64,000 bases of DNA from positions 277,501-341,500 of the forward strand of contig JAODUO010000193.1 of the NCBI GenBank assembly GCA_025642075.2, in the 5' to 3' direction. Below, piece after piece: positions 1-64,000 of the stretch. This DNA is from Ridgeia piscesae (lineage: Eukaryota > Annelida > Polychaeta > Sabellida > Siboglinidae). Below the pieces are notes generated by a model, which was not told the origin of the DNA, did no database searches, and saw only the letters and a program-made list of their open reading frames with translations. Every line of letters begins with the position of its first letter. Positions within the stretch are counted from its first letter, which is position 1. The translations under genes and the position numbers were made by a program.

Positions 1-23
1 TTCATATCACTACGAAGAATAAT

Positions 24-98
24 GAGTGCAGTGCAGTGCAGTGCAGTGCAGTGCAGTGCAGTGCAGTGCAGTGCAGTGCAGTGCAGTGCAGTGCAGTA
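24..98 (+). repeat. Pentanucleotide microsatellite (GTGCA)n
   Basis: About 15 uninterrupted copies of GTGCA lie in the KIF3B intron at the left edge of the window. It opens a reading frame by chance, and nothing suggests it is coding. Confidence 0.95.
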
Positions 99-346
99 TG
101 TTATAACTATCTTGCGATCAGCAATAAGATGTCGTGCTCTGAAGCAGTCAGTGGTGATGATACAAATTCAATGGATTGATTGCCCAATGTTGATAGACCA
201 CTCCAAGTAGTATGCACCCGAAACTGCCTTTGTTTAGTGTGACATGATGTGACAGCCATCTCTCTTGTCCTGAGCCCAGTTAGAGTGTGTGCTAGACCTG
301 TCAGTGGCTTGTGTCTCTGTCTTTATTAAGGTTCTTGTGTTTGTAG

Positions 347-989
347 ATTCACTTGGAGGCAATGCAAAGACAGTGATGGTGGCCAATATAGGCCCTGCTG
401 ACTGGAACTATGACGAGACAATCACTACTCTGAGGTGGGTGAGCCGTGTAGTCACAGCTGTCTCCTCACAAAGGAACATGTTATTACTATTTACCATCAG
501 CAACGTTGGGTTGTGGCTTGGGAATTGCATGGGTATTCATCCTGTCATAAATGTTTCTAAACGGGTGAGACATTGGTCCAACAAGTAGAAGCAACAACAT
601 CATCACACAGTGATCTGCTTTTGTCTTCAGATATGCGAACCGTGCGAAGAACATCAAGAACAAACCCAAGATCAATGAAGATCCGAAAGATGCCCTACTG
701 CGAGAGTTTCAGGAGGAGATCTCACGTTTGAAGCAAGCATTGCAGTCCAAGGGTGAGCCGAAGAGGAAAAAGAAGAAGAAGCGAACTCGACATGGACCTG
801 ATGGTGAGTGCCCACTGGTGCTAGTGGCCTTGGGAAATAATACAGTTGTGCTAATTGCAGTGGAGGTGCTTTCATAAATCTGACTCCAAACTTATTCAGC
901 AATAATAATTTTATTTTATTTTAGAATATGTGTGGAAATTATTTGACTTCAAGTAACTATCAATGTAGCAAAGAAAAATGTGTGTATGT

Positions 990-1035
<46 letters not shown>

Positions 1036-4000
1036 ATGTAGATATGTATTATATATTGATATATTGTAAAAACAATAAAAATATGTCAACATATAAATCT
1101 GTGGAACATAACCAATGATTACCTAAAAGTCAACATTTGCCATGACGCAACGAATATGTTTTTCTCCCAATTACCCGAGCGATGTGTGGGTTGCAGGAGA
1201 ACTGTTGTCAGAAGAGGAAGATGATGATGATGATGATGATGATGAAGACACTGATATGGATGCTGAGGAGTATGAACAAAGGGAAAAGGAGAAATTGGAA
1301 CGTGAGAAAGAAGCTGTTATGAATGATAAGACCATGATTGCCGAGGTAAGGCTAATTGAGTAATGTTGCTAAAATATAGAATTAGAAGAACGGTATTGAA
1401 GTATGTGTTACATGCTAAACTGAGAGACTATTATAATCATCTGATATATATATATATATGTGTGTATATAAGAATAAACGTATATATGTAACATATTCTA
1501 ACGAAATGAGTTGTCTATCAGTGAACTTGATTTCGTTTGTTTGTGTTTGATGATTTTTTACGATTTGGACTTTTTGTTGACAAAGAATAGGTTTAAATCT
1601 TTTCTATCAATTGGCAATGCTTATTTCTCATTTATGTTACTATTTAGTACCTGTTTAGAAAGGCTATGTGTAACATTTCATGAACACATTTCACAGAATA
1701 GAACTGATAAATCGCACTTGTTTGAGTTACATTTTTCACTTGGTACTGTGGGAGAGCCCAGAACGTCCACTGTCTCAATCTGGTCGAGGAACTTGCCACT
1801 GAGTCACCCGATGCAGGGCATGGCCGAAGGTGGTCCCCGCACTGGCTTAAAGCTGCGAGCGCAGGCACAGTACACACTCGCTATCTGTAAACAAGTGTGG
1901 TCGATTGAGCTGGCACTACAAAACAATGTGTGTACCTGTAGGAGAAAGAGAAGCTGCTGAAGGTGATGGCTGCGAAGGAGGAGAAGTTGAACAAGGAGAA
2001 GGAGGCCAAGGACATGCTCGCCAAGAAAATTAATGTGAGTGGTTACTACAAGCAACTACACAGTTTCTACACAGTCTCTTGTTGTTGGGAAATTACAAAT
2101 CTCAATACAGACTACCTGTAAGCCAAAACATTTTGATGCATGCAGCTGTTAGTTCAACTTGGTTTTTGGTCGATTTTGAGTATATCGTGGGTTATTTGGC
2201 TGTATTGATTACAGAATGTGATAGTCGATAAATCATACATTGTCATTCCTGTTCTTCAACTATTTGGCATTGAAATTGTCTCCAACTGTTATTTTGCTAA
2301 TGGAATGTTGTGTCTTGGGTTTAGGTTCATGTGATTCCGATCAATACTGTGGTTACGTAATGCTGTGTTGTAGACATGTTGTTCAGTTCAGTCATTTGAT
2401 AAGTTATATTTGATGTTTGTATTCTGCTGTCTGCGCCAGGCAATGGAGAGCAAGTTGTTGTGTGGAGGTAAGAACATCATCGACCACACAAATGAACAGC
2501 AGAAGGCACTGGAACTTCGAAGACATGAAATCGCTGAACAGAAGGTTTGTCCTCAATAGGGCTATTCAATGTGTCACGTGCATAGAGTTTGATGGTGTCC
2601 ATTGGTAAATGTCTGCCTCTGTCACAACCAGCTGACTTTATTGCTCTAGTCTATAGTATATAGACAACGATTTAATTATAACAATTGATTAAATAAATAC
2701 CTAAAATATTAACTGGAACAGTTCACATGTTTAAACACATTTGTGAATATGCCTCTCATATAGGCCGTTGCCTGGGCACGTACGATTTGTAAAATGTAAA
2801 CTATATGTCTGATCGAAATGTTGTTCACAGAGTCACAGAATTGTGAATAAAAATATACCAGATATAAACAGTTCCCTGGGAAACCCCCATCATGCTCTGC
2901 CTGAAATCCTGTCCGTTTGCCAGATGAGATGTTTGAGATGTGACTGACATGCTGGTGGTGTTGTGACTGTCACGCTGGTGGTGTTGTGACTGACACGCTG
3001 GTGGTGTTGTGACTGACACGCTGGTGGTGTTGTGACTGACACGCTGGTGGTGTTGTGACTGACACGCTGGTGGTGTTGTGACTGACAGGGGGGCTGGTGG
3101 GGGTTTTTTGGGGTTTTAGCCGCAAAGGGGGGAGCCGGGGGGGAAAAGGGGGGGAGCGGGGGGAACCCCCGGGGGGGAGGGGGGACCCAAGGAGGGAAAC
3201 CGGGGGGGCCCTCTCAACCTCCACGAGACCTACACCTCCCTCCAGACAGAGGTCGACACCAAGACAAAGAAACTCAAGAAGGTGCTGCATGTTCCAACTC
3301 TGAACACTCGAAGTTCATTTGAAAGGAACCTTTTAATGTTTACTTGTTTATTTTGAATGTTGCATTTATGTATGTTTGTTTTGTAGTATTGGTAAAGGAG
3401 TTTAATCGTAACCCAGCATTATTGCTGCATGACACTATGACTTTTCGTATATCTTATAGATATTAATTTTTAAATGAATTTTAGGTAGCCTACTTCATGT
3501 TAACAAAGAAGGATTTCATGTTGAGAATAAGTATTTCATGTTAACTATTTCATGTTAACACAGACGTATTTCATGTAAATTATTGAGAAAAACTATTTAG
3601 AACAGTTATGCAAATGTGTGTAAATCAATTTGATTCGGTGCAAATTAACTAACTGCAGGGGAAACTATTTCATGTTACAGCTGTTTGCCAAGCTGCAGTT
3701 GGCCCAGCAGGAGATCCAGGATCTGAACGCGGAGCATGTGAGAGAGCGCCAGGAGCTGGAGCAGACGCAGAACGAACTCATGCGAGAACTTAAACTTAAG
3801 TGAGTCTCCCACCTCGTCATCTGTAATGTCATCTGTCAGTGAGACAGAGAGAATGCTTACGTCGTCATCTGTAATGTCATCTGTCAGTGTATCAGACAGA
3901 ATGCTCTTGTCATCATCTGTAATGTCATCTGTCAATGTGGCAGATAGAATGCTCATGTTATCATCAGGAATGTCATCTATCTGTGTGTCATGCAGACATG

Positions 4001-7000
4001 TCATCATAATGTCTCCACAACTAGGTGCTGCTGTCATTAGAAAAAGACAATGCTGTAGCATGTTCCACCTGATGAAGGGGAGTGGTGATTGTGTGGTAGA
4101 GCAGCGGTAGGTGGGATTGAACACCGGCCCCTCAATTGACAGTCCAGTGCTCTACCGTGTGACCACCGCTCCCCGTCATCTGGTGGAACATATCTAGTCT
4201 TGCTTCCGGAAGACAGTGGTCCCTTCTATCTGGTGTCTATGCCAGGGACAGTAAAAGATCCCACACAGGGGGTAAATGTAAACCTGTAGTGAACTCACTA
4301 ATTCTAGAGAAGGACAACTCTGAAAACCAATGACACCAATGGTCAGCAAGTTGACTGGTGGTCACTAATGGAAGAAAAAGAAGGTAGGATCGTTTATCGC
4401 ACCAGTGTTGCTATGACAACACATTTTGCCCCGGACAGTCTCCCTACTGACTGGTCTGGACCACAGCATTGACTCATCACGGCTGTCATATTGCCTCATG
4501 TAAACCCAGCACACACCACTGCCCTGTAGCGTTGTGTGTCCTGGCAGGTTGTTGCCTTAGATGCCTGGGTCCAGTTTCATAGAGTGTACGTACGACGTCG
4601 TAGCGGGTGATAACTCGTTGAAAGCCTAAAATATCATAAAATACTTGTGTTTCATATCACGTGTCTGCTCCATAGTTGCTCTTAGCTGCGCCTTGAATTT
4701 TGTAGGCGTAACTTTATGTTAATTGGAATATTTACGTGATGCTTCCCAAGTTCATTGATGCACCCGACACACCCACTCTCAACATAATAATTTTTATTGT
4801 TTACACTGGATATCCTTTACACTTATCATAGCTTTGGTATACAAACTTTGATTAGGTCCGCCTAGTTGCACTTAAAGATTATGCCGCTCTATGACATCAG
4901 CTCCTGGCATGTCACTGCTGACTCTGACGACTGCTGTTGCTGTCCTAGGCTGCTCATCATTGACAACTTCATACCCCCGGAGGAGAAGAACAAGATCACA
5001 AACCGCGCCCAGTTTGATGAGGACGAGGACTCGTGGAAACTCATGCCACTCACCAAGAACAAGTAGGTCATTGACACTGTCATGGGAGTTCACAAGTAGG
5101 TTATTGACGCTGTCCTAGGAGTTAACAAGTAGGTCATTGACACTGTCAGACAAGGTACACATTATCTCAGTTTATTTAATGTCTCCGAGAGCAAGACAAT
5201 GTGGAACGGCCTCGTAGTATATACTCGGACCAGTTGAGTCGGACTCAGCTGGCTCACCTTCATGAATAAGTACGGAAAGCTTCGGTTGCTTTCGAGAAGT
5301 GAGCGTAACACGCGACACCCCCTTCGAGAGTCTTAATACTAAGCAACTGCCAGTTGGACTTAGTAACACCGATGGTTTGAAGCTCCCTCACCGAGCGTTG
5401 GGAGGGAGCTCCTCGCCATGTGAGCACGCACGCTGAGATTTTAATCTCGTCAGCGGCGATCCCTGATACCACCTCGGCCCAGCCCCTTATCGCGGGCTGG
5501 TCGTAGTATACGACCTTGCGCTCGTGCGCGTCATCGGGAGGAGTTCACAAGTAGGTCATTGACACTGTCCTAGGAGTTCACAAGTAGGTCATTGACGCTG
5601 TCCTAGGAGTTCACAAGTAGGTCATTGACGCTGTCATAGGAGTTCACAAGTAGGTCATGAACTTTGATGATTAATTTATAAGTATGTCATGAACGGTGTC
5701 TTATGAGTTCATTAGTAGTTTGTGAATATTCATTAGGTCACTAAACAGATTGTGAATGCTGTCACACAAGTTTTAGCGAATCGATCGTGGTGAATAAGGT
5801 ATTTGTGTGTGTTCACAGATAGATCATATACACTGAAGTCTGTATGATCTCAAGTATGTCATAGGCAGTTAGACATATATTCACATGTAGATCATGTACA
5901 ACAGGAATGCGGTTCCTTTTACTTGGCTGATAAAAAAATAGACACAGATGTTGTTGTTGAGTCAACTCACACCTGAATGACTGCGTTGTTTTGCCCTCAG
6001 TCCCCAGACAATGGCCAAGCGCCCCATGTCTGCCATTGGCAACAAGCGCCCTGTGTCCGAGTATGCCCGAGTCGCAGCAACCATGGGAGCAGCCTTCCGC
6101 TACCAGGTACCACTTCTGGGGTCTTTAGAAGTCTTCTGTAGGATATTGTGCTCTGAAAAGGTCCCTGAACACATATCTAAAAAAATATCTGAAATTTGAT
6201 TTAGTAAAAAATTTGTCTGTAAATATGTAATGTGTAATAATTACCAAATATTACTGTGTGACGTGCATCTAACCAGATTTAACCGTATAAAATTTATAAT
6301 CTCCACAACCAACTGTAATCATGCTAGTGCTGTCAGGCATCATACAATGTTAATGTACATGTTCATTGATTTATTTAGCATCATATTGATACAGTAATGT
6401 TCTATGGTGAGGTACTATACAAGAAAATGCACAATGGACGTTAATATCAACATTCAACATAATACACATATATTGATATACAGGCTGTAATGTAAAAGAG
6501 TAAAATAAAACAGATAAATAAATAAATAGAAAAAATAAATTATATAATTAATAATGATAAATATTTTTTATATAATAATATTAAATAAATAATAAAATAT
6601 ATATAAATAGAAAAATTTATTATTTAATTAATAATTATAAATAATATTAAAAAAAGAATATGAAATAAATAATAAAAATTAATCACCACTGTTTGTGTTG
6701 TCTACAGGGAGAAAACATCCTCCAGGTGGAGCTAGATATGCCAAATCGGACGACGCGTGACTACGAGGGACCAACCATTGCACCCAAGATCCAGGCAGCG
6801 CTGGACGCAGCCCTACAAGATGAGGAGGACATTGATGTGGACGGCAGGTGGGTCGACTCTCTGTGATGCACCCATTATAATAAAGCTTCATAAACTCTGT
6901 TATCTGTGGCAGCACCATCGCTACTGTCGATGTTAAGGTGTTCGTCCGCCATTATCCAAGAAAACAGTACCCAATAGAAAATTATGCAGATTGTTTGAAT

Positions 7001-7452
7001 TTCTGTGAGGATTTCTTTAGTGTTGGGTGTGAAGAAATAATGTATTTTTGCAGCATGGTATCCGAGCTGTCAAATGATAACAGATGTCAGTCAGTGATTT
7101 GTCTACCTGTAGATACAGGCATCATTTTAATCCAGGCAAATCAGTGTGTGGGTTTAGCAGAAATTAAGGGATGTCAGGTTAGATATTGGAGTGTGGGAAA
7201 ATGAGGTATTAGAATTTCATGAATTGTATACAGCACCTTTGTGAATGAAGGCTAATTAATGTCTGAAAATGTGAATACCATAGTAGAAACAACCTGGCAG
7301 GCAATGAAGGGAATGTTATAAAGGTTTGGGGAACTCAAATGTGGTCTTACATCATATGGGGAGGAATTATGAAAGCCATTGGTTCCATCTATTAGAAGTT
7401 GAATGTGTAATTGTTAAATTGTTAGATGTTAATGGTAACATTATTTGTTATG

Positions 7453-7515
<63 letters not shown>

Positions 7516-8489
7516 ATAAAATGTAGATTTTACCCTGAGGTGTATATCCTTTACTTTTAATGGAGTGCTAAATGTATAGTAATTAAAGTCTGTTTTGCCA
7601 ATCCATTTATCTTGCCTTTTTAGTTTTCACTTCAAGTACCATGCATAGTGATGCACAATTGGTAAGGTACAACTGTGGAGTCTGACCTCTGAGGTCAAAG
7701 GTAGAACCAATGTATTGCTATTTATTCATCATTCAATCTGATGGATACATTTTTATGTTAATGGAAAGAATCATTTGTTTTTTTTACTTCTTTCAGTCCG
7801 GCAATTTTCAGTAACAAACCAAGTGTGAGTCAGAAGAGACGAACCAAGTCAGCTAAGTGAGTATCACATGACTACAACAACAGATTCCATGATGTCTTAT
7901 TAGCAGAAACACAGCCATGTATCATCTGTACAGAAAGAAACACTTTCTTAGTTGATCCACCAAATGTTTTGCAGTGTGCATGCGTGCGTGTGTGGTGTGT
8001 GTGTGTGCGCGTGCATCCATGTGTGCGTGCATGTGAGCGTGTGTGCATGCATGCATGTGTGTGTGTGTGTGTGTGTTTCGTAATAGATCTGTGACACTCC
8101 TTCTAAGCCACTTTGCCAGACAATCCAAAGTATTTATATTTGATCTAAACACAAAATGAAAGTAAAATAGCACATATAGAATTAGTTAAAAATAGCATAT
8201 TTTTGTTATAATTACAAACATGAATTTAAATGACTGAGCTTGTGAAATGGCACAGTTGGTGCTCTGAGCCAAGACTGTCATGGTGATGACACTGACGTAG
8301 GAGTCAGTGCCAAGATAACACACCCACACTCTGATGTACACATTGTTGCCACTGGTATCTGAAGCTCAGTTGATCATGTCAGGTAAAGATACCAATACAG
8401 GTTCATTTCATCCTGTTCATTTTTTCAGGCCAAAGAAGAAGCAAGATGAGCTCTACCCAACAGCTCGTGGCCTCGTGTCGAAACATTGA
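347..8489 (+). CDS. KIF3B: Kinesin-II motor subunit KIF3B, 3' part (12 exons)
   Basis: This codes for the KIF3B subunit of heterotrimeric kinesin-2, the plus-end microtubule motor that pairs with KIF3A and KAP for intraflagellar and vesicle transport. Exons read from the splice sites are 347-434, 631-803, 1197-1345, 1942-2034, 2440-2544, about 3162-3281, 3681-3799, 4949-5062, 6001-6106, 6708-6847, 7797-7856 and 8429-8489 (TGA). All phases join. Seen in order: the motor end ([20 protein letters not shown], then [20 protein letters not shown]), the neck helix ([10 protein letters not shown]), a basic patch (KRKKKKKR), an acidic run with eight Asp, the coiled coil ([29 protein letters not shown]) and a tail with RTTRDYEGP and [24 protein letters not shown] and the DHTNEQQK block favour KIF3B over KIF3A or KIF3C. 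The catalytic P-loop and switch exons lie upstream of position 1. Confidence 0.95.
982..1032 (+). repeat. TG/TA dinucleotide microsatellite
   Basis: A (TG)n run passes directly into (TA)n within the KIF3B intron between exons 631-803 and 1197-1345. A shorter TA/TG tract lies at about 1444-1470 in the next intron. Confidence 0.9.
1220..1243 (+). repeat. KIF3B: Coding (GAT)8, Asp8 tract in KIF3B
   Basis: Eight consecutive GAT codons sit in the acidic neck segment just after the motor. Vertebrate KIF3B has a comparable acidic (Glu-rich) block at this place, thought to pair with the basic neck of KIF3A. The pure codon run suggests recent microsatellite-type length change in a region where charge matters more than sequence. 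Confidence 0.9.
2936..3088 (+). repeat. 23-bp minisatellite upstream of the damaged exon
   Basis: About six tandem copies of a 23-bp unit (GCTGGTGGTGTTGTGACTGA plus CAC) run straight into the G-rich corrupted segment. Such an array next to an exon is a likely cause of local misassembly. Confidence 0.9.
3089..3212. other. G-rich low-quality-looking segment
   Basis: Repeated G-runs of 4-9 bases with scattered A and C are unlike anything else in the window. It begins inside the last 23-bp repeat copy and ends in mid-exon, where good coding sequence resumes. Fragments (ACCCAAGGAGGGAAACC) can be read as distorted versions of the expected Glu/Arg codons. It looks like base-calling or consensus error, though a real G-rich insertion cannot be excluded. 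Confidence 0.6.
3162..3281 (+). CDS. KIF3B: KIF3B stalk exon with damaged 5' half
   Basis: The 3' half reads cleanly as [20 protein letters not shown] followed by LKK, matching the KIF3B stalk, and ends at AAG|GTGCTG (3281). About 22 codons expected at the start (the arginine- and glutamine-rich coiled-coil block in vertebrate KIF3B) should occupy roughly 3162-3227. That space holds G-runs instead and the frame breaks near 3210. The start coordinate is estimated from the length of the vertebrate exon, because no acceptor can be seen. The flanking exons (to 2544 and from 3681) are intact, so the gene itself is probably functional. Confidence 0.7.
3813..3990 (+). repeat. 48-bp intronic minisatellite (about 3.5 copies)
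   Basis: The phrase GTCATCTGTAATGTCATCTG recurs every 48 bp beginning about 13 bases after the KIF3B donor at 3800. Unit copies differ at several positions. Confidence 0.85.
4061..4190. mobile_element. tRNA-like foldback, probable SINE remnant
   Basis: Two arms of about 40 bp face each other: TGTTCCACCTGATGAAGGGG at 4061 and its imperfect complement ending at 4190. Each arm carries GGTAGAGCA-type A-box sequence. Read on the minus strand, the centre has GGTGTTCAATCCC, which resembles a B box. This is the pattern of tRNA-derived SINEs. Downstream sequence (about 4230-4330, with ACAGTAAAAGATCCCAC) looks like SINE body, which is inference. No functional tRNA cloverleaf can be drawn. Confidence 0.5.
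4581..4620. repeat. CpG palindrome-rich dispersed-repeat-like patch
   Basis: A perfect palindrome TACGACGTCGTA sits in otherwise AT-rich intron, beside GGGTCCAGTTTCATAGAG. The look is that of the end of a dispersed DNA element. No partner end was found. Confidence 0.3.
5058..5154 (+). repeat. 33-bp minisatellite containing the exon's own splice donor (first part)
   Basis: Three tandem 33-bp copies start at the exon edge. Each contains AACAAGTAGGT or CACAAGTAGGT, so potential donors occur at 5063, 5096 and 5129. The first is the one that keeps the KIF3B frame open; the next codon in the exon frame is TAG in every copy. The array resumes at 5543 after an inserted block. Confidence 0.9.
5155..5542. 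mobile_element. CpG-rich insertion splitting the 33-bp array
   Basis: A block of about 390 bp interrupts the minisatellite. It is much richer in CpG and GC than its surroundings, and the array continues on its far side with the same unit. That shows it arrived after the array formed. It has a 70-codon open frame on the minus strand (5260-5472) with no recognised similarity. I found no clear terminal inverted repeats or target duplication. It could be a SINE-like element or a gene fragment. Confidence 0.45.
5543..5720 (+). repeat. 33-bp minisatellite (second part)
   Basis: Four more good copies, with donor-like CAAGTAGGT at about 5549, 5582, 5615 and 5648, decay into related AGTAGGTCATGAAC-type sequence. 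They belong to the same array as 5058-5154. Confidence 0.9.
6480..6690. repeat. AT-rich AATAAAT low-complexity tract
   Basis: This is nearly pure A/T sequence with AATAAAT-like words, directly upstream of the KIF3B acceptor at 6707. The rest of this intron (6107-6480) shows nothing recognisable. Confidence 0.8.
6848..7796. other. KIF3B intron with (TA)n microsatellite
   Basis: This intron of 949 bp separates the exons ending at 6847 and starting at 7797. A pure (TA)n tract of about 60 bp lies near 7453-7513. A frame open from about 6938 to 7204 has no recognisable similarity and no supporting splice sites. Confidence 0.8.
7972..8078 (+). repeat. TG/TGCA low-complexity tract
   Basis: An alternating purine-pyrimidine run (TGTG, GCATGC, GTGCGCGTGC) in the last KIF3B intron could adopt Z-DNA. 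The rest of the intron (7857-8428) shows nothing else. Confidence 0.85.
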
Positions 8490-11100
8490 GACACAAAAAC
8501 AATATAGGCTACTCCAGTGACGCTGGCGTACAGGTGTCAGCGACCCAGTGATAACCTAAGTTATGTGGCAAGGACTACAGCAGTGTAGTATGTAGTGGCA
8601 ACACACAGAACAAACCTTTCAGGAAAGACACAGTTGATGTCATTGCTATAGTTACGCTATGTGCTGCGAAACAGCTGGGTGCATTCACAGCTGATTGGGC
8701 CATCAACAAATTATCTGCACAAGTATAGGGTGACATCTGGTGTGTATTGAGGACACAAATAGAAAACAGGGTTACATCTTCTATGATTTGTATGCATATA
8801 ATTATAGTTTGTAGATGATTCTGATGCGGACATCTCTTTGTCATTCCAATGTAGCGCTGCTACATATCTCCCTGGGTGTCATACTTCTTCTTATGGTGTC
8901 ATTATGATTTATTATAACAATTTATAAATAAGTAATGGTTTAGTTTAGTTTGCCTTTATTTGTGTGATTTTGCAAAGTCAGCCGTGCATTGGTAGCATTG
9001 TAATGCCAGTGTCTGCCTCTGCTCTGCCAAGTAGTATTTATCCTCCGTCCATATGTATGGTTATGCCTCTACGTATTGTTTCCTTTACGTTTTCTACCGT
9101 ATATATTTTTGCTGGAGCATCTTTTTAGTGCTCGCTGTTTGTGTGTGCATTTTCTATATTTACACGTTTTCTGTATAGTTTGCGTAAGCATGGCTCTGTT
9201 TTACAAACTTAGTTGCCCTTGTTTTGCATTAGGTGAGTTGTTTATTTTTATTAGGTAAGTTTATACCCACAACTGATGGTTTGGGTTAACCACCAGATAA
9301 TCCTCTAAGAAATGTTCCGTTAATGTCCTCCAAGTGATGAATGTAGTCGAAGTATTATCTCGTGTAGAATACCCAATGGTGGGTACACATTCTGAAAGTG
9401 CAGTATATCATGTTCTGTCTTAATGGCACCAGCAGCTTATCTTGCCGTGCTGTGCAGGTGATATAAAGCACATGTGTATTGCTAAACCTGACGTATATAC
9501 ATCTAGTAGGGCGACTAATTATTAATAGCAGTGTTTATGCGATATACAATACTACCATTGACAATTATTGCTGATGATGGATGCACTGCACTATCGAAAG
9601 CAATGATAATTGACAAAGAATCTGTAGGGACATTTCAACCACTGTGATACTGTGTATAAGCATGCTTTTTCAACTTAATCTGGAAATATTTTACTTATTT
9701 ATTGATGTTGTCATTCCCAGGTTAACTAGCCACGGGATGGCCCCCATCCATACATTGTGGGTTAAGACTGTTTTAAGACTGTTTTAAGACTCAGTTCAGC
9801 ACACTGTTGTAGTATTTATGGGACATACGTGACAGTATTACAATAGTAATACAGTTACCACAGTACTATTGCAGTAGTAAATTATCCTCAATAGTTAGCC
9901 TTGTTATTTAGTGTATACAGATATTGTGTAATGGTGTAGCCATATGACGAAATGCCATATAACTAAACTCATCAACACATTTGATGTCGGCTGTCAATGT
10001 CCTGTTGGTGTTTAACTGCATCTAATGCTACATGTCACCTTGGTGTGGAGTTGATGTAAGTCAGATGAGTTTGTTAACAACCCCTGTATCAGGATTCATG
10101 AATGTTTTCAACCTCTGCTATGTACACAAGTGATTTTACCCTGCATGTGTTTGTTGTTAATGTGCACACGTTGAAGTGATAAGCTGTCTGTGAAGTTATG
10201 GTTGCATTTTATTCAATTTTTCGCTTGTTTTTTGTGAGTTTTTCAGATAGAAATATTGTCTGTCAGTATTGTTTTACATATGAAACTACGATCTGACGGA
10301 CATACAAGTGTACAGAGTTGTTCTGGCTGTGCAAGACATTTTTGTAGAATATAAAGTAAATGTGTACATTTCAATTATGAAGCAGCCACAAGTCAAAAAA
10401 TATAAGCTATCAGGATTTTTTTAATTTAAGGAAATTAATATATAATATACATTATTCAACTTAATTATTAATTTGCCATTAAACTGCTACTAAAATAACA
10501 GTTAACAATGTTGAGAGTTGGCCAGGTTTGGAATAGCATGGTATTTATACTGCCAGTGTGGTACACTGAGAAGGTGGATGTTCAGGGTTTTGCTACAGTG
10601 TACAAGAACTGTCACAGTTGAAACAACGTATAGTGGAATTGCATTTTAAAATTGAAGGTTAGAAACATGTCTGCAGTGTCCAGAGATATGATATTGTAAG
10701 ATGCATAATAAGTATTACTAGTGGCAGGTTGCCTTGTCATTCACCGACTTTCCAAACCACTTCTAATTACAGTACTTTCCAAATAAATAATTTATTATTT
10801 CAATCAGTGGTAATAATGTAGTAGGCATAATTTTTATTTCTTACATTATATTGTAATGATAACAAATGTTTTAGTCTTGGAATGATGCTATCTGGATCTG
10901 TACTACACTACGCTGTACTTGTAAGACCAGCTTGTCTACAGTAGAGCAAACTTACTCAAGATAGTGCAATGTACCATCGCTGTTTGTTAACACTTGTGCC
11001 TGCTTAGCACATGTATTTATTGTCTTCGCTGACCTATAAGCTGTATGTATATAAAGAATATATAAGAAATGTATTCATGACTCTGGATGGAATAAAACAT
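8490..11100 (+). other. Probable KIF3B 3' UTR and downstream sequence
   Basis: No coding potential is seen after the TGA at 8489. AATAAA-type signals in plus orientation occur at about 10782-10787 and 11091-11096. If one of these is used, the 3' UTR is 2.3-2.6 kb. No repeat family is obvious. Confidence 0.4.
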
Positions 11101-13359
11101 TTGAAGTATTATGAGCAACCAAAACACTTGTGGATTCAGTGGACACGTGTATTCAGTGAACTATTCCAGCATTTGTTTACTCTTTGTCAGATTTATGTGA
11201 CTCCAGAACCAGTTTCACATTTAAATGCTCACTCTTTACACAAATTAGTATTCACAAGTGAGTACAAGCTATGGTATCCACGTACTAGTCAAACCTACAG
11301 TGGAGGCAAATTATTATGCGGCTCAGGATCTTGTCCTTATCACTGCTCAGCATACTTTACACCTTACTCCGACAGCTATGTTCAATCAAATACCATTACT
11401 TGTACGGGAAGCATTTAGCCAAGCTGTAATTACTACACAAAAACATACATACAAAATATCCACCACTGGAACAACAGAGTGAACCAATTTATCCAAGGTT
11501 AGAAAGGACAGCCAGAGGATCCTTATCTAGAATCTTGGTTGAGAATGACACAAGCCACACAGTAACCATTTAGTCATTTATTTTGAAGTGTCCATAACTA
11601 ACTTTTGTTTTTAAATTCTCCCTTACTCCTGTTATTTCTCCCTTTTAGTACTGTGGAATAATGTGGAATAAGCAGGGCCTGCTAATATTTGAGTGTAGAA
11701 GTATACAGAGGTCAAACTAAAGACATTAAAGTAAATATTTACAAATAATCTAACCGTTGCGTCTTCTCAACCAGTATATGCCGTGGCAGCATTAATCAAA
11801 TTTTTCTGTTATTTTAACATGTTATGCCAACATATATTTAAGTGCATAGCTGATGCCACCATTAAAATGTCAGTGTGTTGAATTAAAATAATTCTGTCCT
11901 TGATTGTCCAAAGAAGAAACTCGCTGGTCTACAGTAGCCCTAATACATTTATTGTAGCTATAAGGTCACAGTATATTTGCAGTGTCGCACAGAAAAAGTC
12001 CTGTTTCAGTGTAAAGTGCAATAATACTACACAAAGACGAATCCGTCGATTCATACAGGCATACATACGTACACACATACAGGAGATTGCTTCCCATAAT
12101 GCAACTGTCAACCAGGTTTCAAAACACCCTCAAACAACCCTCTCATGCATCTCCTTCCCAAGACATTCTGTCTAGGTTGGAACAAGGCTATTCAATATCA
12201 TAGCTATTTCCTCTTGACAACTTACATTAATTGCAAACTTAACTTTATAATAAGCACATTTTGTATATATTCAGCACAGACTTTTTCAGCCATCATGGAA
12301 TAGTTTAAATATGAAGCAGCAGGCGCTATTATCATGAAATTTCCCAAGATGCAATAGCAATACTTGCTGGTGTAGCCACCCACTAGTTCAAAGGTTACAT
12401 GGCAACTTCTGATATCATGTAGCATGGGTGGGTGCAGACCGCTATATTCTGCCACAATTACCATCTCAAGATACCGTGGATTTGCACCCACATTACATAA
12501 TATTCTTTTATTAATTTGCCGTCAATCTTTCAAGTTACATCACTAGACATGATTAAGCAGTAAATAATTACATAACAGGCAGCGACTGGTGACAACCCAG
12601 TATCTGGGTAACTAGTATTTCTACAGTGATTTAGTTTAGTACGACTGGACACCACCAAATGCACAGAACTTCTGTAAACATTGGCTTAACTACACTAATC
12701 ATCATACAGTGGCGCCCCCTTGTGTGGACAGAGACAGTGATGTCTTTGTGCTGGAAACAAAACACTAGTTCATTCAATGTCCACCATGTGGCACTGTCAT
12801 TATTATATTACTTGCATTGCATTGAACTTCTGTGTAAAAGCATTAACAAAACAAAAGATGGCATTATAATATATCCAAATAATACAACAACTGCGGATAC
12901 ACCAGCGTTCCACTCTTCAAAATATAAACATCGCGTATGTGTATGTCTTTTCAAGCAAACAAAACTCCAGAACAAACCACTTGTTTTTCTTCAAATCGGT
13001 ACGTTTTCAAATGATCTCCAAACAGCACTGCATGTATTTACCTTCAATTATGCCATTTTGCTTGCAAATATGATTTCTGAGGGTTTATGCCATGACTGTG
13101 AAGAGAACTGTTAGATCCACATCTTCCTCTTGTTAAATCTTGTTAAACCTCTTGCATGCTGTACTTCAGTAAACAATTATGCACAGACATTGAACATGTG
13201 GAATGTCAGTTGGCCTGACTGCTAGACGCAATGGTCCAGATGACCAGAGCAGGACAAGCACATGCCAGATTCTGCATAGAATGGAATGATAATTACTGTC
13301 AACCTGCAACAAGCCGTGTACTGTTACATACGATATGATTGTTAAGACAAGTCTACCTA
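11101..13359. other. Intergenic / convergent 3' ends, no gene seen
   Basis: AT-rich unique-looking sequence. On the minus strand AATAAA signals (TTTATT on the plus strand) at about 12507-12512 and 11948-11953 could end the LIMA1-like transcripts whose stop codon is at 13990. Several short open frames here look random. Confidence 0.4.
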
Positions 13360-13361
13360 AC

Positions 13362-13800
13362 ACATGCGACCACAGTCTGACTGGTCAACACATGCGACCA
13401 CAGTCTGACTGGTCAACATATGTGGCCACAGTCTGACTGGTCAACACATGTGGCCACAGTCTGACTGGTCAACACGTGTGGCCAGTCTGATTGGTCAACA
13501 CATGTGGCCAGTCTGACTGGTCAACACATGTGGCCACAGTCTGATTGGTCAACACATGTGGCCAGTCTGATTGGTCAACACATGTGGCCAGTCTGATTGG
13601 TCAACACATGCGGCCACAGTCTGACTGGTCAACACATGCGGCCACAGTGTGACTGGTCAAAACATGCAGTTGCAGTCTGAATGGTCAACATATGCAGCTG
13701 CATTTCGTCAGGTCAACACATGTGGCCGCAGTTCAACTGGTCAACACTTGTGGTCAATGTCTGACCATTTAACACAAGTGGTCACATTTTGACCAGTCAA
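13362..13800. repeat. 25-30-bp minisatellite in the probable LIMA1-like 3' UTR
   Basis: About 16 units of TGGTCAACACATGTGGCCAC plus AGTCTGAC, some shortened by loss of CACAG. The copies at the right edge have diverged more. It begins about 190 bp downstream (minus strand) of the stop codon at 13990, so mature mRNA would probably carry it. Confidence 0.9.
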
Positions 13801-13899
13801 CATAGTCGCCTTAGCTTAGCAAAAACATCGATACAAAATGTTCCATAACTACATATCACGGATGCAGACAGCTGAGAACATGGCGTCCCCCTGCTGTGT

Positions 13900-13921
13900 A
13901 GCTGTCACAGCTGTGACAGCT
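13900..13921. repeat. Perfect 22-bp palindrome
   Basis: AGCTGTCACAG is followed at once by its exact complement. It lies 69 bp past the minus-strand stop codon, so it would form a hairpin in the 3' UTR or a symmetric protein-binding site. Confidence 0.9.
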
Positions 13922-13989
13922 GACTGGGCCAGCGAAGGGTGTCACGCCACAAAGCTCGCTAGACATCTACACTTACTCCGAGCTCATCC

Positions 13990-14559
13990 TCAGTAGGTGC
14001 TCTGAAGCGCCTGGAACTTGGCGAGCAGGTTGCGTGTCGTCCCCTGCTCGGGCAGTGGCTCAATGGCAGGTTCGTCCCCGCGTACAACGTCTGGGTTGTG
14101 TTGAGGCTCATTCTCAAACACTCCACCTTCCGGGGACAAGTTATCCTGGGTGTACTCCCCCAACAACCGATCATCGCACTCGTCCGCCTCAATGTTCGTG
14201 GCATGCCCATTACTGATAGGTGGCACCACCGTAGCTTTCCTCGCCGACACCTGCTGCACTGCTGCCCTCTGGATGCGGGTGCTGCGTTCGGGGCTCGGTG
14301 GCGGGATCGATGAATCTTCCATTTGGCGGAATTTTTCGAGGAGGTTACGGGTGTGCGCAACAGGAAGAACGGCCTCAACGTCTTCTTCTACATCCTGTTG
14401 CTCCATGACTTCATCTACGTCGTTGAAGTCATGTTGGTCCACATCGCTGCCGTCATCCATGTGGTGGTCGGTGTCGCCACCTGTTGACGAACTGCTCTGA
14501 CTCTTCGCAGATCCTGGTCGCAGTAGAAGTTTCGGTTCTTTCACTGTCCACTTGTATTG
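13990..14559 (-). CDS. LIMA1: LIMA1-like last exon with one full ENEP module
   Basis: The acceptor is GTCGACAG|CAATAC (14559). It codes for 189 residues and stops with TGA at 13990. It has HTRNLLEKF near the middle and, at 14005-14124, GVFENEPQHNPDVVRGDEPA followed by TTRNLLAKFQALQ. That second unit is the same module found six times in the 41-43 kb exon, so it is the direct link between the two parts of the locus. Acidic and Ser-rich spacers fill the rest. Confidence 0.88.
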   Translation of the reverse strand, partial: QYKWTVKEPKLLLRPGSAKSQSSSSTGGDTDHHMDDGSDVDQHDFNDVDEVMEQQDVEEDVEAVLPVAHTRNLLEKFRQMEDSSIPPPSPERSTRIQRAAVQQVSARKATVVPPISNGHATNIEADECDDRLLGEYTQDNLSPEGGVFENEPQHNPDVVRGDEPAIEPLPEQGTTRNLLAKFQALQSTY

Positions 14560-17500
14560 CTGTCGACACAACCACAGATCATTACAATCAATTATCAATC
14601 ATCTCTATTATAACATACAATAACTCACGCTTTTTTTGTCTGCCTTCTTTAAGTGAGGTTGGTTTCTTTGTGTGAAGTCAGCCACAGTGGTTACTTATTA
14701 ACAGGGTATTTACTAAATAAGTATTGTGTGTAGGAACGTTGCAAATGCACTGAAAATGAAAAGGCCTTGCAGTTAATCCAGTTCGAAGCCATATCTTTCA
14801 GAATATGAATGTACTGTTTACAATTTATAAATATTATGATTCATATAGCAAAGTTTGGTTTGGGACACGTTTTAGCACTTCTTAATCCAATTTTTTATCT
14901 AAGATAATCTCTAAAGGTTTTCATTCTTAGATTTTTTAATATATCACAATATTAACACGATCAGTAAGTAGATCATTCAGTTGTATTCCAATCTTTGCAA
15001 CCAAACACAGTAATTACAACATAATTTCAAAACCAGTACAGTAGTGTATTAAATAATTTACTGGTCATAGATAAAAATCAAAAGAAAATAACTTAAATCA
15101 CTGCCAACAAAAAGTGACAACAATTTCTTTCTCTTTCAATGCAGTGATATGGTTTCTTGGTTCACGTTATTTAGTAAATTATTTACCTCTCAAAAACGTT
15201 TCTTGAGAGGTAAATAATTTGCTAAATAGTTTATTTATACTTTGTGGTAGTCTTAGTTTTCCGAAGGAGACAGAGGAGAGCCTTATTACCTTCTTTGTTG
15301 GTTGTGTATCCTTCTGCCCCGCTTGCTGCTCCAGACTCTGGAACTTGGCAAGGATGTTGCGGGTGTAACAGGGAGGGGGGAGACACTCCTCCTCTCTTCC
15401 GTCGTTCTCCGCCTCGTCGTCCGTCGCTGCCATCCGCACCACCTCCACTGGCTCCATCTGGTGGAAGCTGCACGCCGGATCCGACTGTCGTTTCTGCATC
15501 TTTGGCTTCACCGGAAACATGGCCTTCACTTCATTCTGCTGCTCCAACGTGCGCCACCTGGCGAGCAGATTCTTCGTCAATCCGTATTCTGGGAACTCTC
15601 CTTCCAGATACTTCTCCTGGCTGTCGGGGCGGATCACCTCCGGCTGGTGCTCGACCTCCACGTCACCATTGGCAACAACAGTATCAGTGGCGCCCAGATT
15701 CGGGGCACTGTGGGAGGCTTCGGCGGGCACGGCGAAGGGCTTCTTGATGGATTTAGTCGGGCTCAGTGGCGGGGCGTTCACATCTTCCATCGAGCGGAAC
15801 TTTGCGAGGATGCTCCGGGTTTTCTCTGGCTCCGGCAGTTCCTCGGCTTTTACGTATTCGTTCGACGACTTCACGATGTCTGGATTTATCACCTCTTGGT
15901 CTTCTTCCTCCTCATCTTCCTCCTCATCATCTGCGGCGCCGTTTATCTGTGCATCTTCGATACTTTCCCTCAGTAGATCGCGAGGTGGTGTGATGCGGTG
16001 CACTGGCTTCCAGCGAGGTGACATCGGTGGGGGCGACTCCACCTCACCGTACTCCTCTCTGTGGGCAAACTTCGCAATGAGGTCACGGGTGGAGTCAGGT
16101 GACATCACTACCTCCTCCTCTTCCTCCTCTTCAGGATGGTTGACGGGAGGCGGGTGTGACGTGTCCTTGGGTTTGTCCCACTTGGACACTCGCTTCGGGG
16201 AGACGGGGCTGGGGAACATGGGCGGGGCATTGTGACTGATGTCCTCGAACCGTGTCCTCACTGATGACATCTCCGAGAAGTGAATCTGAAAGGTGAACAT
16301 TGCAAAATAATAGACTTGGCTGGGAAATGTCATTATTTTATTTTATATATTCTGAGACAGAAACATTGCAAGTTTTTAATGTATTTCTAGTGATTAAAAT
16401 CCAAAATTCAGCCTAAAAAACTGTGAAGTATTTAGTAGTAATTAAATAAATTTATTTTCTTCACAACAGATCATTTATCATATTGGTTATTACTAATAAA
16501 AAGAGCCAGAGACCAAAGACTAAGTAGAGTTGCAAACACCAACAATGGTGACATGGTCTAGGGACAGAGCGGTGGAGTGATACGTTCAATGGTGACAAGG
16601 TCTAGGCACAGAGAGGTGGAGTGATACGTTCAATGGTGACAAGGTCTAGGCACAGAGAGGTGGAGTGATATGTTCAATGGTGACAAGGTCTAGGGACAGA
16701 GAGGTAGAGTGATACGTTCAATGGTGACAAGGTCTAGGCACAGAGAGGTAGAGTGATACGTTGAATGGTGACAAGGTCTAGGCACAGAGAGGTAGAGTGA
16801 TACGTTCAATGGTGACAAGGTCTAGGCACAGGGAGGTGGAGTGATACGTTCAATGGTGACAAGGTCTAGGGACAGAGAGGTGGAGTGATACGTTCAATGG
16901 TGACAAGGTCTAGGCACAGAGAGGTGGAGTGATAGTTCAATGGTGACAAGGTCTAGGGACAGAGAGGTGAGTGATACGTTCAATGGTGACAAGGTCTAGG
17001 CACAGAGAGGTGGTGATACGTTAATGGTGACAAGGTCTAGGCACAGAGAGGTGAGTGATAGTTCAATGGTGACAAGGTCTAGGACAGAGAGGTGGAGTGA
17101 TACGTTAATGGTGACAAGGTCTAGGCACAGAAGGTAGAGTGATACGTTCAATGGTGACAAGGTCTAGGCACAGAGAGGTAGAGTGATACGTTCAATGGTG
17201 ACAAGGTCTAGGCACAGGGAGGTGGAGTGATACGTTCAATGGTGACAAGGTCTAGGCACAGAGAGGTGGAGTGATACGTTCAATGGTGACAAGGTCTAGG
17301 CACAGAGAGGTGGAGTGATACGTTCAATGGTGACAAGGTCTAGGCACAGGAGGTGGAGTGATACGTTCAATGGTGACAAGGTCTAGGCACAGAGAGGTGG
17401 AGTGATACGTTCAATGGTGACAAGGTCTAGGCACAGAGAGGTGGAGTGATACGTTCAATGGTGACAAGGTCTAGGGACAGAGAGGTGGAGTGATACGTTC

Positions 17501-20500
17501 AATGGTGACAAGGTCTAGGCACAGAGAGGTAGAGTGATACGTTCAATGGTGACAAGGTCTAGGCACAGAGAGGTGGAGGATACGTTAATGGAGTCTAGTT
17601 GAAGGGGGAGTGAACGGAATGGTCAATTAGGCACAGAGGTAGAGTGATATGTTCAATGGTGACAAGGTCTAGGCACAGAGAGGTGGAGTGATACGTTCAA
17701 TGGTGACAAGGTCTAGGGACAGAGAGATGGAGTGATACGTTCAATGGTGACAAGGTCTAGGCACAGAGAGGTGGAGTGATACGTTCAATGGTGACAAGGT
17801 CTAGGGACAGAGAGGTGGAGTGATACGTTCAATGGTGACAAGGTCTAGGCACAGAGAGGTGGAGTGATATGTTCAATGGTGACAAGGTCTAGGCACAGAG
17901 AGGTGGAGTGATACGTTCAATGGTGACAAGGTCTAGGCACAGAGAGGTGGAGTGATACGTTCAACTCCAATGGCAACATGAGTGAGTGAGTAAATTTTCC
18001 AAGCGACCAGGTGGACCCTTGTTACAAGGACCTCTGGAAGGACCCGAAGCCTTACCTCCTCCTTCTCCCTCGTCTCATGAGCAATCTCTTGGTCCTGATC
18101 CACTTGGTCCTCGGTCTCATTGAAGTGGAACACTTCTGCCTGGCTGCTGTAGCACAGACAAACACAACTGGTAGTTCTTGTACAAGGCTGACTCTATTCT
18201 CTATAGTCGCCTTCAGACATAAGCACAAGGGACAAGAGAGAGGTCTTGATTTGCAGTTACTGGTTTTGATTAACAAAACATTACTGGGTACATTAATGAT
18301 GATAAAATGTGTAGCTTCCATGATGTGCAGTTGATTTTATGTTGATTTTACAAAGTGCATACATTTTACTAATCAAAATGTCAGTGAATCTACTTTGATT
18401 CCTTGGTTGTGTGGCTGTCTAATGTGTGGATCACAACATTCAGAGGTGAACCACTTTTACCCTTTTCTCTCAGAATATCAACAAGTCCACTCAGCATCAT
18501 TAAAGATAATATCACAGCTGGTCAGCTGATTTAATCAAAATAAGACGACACATCAACATATCTGAACATGAAAGTGGACAGTAGAGATTTTATTTTTCAC
18601 AAACAAATTCTAAGCCACCATAAAAGTGTTGTAATTGTTCCAATAAATTGTTGTCTGTCCCACAAACTCACCTGTATCCATCCACTTCAGCTGCGGCATT
18701 CGGCGAAGGTGTTTTCTTATTTGCAGCTTCATCTTCTAAAAGAAAGACAGACATTTTGAGATTTGTCAGATAAACATTTGTAGGGTATTACTACTAATGA
18801 TTACTATTATTAGGGTGTTATTACGAGTGGGAACGCACTGCAAACTGTTGACCTTGTATGGGGAAGGACTAGAGTAACACAGTTGGATGCCAGGGAGGTC
18901 ATGCATCTATCCAAGCTTTTCACAACACGTCTCAGAAATCAGTGAAATACTTAGGTTGATATGAAAATATTAAGAAAAGCACACAAATGTAACATATATA
19001 GATACTGTTGGTAGATTAACTGTACCTACAATCATTCAGTAATCCATTATGCATAACTAACAGCAGCTGAAATTAGGAATGTTTAGTATATGTGCACTAA
19101 TATGATAATGTTACATACAAACATTGGGTTTCATCCAAATGGCTGAAGCAACACAGGTGTTTAACGGCCCACAAGACATCAAGTCACATATTGTTTACAC
19201 ACTGGTATATCACATGACAATGGCTAGACAGGTGTTTTTTTAATCTTTTTTTAACAAAAGAACTTTCATTAAACCAAGCATCTATACTGCCACTACTATT
19301 TTTCAGGTAAAACAACAATTACACTCACTCAAAAACAGCCATTTTGTCACAAGTAGGAGCGTTTATTGACTGAATCCTCATGAGAAAAATATGTTCTGCC
19401 AAGTCAGAACAGACCTGAAAGTGTCCATAATAGAAAGGTTTACTTGTGACGTAACCACACTGAGCCTTGGCTTTTATTTCTCACACATCTGATCAGGATG
19501 TGGACTGTTGCCAGCAGAATAGTTGTTTATCTTCCTGCCTGATGCAGAGTCCACACTATTTTCACAAGTTTTTCTCCTGCTTTCCGGAACTAACATTAGA
19601 AATCACTGATGTTGCGCAAAACATCTGCAAATAGACATACATTCCACAGGCAGATTAGCCTAAATCAAAACATGTTTGCTGAGAAAAAAAGTAGACTTTA
19701 TCTAAACTGGTTATCTTAGTCGTTAACAACTTCTAGCCCATAAAAAAATGGATTAATGGTAATACATAATCTGGGATAACTTTCTAATGTCTGTCAACCA
19801 AATAACAACCAAGAAGATAAGTGTGTTGGCACTTCATGTTCAGCCATCATCTGCTGTGATTCTGTGTTCACCACAAGTCCACAACCCACCTGAGGCAGTG
19901 TCCACAAGGCATGGAGGCACAGTTGGATGATCTACATCAGGGTGAATGACATCGTGATGCAACTGGCGATACCATGAGGGTGTCTTACGCTTGGCCGTTG
20001 CACATGACTTGCCCTTTGACCTGACCTGTTTTCCCATCATTGGTGTACGCTTGTTGCCACTTTGTGCACTTGGCATGTTTATGACCATGATGTCACATAA
20101 TTATATCTCAACATTCTCCTGTGCCAATGTCCAACAAATCAAACCATGTGGACAATTTGGCAGTTCTGATTACTTTGTCTTTGAATAATTTCTTTTTCAG
20201 TTAAGTCACAAAACAGTCGTTCTTCAGAATTGTTGACAATCTACTGTTTTCCATCGATCTGGACAAGAAAAACAAATCGTCCCAGGATAAACGGATGATG
20301 ACTGCTTTCTCTTGCGTTGTTGACATACAGGCTGCAGCAGAGCTTCAATGCACCTGGGTGTAACCGATAGTCTTCCTTAAACACAGGATGCCTTATAACT
20401 GTCTTCACACTTTCAGTCCTCTACTCCAAGAGGCCAACATTGCTCCATGCATTGTGATGACAAGGCCACCACAACATTTCCCCAAAAGTTTTCCCTGTTT

Positions 20501-23500
20501 CCCGGCTGTATGGGAAAGGGCTATAAGTATCATCCATTCCCACTGGGAAGAGTTCTACTCCTCGACTTGGCTCCCCTCAGTGATGCAAACAATCAACACA
20601 CTTCACTGCATACCAACATTTCACAAGAATATCCATTAATCTGTTGAATTTCCTTCAGTCCTTGCCTGAACTAGATACACCCCTGTCTTCATCCACTGCA
20701 TAACCTTAACAACACATCTCTTTCAATACACTCCAGCTCATGAGATCACCGAGTCCTTATGTCTAGGATTCCTTCCACACTGTCCCTGTGGTGAGACCGT
20801 CCACCAACTGTTAGCCACAAACAGTGCACTATGCTAGGTGTGACATCGTCCCACAGGTGATAGATAATCCACGTTGACACACCTGTCCACAGGTAACCTG
20901 AGCCAACCTGCCAGCAGGTACGAAGGTGCTCAGGTATCCAGTCACATCACTGTATTTATAAACAGCATTTCAAGCCGAGACACATCAGACATAATTAACC
21001 TGAACATTGGGTGTGGCACCGCATCATCATGTTAGCTTAATACGCAATATTTTAAATATTAACAGAAGTGCACTTATATTATTAATTTCAACAGCAATTT
21101 AACAAAGCTGTTACATAGTTAAGGTCATTTATAGAGTTACAAAGGTAATTAATTGCCAGAGGTAAATTAAGTAATTATATCAATATGTTACCCAGGATAT
21201 GAATTAGTCATGTGACATAAATTACAGCAGTGATAAATAGGTCAGCAGTAGGTCCTTGATGTAAGTTACACAACACGAGACTATGACGTATAACGAAGGC
21301 GTGTGAGCAGTTCTACTTTCAAAGGTCATGTATGCAGGAATATGGGATTATGTCAGTAAAATGTAGAACGTATCATTTTCTGAAGCTATGGAAATCTATT
21401 GTACAACAATTTAAATGATTAAATGGTGCCAACCTATGAATTATTTTATTTCATTGGACATATATTCTGGCCTATTCCACAATAACTACCTGGTAGGTTT
21501 TTAAAACAACACCAGATTTCAGAAGATTAACACTTGGGGAATCACAGGTAGCATGTGAACCAAGAAGCCAATGGATTATTGAGAGTTTGGACAATGTTCG
21601 TTTTCATTTATACGTCTTGCCCTTCTCAGGTATTTGTTGATTTTGTTTGTACACATATTCACATTCATAAAACGATTCATTCCACTGTTCATCAATTTTT
21701 TTAACATATAACATCAGTTGTGCATTATATATTGTGTCCTTATTGTTCTCTTTTTCGCCTTTTAATTTTTTTGGTGATTTACACGTTATATGATATATCC
21801 CTTCATCATGCATTGGTACTACAGAAAAATAACATGGAATAATCTAAAGTTATATAAGTTTTTTGAGAGGTACAGCGGTGCAGGTGATAATAGTACAGTT
21901 GTGTAACTTTGCAGCTGTTTTTGTCAGTACTAGATTTAACAAACACCCATTTTATTTTACTTCTCACGTAACAGAAATTTGTTTACGCTGATTACATTAT
22001 TGGTTACAGTGAGTGACAGGTATGTTTAGTTTAATAAAATAAATATTTATTTCATGGTAGCCCTTCTGTACTTATCTATATTTGAAATGCATTTATAAAC
22101 AAAATCAAACATTAGAAAGCAAATATGCAAACAACTCTATCAAACAAAACCTGCTACATAACCAATGCATAATCAAAATATTTTGTGCATCACATAATTA
22201 TGTCATAAATCACAAGAAGTTGGACATTAATCCTGCACATATTTGTGACAGCCTTTAAGGCATCCTTTATACTGCACTAATTCTGAGAAAATGTATAACC
22301 GAATGACACTGTTGCTTTAATTTGTATTTAAACTGACCAAATCAGTGACAATGCTATAGTGACACACCCTTTACATACATCCCTGGCAGACTGCATAGCT
22401 GTAGACGTATATCACTTCTACAACTCCTCAAATCTAAACCGACATCCAATTAGACGTGAAACAAACCAGAACAATAAGCCTGATACTATGAAGATACTCA
22501 ACAACACATGTACTGCCAACAGTGGTCATGTTGTACTGACACCTACATAACTACAACATGACCCATCAAGAGTCATGTCAGACCACACAAGCAGCATTGC
22601 GAGAACTATGACTATGTATACCTTTGTCATCTTCTATCCACGTCCAGTGCTTGACATAGCGAACTGGTAATCCAAACATTCCCACACTCATGGCTACTAA
22701 ACTGACCCAACTGACCACTGCCAACTGACCACTGCTAACTGAGATCTGCTAATGTCCAGTGATGCCCCACTGGACCGACCTCACCAGCTGGACATATGGT
22801 GCAAATTATAATTACAGGTACGTCTTATATTAATGGGACAATTACCTCCAGGTGGAGGTGGACATGTGGCACTCAGATCAAATATGAAATATTATATTTT
22901 AAAGAGCATAAGGTCAAGTCAGTGAATATAAAATATGAAGTGTTATATGTTCTTGTGTAATAGGTCATATCCACAAGCAAAACATAACTATCAATGCAGA
23001 AAGAAAGACCTTGTGAGGAACAATTGATTACATTTATTTCCTATCTGATTTTTATGTTATTATAACTTGTCTAAGCTTTAACCAATATACAACCTCCATA
23101 TTGTTTGTACCATATCATATATTTAATTGCATAAACTGGTTTGTTTATTGAATATTTCCAACTAATTTGCAAAAGAATGATGACGATATTGATAAAATAT
23201 CTGTAACAATTATTACACAAATCCAACTGATATTTGTGATACTTTAGAAATTAATATGCCTGTTGTTTTGAAGGTAAACTATGACATGCAAGACAGCAGA
23301 GCATGGTCGATACGGATAAAGTAGACTCCAGGTCACATCCCATTATTTATAATGAGTAAAATATATTTACAAGGGATCTGAACACTTGCCTTTACCAATG
23401 CAAACTAAATAAAATAAGCAGATTTCTGCATTTTATTTCTGGAGCATTTAATAACACTACATCAATATGGAATATATTGTTCGCAACACCAGTACATGAC

Positions 23501-26500
23501 CAAGACCTATAGTTGATTGGTCAAATGTTGTTCGTTTCATGAAGCTATACTCCAAAGTAAGTTAAATTCTTACAAATTAACACAACATTACAACACGGAA
23601 CAATCCACTTAAAATAAAAATAAATAATATAGCAAATACAAATCCATCGAAATATGTGTTCAAAAGGATATAAAAATGTGTAGGAAAAAGTTCTGAACAT
23701 TTGGAAATATCTATAGAAACTGGGTGGGGTAGTCACCTGGAATAACTACGTTTAAAGCCATTTAAGCTGAGCGACCTTCATACTTTGCAGGTAAGCCATG
23801 CTAGATCATGCGCATTATAGCAAATTTCTCTTCTTCGGTGCACCACGAAACTGCGTTAATCTGCCCTGATTTCAGTTATAGAACAAAAACAATCAACAAT
23901 GCCATGTGCATTCAGATTTAGAAAGAAACATTCCAGGGTTGCCAGGCATTTCAGAGGTTATAATATGTCCATTTCCATGCTTACGTGCCAATAGGACTCA
24001 CCATGAAGTAGTTGATAAAACCACCATGAGATATTGGATAGGATTCATTGAGACAGCATTGTCTCTGCCAAAAGTCACCTTTATTTAACAATATATTGCA
24101 CAAGTTTGTTACTCTGGGTAGCTTCCCAAAGCCTCGGCATTGCTGTGATGATTAGTGTGAACCATACTTTATGCCAGAAATGTTTTGTAAATAAGATGAC
24201 AATGAGGTTTTCTTAGTCAAAAAGTGGGCTAAATTAAAATGGATGAATTGGCAACCCCAGTTTGATTCAGTTCAGCATTTATATAGTGAGAATGCGTGGA
24301 CAAGCGTACTAGATAAATGGTGTAAATAAAACCAATTTCAATATAACTTGGTGACGTGTGCATTCTGTAGGCAGGCCACACCTCCACCATCGCTTTGCAG
24401 AATAATCAACCAATCAGCATCATACCTGACTTCGACTGCAATGGCCGAGCCTGCTTGTTCCAGCGTTTTGAATGCCGCTGCATGCCAAAGCCTTCCTCGT
24501 AATTCCCTGTTTGAATCGAGCAAGTTTAGCACCCAAACACATGCGAACAGCACACAAAGTAATGCACGCAGCACACAAAGTAATGCACGCAGCACACAAA
24601 GTAATACATACAGCACACAAAGTAATGCACATGAGGACAGGCGGTCCTGAAAAGTAGTGACAGAGCCAAAGATTTGTAACAGCATTAATCATTCAAACTA
24701 AACTCTAAAAACTTGTAGAATATTTCAAATTATTCTGAAAAACTAATTCATCCACAATTTACCTGTTGAAGAATAACAGTTGTTGCTATGATTTATGCAG
24801 TACAGTAGTAGCTGGGATGCGAAACGTTTCTTCAACAGTTAATTTTATGGGTAATCCTGTGTTTAAGTCCAAGTTTTGCTTGCTGTTAGCTTCATTAAAG
24901 TACATATTACAAGTGGCCTATAGTAACCCTTGACTGAAAAAATCTGTGTTTTTATTGAGAGCAGTTTAGCATGGAAATGACAAACATAAATCTTTTGGAC
25001 AGAAATATTAAAAAAAAAAGCTGGCAGATATACCACCAAAATTTTCACAATATAAGTGATATTCCAATTCTCTTTATCTATATGCTAATTTGTATGAACG
25101 GAGAATGATAATAAATTTGAATGTTTCTCATTCTATATGCTATCCTTATCACACGATCCGTAGATTTACAAATCCATAAAAACATGTTAAACATAAGAAA
25201 GATGATGTTGTGAGTATTAGTTAGTTAGTGCAACCAGTTAATAAAATACACACATTTGTTCAGATTGTAGAGAGATTCTTTGGCTTTTCGGTATTTATAA
25301 ACTGTAGTGAATTGGGGAAGAAAATAATATTAGTTAAAACTAACTACTCTGACACCGCTGGGATATAACTTGCTTTTTTGAATATCAAAAGATAATCTTT
25401 AACCCTTTAACTTATAAGAACAGCTTAATATCAATATATGACACCTTGCAAATGCAAATAATCCCGCAGAAAATACACATGCATCAGCAAAGTATTAATT
25501 GCAAAGACATATTTTACACCAGTAGGAAACCAAACCAGAATGCAGTTTTTCAGAATAGCAAATTTCCATTCAAAGCTTGCTTTAAGCATACACAGAAATA
25601 AGCCAGAGAAACCAAAGACATTCACCAATGTATTCATTCATTTTAACAACACTAAGATTACTGCATGTAAAATGCCGACACAAAAATTTATCTTCGCTTG
25701 GCTTAGATATAATCATGGAGGGAAAATATTACATGTTACACAAACTATACACAACACAAAATCCACAAAATGAATCTGTGAACTGTCTGGTTTGTGATCA
25801 TTTGTACATTTGTAGAGGTTGTATAAATAATAGTATTTCTGATACAGTATCTAAAGTTAGTTTGTTGATTAGCACAAAAGAAGTTACTTCAGACCCTGTG
25901 TACAGACAATGCCACGACACCAATCTTACCTTTTGTCTTGAAGAGTTCCATGAAGTGTGGCTTGCACAGAAGCTGTCCACTGATTGAAGCAAAGTTACCG
26001 AGGCTGAAAGAAGTAGTTGTACACTGAATACAAAGTTGAGAACATTGCAGCAGTGAGACATTCACAACATTGATTGTTTTATCAAAAAGTCTGCTAATAA
26101 TCAGTATTTTAATAAAATAAAATTATAGGTATTTTTTCAAATGTCTGTAATTTGATCACGTCTATAAGGACTACCCAGCATGTGTTGAGATGCTGAATAT
26201 TGTCAATGTGTGTCCAGCCATAGTAGAATAAGAATACTTTATTTAATCCCCACAGTGAAATTACATTTCTGCATGCATACAAATATAAACATGCAAAGAT
26301 AAATACCACACTAAAAATATATTAAAATCACAGTAAAACACAGATATAAACATTATAAAACATTATTGAAACATAAAATCCCACAAAAATATACCATAAT
26401 ATACCCTCATCCATTCATTACCACAGGGGGGGGGGTAATTGTTATTTCTAGTTCTACTTATCCACATGTTAAACTCATTGTTTGTCAAAGGCACAAGCAA

Positions 26501-26772
26501 ACCACCATATTGTGTTGTTCTAACCCTTGGCACTCTAAAACGTCTGCTGCGTTGAATGATTTTTTGTCAAAGTTCATCTTCAGTGGCTGTGTGTCACCGT
26601 AGAATACTGCTATCATCAACCTACACTTAGGACACGTTCCGTACCTAAGCACACGCTTGCAGTGGTTACATTTGAAGCAGGTCTTGTGGTAGATGACCTC
26701 ATCGGCAATCACCTTCTCCATCGCATACACCCGCTTCTGACACACGCGACACAGGTTCTCTCCTGACACCTG
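13990..26772 (-). CDS. LIMA1: LIMA1/EPLIN-like protein, LIM domain and C-terminal half
   Basis: Minus-strand exons are 26645-26772, 25930-26003, 18672-18735, 18056-18146, 15290-16285 and 13990-14559 (TGA). Every junction keeps phase. The product has one LIM zinc-binding domain, a short acidic linker and a long disordered tail with six TRNLLAKF-type motifs. The LIM residues (VYAMEKV, CFKC, SLGNFAS, CKPHF, LFKTKG) resemble EPLIN/LIMD2 LIM domains, known for actin bundling and adherens-junction and stress-fibre roles. Residues upstream of the LIM come from exon 36658-36825 (phase 0 to phase 0) or from an alternative first exon. Whether this is the same gene as the 41-56 kb exons is unproven. The vertebrate NYDEGFG block after the LIM is not present in this splice form. 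Confidence 0.8.
15169..15227. repeat. 25-bp intronic hairpin
   Basis: Arms 15169-15193 and 15203-15227 pair with one mismatch across a 9-nt loop. The arms contain TTTACCTCTCAA and TTGAGAGGTAAA. It sits about 60 bp inside the intron after the donor at 15290. The rest of this intron (14560-15168) is AT-rich with nothing else recognised. Confidence 0.9.
15290..16285 (-). CDS. LIMA1: LIMA1-like 332-residue exon with four TRNLLAKF motifs
   Basis: The exon starts after CACCTTTCAG in phase 0 and ends AAG|GTAATA in phase 0. It begins IHFSEMSSVRTRFEDIS, close in style to the short EPLIN-family motif with (K/R)xMFE. Long Glu/Asp runs and SPxxSP segments suggest phosphorylated disordered protein. Motifs STRDLIAKF (about 16093), KTRSILAKF (15823), LTKNLLARW and YTRNILAKF each end a segment that starts with a (V/I)xVVR- or VIRP-like phrase. 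The antisense frames open across it are shadows. Confidence 0.88.
16541..17966. repeat. 44-bp minisatellite, about 32 copies
   Basis: The unit begins AATGGTGACAAGGTCTAGGC and continues ACAGAGAGGTGGAGTGATAC, GTTC. Copies are over 90% alike by eye, with single-base deletions in the middle (16920-17130) and one scrambled copy near 17580-17630. It fills most of the intron between exons 18056-18146 and 15290-16285. Confidence 0.95.
18056..18146 (-). CDS. LIMA1: LIMA1-like acidic exon with NAGNAG acceptor
   Basis: It reads SSQAEVFHFNETEDQVDQDQ and continues acidic to EKEE, with donor GAG|GTAAGG. The acceptor is TACAGCAG: use of either AG (exon start 18146 or 18143) keeps the frame and adds or removes one Ser, the usual NAGNAG situation. 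Confidence 0.88.
18672..18735 (-). CDS. LIMA1: LIMA1-like linker exon (EDEAANKK)
   Basis: The acceptor is TTCTTTTAG, the text (E)DEAANKKTPSPNAAAEVDGY, and the donor CAG|GTGAGT. Entry is phase 1 and exit phase 2. It can be reached in frame from the LIM exon (25930) and from the two candidate first exons (22622 and 19890), so it is the common acceptor of several isoforms. Confidence 0.85.
18736..19889. other. Intron, nothing recognised
   Basis: Unique-looking AT-rich sequence between the linker exon and the candidate first exon at 20.1 kb. No repeat or coding segment could be supported. Confidence 0.6.
19890..20088 (-). CDS. Candidate alternative first exon (MVINMPSAQSG)
   Basis: ATG lies in a good context (ATCATGG), with an in-frame stop 15 bases upstream. 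It opens 66 codons rich in Lys, Arg and Ser (GNKRTPMMGKQVRSKGKS), then LVDTAS, and ends TCAG|GTGGGT in phase 1. That phase fits the linker exon at 18735 exactly and would give a LIM-less protein of about 639 residues. Splice phase and donor strength are seen; use as a first exon is inferred. Confidence 0.45.
21604..21818 (-). CDS. Candidate alternative last exon after the LIM domain
   Basis: A strong acceptor (TTATTTTTCTGTAG) opens phase 1, which fits the LIM exon ending at 25930. It then reads 70 codons to TGA in AT-rich sequence, where such length is unusual. The phrase DEGIYHITCKS resembles the DxGxYxC region of immunoglobulin-like domains, with spacing shifted. AATAAA on the minus strand lies near 21440. 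It could equally be a fragment of an unrelated gene or element. Confidence 0.35.
22622..22691 (-). CDS. Candidate alternative first exon (MSVGMFGLPVRY)
   Basis: ATG (GCCATGA) is followed by 23 codons: MSVGMFGLPVRYVKHWTWIE, then DDK, ending AAAG|GTATAC in phase 1. It fits the linker exon at 18735 and would give a LIM-less protein of about 596 residues. The text looks coding, but the donor is not strong. Confidence 0.45.
22692..25929. other. Intron, mostly unique AT-rich sequence
   Basis: No exon supported here. A 21-bp repeat (four copies of AGCACACAAAGTAATGCACG plus C) lies at 24549-24632 and creates spurious open frames on both strands. Confidence 0.6.
25930..26003 (-). CDS. LIMA1: LIM domain exon, second zinc finger
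   Basis: After the acceptor CTTTCAG, the exon reads (S)LGNFASISGQLLCKPHFME, then LFKTK, and ends G|GTAAGA. CKPH supplies the last two zinc ligands, so the joined domain has all eight (C-C-H-C-C-C-C-H). The exit phase is 1, matched by the exons at 18735 and 21818. Confidence 0.92.
26645..26772 (-). CDS. LIMA1: LIM domain exon, first zinc finger
   Basis: It reads GENLCRVCQKRVYAMEKVIA and continues to HKTCFKCNHCKRVL, ending AG|GTACGG (26645). Metal ligands seen are Cys-x2-Cys, 17 residues, His-x2-Cys, then Cys-x2-Cys of the second finger. The acceptor is TTGTTACAG at 26773. A second CAG directly follows, so the exon may start at 26772 or 26769, with one Gln more or less. The acceptor itself is the last unit of the large repeat array to its right. 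Confidence 0.92.
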
Positions 26773-29420
26773 CTGTAACAACAACATCATCACCACGTCA
26801 TCACGACTGTTGTAACAACAACATCATCACCACGTCATCACGACTGCTGTAACAACAACATCATCACCACATCATCACGACTGTTGTAACAACAACATCA
26901 TCACCACATCATCACGACTGCTGTAACAACAACATCACCACGTCATCACGACTGCTGTAACAACAACATTGCAACATCATCATCACCACATCATCACGAC
27001 TGCTATAACAACAACATCATCACCACATCATCACAACTGCTGTAACAACAACATCATCACCACGTCATCACGACTGCTGTACACAACATCACATCATCAC
27101 CTGTGTAACACAACATCATCACATATGACTGCTGTAACAACAACATCATCACCACATCATCACGACTGCTGTAACAACAACATCATCACCACATCATCAC
27201 GACTGCTGTAACAACAACATCATCACCACATCATCACGACTGTTGTAACAACAACATCATCACCACATCATCACGACTGCTGTAACAACAATCATCACCA
27301 CATCATCACGACTGCTGTAACAACAACATTGCAACATCATCATCACCACATCATCACGACTGCTGTAACAACAACATCATCACCACATCATCACGACTGC
27401 TGTAACAACATATCACATCATCACACTGCAACATCATCACCACATCATCACGACTGCTTTAACAACATCATCATCACCACATCATCACGACTGCTGTAAC
27501 AACAACATCATCACCACATCATCACGACTGCTGTAACAATAACATCATCACCACATCATCATGACTGCTGTAACAACAACATCATACAATCATCACAACT
27601 GTACAATCATCATCACACATCATCACGACTGCTGTAACAACAACATCATCACCACATCATCAGACTGCTGTAACAACATCATCACCACATCATCACACTG
27701 CTGTAACAAAATCATCACCACATATCACGATGTGTAACAACATCATCATCACCACATCATCACGACTGCTGTAACAACATCATCACCACATCATCACGAC
27801 TGCTGTAACAACAATCATCACCATCATCACGACTGCGTAACAACATCATCACCACATCATCACATGTAACAACAACATCATACCACATCATCACTCAACA
27901 AAACATCACCACTCATCAGACTGCTGTAACAACAACATAGCAACATCATCATCACCACATCATCACGACTGCTGTAACAACAACATCATCACCACATCAT
28001 CATGACTGCTGTAACAACAACATCATCACCACATCATCATGACTGCTGTAACAACAACATCATCACCACATCATCACAACTGTTGTAACAACATCATCAT
28101 CACCACATCATCACGACTGCTGTAACAACATCATCATCACCACATCATCACGACTGCTGTAACAACATCATCACCACATCATCACGACTGCTGTAACAAC
28201 ATCATCATCACCACATCATCACGACTGCTGTAACAACAACATCATCACCACATCATCACGACTGCTGTAACAACATCATCACACATACACTGCTGTAACA
28301 ACATCATCACCACATCATCACGACTGCTGTAACAACACATCACCACATCATCAGACTGCTAACAATCATCACCACATCATCAGACTGCTGTAACAACAAC
28401 ATCATCACCACATCACACAAACAACATCATCACATCATCACGACTGCTGTAACAACATCATCACCACATCATCACGACTGCAGTAACAACAACATCATCA
28501 CCACATCATCACGACTGCTGTAACAACATCATCATCATCACACTACACATCAATCACCACTGCTGTAACAACAACATCATCACCACATCATCACGACTGC
28601 TGTAACAACAACATTCATCACCACATCATCACAACTGCTGTAACAACAACATCATCACCACATCATCAACTGTGTAACAACATTCACAACTCACAGACTG
28701 CTGTAACAACAACATGCAACATCATCATCACCACATCATCACGACTGCTGTAACAACAACATCATCACCACATCATCAGACTGCTGTAACAATCATCACC
28801 ACATCATCACCACTGCAAAAACATCATCACCACATCATCAGACTGCTGTAACAACAACATCATCACCACATCATCATGACTGCTGTAACAATAACATCAT
28901 CACCACATCATCATGACTGCTGTAACAACAACATCATCACCACATCATCACGACTGCTGTAACAACAACATCATCACACGACTGCTGTAACAACAACATC
29001 ATCACCACATCATCACGACTGCTGTAACAACATCATCATCACCACATCATCACGACTGCTGTAACAACAACATCATCACCACATCATCACGACTGCTGTA
29101 ACAACAACATCATCACCACATCATCACGACTGCTGTAACAACAACATCACACCACGACTGCTGTAACAACAACATCATAACATCGTCACGACTGTTGTAA
29201 CTAACGGCAACATCATCACCACATCATCACGACTGCTGTAACAACATCATCACCACATCATCACGACTGCTGTAACAACATAATCATCACCACATCATCA
29301 TGACTGCTGTAGCAACAACATCATCACATCATTATCACTGCTGTAACAACATCATCATCTTATCATCACGACTGATGTAACAACATCATCATATCATCAT
29401 AACTACATCATCATGACTGT
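26771..29420. repeat. 37-bp minisatellite abutting the LIM exon, about 70 copies
   Basis: The unit on the plus strand is AACAACAACATCATCACCAC, then ATCATCACGACTGCTGT. On the minus (gene) strand every unit ends TTGTTGTTACAG|CAG, which is exactly the splice acceptor of the LIM exon. The exon's own acceptor is the last unit. Copies from 27070 to 28800 carry many deletions and fragments, which may be real decay or consensus error. Confidence 0.95.
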
Positions 29421-30590
29421 AATTTCATGAATAAAATGCTCCAGTGTAACAATACAACAAATGTTACAACAACATTTTGGTGTCATTATTTACACCACTA
29501 AGTCATCATAACAGACAAAAGCCCCATACTCAGCTATAAGAATCAAAAATTATCATACTTAATTGAAACTCATCCTCAATTATATTATATCAGATGGCCG
29601 TAGACTATCGACACAAGTTCATTCATACACATGGCAACTGCAGTAGAAGTGAGCTGAATCAATGTGATGGAGACATGGCAGGGAAAGGGTTAACGTGATG
29701 AGCGCGTGTACTGGAGTGAGAACACATCAGCCTCACTGAAGACTTGGCACAGGTGAACACTGACAGAACAACTAACTTATTGGCATCCAACATGGCTCTG
29801 GTCTGTCCAACAGCTTCCTTCAGTAATATGGACTAGGATCTTAGCTCGAGGTGTACACGTGGTCAATATATTTACTTCCAACAAACGTCAGTGAGAAAAC
29901 AGAATAGCAACATAATTAGATGAGATGTGATTCAACTGCATAAAATCATATGATGAAATGTTTTATAATCTAGTGACACTGTATTTTTTGTAAACCTATT
30001 TAATGAGTTTGTGATGGAATTAAAGATTTTTTTTTGGATTTGGTACATTTACAAGATAAACTGCACTTTTGTCAAAATATATTTGATATTTTTACATTTA
30101 TTTACATTTAAAAAATAAACTGGCGTGTCTGTTGATATTTTTATATCACAAACATGTTTTTATATACAACACACATGTAGGGTCTTAAAGCTTCATTGTA
30201 TTTCTAATAAGTTTGTGTTAACAATTCAGAAGCTACAAACAGTTTACATGTACTTTGAACATTATTAGTATATTAATACGCTAACTTTGGGGCAGTGTAT
30301 CAGCATCACCTCCCAGGTGCCGAAATCCACGCACCTCTTTCTATGTTTATGCCCTTGCTTGGATTGTTTGCTTCTGGTTTATGAATCAGCAATCATGAAT
30401 GTATTATAATTACACAACAATGTTTACATACAATTATTTACTTCCATTTTATGTGATACATTTTACATATTTTTCCTTTCTCCTAAAAATGGTGATCAGT
30501 TATCCAGGTGGCGCCTCTATCAACAAGTGTTTTTTGCACTGTGGGTAAATACAGATGCAGGTGAATCTACAGGTAGTGCGGGGTACTTAC
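29421..30590. other. Intron, nothing recognised
   Basis: AT-rich unique sequence between the array and the small exon at 30.6 kb. No feature supported. Confidence 0.6.
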
Positions 30591-30655
30591 TGAGACGTTG
30601 CTCTCCCACATCTGCGGGGTTGGTCGAGTGTCCTCGTGGTATCTGGAGCCTCGGC
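30591..30655 (-). CDS. Candidate small exon upstream of the LIM exon
   Basis: It has acceptor TTGTGTTGTCCAG, donor TCA|GTAAGT, entry phase 1 and exit phase 0. The in-phase text is RGSRYHEDTRPTPQMWESNV, then S, which runs directly into the phase-0 LIM exon. The perfect donor and matching exit phase support it. It needs an upstream exon ending in phase 1, and the candidate at 35153-35213 provides one. Confidence 0.5.
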
Positions 30656-32805
30656 CTGGACAACACAATGACCAGTCATCAACACACAGCAACACACATG
30701 GCTGTGGACTGGACGGTCAAACTACACAGACACACAAGGGGGCTGAGCCCAATGAAAACAGGAAGTAGATAGGCACATCAACTTTATTCATCTACATGTG
30801 AAAGATTTCTGGGATTTGCTGATTTCTGCTACATAAATTAGCCAAAGTTTATCCTTAAGTTGATAAGTTCAACAATATATTTTGTCTATTGTTCAATCAA
30901 CATATAGCTTATTAAAAAAGTAAATACACAATAGACTAACAACAGGTATATCAGAAGCGTCTTTGTTTCCTAAAGCATGTGATGATTTGACAGACGTGTT
31001 GGTATCAGTGCCGTTAATCCACTAAATATTTTCATCTGGCTCAGTTATAATTACCACAAACATTTCTGTGCTAACCATTTGTATATATACCAAGTAGAAA
31101 TCAGATAAACAAGAATGTCCCTATGTACGAAGTTTGTGACCTCAAGTGAAAAAATTGCTGCTGAGCAAATGGGAAAGAACATTATAGGACACTTTATTTA
31201 AATACATTTGTCCATGTCGTATGTTGACATCAGGCTGAGAGTTGATGGACATGATCACATCGAGTCCCTCTTATTTAATGGTTCCTTTGACACTTGTAAC
31301 AGTGAAACTGTGTAACTAATACAACTGGAGTGTGTTGGTCTTTCGACATTTAACGGTCATTAAATTAACAGTTAGTGTTGTACTTTTACACGAACATTAC
31401 AGAAAGTTTGTCACTGAAAGTACACTTTTTTGGCAATCTCTACCTATGACTTTAACGATCTGTTCAAGCGTTGGGACCTAGATATGTGCCAAGCTGGTGC
31501 TGCCACCTAGAGAAGCAGGGATTTAAAGATTCTACACTGCACGCTGCGCAAACAGCCAAGGGATTAGGGAGCCGCTTCTCTAATTTTTAAGTTATCTTCA
31601 TGCCTGTAATATCAGGTATATATTTATGCATGCCTAGACAGGTTAGCATACGTACCCTTACTATTAATCATCTGGGCACCCTTGGTTTTCTTCTCAATTT
31701 CAAGTGGTTTAGTGTTAAGTGTTAGTTTGGCATATGACTAACATACAGCCTCACTTGGCCATGCAGGGAATGGACAGCAGATTATTCACTAACATTCCAC
31801 AAACAGTTATCTATCATACAGCAACTGTACATTTTGATGGTGTGGATGCAATATCTTCCATCCAACTGTCACTTTAACTAGATCCAAAACATGCAGTTTA
31901 ACTGTTAACTATCTCAAACTGACAGGCTCAAGTGCCACACAATGGCCAACTTCTAAAATCTAAATGATGCAATGCAAGCCACCATGAATATTCATGAATA
32001 TGTGAATATTCACTGTCAAAAGTCTCAAGAAGGTTATATCACATTCAGTATGATTCTATAACTATGAAACGGCACACAAACAGAGAACAATTGTCAAATA
32101 GATTTGACCATAGTGTAAAATATTAGTTTATACAAACTCTATAGTTTTAATTTAAGTACATGTTATCTTAAATATTAGGGACAGAACACAAGTTCGGGCT
32201 TCGTGTGTGGCAGAGTGAAAAACCTTCAGAATGAATGAATGAATTCATAATCAATATTGATCTATTAGGTATGTTTACAACTTAATTATAATATAATTAT
32301 CAATTTATATTATGCATCACCACATTAGATAAAACCTGAAGTGAAATTAAGCTATTAAACTAAATATAAATAAACACAAAACTGATTAAACAATTAAAAC
32401 AATTTGGTACTGTGCACTGTTGTGCATTTTTATTTGATGTTCTTCGAACAAATATATATTTTTATATGCAGCAATTAAATTTAACAGATAGTTGTTCAGA
32501 TTATTATTAACAATAACAAACTCTACTATTTGTTTATATCAGTTGCTCTTACTGCAGACACTAACATAGCTGAGAAAAGTGACCACTGTCTTGATGATTG
32601 AGCAAACAATTATGTAACAGGGTTGTTAACCACAATGCATCATTCACAGTCACAGAAACAACAAAATAACAGCTTCAAAGATGGCACAAAAGTATCTCAC
32701 ACAATGGTATTGCATTCAAATGTGACAGGAAGGGAAGCAACATGCAGGAACAGAGTGAGACAGGGCGGGTCGTTTCCATGGAGAATAAGTGCTTTTCTCC
32801 AGAAG

Positions 32806-33043
32806 CCAGTGTTTGTCCTTGGGTAATGGTAGGCCTGTAGGCACACCCCAAGGGTTACACATTTTACAAAACCCCCCACCCAGACGACACGTTGAAAAAT
32901 CCCACATTCCTGGTAATTTAAATACTATACATTTTATATACATTGCTGTAACTTGTTTTATTTACATTTACATTTGCATACACAAGGGCAGGGAAACATA
33001 TTTAAATTCCCAGGTAATGCTCCTACCCTCGGACAAACACTGG
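32806..33043. mobile_element. MITE-like element with 13-bp terminal inverted repeats
   Basis: The ends CCAGTGTTTGTCC (32806-32818) and GGACAAACACTGG (33031-33043) are exact complements, and similarity continues inward (GGGTAATGGTAGG against CCTAC). A second internal inverted pair (CCTGGTAATTTAAAT and ATTTAAATTCCCAGG) strengthens the foldback. The length is 238 bp with no coding capacity. A target-site duplication could not be fixed. Confidence 0.65.
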
Positions 33044-33200
33044 TAAAAGCAGCAACATTATTCATTATTGATAACACAACACGCCATGCAACATACATGC
33101 ATTCACACAACAATCATAGTGTACAGGACTGATTTTGGTAGTCCTTCATAATTAAATAAAAATGTTCATCCAATCAACATGCAGATGTCAGTTGATCTTT

Positions 33201-33457
33201 CGGTCGGTCGGTCGGTCGGTCGGTCGGTCGGTCGGTCGGTCGGTCGGTCGGTCGGTCGGTCGGTCGGTCGGTCGGTCGGTCGGTCGGTCGGTCGGTCGGT
33301 CGGTCGGTCGGTCGGTCGGTCGGTCGGTCGGTCGGTCGGTCGGTCGGTCGGTCGGTCGGTCGGTCGGTCGGTCGGTCGGTCGGTCGGTCGGTCGGTCGGT
33401 CGGTCGGTCGGTCGGTCGGTCGGTCGGTCGGTCGGTCGGTCGGTCGGTCGGTCGGTC
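33201..33457. repeat. (CGGT)n tetranucleotide, about 64 perfect copies
   Basis: Uninterrupted CGGT for 257 bp in the intron. All frames stay open on both strands, giving artificial GRSV and TDRP repeats that are not genes. Such purity points to very recent expansion. Confidence 0.97.
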
Positions 33458-35152
33458 AATCATGACCAACACTGAAATCCATCCATGATAACCATTCTCT
33501 TCCACCACATACATAACACATTCAGACGACAGAAACTATCCAACATACAGGAAACCACTGGTGTACATTTGAAGGGGGTCTTCTCACAAACATTAAACAG
33601 TTTCTTCATTTCAAACTGTTTTTAATATTTATGGGTGTAATCTATTTCTTTAATACGAATTTCAGGTAGTTTGGCCATTAGTTGATATTGCAACTGCAGT
33701 CATTGTTGAAGTAGAAATGTGCATTCTTTCCTGAGGGGTAAACATGGGTTTCAATGGAGCAATTTTTTTTAATGTTCCAAGAAATCAGGTATTTCAAGTA
33801 ACAAAGTCAAGGTATCCTAATGACATCCTGTTACTTCACGGCTAACTAGTTTCTAGAACCCACAATTGCCTCTCAGAATTAAAGACAATTTACTGATTGA
33901 GATATTAAGTTGGTTTCAAGCAATATCTTGGAATATATTTAGAATAGCCTAGCTTTTGCATGTACAGATGCAAACATATTCCAAGATGGCAGACTCCAAC
34001 TTATTTTTCTTCATTTAGCCATTTGGCAGTTATAATTTTTTCTTTGCAAACTTATTTTCCCCTTCAAAGTTGGCAAAAGGTCTTCCATTTGGAAATACCA
34101 GGCACATCTTTGTACTGCTGGCTTAGTAAAGACCATAATAATGCACATTTCATAATTCCTTATATTTTTAATTTACATTTAATAACATTTTATGGTGATT
34201 TCAAGTTGATACATTACTAGATTTAAGTTAATTATTTTAAATAGTCTTGATAAACTTCAAAAAATCCTAATATCACCAACAAGTTTTATTTATAAATCCC
34301 GTGGTTATGGATTGGGTAGTAAGTGTTGATCTGTTGAAGGATAATGATGTGATTACACATTATTTGGTTAATGTCAACAAACACAGACGTCAGCTAGCAC
34401 ATTTATTTAGCACACAAACAGCATAGAAAACATGAACAACAGCAGGTAGAAACAATTCACATCTGACAGCATGTTCCCTAGAATTGCAAATGGCTGCCAA
34501 TCTCAGCATAAGGCACAGTTAGGTTCAACAATCCAGACATGAAATAAATTAAAATGATATAAGTTTAAGTACAAATATAAATATATGATTAAGACATGAA
34601 GCCAAGGTGGAAAATGAGACTAATATGTACCACTAACTAAGCCAGACAAACATCTTAAAATATATCACTGTTATGCCAGACTAATTCCGTACATATTATA
34701 GATGCTTATTGGAACATTATTTCAGATTATTTTACTGGGATGACACAAACTGCCCAGAAGGATGGGTGCAATGCTGAACCAGATTTCTGAACACTATTTT
34801 GTGGCATGGTTACCACATAACTGGCCATTTGAACGCACTGATTTCCGAAATTCGGAATAACGCTGAACACGACCATCTAGAGTTGTTTGTCAAGAATGGT
34901 ACCATACAGTTACTTGACTTGTCATCATGCATTACAAACATCATCATTTGCATCAAAACCTCAAAGGCATCTCATGTGCTATGCTGACACAGTTCAAGAT
35001 TAAACCAGCATTTCTGACGAAATATCGCACCAAAAACTGTAAAAAAAAAACCAGAAATTGCGCTAGTTTGGGAGATAGCGCCAAATAGACCACATCGATG
35101 GAATGAAGATGATAGAATTTGTGCATACCACTGGAGGCATCCGCAGCCTTAC

Positions 35153-35213
35153 GGGGAATGCCACACAGCAGGCACCGAAATGCAAAAGGCACATTAAATA
35201 CCGCCGTAAACAT
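35153..35213 (-). CDS. Candidate alternative first exon (MFTAVFNV)
   Basis: ATG, then 20 codons (MFTAVFNVPF, AFRCLLCGIP) to CCCC|GTAAGG, exit phase 1. This matches the entry phase of exon 30591-30655 and would give a short N-terminus ahead of the LIM domain. Evidence is limited to the ATG, donor and phase. The protein text is not recognisable. Confidence 0.3.
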
Positions 35214-36657
35214 GCTAATACGATAACACAAATTATACACAAATTGAAATAAATAATAACACATACAGCAGAGCAGGGCAAGTCTTTATAAGACAATGTC
35301 ACAGCTGCAATACATAAAATGCACAATTTCAGTAATAATAATCCGACAGTCACAACACAAACTGCCAACTCCCTTCCCTACCTACGTCATCAGGGCTTTC
35401 CACATTCCACAAATCAGTGAACTGTCATCCAGTACAATTACAAGAACAGTTAACAGACTGGTACAAACACTTAAAATGACAGCACGTCACGTCACACTGA
35501 TGTACGTAACTCTTTTTCTACATATTACAATAAGCGGGTAATCTCCATCATGCTTAGCGCTGTAGTACACTGGATACTGCGCAGTAGTTTTGGCAGCAAA
35601 GCAACATAGATGTCATGAGTTAAACTATAATGCCTCAGTTGGGCTGATGTGCACGTGAACTCATGCAATATGTCTATGGCCTCTGCCCACACATTGCATT
35701 CCTCTTAAGCCGTCTGCTACACGATCCATCAGCACAGAACCAGCAACTAACACTTCACATTTTTCTCTCAGACTGATTCACCTTCACTGATTCCATTACG
35801 AGGTTCCTCAATCTTTCCACTGCCAAAAATCGTTCGCGGTGCAAACTTTATAAGCTCGATGAATAACATAACAACCATCATTACTGCGACTAGGTCTAAA
35901 TATTGGCACTGCTGTCACTCATTAAATATAGATTAACTTGTAAATAATTATCAGAAGGCGCTTTCCCACCAAGTGAGGCAAAATAAATACCAGATAAAAA
36001 CAATGCAGAGGCCAAAAGATAAACAGCAAGTGACGCGTATACATGTAAAAAATAAGCTCACACTCATCTGCAAGCACCGTTTGAGTAAATATGATCATAA
36101 AATGCAATTTACTTCCAACAAGAGTTTGCGTATCGCAACACGGTTGGTCTGCCGTTCTGTTTACAATCTGGCCGACTCTCGCAGAGACGACAGGATTTTC
36201 TGAGAAAACAGCAACGTGCATTTATGCAACATTGTGACAGTTACATAAGCAGCCGAAATGCCAAAAGCGCATGCTTTCAATAAAATTGTCTCTACTCTGC
36301 TAGCAAGGGTATGATGTAAAAAGCCAGGACTTGTCGCTACTTGTAACTCAACAGATTCTGGTGTCGCGTTCACATTTCCCAGGAACTGAGAAAAGAACTT
36401 TCTTTCTTTTTCTCAGGAACTGGGAAAAGGACTTTCTTTCCCAAACCCTGTCACACTTCCTTTCCCAATCCTGTGATGTTATTAAAGGTATGTCAACGCA
36501 GTCATTGAAATATAAACATTATCTCAATGAAGCATCTCATAATCACATGACTAATATGTCCTAGCTACAGCATGTCACAATTACACAGCGCAAACATGTG
36601 TCCCTCATAAACCACTCAGAATCTTCAGCATCATCTTCACGACTGCCTCAGCATCAC

Positions 36658-36825
36658 CTTCCGGACACTCTCTGTAGGGGGCGCTATCGATGGTGGTGGG
36701 GACGGAAAATCAACGTCATCGTTCAAGTCGGCAGGTGGCGTAAATGTGAGCTTCTGGTAAGACTGATAGTCGGATTGACGTAATCGGGGCGGGGTCACTT
36801 CTCTCGGAGGCGTGAATCGGACAAG
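36658..36825 (-). CDS. LIMA1: Pro-rich exon upstream of the LIM domain
   Basis: The acceptor TTTTTCAG, 56 codons (LVRFTPPREVTPPRLRQSDY onward to SIAPPTESVRK), and donor AAG|GTGATG are in phase 0 at both ends. It can join exon 46749 upstream and LIM exon 26772 downstream in frame. This gives the bridge for a long isoform of about 1258 residues running from 56.5 to 14.0 kb that skips the 41-43 kb terminal exon. It has no in-frame ATG, so it is not a first exon. Confidence 0.65.
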
Positions 36826-39340
36826 CTGAAAAATGGACAAACATAAAATGTAACTGCAGAAACATTCGGCTGTTTCTCAGGGAGAATTTTATCTTATTCA
36901 TAATGCAATATTTATCAGTAATAAACTAATGTTATATATACAAACATATCTTGTAATATCTATGCTGTTATTCGACATATAGAAGTTAGAATGGATTAGC
37001 AAAGCTCAGTACACAAAAGTGAACACGTAAATGTCTGCAGTTGAAGTACAAGGTTGGAGACAAAAAGTTTCTAATGTCTTTTGTATATGCAAACCTGACA
37101 ATTCACGAGCGATCCACTGAAGATTTTGAGCAAACTGTCTCATCGGCTCAAATAAGAGCACATGAGTGTTCAAGATGGCCACCCCACGTACAGTAGCACA
37201 GTACAGAAACCATCCAAGTGTGCCTAAAGATGACATGGATGGAGAATAAACTCAACCGACTCAGTCAAAGGTTTGTTGCTATCTTAGTTCGGCCTGGGGA
37301 GGGTTCATTTCTTACCAGCCTGACCTGTGGTAGTGAGGTGATGTTTGGTCTAAACCCAGTGAAGTAGATGTCAGTTTGACCCAGAAATACTGCATGCCAA
37401 CTGTCATCATGATCATCAAATGAATGCCATAAGGATGAGTCTATGTTTTAGGATGAAACTATATTCAATTTTGCTAAAACATTATCTAGTTATTAGAACC
37501 TATTTTGATATAAACACGTGTTTTAAACAAAATAACGGGTGACAATTTACGTGATGATTTTGTTATCTATCATAAGTGTCGCAATAACATCCCCACCCCC
37601 AATTCTGCCAGATTCCACCTGATTCGAGGACTGACGTATCCACCTATGTAACATATCCATAACATATCCTGGGCCGCCCCTCGTGAGCCCCAAAGGAAAT
37701 TCCATCCACCAGTTCTAGGAACGTAAACATCAACAGTCATACATAACCTAGAGGATATTGAAGCGTTTCCAAGGAGACACCCAGACTACAGGCAGTCATA
37801 TGGAGTGCATCATCGCCACTGGGCTGGGGTCCTGGGGGGGGGCATGGAAGAGCTGGTGTCCAGGGCTACTCCCAACCCTCAGGGCTTGGGTTTCAAATCA
37901 GAGCAATAAAATAAGCATGGGTAATTACTGGCATATTCTGTTCGTGCCACTAGGCACAAACATGTTTGATGGCCCGTATATGATGAGTTGAGTCGCTGGT
38001 GGGTGAGGTGGGGGGAGGGGTGGAGGAAATGTCATTTCTGTGGGCAGCTCTAAATGTATACTCTTATGTGTGGAAGAAAATGGGTTTCAGGGAAGGGAGG
38101 GAAAATGTGGGTTATGTCAAAATGATCGGAAGAGATTCATGGCAATTTTCCCAACTGAAAAAGCCTGTAATATTTTGTGTTGCAATAATATTGGTATATA
38201 AATAAAAAGCATAAACACTGACAAAAAGATTGATGTGTTGGCAAAGCACGCGGGTAATTTTATCCACTTAAATAATAATAAAATTTTGAAACTAACGTTT
38301 AATGAAAATAAAATGCAATAAAAATGTTGATGGTTTTCTCTTCTGGTGGCCTGTTTTTTAGAACCATTTCAAGAGTTACTAGAAGAATAAATGTGTCAGG
38401 TAATTTATATACACAGTGCTTATTTGCTAACATTTAGCATGTATATTTTATGTTCACTAAAGCCAGGAAGATAAGTTGTCAAAGCCCAAATTTTGCCTCA
38501 TTTTGGAATGTGTTTTTATGATTGTTTACAAAAGGAACTTTATTTGTTTTCTACCATTGCAGTCTGGGCAATATTAAGGAAATGTTAAACGACAAGTCAA
38601 AAGTGGCTGAACTATTAATGAGATATGTTATACCAGGTCAAAACACATAGTATTATTACAGGTTCAGGTTTTGAGACTTGACACTTCTGGTCGTTAATTG
38701 GTTTCAGAAACTGCCAGGAATTGCCCAGAAATGTCCCCCAGGAAGAGCCGGGTTTCTGACTGCCCTTTTAACTGGAAGATATCCCCAGCCCGCTAACATC
38801 ACAAAGGGGTTCGACTGGACTTCATCAGAGCCACAGGAAGGCGAGTAAAAACAACAAAGCCACATTCTTGGAGAGTGTACAAACAGGGACCCAGGGCCGG
38901 CGAGTGGGGAAACGCAGCTGGGGACTTAATTTGCCATTTGGGATCGTGAAGGTGTATGCAGGGTGGCGAGGGAATGCTGACATGGAATGTGGGAGAGAGG
39001 TGAAGAAACCCACAGCTGGCCCCCGAGTTCTCCCTCCCTTGTGTGCTCCCTGCTTCCCTCTGTCTTTTGTTCCCTGGTAATCCGTGGCGGGCTTACAGCT
39101 GGAGTGGCAGGGATTAGAAGCCTCATTCACTAAGGGTTTGTGTTACTCGGTAATTGTTTCTGTTTAATGTCTGTATTTTTATCATGGAATTATAGGTGCT
39201 TGTAAACATTACTTTGGTTTTTGGTTCCCAGAAATAAATATCTAAATTAACAAGTGCCAAGGTTTTCTTTACTTCTAAGAGTCTTGTAGATTCATGGTAA
39301 CTAAGAGCCTATTTAAACAAGATGTTCTTATGATACGATT
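36826..39340. other. Intron, nothing recognised
   Basis: Unique-looking sequence with G-rich patches near 37825 and 38010. Several short frames are open on both strands, but none has splice support. Confidence 0.5.
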
Positions 39341-39344
39341 TGCC

Positions 39345-39533
39345 ATTGATGGTGAGGTTCACGATGGTGTTATATGGTGAGGTCCACGATGGTGATATAT
39401 GGTGAGGTTCATGATGGTGATATATGGTGAGGTTCATGATGGTGATATATGGTGAGGTTCATGATGGTGATATATGGTGAGGTTCATGATGGTGATATAT
39501 GGTGAGGTTCATGATGGTGATATATGGTGAGGC
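39345..39533 (+). repeat. 25-bp minisatellite (TATATGGTGAGGTTCATGAT)
   Basis: About seven copies of a 25-bp unit GTTCATGATGGTGATATATG, GTGAG. Confidence 0.9.
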
Positions 39534-39639
39534 TTCATATGATGGTGATATTTATACTATTAAGGTTCGTATTGGTGGTATTTATGGTAATGAAGGTCAT
39601 GATGGTGAGGTTCATGATTGTGAGGTTCAAAATAGTGAG

Positions 39640-39745
39640 GCTCATGATGGTGATGTTTATAATGGTAAGGGTCATGATGGTGATGTTTATAATGGTAAGG
39701 GTCATGATGGTGATGTTTATAATGGTAAGGGTCATGATGGTGATT
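39640..39745 (+). repeat. 30-bp minisatellite related to the previous one
   Basis: Three and a half copies of GGTCATGATGGTGATGTTTA plus TAATGGTAAG. The ATGATGGTGAT core is shared with the 25-bp array just upstream, so both probably arose from one GGTGAT-rich seed. Confidence 0.9.
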
Positions 39746-40189
39746 TACGATAGCTATAGTTCACAGTGGTTAAGTTCAAATTGCCACCAACATGAGCCTC
39801 ACCTGATGGTGATGATATTTATGATGGTGAGGTTGTTGATGGTGATGTTTCTGGCGGCGGTGAGGGTTAATAATCACGTGGTGCTGTTAACCATTAATGA
39901 CATCAAGACTACTAGAGACAGTGAGAGAGCACTGAAAGTGTTGATCTAATGCACACATGTTACACCACTAAGACTTACCCAGAATGCACTACTGGTTCGT
40001 TACTAGTGGATCGTGAGGAGGTGGATACAGACAGTGTACAAACACTTGTACACGATGGTGTACAAGCAAACACTTGTACACGATGGTGTACAAGCCCTTG
40101 TACGCACAGGTCAGGCTGGTAATACATGGGAGGTGGGGGAGTTTCCTAGGGGCTGGGATTGCGACTGTTGCAACTGTACGTGGCGTGAC

Positions 40190-40960
40190 ACAGGTTTCAA
40201 GAGCGTTCAGTAGTTTCGTCGGCAGCGACCGTGATCGCTCCAACCCCAACGCTTTATTTACTACAAGCATCCTACACAACAACAAACACATTTCTGTGGA
40301 AATGTTACGTCCATGTGGTTCAATGTTAAGCAAAGCACAGCTTTGACAGAACTGTTCGTCAACGATTGTTCAACGTACACAAGTTCGCGTTCACAAAGAT
40401 TTCTCCAACCTCGCAGTCCTTCTACATACACTTACGTACACCAGGTGGCGCACTTCACAGCATAGCCATCCACGTCAGAAAGTAGATCCGTAACAGCAGC
40501 GCAAGGATACAACACAAACTCAGTGAAAAGGTTTCTGTTTGTCACCGCTCAATCCCATCACTATCGCGCACAATGAAGATTGCTAATAAAATGCAGCATG
40601 CTAAATGACAAGTCGCGTTTGTGAAAACGCTTGTCTTTAGCATGAAAGCAAATGTGTCTAAATATTAAATCCACAGCGGCGAAGTTTCACGGCTTTTCTA
40701 CTGGCCGCGACAGTCACAAATTTGTTTCCAACGAACGAAGCAGCGATCGGAACGAGAAAGTCAGGTCAAGAAATTGTATGCGAATGCCGTTGCTATGGCA
40801 ACCGCGGTGAGTGCCGTCGCCAGGATATAGTTCTGGTGGCGGTGTGTCGCGACGGGCGGGCCGGGTTCACGCTGAGACGTGTGAGCGGGAGAAAGAAAGA
40901 GAGACGTCATTAATCACATGACAGGAGGGAGGGGACATTGTCATGGTCACGGAGCGGGTG
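40190..40960. promoter_or_regulatory. CpG-rich segment with RFX X-box, possible internal promoter
   Basis: CpG-dense sequence stands out between AT-rich flanks, about 0.3-1 kb past the stop of the 41-43 kb exon. It contains GTTGCTATGGCAAC (40789-40802), one base from the symmetrical RFX X-box consensus GTTGCCATGGCAAC. It could be a promoter for the downstream LIM exons (minus strand) or for a plus-strand transcript. No TATA box or first exon was fixed. Confidence 0.4.
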
Positions 40961-41211
40961 TCATCATTACACAAAGTCACTGTCTCATCCAATCGATGAC
41001 AGTCATATCACAGCAATGCTATTAGTTTGGGTCACATCCGGTTCGGGTCAGGTCAAATCGGGAGGGCAAAGGTCATCTAAGGAAGCAAGCAACTACAAGC
41101 GCTAACATAAGTTCTTAGTGTACTCCTGCCTGATTCACTCAACTGGAATAACTTTTATGCAGAACATTCGCGGCATCAACGTTGCATACACTTAGACCCT
41201 GTGACTACAGC

Positions 41212-43485
41212 TTAACACCAGTTCTCTTTGAATCGATACGGTTTCCTTCTCGTAGCTTTCACAGGTTCTGGCTCGGGTGTTTCAGGTGCCTTAGGCTTAG
41301 GCTTCACAGGAGGGGGCTTCTTTTTCCCACCATCCCATTTAGAAACGGGCCTACCCCTTAACGAAGGCCCCTCATCCATTTTCGTTCTTCCCTCACCCCA
41401 CTTCGGGTTTGTTTCTGACTGCTGCTCTATGTCACCCCCTTCCCACTTTGCTTTCACATCTCGACCTCTCACCTTACTCTCACCCCATTTTGGTTTTCCA
41501 TTGGCTGTCTGTGGCTGCACCTCAACAGGTGGGGTAACCTCTGCAGGCATTGCTTTAACCCCACCCCATCTAGGCCTCCCTCTTGGCTTAACCTCTGCTG
41601 GACTAGGCTCTGGCGTAACCTCTGGCTTAACCTCTGCAGGTTGTGTTTTACCCATACCCCACCTTGGCCGCCCTCTTGGCTTAACCTCTGCTGGACTAGG
41701 CTCTGGCTTAACCTCTGGCGTAACCTCTGCAGGTTGTGTTTTACCCACACCCCACCTTTGTCGCCCTTTTGGCTTAACCTCTACTGCACTAGGCTCTGGC
41801 TTAACTTCAGGGGGTTGTGTTTTACCCATCCCCCACCTACGTCTGCCCTGTGGAACCGGCGCAGGCTCCGGCTCACTAGGTGGAGCCTGCTCTTGTTTAC
41901 TCCCTCTATACTTTACTCCACGTCGCGGCACGCCAGTTTGTTTTACCGGCTCGGGCTCCTCGACTTCTGCGTCTCTCGCAGTTAGCACCGCAATCTTACG
42001 ACCAGGGCGGTTTCTAATTACCTCGGGTGTTTTCGTGCGCTGGTCATCATGGTGATGCTCGATGCTGCTCCACAATTTCTTCACCTCCTTAGTGTGCAGC
42101 TCCATTCCCGCCTCGCTGTTGTCATCGCCCTCACGAATCAGCTCCGGGCGCTCCTCGGGCTCGTTCTCGTAGACGCCCGAATCGGGCGCCGCATCCATCT
42201 CAAGAATCCACGCCGGCTTGCCGCTCATCGACGTGCTTGTCTTTGTGGTCGCGGCGTCCGCCTCGAAGTACTTCCACTTGTTCATGAGGCTGCGAGTGTG
42301 ACCGGAGTCGACCGAGACAATGTCACTCTGCATGTCGGCGCGCACGATGTTGTCGTCGAGCTGGATGGGTTCGTTCTCGACCACGCACGGTCCGTCCGCC
42401 CGGTCAATGACGATCTGACGTCGCTGGCGGGGGGCGTCCTGTGGGTTGCTGAAGCGGTTGGTCATGTTGCGGATGCGGCCACGCTCACCCGGAACCACCT
42501 CCTCCACGTAGGTGCTAGAGCGGACAATGTTTTCGTCGAGCATGCTCGGTTCGTTCTCGACAACCGACGGCCCGTTTTCAGCCAGATCCATCACAAACGG
42601 CTGCTTGGAGCCGCCGCTGCCTTGCGCCTGTTGCAGGAACTGGTTTCGCACCTGATTCACGCGAACGTCGATGTCGTCCATTTTTTTCTCAACGTTGACA
42701 TCATCCGTGCGTGTTGCCCAGTATCCCGTTAGGTTGCGGATCTTTCCGACCTCAAACTGGACATCGTCGTTGACATCTTCGCTGTGGACAACGTCGTCAC
42801 GAATCATCGGCTGGTTCTCCGCGACTATTGGCTCAGTGACATCACCCTCGATCAGCCGGATCTCTTTCTTCTGTGGCGCCTCCTGGCGAGTGCCCCACTT
42901 AGTAAGAACGCCCTTTGCATAGCCTCGCTTCGGCAGCTCCACCTCGTAGTTGTCCGGCATACCAGACTTGATGACGTCGTCACGGATAATCGGCTCATTT
43001 TCTCGCACACAGCCCTCATCCTCGGCGATATTGATGGGCACCTGCGCCTTGGGCTGGTACTGCCCCTTGTACTTCCAGTCGTTCACAATGTTCTTTGTCT
43101 TCCCCCTCTCGAAAGTCTCTCCGGACATGTTGACGTCGCTCGCACGCACAACGCCCTCTAGTTGCTGTGGATCGTTCTCGTAGACCCCGGAACCGGGCGC
43201 CTGGTCGATGTCAATGTGTGTGGTCTTCTTTATTTCGTGCAGATCAGGGATCTGACCGGACTCGAACATAGCACGGACATTGTGGGCAATGGGCGGGGGT
43301 GCGACCTTGTGGATCTCTTCACGGTTCACTGGCGGTGTTGATGGGACACCCTTCGAATTGACGTTCTGGTTGTGATCCTGCGAAATTTGCGTCAAGGGTG
43401 GCAGAGGTTTGTTCTCTTGGGCATGGACCGCCCAACTCTTTTTAGGCTGAGACTTGGGCTTTGGCTGCTCGACAGGATAAGACAC
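41212..43485 (-). CDS. Large terminal exon with six ENEP modules and RWGxGK repeats
   Basis: The acceptor ACATTTGCAG precedes VSYPVEQPKPKSQPKKSW, and 757 codons end with KPYRFKENWC and TAA. Modules (start-end on the plus strand): 43075-43188, 42895-43014, 42718-42828, 42451-42567, 42274-42387 and 42070-42177. Each reads roughly (V)(Y/V)ENEP, 4-5 residues, D(D/N)(V/I)V(R/H), 12-16 residues, then G-x-(T/I)-(R/K)-N-(L/I/M)-x3-(W/F). From about 41850 down to 41330 seven RWGxGK or KWGExK units alternate with EVKPEPSPAEVKPRGRP. No good donor precedes the stop, so this looks like a true 3' end. The long antisense frames (41228-42732, plus strand) are shadows. Confidence 0.88.
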   Translation of the reverse strand: MSYPVEQPKPKSQPKKSWAVHAQENKPLPPLTQISQDHNQNVNSKGVPSTPPVNREEIHKVAPPPIAHNVRAMFESGQIPDLHEIKKTTHIDIDQAPGSGVYENDPQQLEGVVRASDVNMSGETFERGKTKNIVNDWKYKGQYQPKAQVPINIAEDEGCVRENEPIIRDDVIKSGMPDNYEVELPKRGYAKGVLTKWGTRQEAPQKKEIRLIEGDVTEPIVAENQPMIRDDVVHSEDVNDDVQFEVGKIRNLTGYWATRTDDVNVEKKMDDIDVRVNQVRNQFLQQAQGSGGSKQPFVMDLAENGPSVVENEPSMLDENIVRSSTYVEEVVPGERGRIRNMTNRFSNPQDAPRQRRQIVIDRADGPCVVENEPIQLDDNIVRADMQSDIVSVDSGHTRSLMNKWKYFEADAATTKTSTSMSGKPAWILEMDAAPDSGVYENEPEERPELIREGDDNSEAGMELHTKEVKKLWSSIEHHHDDQRTKTPEVIRNRPGRKIAVLTARDAEVEEPEPVKQTGVPRRGVKYRGSKQEQAPPSEPEPAPVPQGRRRWGMGKTQPPEVKPEPSAVEVKPKGRQRWGVGKTQPAEVTPEVKPEPSPAEVKPRGRPRWGMGKTQPAEVKPEVTPEPSPAEVKPRGRPRWGGVKAMPAEVTPPVEVQPQTANGKPKWGESKVRGRDVKAKWEGGDIEQQSETNPKWGEGRTKMDEGPSLRGRPVSKWDGGKKKPPPVKPKPKAPETPEPEPVKATRRKPYRFKENWC

Positions 43486-46400
43486 CTGCAAATGTAAAGT
43501 ATTAACGATGAAACAGAATCTACTGAAGACTTGATTTAAAATACAGATTCAGACATATATAGGTAGAATTAATGATTTTCATAAATGTCTACATGCATAG
43601 TCAAGCACTGCCTTAAAGATCAACACAATATATATAATTGGATGCTTCACTGCTACCTAATTACCCCTAAACTCGCTAAGCAAATTGTCATCTTAGTATT
43701 GTCTTTAACATAATGTGTGTACTAAAGTAGATGTTTAATGCACATGAGTAATAACTTAAGCATTAATACATATAATGTATCATAATGTATCATAGTATTA
43801 ATAGTGTCTTGGGCTGCTGGTGGTGGCAATGTTGACATGATCTACAGCTGAGCTATAAATACTACACTATGCCTAAGACCAGTACACATGTGCCATCTTG
43901 GCTCCATTTTATGTCTGCCTGCAAAGTGCAGTTGCAAAGTGAGACCTAGACGAAATTCTGACTATGCAACTAAGGTGTGTCTAGTCCCACTGCAGCTGAA
44001 GAAATGAGTGACTCAATCACCATGCATGCCCGTAAATTTCAACCGTCTTCTCACGGCAACGTTCTAAGGAATGTGCACGATTCACGTGTGACTCAGAAAG
44101 TGCTAAACATCTCTCTTGCGCAGTTCTCCATCCTCCAAGTGAAACCCCAAACAACTAGGACAAAGTACCGATGTACTAACACTGTCTGACAACTATTACA
44201 ACAACTATTACAACAACGTTCTTATCTAGGTCTATCGGTCTGACACAGGTTATCTAACGAGTGAAGTTATCTAGACACAAGCGTAACACCAACCTGTTCC
44301 TGCTCGGCAGCTGTGTGTCCCCTCTGTCTATCGGCTGGCTTCGAGCTCCTAGAAATGCCAGAAATGGAGAGTGAGGGCTATATACACCAGGAGGCGCCGG
44401 CAGCCACCGCGGCAGCCCCGCCAGCCGGCCGGCCACCTATCAGGTTACTCCCCTCCCTGGCACATCCCCCTGCTCCCAGCTTCTCCCAGTCACTTTCCAC
44501 AGCTTTCCCGTTTCACAGGCCGGGCCGCCACAGCTGCTCAAGTCTGCCACCTGAGGGGTCGTGCCAAAACCCAGTTCTAGGAATGAGGGGGGAATGTTTC
44601 AAAAGTGGCATGTGCCAAATAATCAGACCCCCGCATCTTAGGGGTCGTGCATGAAGTTGGTTCCAGGGCCAACTAGAGGGTTTCTCAAAATTTATAAATG
44701 TGTTTTCCTTGATGAACTACAATAGGGGGATATTTCTATGGGTAGCTGTCATGAAGTAGTTTACTCTTAATCACAAATGTTGTCTGTTGGTAAATTTTCA
44801 ATCAAAATAACAATTGTCCCAAAATAAAAATTGCCGCCTGACAATGTCTGGCTGGCTATTCTTCCAGACAAAAACATTTCAAATATCCAGACACGCTGTT
44901 TTGTAAAAGCTTCGATTGGTGCCAGGAAATGAGCAGAGGAATTTGACTGGGAAATACCTGGGAGAAACCTGGGATACACCTGGGAAGTCTATGTGTTACA
45001 CTTTCCAACCATTAAAACATTTGACTGTCTTAGAAATGCAAATCTACTTAGGGTTTTCACAAATGCATTGTATACATCTTAGTTAACCAGAATAGGACAG
45101 TGAACGTTTCAATAGAATTGTTGTGCAATCTAAATCTACATTTTTTTGTAATTTCGAGCACCTTCCTAGGCTAGCACCAGTAAGAAAGGACCCATACTTC
45201 TGTGCCTGCTGTTGCTGCTGTTGCTGTTGCTGCTGCTGTTGCTGTGCCATCCATACATTGCCTAATTTGGCCTTTCTCGAATTGGATTTCTTCACAACAA
45301 ATCCAGTGTTCTTCTTTTCCATCAGCACTGCAAAGTAAATAGGGGCTTGGTCAACAGAGGGCAGCACTGTCAGTGGAGTGACCAGTGCTCTCTGTGCCAT
45401 TGCGGGGGGGGGGTCTTTCGGGGATTCCTTCACAGGTTTATGTGGAACCTATCCACACCATTCTTCACAAAACTCGCCGCGTCCAAATCTCTGATGGAGC
45501 TAGGTCAGATGTTCATGCTACACATCAGGCTTTCCTGCCGAACCACGGGATTCAGTTGGAAGGCATGACTGTTGGAAACACGCAATCTCCAGTGATGTTG
45601 GAAGACCCTTGACATGCATGAGTGATTTAAGTAGATCTTTCTAGTATTTTGATTCTAGTCACTTGTCTGGACACATCACCAAAGTGTTAGTAGAAGGAAG
45701 ACAAATGTCACCTACCTGACAGTCATCTGGTAGCAATCCCACAATGTCCACCTGTGTCTGGACTCAGGATAGAGTCCGACCGGTCATTCTCAACAATCAC
45801 CAAGCAAGGCAGCATGTTGGTTACTGGACCATTCAATAGGGGGCACCACTAGACATGGTTCTAGCAGTAATCACTAGGTGGCACTACTATTTCACAGTGA
45901 CCAACCACAGAGTTATCCTGCCAACACATTTCTGTTGCATCTCAAACCAGGGCAATATTACGCAGTGCACATAGCAAGAATGCTTTATAATCAACTTCTC
46001 CAAGGTAATTAAGTATAGCCTATTTAATGAAGTGATTGCAATTTAGCACTAACTAGAATCATATCCAGTGGAAATATTAGTAAGTATTTCCATCTGTCAC
46101 AATCAAATATTATGATGGCTGGTCGCTCTAATATGGTAGACCGTGTAAAATGTATTAAAAAAGCTGGCTGCAGGAAATATAAATAGATGATAATAATTCT
46201 GAGGGAGGGAGGGAGGGACCCCATAGTTGGAAGAGCCTCCTACTCATTCCCTGTGCCACTGTCGCAGCGGCCCACCAGCCCACATCTGCCTCTGATAAAC
46301 CCCATTAATAACTAGACATGCCAACTACAGCCATGGTGTGAAGCCAGGCCTTTACTGGGCCCAGGTCACCTGGTGTAAATACATACATAAACATCACCAC

Positions 46401-49400
46401 AGTGTCCAGTGGCAGGTACAAGTCTTGTTCTGACGCTGGCTTTTAGCAAGCATTATGGGTATTTTACAGGCTTAATTTGGGTATGGCCGATATAGATCTA
46501 CGCCACAATGCAAGGGCATAGTTTTCAGCCTAACAACCATAACAATGTATTTGCATTTGCGTAAACTGGTTTATGTGTTTTTGGTCTCCTTCTTCCATCT
46601 TCCGACTATTTCTTTTTGAAATAAGGAAAGACTAATTGGGAGTTTTTATGTAAATAATGATACCCATATTTACATAATGGTGTTAGCCAGTCCCCTCAAC
46701 TTAAGTCTGAGCATGATGTTACATCAATTACTAATTCTTGTCACTTACCTTCAGCTGTACTGCGTGCTGTCCACTGCTGACACTTCTGTTGACAGGACCT
46801 GTCTGCACTGACCAGTTCAGAAGACTCAAGGAGCCAGAATTTCCCAAGATTCAGGAGACATCCGTTCTTATAAAGTTCACAATAATATGGTAGCAAATTT
46901 ACATTACCTTTAAAGAATACTGAGCAGTTTGTTTCTCCTATAAAAACACACAGAATCATCTTCTGTTTTAAAATACCACAGAGGTTTGTTTATAAATTGT
47001 TATAATATACGTTTCTGAACTGTTTTAATGCAGACTTGTCCTCATAACAACTTGTTATGTCATGCAATCTCTAGGTGAGAGTATCCCCCGGACGTTGATC
47101 TAATAACATGCATTCCACAATGGCACAGAGTATATACAGTGGTCCTTCATTTTTTAGATAAAAGAAAAAAATACTATTTTTAAAATATGTAAAACTAACA
47201 TCGCGTTCGGAAAAACATGAAAGTTCCACAACTGCAAAAAAGTTGTGACCGCAAAATAGCCAAATCAACGCGTTGCATGAATCCAAGATCCATATTAAAA
47301 AATCTTCCATGAAAAATCGCGATACCATTCGGTAGTAGAAGATATTCCGTGAAAAATCGTGGTCTTCAAAAAGTTGCATTTGGAGAGCTAAGCAGATAGC
47401 TTATCATAGGTAATGGAACGCATTCAAAGCTGGGACAATTCTTCTGAAAGAGACGGGTACCCAGTGGTTTCCTTCCTACACTATCTTCACACATGACAAC
47501 ACAAACACAAACACATACACATCAGTTATCCATTGGTAACAAAACTCAAGCATACACATGTATACACACAGTGACATAAAGTATATTAAAAATGGCCTGC
47601 TATAAAAGACAGTAAAAATATCAACATAATCCACACTCTCGCAGAATCATTTCGACATTCAGTCATCCATGACGAACATGTAACATATTACAAGATAAAC
47701 CATTTACATTTCCTGAAACAGAAATGACGGATGAGGTAAAACATGAGAAACATAGTAAACTGAATATAAATGTGATAAGACACACCCAAGATACATGCTG
47801 CAGTAAATGCCAACTCACCACCACCGTCGACTGCGTTAGATTCGGGCGAAATGACGCCATTGGTAGTTGCGACATCTGGGATCTGAAATAACCAGAATTG
47901 TATGCTTACTTCTACGCTTTTTGCACATTCAATTGCATTCACTATAGACGTATGACTTAGCAAGAAATCACACACCTTTCCTAAGCAAGTCAAAATTTAA
48001 TCTAAAAAAAATTCTGGAACATAGTTTTTACCTCACAAACAGTTTCACACCATAAATTTGGTAAAGGTTACCTTTGGCCTGGCAACAGCATTTACACGTT
48101 TAAAAGGGTTTCAGATGTATAAATGGTTTTCTTTATGGCTATAATAGGCCTGAAGTGACCAATATCCCTTGTACATGGCAAAATGGGCTTGAACTTATCT
48201 ATAATAAAATAGGCTTTCAAAAACATTCTTTGGTGAACAATTCTAGGAATGCACATTTTTGTTTGCAACTTTTCTAACGATGCCCAAGTGTTAAAAAAGT
48301 ATGTATGTTGTAAAAAACTTCCCCTGAAATATGTTAATCACCAGTTAATCAAGCACTGTTAGTAGGCACACATTTTCACATGCTGTGCACAAATTACCGT
48401 GTTAGTACTTACGCGGTGCACATCGTCATGGCAACATGCCTCGCTAGTGCTACTACCAATACGTGTGTCGCCGCCGTGCTCACTAGATGGTGACAGCAGA
48501 AAGTCATCTGTGTTGAGATCCTCACTCTCGGCTCTTGGTGCGACTGTGTCAGGAAACGACTCCATCTGTCCATCGTCGTAGGCATCAGTGGCACTTTGCA
48601 TAAGTTCGCTGAGCTCCGGGGAAACGGAAGGGCTACTTTGGGACGTGTTAGTGATGTTAGGGTCGTGCACCAGGGCGGGGTTACTCTCTGTGCAAGGGGA
48701 GGCAGGGGGTGAATGTGTCACAATATCGATCAGGTCACCGGTAGGTTCCATGTCTTCCCACGAGACCGCTGCTGCCGCCTGAAGGAAAGAATCCGTACTA
48801 CCACACTAGACACGTGTTCATTCCCGTGTGCATGTTAGTACACCACACCACCACACCACACCACAGCACAGCACAGCACAAAGAAATGGCTCATTTCATG
48901 TCTATCTCTGGTCTCTGTAAATAACACTTCTTTTTTTCAAACTAACTTTCACTTTTGCTTTCGAAGCAAATTTCATCATAAATGTTGTGCAAATAAAACA
49001 TATTTTGTCTTGAGAGGTTTTACTATAAGACTTATAAGAGGTTTCAACATAAGAACATACCGATTATCTCTGGTACAAAGCAATGAAATTATCAGAAGGG
49101 AAACATCTGCAGAAAAAATACATTACTGAATCGTATTAACCGTGGGATATCATAAAATCAGCCATTTCTTTATCACACACCAATGTGCATGAACAGGATA
49201 CAGTAAAACACACACAAACAACATTGTTCCTGGCATGTGAGACAGGCCAGGTGAGACGGGCCAGGTGAGACGGGCCAGGTGAGACGGGCCAGGTGAGACG
49301 GGGGAGGTGAGACGGGCCAGGTGAGACGGGCCAGGTGAGACGGGCCAGGTGAGACGGGCCAGGTGAGACGGGCAGGTGAGACGGGCCAGGTGAGACGGGC

Positions 49401-52400
49401 CAGGTGAGACGGGGCGAGGTGAGACGGGGCGAGGTGAGACGGGCGCAGGTGAGACGGGCCAGGTGAGACGGGCCAGGTGAGACGGGCCAGGTGAGACGGG
49501 CCAGGTGAGACGGGCCAGGTGAGATGGGCCAGGTGAGACGGGCCAGGAAACACCAGCAAGACCAACTGTCAACACTAGTTTGTCATGCTTTTTATGTAAA
49601 GTACATCCAGCTTTCTAGTAAACTGCTGCATAAAAGTATGTAATTATTTATAATTATTTATTATTAGGTACCCTCAGTTATCAAACTCTGAGGAGCAACA
49701 TACAAAATTTGTTAAACGTAATGATGACTTGGAATAGACTAGAGTCATTGTTGGTGCATGGGACCATTGAAAATGTATGGCAAGAATGTGATTTCAAAGA
49801 AATGTGTCTTGATTTTTGGCACAAAAAGTGGCTATTGTTGCAGATTACTGTACTGTGATAAAGTGCTAACAACTACATCACTTGGAGTGAGCTGAATTGG
49901 CAGATGTAACTAGAAATGCTGTAACTGGAAATTATTTGCTAGCCATACTTGATGTCACCTGACCCTGACAATTCCTACTTAATAGTCCTATGTACCTGAC
50001 ATTACCAAGCACTTTTTTATAGCACCCCTGCTGCCATGTGTCAGTTTGACCAAGGACAGGAGCTCATAACACTCCACTCTGTGTCAATGACACATTCACT
50101 TCAGCATCATCTACCAAAAATAACATCAGTTTACATGTGTTTACAGCTAATAACCCCCCCGCCCTCCCACACCACCACCACCTTGCAGTGTCTGCGTGTG
50201 AGGACATGCAAATTACACAGATAAATAACACGATCTTTTTCCACCAAGTGCAATGTTTATGGTCATCAAAACACTGAACAGAATTCATTGTTGCAGTATT
50301 TGTGTGTAAACAGGCCGTAACTATGAAGCTATCAACAATGAACTAAATAAAGGAATCATATGTCACCCTCTCGAAAATATCAGTATTTCCTCGATTTCTG
50401 ACAAAACCAGACCATCTTCATAACAAAAACTGGAAATAATTCAGCAATATAGATATGTGATAGATTAGCTGTGGCCATAACAAGTATGCAAGAACTACCA
50501 ATACATATTTTCTTCAGCAACCAAAGTGATACCTTCCCTGTATACACTGTATCATTCAAGACACTGTGAAACTGTTCAACGAATTGCTACAACTAAAGTA
50601 TATATAATTAACCTACAACAGACATAATCAATATCAAAATAGCATATATTGATACGTCATTGGTTTGTTTTTGTGTGCATTTGTAACAGAATGTTTTTCA
50701 TAATTAAATGCAGATCAATACTGTCCACAAATAGAAATTGCTCACAGAAAAAGAGAGGACTGCATTGAAAATGCTCCCATAAATGAATGAACTATCTTCC
50801 AAGTCACTGGTGGCCTACTCGCCACGCAGACACATGAGCTAAGACGCGTCAGACAGAGACTGCAAATCTATAGTTTACCATTGATAATAATTGTTATTCA
50901 TACAAAACAATTTAAGATTTCATGGATCCAAAACTGATATAATATATAATATTATTATGATATGTCTCGCCAGTCTCAAATATAAAACACAAACAAATAT
51001 ATGATACTAACTTCTTACATCACAGTTTCATCTATATTAGAAAACGGCAAAATATCCCTGCACTGCACACAACATCTTGCATAACAAATGCTAAATGGGG
51101 TTAGGGCAGAGAAAACAGAACCCTCTGGTATGCCCCGTGTCCTGTTTGTTTTCAACCGGATGTGCTTGCAGACATAAACAGGTACATTACTTGCAGCTGT
51201 TTGTACAGCCGGCCACCATGCCGAGGTACCAGCTAATTGGGCTCAGTCGACACAGTGGCTGGCAGACATGTTGGAAACCTTCATGCTTTCCTGGCAAACC
51301 TTCTGAAAAACTGTGTGCTTTGCTGGCAAATGTTTTGGAAAAGTTTCGACATTGCTGGCAAATGTTCTTGAGAACAGTGTGCGTGAACGGCCATATTGGT
51401 GATGTAACCATCTGGTAATACGCACATGCCTGGAGCAAACATTCAATTAAATTAATGGTACCTCCCCGTTTAAATGTTTGTCACCCATCTCATTTCAGCC
51501 TCACTGTGTGTAATGTCTAATCATTTAGCATTGACTTCTATAAATTCATCTATACACATTTTATGTTTTATGTCAATTAATGAAAGCCAAGAATTTTGTT
51601 AAAGGAACGCGGTTGAGCTTTACATAATTTCATTTAAAAAAAGCTATTCGTACTTTTTTCAACTTATCTGACATAACATTCAAAGTATTTTTACAGTACT
51701 TTTAAAAGTACACATTCCCTTAACTCTTCACACATAACTACTGTGAGCATCAGAGACCATGAATCATGTGTGGTGAGATAAATCATTCACAGTGCAACTT
51801 CAACCTGTACTTACAAACGTATCACCATCATCAAGAAATCACTACCCAAAGAACTAATTATGATTCCATAAAAAATATCCCATACTATAAAAACTTACTC
51901 ATGTATGATTATTTGTCAAAACAGTTGCAATAAGCATACTCTAATTCAGCTTAAAACTTTACAACTCAACTAATAAAAAAGACGGAGAGGCAAAACTTAA
52001 GAAAACAAAACACCTCCACAAGAGAAAGTATAAAACTGAAGTTACTCTTCTGAGTTCCCTAGAATATGACACTCTATCAAACTTCATATACAAGTTTATA
52101 ATGGTCTGACTGACACTGACACTGACACTGACACTGACACTGACACTGACACTGACACTACCAACCTACCTGTCTGAAGACTGAATCAGGCTATGAAGAA
52201 CTGTATTTTCTATAACTTCCAGTAAACACAACTAGGCAAATACACTGTCACAGCCTAAACACACCCCAGGGTAAGTGGTGGGTAACTGGCCCCACAAGGA
52301 CAAGGGCTGAGCCTTGGGGGAGGTAGATAAGGGGAATATGACACTTTGTGTGCAGGCCCTACACCCAACAAGGTGGGAGCTGTTCTCCATCAAGCAGCCC

Positions 52401-55400
52401 CCACAGTCACACTCTTCCCAGAAGTGCCAGTGCCTACCACCCCTGCGGATCTAAATAAGGAAGATAGGGCAATCAGCTGTATCAGCGTTCAGTTGTCCGT
52501 CCTTTCAGTGCTACCCACGCTTGGTTTCTGCAGGAAACACTTCCATGCTAATGAGTGTGACAGTTCCTACGTTTTAATATTACATTCTTATGACTACAAT
52601 ATGAATGTTGATGGAATTTACTGCCTGCCAATCTGTGTTAAGTTACTTTATTAAGCTCAGAGCAATGTTTGCAATTTGAAAGATTTTGCTTGCAACATGT
52701 TCAAATGGTAAACAAAACATCCATGTTAAACATGTTTAACTTTCCCACATTCTAGATAGCAGACTTACTGTTACAAATTACTGCTCGGCCAAATCTCGGC
52801 AGGAGCTGTGGCCCTCCCTTTAAGCAGCATTACGCAGTGTTTATAATAACACTTTTTGCAGCTAAATCCTCATAAACCAACTGGTAAGTTTCAAATCCAA
52901 TAAGCAATATTAAAGACAGGTCTTTCACAGATGAATGCATATGCCTGGGAGCTAACATTGATATGCAAGGTTATAAATTAAAACACTCTCCATATTCGCT
53001 TAACACAGAAATATTCCTGTAATAGTAATTTTTACCTGTTTTACATTTAATTAATTACAATTAATTAATGGAAGTATTTCTATCAGATGCAGGTATGTGC
53101 AAGGACTGACATCGCACAGACATAAACTTAATGTGTCTTCATCCCAGAGATGAAACCAGATCGAAATCAGATATGTAACAAGAAAACAGCAGCAGCAAGC
53201 CAGGGCGGGGCCACCACAAGGAAGTGACCATCCTGCCAGCCTTAGAGTAAACCAGGGCAGCCAACAGGGCACATAACTGTTCCCTTCCTTCTCCAGGGCC
53301 ATGGTCATGGTCAACAGCCCCTGCCCACCCCTCTCCATAAGGGGCTTCCTGTCCATGGCACATTCTCTAATCACAACTCAGGTTACTGGCCGGAATTAAC
53401 AGTTGCCATTGGCAGGAGCTGGTCCTGCACACCCCAGCAACACCTGTGTACAGGTGCACACTCCCTTTCCTGTGCCCTAATTCTCTCCTCGGTAATCTCC
53501 CAATCCCTGGCTGCACACGTTTCCCTGCACCTTTCTGCTCCTTCTACTTCTACACAGCATGTCCCCATTTCTTTAAGTTGACCACTATCGCAGTTCTTTA
53601 AGTTGACCACTACTGCAGTTGTTTAAGTTGACCACTATTGCAGTTGTTTAAGTTGACCACTATTGCAGTTGCTTAAGTTGACCACTATTGCAGTTGTTTA
53701 AGTTGACCACTATTGCAGTTGTTTCAGTTGACCACTATCGCAGTTCCTTAAGTTGACCACTATTGCAATTGTTTAAGTTGACCACTATCGCAGTTGTTTA
53801 TGTTGACCACTATTGCAGTTGCTTAAGTTGACCACTATTGCAATTGTTTAAGTTGACCACTATTGCAGTTGTTTAAGTTGACCACTATTGCAGTTGTTTA
53901 AGTTGACCACTATTGCAGTTGTTTAAGTAGACCACTAATGCCGTTGTTTAAATTGGCCACTACTGCAGTTGTTTAAATTGGCCACTATTGCAGTTGTTTA
54001 AGTTCACCACTAATACAGTTGTTTAAGTTCACCACTAATACAGTTGTTTAAATTGGCCACTACTGCAGTTGTTTAAATTGGCCACTACTGCAGTTGTTTA
54101 AGTTCACCACTAATACAGTTGTTTAAATTGGCCACTTCTGCAGTTGTTTAAGTTCACCACTAATACAGTTGTTTAAATTGTCCACTACTGCAGTTGTTTA
54201 AGTTCACCACTAATACAGTTTTTTAAAATTTGGGTCCACTACTGCAGTTGTTTAAGTTCACCACTAATACAGTTGTTTAAATTGTCCACTACTGCAGTTG
54301 TTTAAGTTGACCACTAATACAGTTGTTTAAATTGTCCACTACTGCAGTTGTTTAAGTTGACCACTAATACAGTTGTTTAAATTGGCCACTACTGCAGTTG
54401 TTTAAATTGGCCACTACTGCAGTTGTTTAAGTTCACCACTAATACAGTTGTTTAAGTTCACCACTAATGCAGTTGTTTAAATTGGCCACTACTGCAGTTG
54501 TTTAAGTTCACCACTAATACAGTTGTTTAAATTGTCCACTACTGCAGTTGTTTAAGTTCACCACTAATACAGTTGTTTAAATTGGCCACTATTGCAGTTG
54601 TTTAAGTTCACCACTAATACAGTTGTTTAAATTGGCCACTACTGCAGTTGTTTAAGTTCACCACTAATGCAGTTGTTTAAATTGGCCACTACTGCAGTTG
54701 TTTAAGTTCACCACTAATGCAGTTGTTTAAATTGGCCACTACTGCAGTTGTTTTAATTGGCCACTAATGCAGTTGTTTAAATTGGCCATTATATTGTTTA
54801 AGTTGGTAATAGTTTACTACCACTAACTGGCCACTACTGCAGTTGCTTCGTGATTTGTATAAACACATTTTGTTTGTTTATCATTTCAAAATAAACCTTA
54901 TTTGTTATTGGCAATGTTTTGCTATCTATATCTGTGGCATATTTCGCAATTGATCTACCTTCCTTCCTAAAACCACCTAAAGTCATCAAGTATTCCACCA
55001 TGATGTCATTGTTACACAAAAGCGCTAACACACACATAAGCTAGGCACCATGGATTCAATTTCTGTCTGTTTACAGGAATGACAGGACTGAATTATGTTG
55101 CCCTGACTTCTAATGTAAATTTTTTGTTTGTAATTTTTTGTTTTCAAACCAGAAGCAGATGGCCGAAAACTTTGTTTTACCCCTTTTCCACCTGCTCGCA
55201 TCATGCACACAGATCACATCATTCCATTACTGACGGGCTCAAACAAGCATCTGAAACATTTGCAGCAAATAACTTGTGCAAATGATTTGTCACGCACCAA
55301 CATATAACCAGGAGCACAACCGAATCTTACCTTTGGAACCCAGACTTGGCCAACTTTCACGAATCCCAATGACGGCTTTGATTTGACCTTTTTGGTCTTC

Positions 55401-56536
55401 ACTTTGAAGTTGTATCTACCGACAGAGGGGGGAGGAGGGGGCAGTGGCAGGTCTTCGGTTTCCGGGTTCTGTGCCTCTCTGTTCTGTGCGTTCCACTTGG
55501 GCAGGTTTTGCAGCCAGCGCTGTGGCAGACTCTGTGTTGGCGATTCCAGCATCATCTTCGGCTTTGTCTCGCTCTTAAACAGTTTCGGTGGATTGCTATT
55601 GCCAATGTTTGGTGTGGGCGGCTTCGGTAGGGTCGCCGGTGCTTGCTTCGGGCTTGTCGGACTGTAAATGTTCAGTTTCTTCGCGCTACGCTTCAGATCC
55701 CTCGGTTTGAAAAGCGGGTTCTGCGGCGTGGGTTTCGGTGACGTCTGCTGAAGATTGTTTTGTTTCTGAACGTTGATCTGACACTGTTGCTCCTTTGACT
55801 CGATGCTGCGAAGCGGGAATCGAATTTTACTCACCGATCCATTGAGCAGTTTCGGCTTCATGCTACAACCGTTTTCGAGAGGCTCTTCTTTGTGAAGCTC
55901 GCTCATACCAGGTAGCGCCACCGGCTTCAGGTTTTCGCGGCCCTGCTGCATGCCCAGCTTATGCTTGAGCGAGTCGACGCGTGTCGGTGGTGGCGGGTTG
56001 CTGGGACCGGATTTTTTCCGCAGTTTAACTCCTTCCAGCATGAAACCAGCTTTCTTGAAGTTTGTCTGGACAGGGGGCGACAGAATCTGTGGCATCGGGG
56101 GAGGGGGCAGGGGGATGTTGGACTCACCGTTGACGGCAGGCATGGCCGGTGGTGGTGGAGGCATCCCGGATGACTTCTGCCACTTGGATTTCTGTTGCCA
56201 CGGGAAGCACGGTTCGTGACTCTTGTCACCGTCAGCTAAGTCACAGATACCGTTGAAACCGTTCTGGAAGGTGTCTGGTCGCAGTTCTCTTTCAACTTCT
56301 GCTACTTTCTTGCCGAGCGAAACCTGTGCCACTGCTTCCATACAAAGAGCACTGCTCCTGGATTCTGGTTTTTTCTCGCAGAAGAATTGCTTGTTCTTGA
56401 ATGCGGATGGCTTAACGTTGCTGTCAGAGAACATCATGTGGTCAAAGTCAGAAACGTCGCAGTCACTCGGTGTCGTTAATTCCTCATCAGAATAGCACAT
56501 GCGAATCTCAGATTTAAATCCCACAGTTTTGAACAT
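41212..56536 (-). CDS. EPLIN-like proline-rich protein with ENEP module repeats, 1319 residues
   Basis: Minus-strand exons are 55331-56536, 48413-48778, 47819-47882, 46749-46798 and 41212-43485 (TAA). All junctions keep phase and the ATG has a promoter upstream. Residues 1-402 are proline-rich (PPPPPAMP at 125-131, LPLPPPPP at 363-370), typical of profilin or EVH1 ligands, with a degenerate WH2-like stretch GFMLEGVKLRKKS near 164-176. Residues 403-562 are acidic. The last exon has VRAMFESG (about 633-640), resembling EPLIN's MFEKGE, six ENEP modules (662-1034) and RWGxGK repeats (1109-1278). A cytoskeletal scaffold role is inferred. I do not recognise a named orthologue. Shared modules tie it to the LIM exons 3' of it. 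Confidence 0.75.
41330..41850 (-). repeat. 81-93-bp coding tandem repeats (RWGxGKTQP)
   Basis: RWGxGK and KWGExK units recur with peptide spacings 27, 31, 31 and 27 residues. The first four copies are alike at the DNA level (TTTTACCCATACCCCACCTT on the plus strand), so they expanded recently by unequal exchange. Confidence 0.85.
44294..44384 (-). promoter_or_regulatory. Candidate internal TATA promoter and non-coding first exon
   Basis: Minus-strand GTATATAGCC (TATA element about 44378-44384) lies in a GC-rich patch, followed 80-90 bases later by AACAG|GTTGGT (44294). No ATG lies between, so it would make a 5' leader that splices to 43485 or 36825. In the former case the first in-frame ATG is in VRAMFESG. 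Supported only by motifs. Confidence 0.35.
45083..45612. other. CAG-repeat segment with open frames on both strands
   Basis: On the minus strand ATTTACTTTGCAG (an acceptor-like sequence at about 45327) precedes a frame with MEKKNTGFVVKKSNSRKAK, then a run of 13 Gln encoded by mixed CAG/CAA (about 45204-45243). On the plus strand 45385-45612 is also open (EPIHTILHKTRRVQISDGAR). Neither is recognised. It may be a decayed gene copy or element fragment inserted in the intron. Confidence 0.3.
46749..46798 (-). CDS. Short exon PVNRSVSSGQHAVQLK
   Basis: The acceptor GTGCAGACAG and donor AAG|GTAAGT give entry phase 1 and exit phase 0. It joins equally well to the terminal exon at 43485 or to the exon at 36825. 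That makes it the likely branch point for the two 3' ends. Confidence 0.7.
46978..47420. other. Intron patch with CpG-bearing unique sequence
   Basis: Between exons 47819 and 46798. It has scattered CGCG words (TCGCGTTCGG, CAACGCGTTG) unlike its AT-rich setting, perhaps an old DNA-element insertion. No termini were found. Confidence 0.25.
47819..47882 (-). CDS. Short exon IPDVATTNGVISPESNAVDG
   Basis: The acceptor TTATTTCAG and donor GTG|GTGAGT frame 21 codons plus one base. Entry is phase 0 and exit phase 1, which fits the next exon at 46798. Confidence 0.8.
48413..48778 (-). CDS. Acidic Ser/Pro-rich exon, 122 residues
   Basis: The acceptor CCTTCAG, text AAAAVSWEDMEPTGDLIDIV continuing acidic and Ser-rich to HDDVHR, and donor CGC|GTAAGT are all clear. 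Phase is 0 at both ends, so it is a cassette that could be skipped without frameshift. Confidence 0.85.
48779..49234. other. Intron start with CCACA microsatellite
   Basis: A short ACCAC/AGCAC microsatellite lies at 48841-48880. Otherwise nothing is recognised. Confidence 0.6.
49236..49552. repeat. 14-bp minisatellite (GGGCCAGGTGAGAC)n
   Basis: About 22 copies. The unit length makes open frames on the minus strand (WPVSPGPSHLARLT type), which are artefacts. On the plus strand each unit holds CCAGGTGAGA, a match to the 5' splice-site consensus, but that is the antisense strand of the gene. Confidence 0.95.
49553..53560. other. Large intron, no exon supported
   Basis: AT-rich unique sequence with a (ACTGAC)8 hexanucleotide repeat at about 52107-52158 and G/C patches at 52260-52340 and 53200-53560. 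No frame with splice sites was found. Confidence 0.6.
53566..54845. repeat. 25-bp minisatellite with higher-order structure, about 50 copies
   Basis: The left third is a uniform type, TTTAAGTTGACCACTATTGC plus AGTTG. From about 53926 two variants alternate: one with AAGTTCACCACTAATACAG and one with AAATTGGCCACTACTGCAG, giving many 50-bp dimers. One copy at 54215-54240 has a short insertion. It lies in the intron after the first coding exon. Confidence 0.95.
55331..56536 (-). CDS. First coding exon, 402 residues, proline-rich
   Basis: It starts MFKTVGFKSEIRMCYSDEEL, has GMPPPPPAMPAV and IPLPPPPMPQ, many SPxxP phrases, and ends VGQVWVPK at AAG|GTAAGA. Cysteines are few and there is no signal peptide or membrane segment, so it is a cytoplasmic, largely disordered protein. 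The open frame past 55331 to 55214 is intron read-through. Confidence 0.85.
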
Positions 56537-56752
56537 CGCCGACCTGTCAAGACGGTGACACGGGCTGTGACGTCGGCAGCAGCTGTGCTGACAATGACGT
56601 CACTCTACAACTGCCACCACCAGGGACGCGTGACTCGAACGATGACACCAGACCGTAAGTCCATCAACTTGGTCGGGCGCGACCGCGACTCCGATCTACC
56701 AGTTACACTAGATACGGAATAAACCGAATCAGACCAGACCTCGGATTTTATA
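56537..56752 (-). promoter_or_regulatory. Core promoter and 5' leader: TATA box, CRE sites
   Basis: On the minus strand GGTATAAAATCC (TATA box at plus 56746-56752) stands about 210 bases upstream of the ATG at 56536. A start site near 56720 is expected. In the leader there is a perfect CRE, TGACGTCA (56595-56602), and a second TGACGTC (56568-56574), the binding site of CREB/ATF factors. TTGACAG|GTCGG just before the ATG could also be an acceptor, so a non-coding first exon is possible. Confidence 0.6.
56605..56664 (-). CDS. Upstream ORF of 19 codons in the leader
   Basis: ATG at 56664 (AAGTTGATGG) opens MDLRSGVIVRVTRPWWWQL and closes with TAG, 68 bases before the main ATG. The perfect CRE begins within three bases of its stop. 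If the leader starts at the TATA box, ribosomes meet this ATG first, so it may reduce or regulate translation of the main frame. Confidence 0.45.
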   Translation of the reverse strand: MDLRSGVIVRVTRPWWWQL

Positions 56753-56946
56753 CCACCACACCTGTAGCTATCCGGTCTGGTCCACCTGGCGAAACCCACA
56801 GGTAGATCCAGGTGGATCATCTATACCCAGGCGAAACTCACCGAAACAAACTTCTGACTTTACATTTGAGGATATCACCCAGAATGCAAGATAGTAATAA
56901 TGATAACACACTCGTTGGTTAATTACTGATATTAATGAAGACTTAA

Positions 56947-57200
56947 TTAAGTGAATGCTTTCTCTGGTACAACCTTCCACCCTTTGGGTGGGCAGACATC
57001 GTCCAGCTGTTCGTTCACCTGGCAGCTGAGTTGATGCCAGACGAGCCAGTCGAGCCAGGTCGGAACGAGGTGGAAAAATTTCACCCACACCAAGTGTTTG
57101 AATGCCCACAGGTGCCACATTCCTCCTAATGAAACCTCTGAGTCCTCCCAGGACTCCCTAGCTACGACAGACTGCCACTTTCCCTGTCTGTCTCTAAAGA
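56947..57200 (-). CDS. Possible last exon of an unidentified upstream gene
   Basis: After GTGTCTTTAG (57197) a frame reads DRQGKWQSVVARESWEDSEV, then a Trp-rich stretch (WHLWAFKHLVWVKF), and ends VVPEKAFT with TAA at 56947. Trp and Cys content and length hint at coding, but a second frame is also open here and no partner exon was found to 64 kb. Confidence 0.25.
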
Positions 57201-57249
57201 CACATGATTGGATCATTATTATCACAAAATCATACATACGTAAAGACAC

Positions 57250-57970
57250 ATATTTTTTATCTTCTCTGCCAAAATGTTATGTTTTAATGAACCATAAATA
57301 AAATGTGATCTGACCTTCGCCAGTTTACAAATACAACCTTAATGCTTGGAATAAAATATTCACTTAATCAGATGTCTTGTGGTGTGTATAAAAACAGAAA
57401 TCATGTGGGTACCTGAAAGTTGTTAAATTCTAGGAAGACTTACTACTTAAGATTTATACCTTTTTATTCAAAGTAGCTATATTTTCAGATGATGTTAAAG
57501 TGTTCATTCTAGATTTTGACATGACCTCAAAGAAAATGTGCATGGCCAAGTTTAACTTATTTCATTCTCTTTTGCGATGGTGCCATTTGCAAAACATCTG
57601 AATATGCCACAATGAATTCTGGGAAAATCTGGCAGAGATTAAGCTAATCAAGGCCTTGCGAAAAATGTTTGTCTCACAACCAGAGGGCAGCATGGTGAAA
57701 CAAGGGACCAGTAATTAATCACTTCATTAAAAAACTGAGTGCAGTTTAACTGCTGATTCGCATGTAAACTGTTCTGGTGAAAAGTTGCATTTGGTCTTCT
57801 TGAAATAGTCACTTCCTAGCTTAAAAACGGTTACTGGAAATCAGTTTCTCTGAGGCGATTCTACTTCAATTCATTGCAGGTGTTGGTGGTGATAAGTTTC
57901 TATGCAGGGGTCAATGCATCACTGATCTTTCATGGAAAAGATCCAATCATTACTTTGTTTTCTGCCAACA
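57250..57970. other. Intergenic, nothing recognised
   Basis: AT-rich sequence upstream of the minus-strand promoter. No feature supported. Confidence 0.5.
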
Positions 57971-57973
57971 ACA

Positions 57974-58120
57974 GACTACTACTACTACTGCTACTACTAC
58001 TACTACTACTACTACTACTATTACTACTACTACTACTACTACTGCTACTACTACTACTACTACTGCTCTACTACTGTACTACTACTGCTACTACTGCTAC
58101 TACTACTACTACTGCTGCTG

Positions 58121-58155
<35 letters not shown>

Positions 58156-58168
58156 AGCTAGCTAGCTG

Positions 58169-58201
<33 letters not shown>

Positions 58202-58738
58202 GCACTGCTGCTGCTGCTGCTCTGCTACGCTAGCAGCTAACCTTACTCTGCTGCTACTAGCTACTGCTGTAGCTAGCTACTACTACTACACTGCTGCTGC
58301 TGCTGCTACTACTGCTACTAGCTCTACTGCTACTGACTGCTGCTACTACTAGCTAGCTCTGCTGCTGCTGACTGCTGCGCTGCTACTAACTACTACTACA
58401 CTGACTCTGCTACTGCTACTGCTACTACATGCTTTACTCTACTACTTACTGCTCTGCTACTGCAACTACTGCTACTACTCTGCGCTACACAGCTGCAGCT
58501 GCTACAGCTCTGCTGCTGCTGCTAGCTGCTGCTGCTGCTCAACGCTGCTCTGCTGCTGTTGCTCTGCTACTGCTGTGCTGCTACTACTCTACTGCACTGC
58601 ATGCTAGCTCTACTGCTGTACTAACTGCTGCTGCCAACTACTACGCTACACTACAGCTATACTGCTACTGCCTGCTGCTAGCTACTGCTACACACTACTA
58701 AACTAGCACAATACTACTACTACTACTAACTACACGCG

Positions 58739-58769
<31 letters not shown>

Positions 58770-59108
58770 ACTACGCTACTGCTACTACACTACTACTACT
58801 ATCTATACTACTACTACACTCATACTACAGCTACGCAGCTAACTACTACTACATTCTATCTACTACTACCTACTGCTGCTCGTTACTGCTCTACTCTACG
58901 TACAGCTGCTTACTACTCTCTTATGACTGACAATGCTACTACGCTCTGACGCTGCTGCATGACGCTAGCACTACAACACAGCGCGCAATTACGCTTGACA
59001 GCTGAGGTACTGGCGTGCTAGCTGCAATGACGCACAGCAGCAGCTGAACTGCACGCCTGCTCGCGCAGCTGCTGCTGCTGCGCTGCTGCTGCTCGCGCTG
59101 CTACTACT

Positions 59109-59154
<46 letters not shown>

Positions 59155-59197
59155 GCTGCTGCTGCTGCTGCTCTGCTCTGCTGCTCTGCTCTGCTGC

Positions 59198-59254
<57 letters not shown>

Positions 59255-59296
59255 TACCTGCTGCTGCTGCTCTGCTGCTGCTGCTGCTGCTGCTGC

Positions 59297-59371
<75 letters not shown>

Positions 59372-59436
59372 ACTACCTCTGCTCTGCTGCTGCTGCTGCT
59401 ACTGCTCTGCTGCTGCTGCTGCGCTGCTCTACCTGC
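57974..59436. repeat. CTA/CTG trinucleotide field, about 1.46 kb
   Basis: It begins as (CTA)n with occasional CTG, becomes a scrambled mix with many single-base losses (GCTCTGCTG, TAGCTAGC), and ends as long (CTG)n tracts up to about 45 bp. All frames stay open by composition (poly-Leu, Ala, Ser, Tyr), so none is called. Confidence 0.95.
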
Positions 59437-59866
59437 AGTACCACAGGTCAACAGCCTTACTATTTAGGATGGACAAATCTAATTACTTCTAGATGTTGAT
59501 GCAGGTACCGTAAATAAATAAAGGGCTATATTTAGAGTTGGCCACCCTGGGTTCTGGGTTTACTGTCTGACCACCCAGCAGGAAGACTGAAGTGTTCAGC
59601 CTCCTCACACTGGCAGCTCTCATGGTAGGGTTTGTTCGAGTAACAGCCAAGGTAGCCAGCAAACAAACCAAAACACAGCCACCAAACTACACAGACATGA
59701 AACAACACAGCAATCAGCTGGGGTCTGAACCAACAGATGACGGAAAGTAGACGGAAGCAGGGCCTGAAGAATGCCGTTGGGATCGAACCAACTGACAAGT
59801 TGCACACAGCAGTGGCCGAAAATAGTAACGCGGATTACAGGGGAGACTTTGCATAAGACACAGCTG
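59437..59866. other. Unique sequence between repeat fields
   Basis: About 430 bp with short open frames on the minus strand and no recognised similarity. Confidence 0.5.
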
Positions 59867-59869
59867 TAA

Positions 59870-60490
59870 CTCTGTGTCTGTACCTGTACAGGTAGTTTCT
59901 CTAACTCCCAGTGTCTGTACCTGTACAGGTAGTATCTCTAACTCCCAGTGTCTGTACCTGTACAGGTAGTTTCTCTAACTCCCAGTGTCTGTACCTGTAC
60001 AGGTGGTTTCTCTAACTCCCAGTATCTGTACCTGTACAGGTAGTATCTCTAACTCCCAGTGTCTGTACCTGTACAGGTGGTTTCTCTAACTCCCAGTATC
60101 TGTACCTGTACAGGTAGTATCTCTAACTCCCAGTGTCTGTACCTGTACAGGTGGTTTCTCTAACTCCCAGTATCTGTACCTGTACAGGTAGTATCTCTAA
60201 CTCCCAGTGTCTGTACCTGTACAGGTAGTTTCTCTAACTCCCAATCTATGTATCTGTACAGTAAGTTTCTCTAACTCACAGTGTATGTACATGTACAGGT
60301 AGTTTCTCTAACTCCCAGTGTCTGTACCTGTACAGGTAGTTTCTCTAACTCCCAATCTATGTATCTGTACAGTAAGTTTCTCTAACCCACAGTGTATGTA
60401 CCTGTACAGGTAGTTTCTCTAACTCCCAATCTATGTATCTGTACAGTAAGTTTCTCTAACTCGCAGTGTCAGTACCTATACAGGTAGTTT
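59870..60490. repeat. 37-bp minisatellite with a palindrome in every unit
   Basis: About 16 copies of GTGTCTGTACCTGTACAGGT, AGTTTCTCTAACTCCCA. The core TACCTGTACAGGTA is a perfect 14-bp palindrome. Copies to the right decay gradually until about 60770. Confidence 0.95.
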
Positions 60491-60770
60491 CTGTAACTTT
60501 CAGTGTCAGCATACAAATAGTTTCTTTTAACTTCTAGTGTTTTAACACTATAGATAATTGTTGTAATGTTTAGTGTTTGTACAGATAGTTCATGCTACTT
60601 CCAAAAGGTAGTTTCTGTAAGTTCTAATGTACATGTAGTGTATGTAACTTTCAATGTCATTATACAGGCCGTTTCTGTACCTGCGAGTGTTTGTACAGGC
60701 AGTTGATGTCACTTCTAATGTATGACCAGATAGTTTATGGAATGGTCAGTGTCTGTATAGGTAATTTCTG

Positions 60771-63700
60771 TAACTTGTTTTATTAAATTTTATTTTTGTA
60801 AGCTTATAAGCCCAAGTTCACTCTTGTTCATTTTCTTTACTATTTAAGCCTTATGAGCTCAACAGAAAAGTATCTAATGCAGAAACCATCATAAAATTAG
60901 ATAAACTACTATTAAAAAAGCTTATTCACCATATGTAAAAAAATTGGGGTTCAATGTTATGCAGAGGTCAAGTTTTTTATGACCATACAAGATTTCTATA
61001 TGTGAACGATGACTAATTTGCACACAATTATTGCTACATTGCTAGTACGCAATATAGATTACAGTGTTTATGTGGCATGGCAATTAATGTAAGTTACAGC
61101 TGATAACATATCGCATACAAACCACAATGAAAATGGCCCAGAATGCAACAGGTGTGATGTTTCTGCGCAACTTGCCATGTACATTCTTATGCTTATATAC
61201 CTCCTACACAAACACTTTTAAGTTGCTATGTGTGGGTTGATTACTACACATTGCAGACACACATAATGTATGTCATGCAAATTGTGCTTAACACCTGCCT
61301 GACAGTCTGTTAATTACAACTTCACATAATTACAATTTCAACCATGTAAAATGTACAGTTGCAATGATTCATTTCGCAGAAAAGTTGGATTAATAAAACA
61401 ACATGTCTGTATCACACTGGTTAAATTAATCATGTGCATTTGGTAAGATTAGTGCAAAACAACAAAGTCGACCAAAGAAACCCACCAAAAATAACATAAA
61501 TTAAAGATTGCCTGTACAAACTATATTGAAGTTAATAAACAATACAACCATATAAAACGGATGACAACAAATTAGCAAATAAATATACAGAATACAGTCA
61601 AATAAAGCAAAAAGCGATGATGGGATGAATATATTCTAATAAATTCTAGTTTCTAGTTGTTTCCAGCATACAACACCATTCTATCAAAAACACTAAATCA
61701 CTAAAATGTTGCCCTCCTCTTTGACCATGTCTTTGAAATCCTTTGTATGGCTGACATTGACATTGACATTTGGCATCAATGTTTTGTTAGGTAACCCTTT
61801 TGTCACAAATTTCCCATATAACTGTACTTAATTACTTTTGTCCTATCTTTCTATCCATCATTCTGTGTTGTTGCTGTCTGCATTAAATCTTCCCTCTTCA
61901 TTCATTGGTACATGTCCAGGTTATTTCAAGCCACACACCCCACTAGTTGTACATCTCTCTCACACCAACCTCCTCCCTCAGTCCTTTGTACGATATTTGT
62001 CTACCCATTTCCCTTCCTAATTCTTCTCTTCCGTCTACCTTTGTACACCTGTGATAAGGATAGACAGGGATAACCACAAGGAGTGACATGGACTTGTTGG
62101 GAAAGAGGGCTGAGTGTGCCAGAGGATGTCTTTAGCAGGGACACAAAGGGATTACTCCCACAATTAAGGGGATTACAACATTTCGCAACCCTGTAAGACA
62201 GCATTACGTAATCACAAGACATCACCCTCAGGGAAGACAACTTCCCTTGCCCGGCGCAGTTCTATCATTAGGATCAAAGACAGTCACCCTGGGAGACAGA
62301 CAGTAAACATGGCATGACCACTTCCTTCCCCATCCCACTTTCCAAACCCACTTCCACTTCCCTCCAGCATCGCTCATGCCCATCTGGTTTTCCGTAATGG
62401 CTCAATTCCCCAGATCAGAATGTCGGGTTTTTCAAATAAACAAATATCCTGAAGTGTCCAGATTCCAGGCATCGGTGGGTTTCTATATTGAGATGCAGCA
62501 TGTCTCCCACGCAGAGGGTTTAATTGTTAGCAAATCAACAGCCTGGCAATGTGCCATTTTAGCTGTTCAGTTGCTAAAATAAATAAGAAACAGGGCAGGG
62601 TTATAAATAGGGGTGTCTTGAGGCTGGTGGTGTTTTTGTCTCACATGCAGTGTCAATTTGCAGACACCGGGTTAAGTTAAGTGGAGTCTGGAGAAGGGTG
62701 CTGATGGGGCGTCACAGAACAAGGTCTGGGAAACTGTAAGAAAACACAATTCCTAGTTACTGTGGACTAATAAAGAGAATTCTTGCAACACTACAACAAA
62801 CTTCAACTTGGTTTTGATTTTGATTTCAATTTGATGATTACACTGCATGTGTCAATTTTTAGACATCAATTGTATAAAAGGCTCCTAGCAAATTTTAAAT
62901 AATTGCTTCTTATAATTATTAATTTAGATGTAGTGTTAAAATCAACTGAGGGTAAACATGTAGACATGAAGACCTCGGTGTTTGGAGTTGTGGCACAGTT
63001 AATGTGTGTTGCTCTACATGCTGTGTCACTGTAGTGTGCTGTATTGACATGGTGGTCACATGGAGGGGTTATAAGTGTGGGTTATCTAACATATGGTACC
63101 CCATGTCATGACCCAGGCTGCCATACCATATGTCTGCTCAGCATCACGTCTTCTTCTGGCCATCTCTGTGTTGGCACCCACATCATGGGGTCTTGGCTAT
63201 GTGTGCTGTGTCAGAGGTGTGACCGGCCACTAGGTTTGTGTTTATGGCTGTCTGTGATGATGAATAATATACCGGGGGGGGGGGTGCATCATATATGTAA
63301 ACTATTTTGTGGACGTCTTCCATTTGTCCTTATGTCAGTTTACAATGTGGAAGTTTGATTGTTGAGCTGTTGAGGGCAATTATTGATCTGACCGGACTGA
63401 ACATGGCATTCTGTCAACAAATGATACACCCTTGTATTCTTTCACATGTTCTCTCATCCTTTGTGATATCAATTCACATAGGATGCTTTTCTATGTCTCT
63501 ACCACTGTCTTGCTAACATGTTCTTCAGTCTTCTCAAGGTTAACCATCAAGTACTTGCTTATTTTCACAGGAACATTTGTCCATCACAGCAAACAATGCA
63601 GTTGGCACAACATCTCTCATTCCTTCCCACGGCTTCTTCTAAGTTGATGTCTGGCCAAGATCGCAACACAACTAGCACATGGCCATACTCCGGTCCTCTT

Positions 63701-63908
63701 TTTACCTGGCCACTTTCTGCCTGAGGCTGAGCTTCACACGTCTCCAGAGCTCTCCCAGCCTTGCAGTTGGCTTGTCTTCATTGGAGCCCACAAACTGACT
63801 GCATCTGCAGTGTTCTGGTCACACATCAAAGAGGTGTTAGTTGGGCAAACCAAGTCTACAGAGGTGCTGTGGTTCTCTCAGGTGTTGCTGCCAGTGTGAA
63901 CATGCTAT
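60771..63908. other. Intergenic, no gene supported
   Basis: AT-rich unique sequence with a pyrimidine-rich patch (61830-62040) and a G-run near 63268. Open frames are short and without splice support on either strand. Confidence 0.5.
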
Positions 63909-63980
63909 GCTAGGGGTGTAGGTTAAAGCTTTCAGGGTATGTAGTAATGTACCCTGAAAGCTTTAACCTAAACCCCTAGC
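63909..63980. repeat. 31-bp inverted repeat (hairpin) with 10-nt loop
   Basis: Arms 63909-63939 and 63950-63980 pair at 30 of 31 positions (mismatch in GGGTGTAGG against GGGTTTAGG). The loop is TGTAGTAATG. Arms contain GTTAAAGCTTTC. It may be the tip of a foldback element or a small-RNA precursor. Confidence 0.95.
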
Positions 63981-64000
63981 AACAAATAACACCATGTCTT

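Follow-up and report, generated by a model that had tools for sequence, protein, structure and literature searches.

Introduction

The EPLIN class comprises LIMA1, XIRP2 and LIMD2, in which a LIM domain is combined with a 22-residue EPLIN motif (PMC3305314). In mouse Xirp2, the Xin repeats are encoded by exon 7, and a short isoform lacks exon 7 and has the LIM domain (PMC10259482). As for the origin of Xin, a 2008 study placed it in the vertebrate lineage before lamprey, Xin being absent from amphioxus, tunicate, fly, mosquito and worm in that work (PMC2478706). Moreover, a short linear actin-filament motif (SFM) is given as VxxLxxxFE (Lifeact, ITPKA), with positions P1 and/or P8 being essential (PMC13364712).

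The locus described here lies in a 64,000-nucleotide stretch of DNA from the annelid Ridgeia piscesae (the window) and, judged by its sequence, is an EPLIN-class gene. As in the rest of the class, it has a single LIM domain, closest to those of EPLIN and LIMD2, with an EPLIN motif directly after it, whereas its LIM exons are flanked by two arrays of an unnamed repeat of 40 residues, for which Pfam scans gave no family. It resembles Xirp2 in having a large repeat exon upstream of the LIM exons and in its predicted LIM-less and LIM-bearing ends; in contrast, its repeat is not Xin, a second array lies downstream of the LIM domain, and the exon with the first array extends into a conserved tail. 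Mollusc proteins (Aplysia LOC101856472, Littorina, Mercenaria LOC123536284, Solemya and Argonauta LOC115217577) likewise combine 6-7 copies of the module with LIM and the EPLIN motif, but their array stands before LIM and none follows it, while the window has arrays on either side of the LIM exons.

Locus and gene model

The minus strand held the whole gene, for which a scan of exon borders gave eight predicted exons with AG/GT borders (43485-42022, 36825-36658, 26769-26645, 26003-25930, 24506-24426, 18135-18056, 16285-15290 and 14559-13990). Joined, these read as a single open frame of 1185 residues, the only stop being the one that closes 14559-13990. In this model 43485-42022 is an internal exon, and the protein start was not found; the N-terminal parts of the relatives P0009, P0019, P0035, P0036 and P0037 gave no match at 46.7-56.5 kb. 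We infer both the exon borders in the window and the joins in this animal. The candidate features are the following (P numbers denote proteins).

42022..43485, minus strand: array-1 exon, with an FE-box, five full modules and a half module (HMM matches, acceptor and donor flanks, relatives P0002-P0009)
43278-43255, minus strand: array-1 FE-box VRAMFESG, within the 42-kb exon
41212..42021, minus strand: read-through tail of the array-1 exon, with RPRWG repeats and a stop, a putative LIM-less 3' end (tail identity with P0002, P0003 and P0004)
36658..36825, minus strand: exon LVRFTPPREVTPPR..., the sequence found directly after array 1 in P0009 and P0037 (tblastn); length a multiple of three, phase 0
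26645..26769, minus strand: LIM domain, first exon (Pfam LIM on the joined exons; tblastn)
25930..26003, minus strand: LIM domain, second exon (eight-ligand LIM pattern on the in-frame join)
24426..24506, minus strand: EPLIN-motif exon, NYEEGFGMQRHSKRW (tblastn with P0015 and P0016; phmmer with P0019)
18056..18135, minus strand: exon ending in HETREKEE, a link to the FE-box exon (phmmer with P0019, i-Evalue 8.8e-4, collinear; phase)
15290..16285, minus strand: array-2 first exon, with the FE-box IHFSEMSSVRTRFE (16285-16244) and two to four partial modules
13990..14559, minus strand: array-2 last exon, with one weak and one full module and the stop codon

The acceptor at 18135 was selected for phase, which its near neighbour 18143 breaks. 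Poly-A signals were too frequent beyond these candidate 3' ends to discriminate between them.

The joined LIM exons matched the Pfam LIM family (PF00412) with an E-value of 2.4e-12 and 47.3 bits, vs. a cut-off of 22.9. When the LIM domain was taken together with the adjacent EPLIN motif, the top match among solved structures was EPLIN (2d8y, 2.8e-26), followed by LIMD2 (2lzu, 1.5e-24) and CRP1 (9.2e-18), so that, of the 17 distinct PDB sequences reaching E<=1e-6, EPLIN ranked first and LIMD2 second, a ranking that covers solved structures only. The stretch KGNYEEGFGMQRHSKRW comes right after LIM, and the alignment with EPLIN 2d8y runs on through KGNYxEGFG; the EPLIN motif of the window was assigned by likeness and not against the table of the 22-residue motif. 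These matches bear out the original prediction of a LIMA1-like locus.

The repeated module

The module, of 40 residues, reads roughly GV(F/Y)E(N/S)xP-x4-DVVR-x10-14-LPExGx(A/T)(K/R)N(L/I/M)xx(K/R)(F/W). A profile built from five copies in the 42-kb exon was matched at E<=1 by three of the 1188 six-frame ORFs (>=30 aa) of the window, with E-values of 3.1e-107 for the 42-kb ORF (which holds the training copies themselves), 2.9e-8 for that at 14 kb and 9.7e-6 for that at 15-16 kb. The 14-kb module, as had been expected from the outset, therefore scores with the 42-kb modules. The best 14-kb copy reached 21.5 bits vs. a maximum of 7.2 over 1000 shuffles, and the 15-16 kb exon 9.8 bits vs. a maximum of 8.9 over 1000 shuffles, which is a small margin; the observed best score was reached by 0/1000 shuffles for either downstream exon. 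Within the 15-16 kb exon, no single copy was significant with this profile (best i-Evalue 0.058), and a fourth copy near 16093-16067 scored below zero.

A combined profile was also built. Of its 110 copies, 68 came from ten upstream-type proteins, among them the array of the window, and 42 from eight proteins, seven of which are named molluscs. It was trained in part on the 42-kb copies, while the downstream copies were in no training set. Its consensus is GVFENEPVRREDVVRSDDVDEEELPERGTAKNLLSKWKTK. With it, five full copies (43188-43066, 43011-42889, 42825-42712, 42564-42445 and 42387-42268) and a half copy (42177-42112) were found in the 42-kb exon, so that the six copies claimed there stand as five full and one half, on the minus strand. 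In the 14559-13990 exon, the single full module reported earlier was recovered at 14124-14011 (i-Evalue 9.5e-18), together with a weak copy at 14355-14320 (0.059). For the 16285-15290 exon, three or four weaker copies had been proposed; two partial ones were significant (15889-15788, i-Evalue 5.8e-4, and 15649-15548, 1.8e-7), while the remaining two, the fourth copy mentioned above and one at 15367-15335 (i-Evalue 0.19), were very weak. In the joined model, the combined profile found nine copies at an i-Evalue <0.01 and two weaker ones.

Pfam scans of five ORFs of the window, nine proteins and 30 relatives gave no family for the module, and the module profile had no match at E<=10 among solved structures (PDB). 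The repeat was not described in the literature listed on EPLIN, LIMA1 and Xin or on the carrier genes, bioRxiv preprints and most subscription journals being outside this scope. Three other matches were judged to be due to chance: HrcA_DNA-bdg in Pfam (5/30 members, best E-value 3.4e-5, P0013 scoring 17.4 bits vs. a cut-off of 21), DUF4167 in Pfam (3/30 members, best E-value 0.0062) and isochorismate lyase (three PDB chains with E-values of 0.46-0.49 vs. the array 1 sequence).

Two subtypes of array

For a held-out comparison, the upstream-type profile was rebuilt from 58 copies without the window and without P0002, its nearest relative. The full 42-kb copies scored 51.8, 43.1, 45.9, 34.9 and 48.1 bits with this profile vs. 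33.6, 33.1, 24.8, 20.0 and 17.7 bits with the mollusc-type profile. In contrast, the full 14-kb copy scored 37.3 bits with the upstream type vs. 58.2 with the mollusc type. The half copy of the 42-kb exon was slightly reversed (17.8 upstream-type vs. 20.0 mollusc-type). From these scores, array 1 (the 42-kb exon) and array 2 (the two downstream exons) are of different subtypes, and two arrays of different subtype flank the LIM exons in the window. The original prediction had seen one module array in two alternative 3' ends, a view that gives way to this arrangement.

The 3' ends of array 1

In the relatives P0009 and P0037, array 1 leads straight to VRFTPPRE, as encoded by the 36.8-kb exon, and their C-termini matched that exon with E-values of 2.6e-10 and 1.2e-5, respectively (tblastn). 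The donor GAG|GTAATT at 42022/42021 fits this join, so that the 42-kb exon need not be terminal. It had been described as the terminal exon at 41-43 kb; the reading frame does continue past the donor to a stop at 41212, while the internal donor leaves the terminal position as one of two outcomes. The tail beyond the donor was 74%, 61% and 63% identical between the window and P0002, P0003 and P0004, respectively, vs. shuffle maxima of 39, 38 and 35%, while the much shorter tail of P0007 was at shuffle level (36% identity vs. a maximum of 47%). The tail comparison alone was used here, as the shuffle control for the array part misbehaved (with end gaps left free, its maximum was 100% in P0003 and 50% in P0007). 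Given the VRFTPP join in P0009 and P0037 and the tail in P0002-P0004, both ends of array 1 therefore look real. Moreover, a third LIM-less end is possible, because P0009 and P0037 stop soon after VRFTPP. For the join from the VRFTPP exon to the LIM exons in the window, the evidence is the phase.

Within the coding tail, three 93-bp tandem copies at 41530-41805 give rise to the RPRWG/KPEPSPAEV repeats, whose copy number varies among P0002-P0004 by eye.

Relatives and the link between LIM and array 2

Candidates in the protein searches had to be 0.55-1.75 times as long as the query, and two of these searches scored just those with the most shared words. A search with an alignment that contained P0009 returned 3 proteins, one of them P0009 itself, its words probably being swamped by low-complexity N-termini. 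The survey of carriers reached molluscs and brachiopods. The named relatives were Aplysia, Littorina, Arion, Candidula, Solemya, Crassostrea, Mercenaria and Argonauta among molluscs (snails, bivalves and an octopod) and the brachiopod Lingula; the lineages of Lingula and Solemya were looked up. The repeat family thereby spans molluscs and a brachiopod; the Pfam scans gave no family for it, and its named carriers are annotated as uncharacterised, hypothetical or unnamed.

Among the 37 proteins fetched, the array-1 FE-box VRxMFESG was found in 10, VRFTPP in 2, and LIM with the EPLIN motif in 7. The module accordingly occurs both with and without LIM in relatives, as foreseen (7/37 and 30/37, many of the latter being partial). 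Six mollusc proteins with LIM and the EPLIN motif, from Aplysia, Littorina, Solemya, Mercenaria (two isoforms) and Argonauta, had 6 or 7 modules before a LIM domain lying near the end of the protein. Up to 19 modules per protein were found among the 37 (P0031 and P0036); in P0036 (1251 aa, JGI), the nineteen modules have a period near 60 residues, and their final aromatic residue is usually Tyr vs. Phe/Trp by eye.

The JGI protein P0019 (751 residues from a 2683-base contig, starting without Met) holds LIM, the EPLIN motif, REKEE, an FE-box and array 2 in this order. Its stretch from the EPLIN motif to the FE-box matched the 24.5, 18.1 and 16.2 kb exons of the window in order (phmmer i-Evalues of 3.3e-4, 8.8e-4 and 0.074), and its part before LIM had no match in the window. 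Because P0019, a relative and not this animal, carries both in the exon order of the window, LIM and array 2 would belong to one gene. An LPSIRxxKSRFE-like segment was also observed in P0019 (between the EPLIN motif and the FE-box), P0018 and P0035; it was not found in the window, where it may be lost or lie in an unrecognised exon.

A proposed multivalent F-actin ligand and its alternatives

On balance, the somewhat favoured explanation takes the locus as a single minus-strand gene, an EPLIN-class member of lophotrochozoan type, with the array modules acting as a multivalent F-actin ligand. Such a gene would encode array 1 (about six modules), then LIM and the EPLIN motif, and then array 2. 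Alternative processing after array 1 would give either a LIM-less product with the RPRWG tail or a passage from array 1 to the 36.8-kb exon, perhaps continuing to LIM, while another product would carry LIM and array 2. Any splice connecting array 1 with LIM is likewise inferred. Furthermore, the module would be a disordered multivalent F-actin ligand whose C-terminal amphipathic helix docks weakly on the filament; tandem copies would sum to avidity, and LIM with the EPLIN motif would give targeting. Multivalent F-actin binding itself is presumed, with probabilities for and against about evenly balanced; if true, the module would be a natural multivalent filament ligand.

An AlphaFold model of array 1 with nine relatives was poor, with a mean pLDDT of 45, and showed a mostly disordered chain with short helices, some of which fell on the FE-box and on the C-termini of modules; it lends weak support to linear helical motifs within a disordered chain. 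Helices were placed at 65-76 (FE-box), 131-141 (module 1), 253-256 (module 3), 396-412 (module 5) and, past the half module, 458-484. Module 2 had three helical residues and module 4 none, and two helices (272-288 and 425-432) lay outside the modules. For the comparison with SFM, 279 module hits were taken from the 37 proteins and the joined model, of which 266 had letters at P1, P4 and P8, and 13 were dropped for gaps; these rows are not independent, as they include related proteins and isoforms, and the window is counted twice. P4 was L/I/M/V in 250/266 rows and P8 was F/W/Y in 265/266, while P1 was V/I/L in 12/266 and P9 was acidic (E/D) in 0/266, so the module is at best partly SFM-like. 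The module helix thus retains the hydrophobic P4 and the aromatic P8 of SFM; in contrast, its P1 is mostly Ala/Thr, its P9 mostly Lys/Arg/Gln, and it has an extra conserved half, E(N/S)xP...DVVR.

The departures at P1 and P9 speak for an alternative whose probability falls a little short of even, in which the arrays bind a partner other than actin (for example a septin, a catenin or a membrane protein) and LIM provides the cytoskeletal link. The most invariant parts of the module are E(N/S)xP...DVVR and G-x-(A/T)-(K/R), and we know of no actin motif that explains their conservation; the lack of a match between the module profile and the solved structures points the same way. However, P4 and P8 are nearly invariant, the proteins are of the EPLIN class, and the FE-boxes in module proteins end in FE, like the actin motif.

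The single gene may also be questioned, and two or three adjacent genes, rather unlikely on the present evidence, would consist of an array 1 unit (with the tail and VRFTPP ends) and either LIM with array 2 or array 2 alone as a local duplicate. An array-1 marker together with LIM and the EPLIN motif was seen in 0/37 fetched proteins, a count from searches whose length limits exclude most proteins holding all the parts. The FE-box and array-2 subtype of the window resemble the part of the mollusc proteins before LIM, and not after it, which counts against the one-gene layout, and array 2 is present but LIM absent in P0017, P0018 and P0035. Distances also favour separation, with about 10 kb between the 36.8-kb and LIM exons and 6 kb between 24.4 and 18.1 kb. 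Against it, P0019 holds LIM, the EPLIN motif, REKEE, the FE-box and array 2 in a single polypeptide, a reason not to place LIM and array 2 in separate genes; moreover, the predicted exons are in frame throughout, and all parts share one module and one strand.

A further reading, with the modules as divergent Xin repeats and an invertebrate XIRP as the gene, is improbable, despite the shared gene class, a layout similar to that of Xirp2 and a profile comparison that beat 200/200 column shuffles in each of three settings. Pfam identified Xin repeats in two stretches of the Xin sequence used. The signal consists of six residues (FENEP/FETQP), without which 57, 18, 99 and 26 of 150 shuffles reached the observed score in four settings, and the hhalign probability was at most 27%. 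In Pfam, no family at E<=10, and hence no Xin repeat (PF08043), was found for P0001, the array protein of the window, no Xin was found in 8 relatives, and PF08043 was absent from the 25 families listed, out of 39, for the 30 relatives. Homology with Xin is not claimed, because the signal is FENEP/FETQP alone.

In the predicted exon order, the repeat exon stands upstream of the LIM exons, from which LIM-less and LIM-bearing products are predicted. This layout bears on whether XIRP-like arrays first arose in vertebrates, the proposal made for Xin (PMC2478706), or are older in the EPLIN class. It is very doubtful, at the far end of such speculation, that the EPLIN-class gene of the bilaterian ancestor had a large tandem actin-side repeat exon beside its LIM exons, with LIM-less and LIM-bearing products, and that the Xin array of vertebrates, which published work dates to when the chambered heart arose, is a compressed remnant of the lophotrochozoan module.

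Other features of the window

A long, proline-rich ORF resembling a first exon (MFKTVGFKSE...) was observed on the minus strand at 56536-55331, and its stretch AGFMLEGVKLRKK resembles the WH2 actin-monomer motif by eye. This ORF had no Pfam match at E<=1, and no fetched protein links it to the EPLIN-class gene. Finally, two intron minisatellites were observed: one of about 74 copies of a 37-mer (26770-29392), directly upstream of the LIM exon, and one of 24 copies of a 44-mer (16543-17591), upstream of the FE-box exon.
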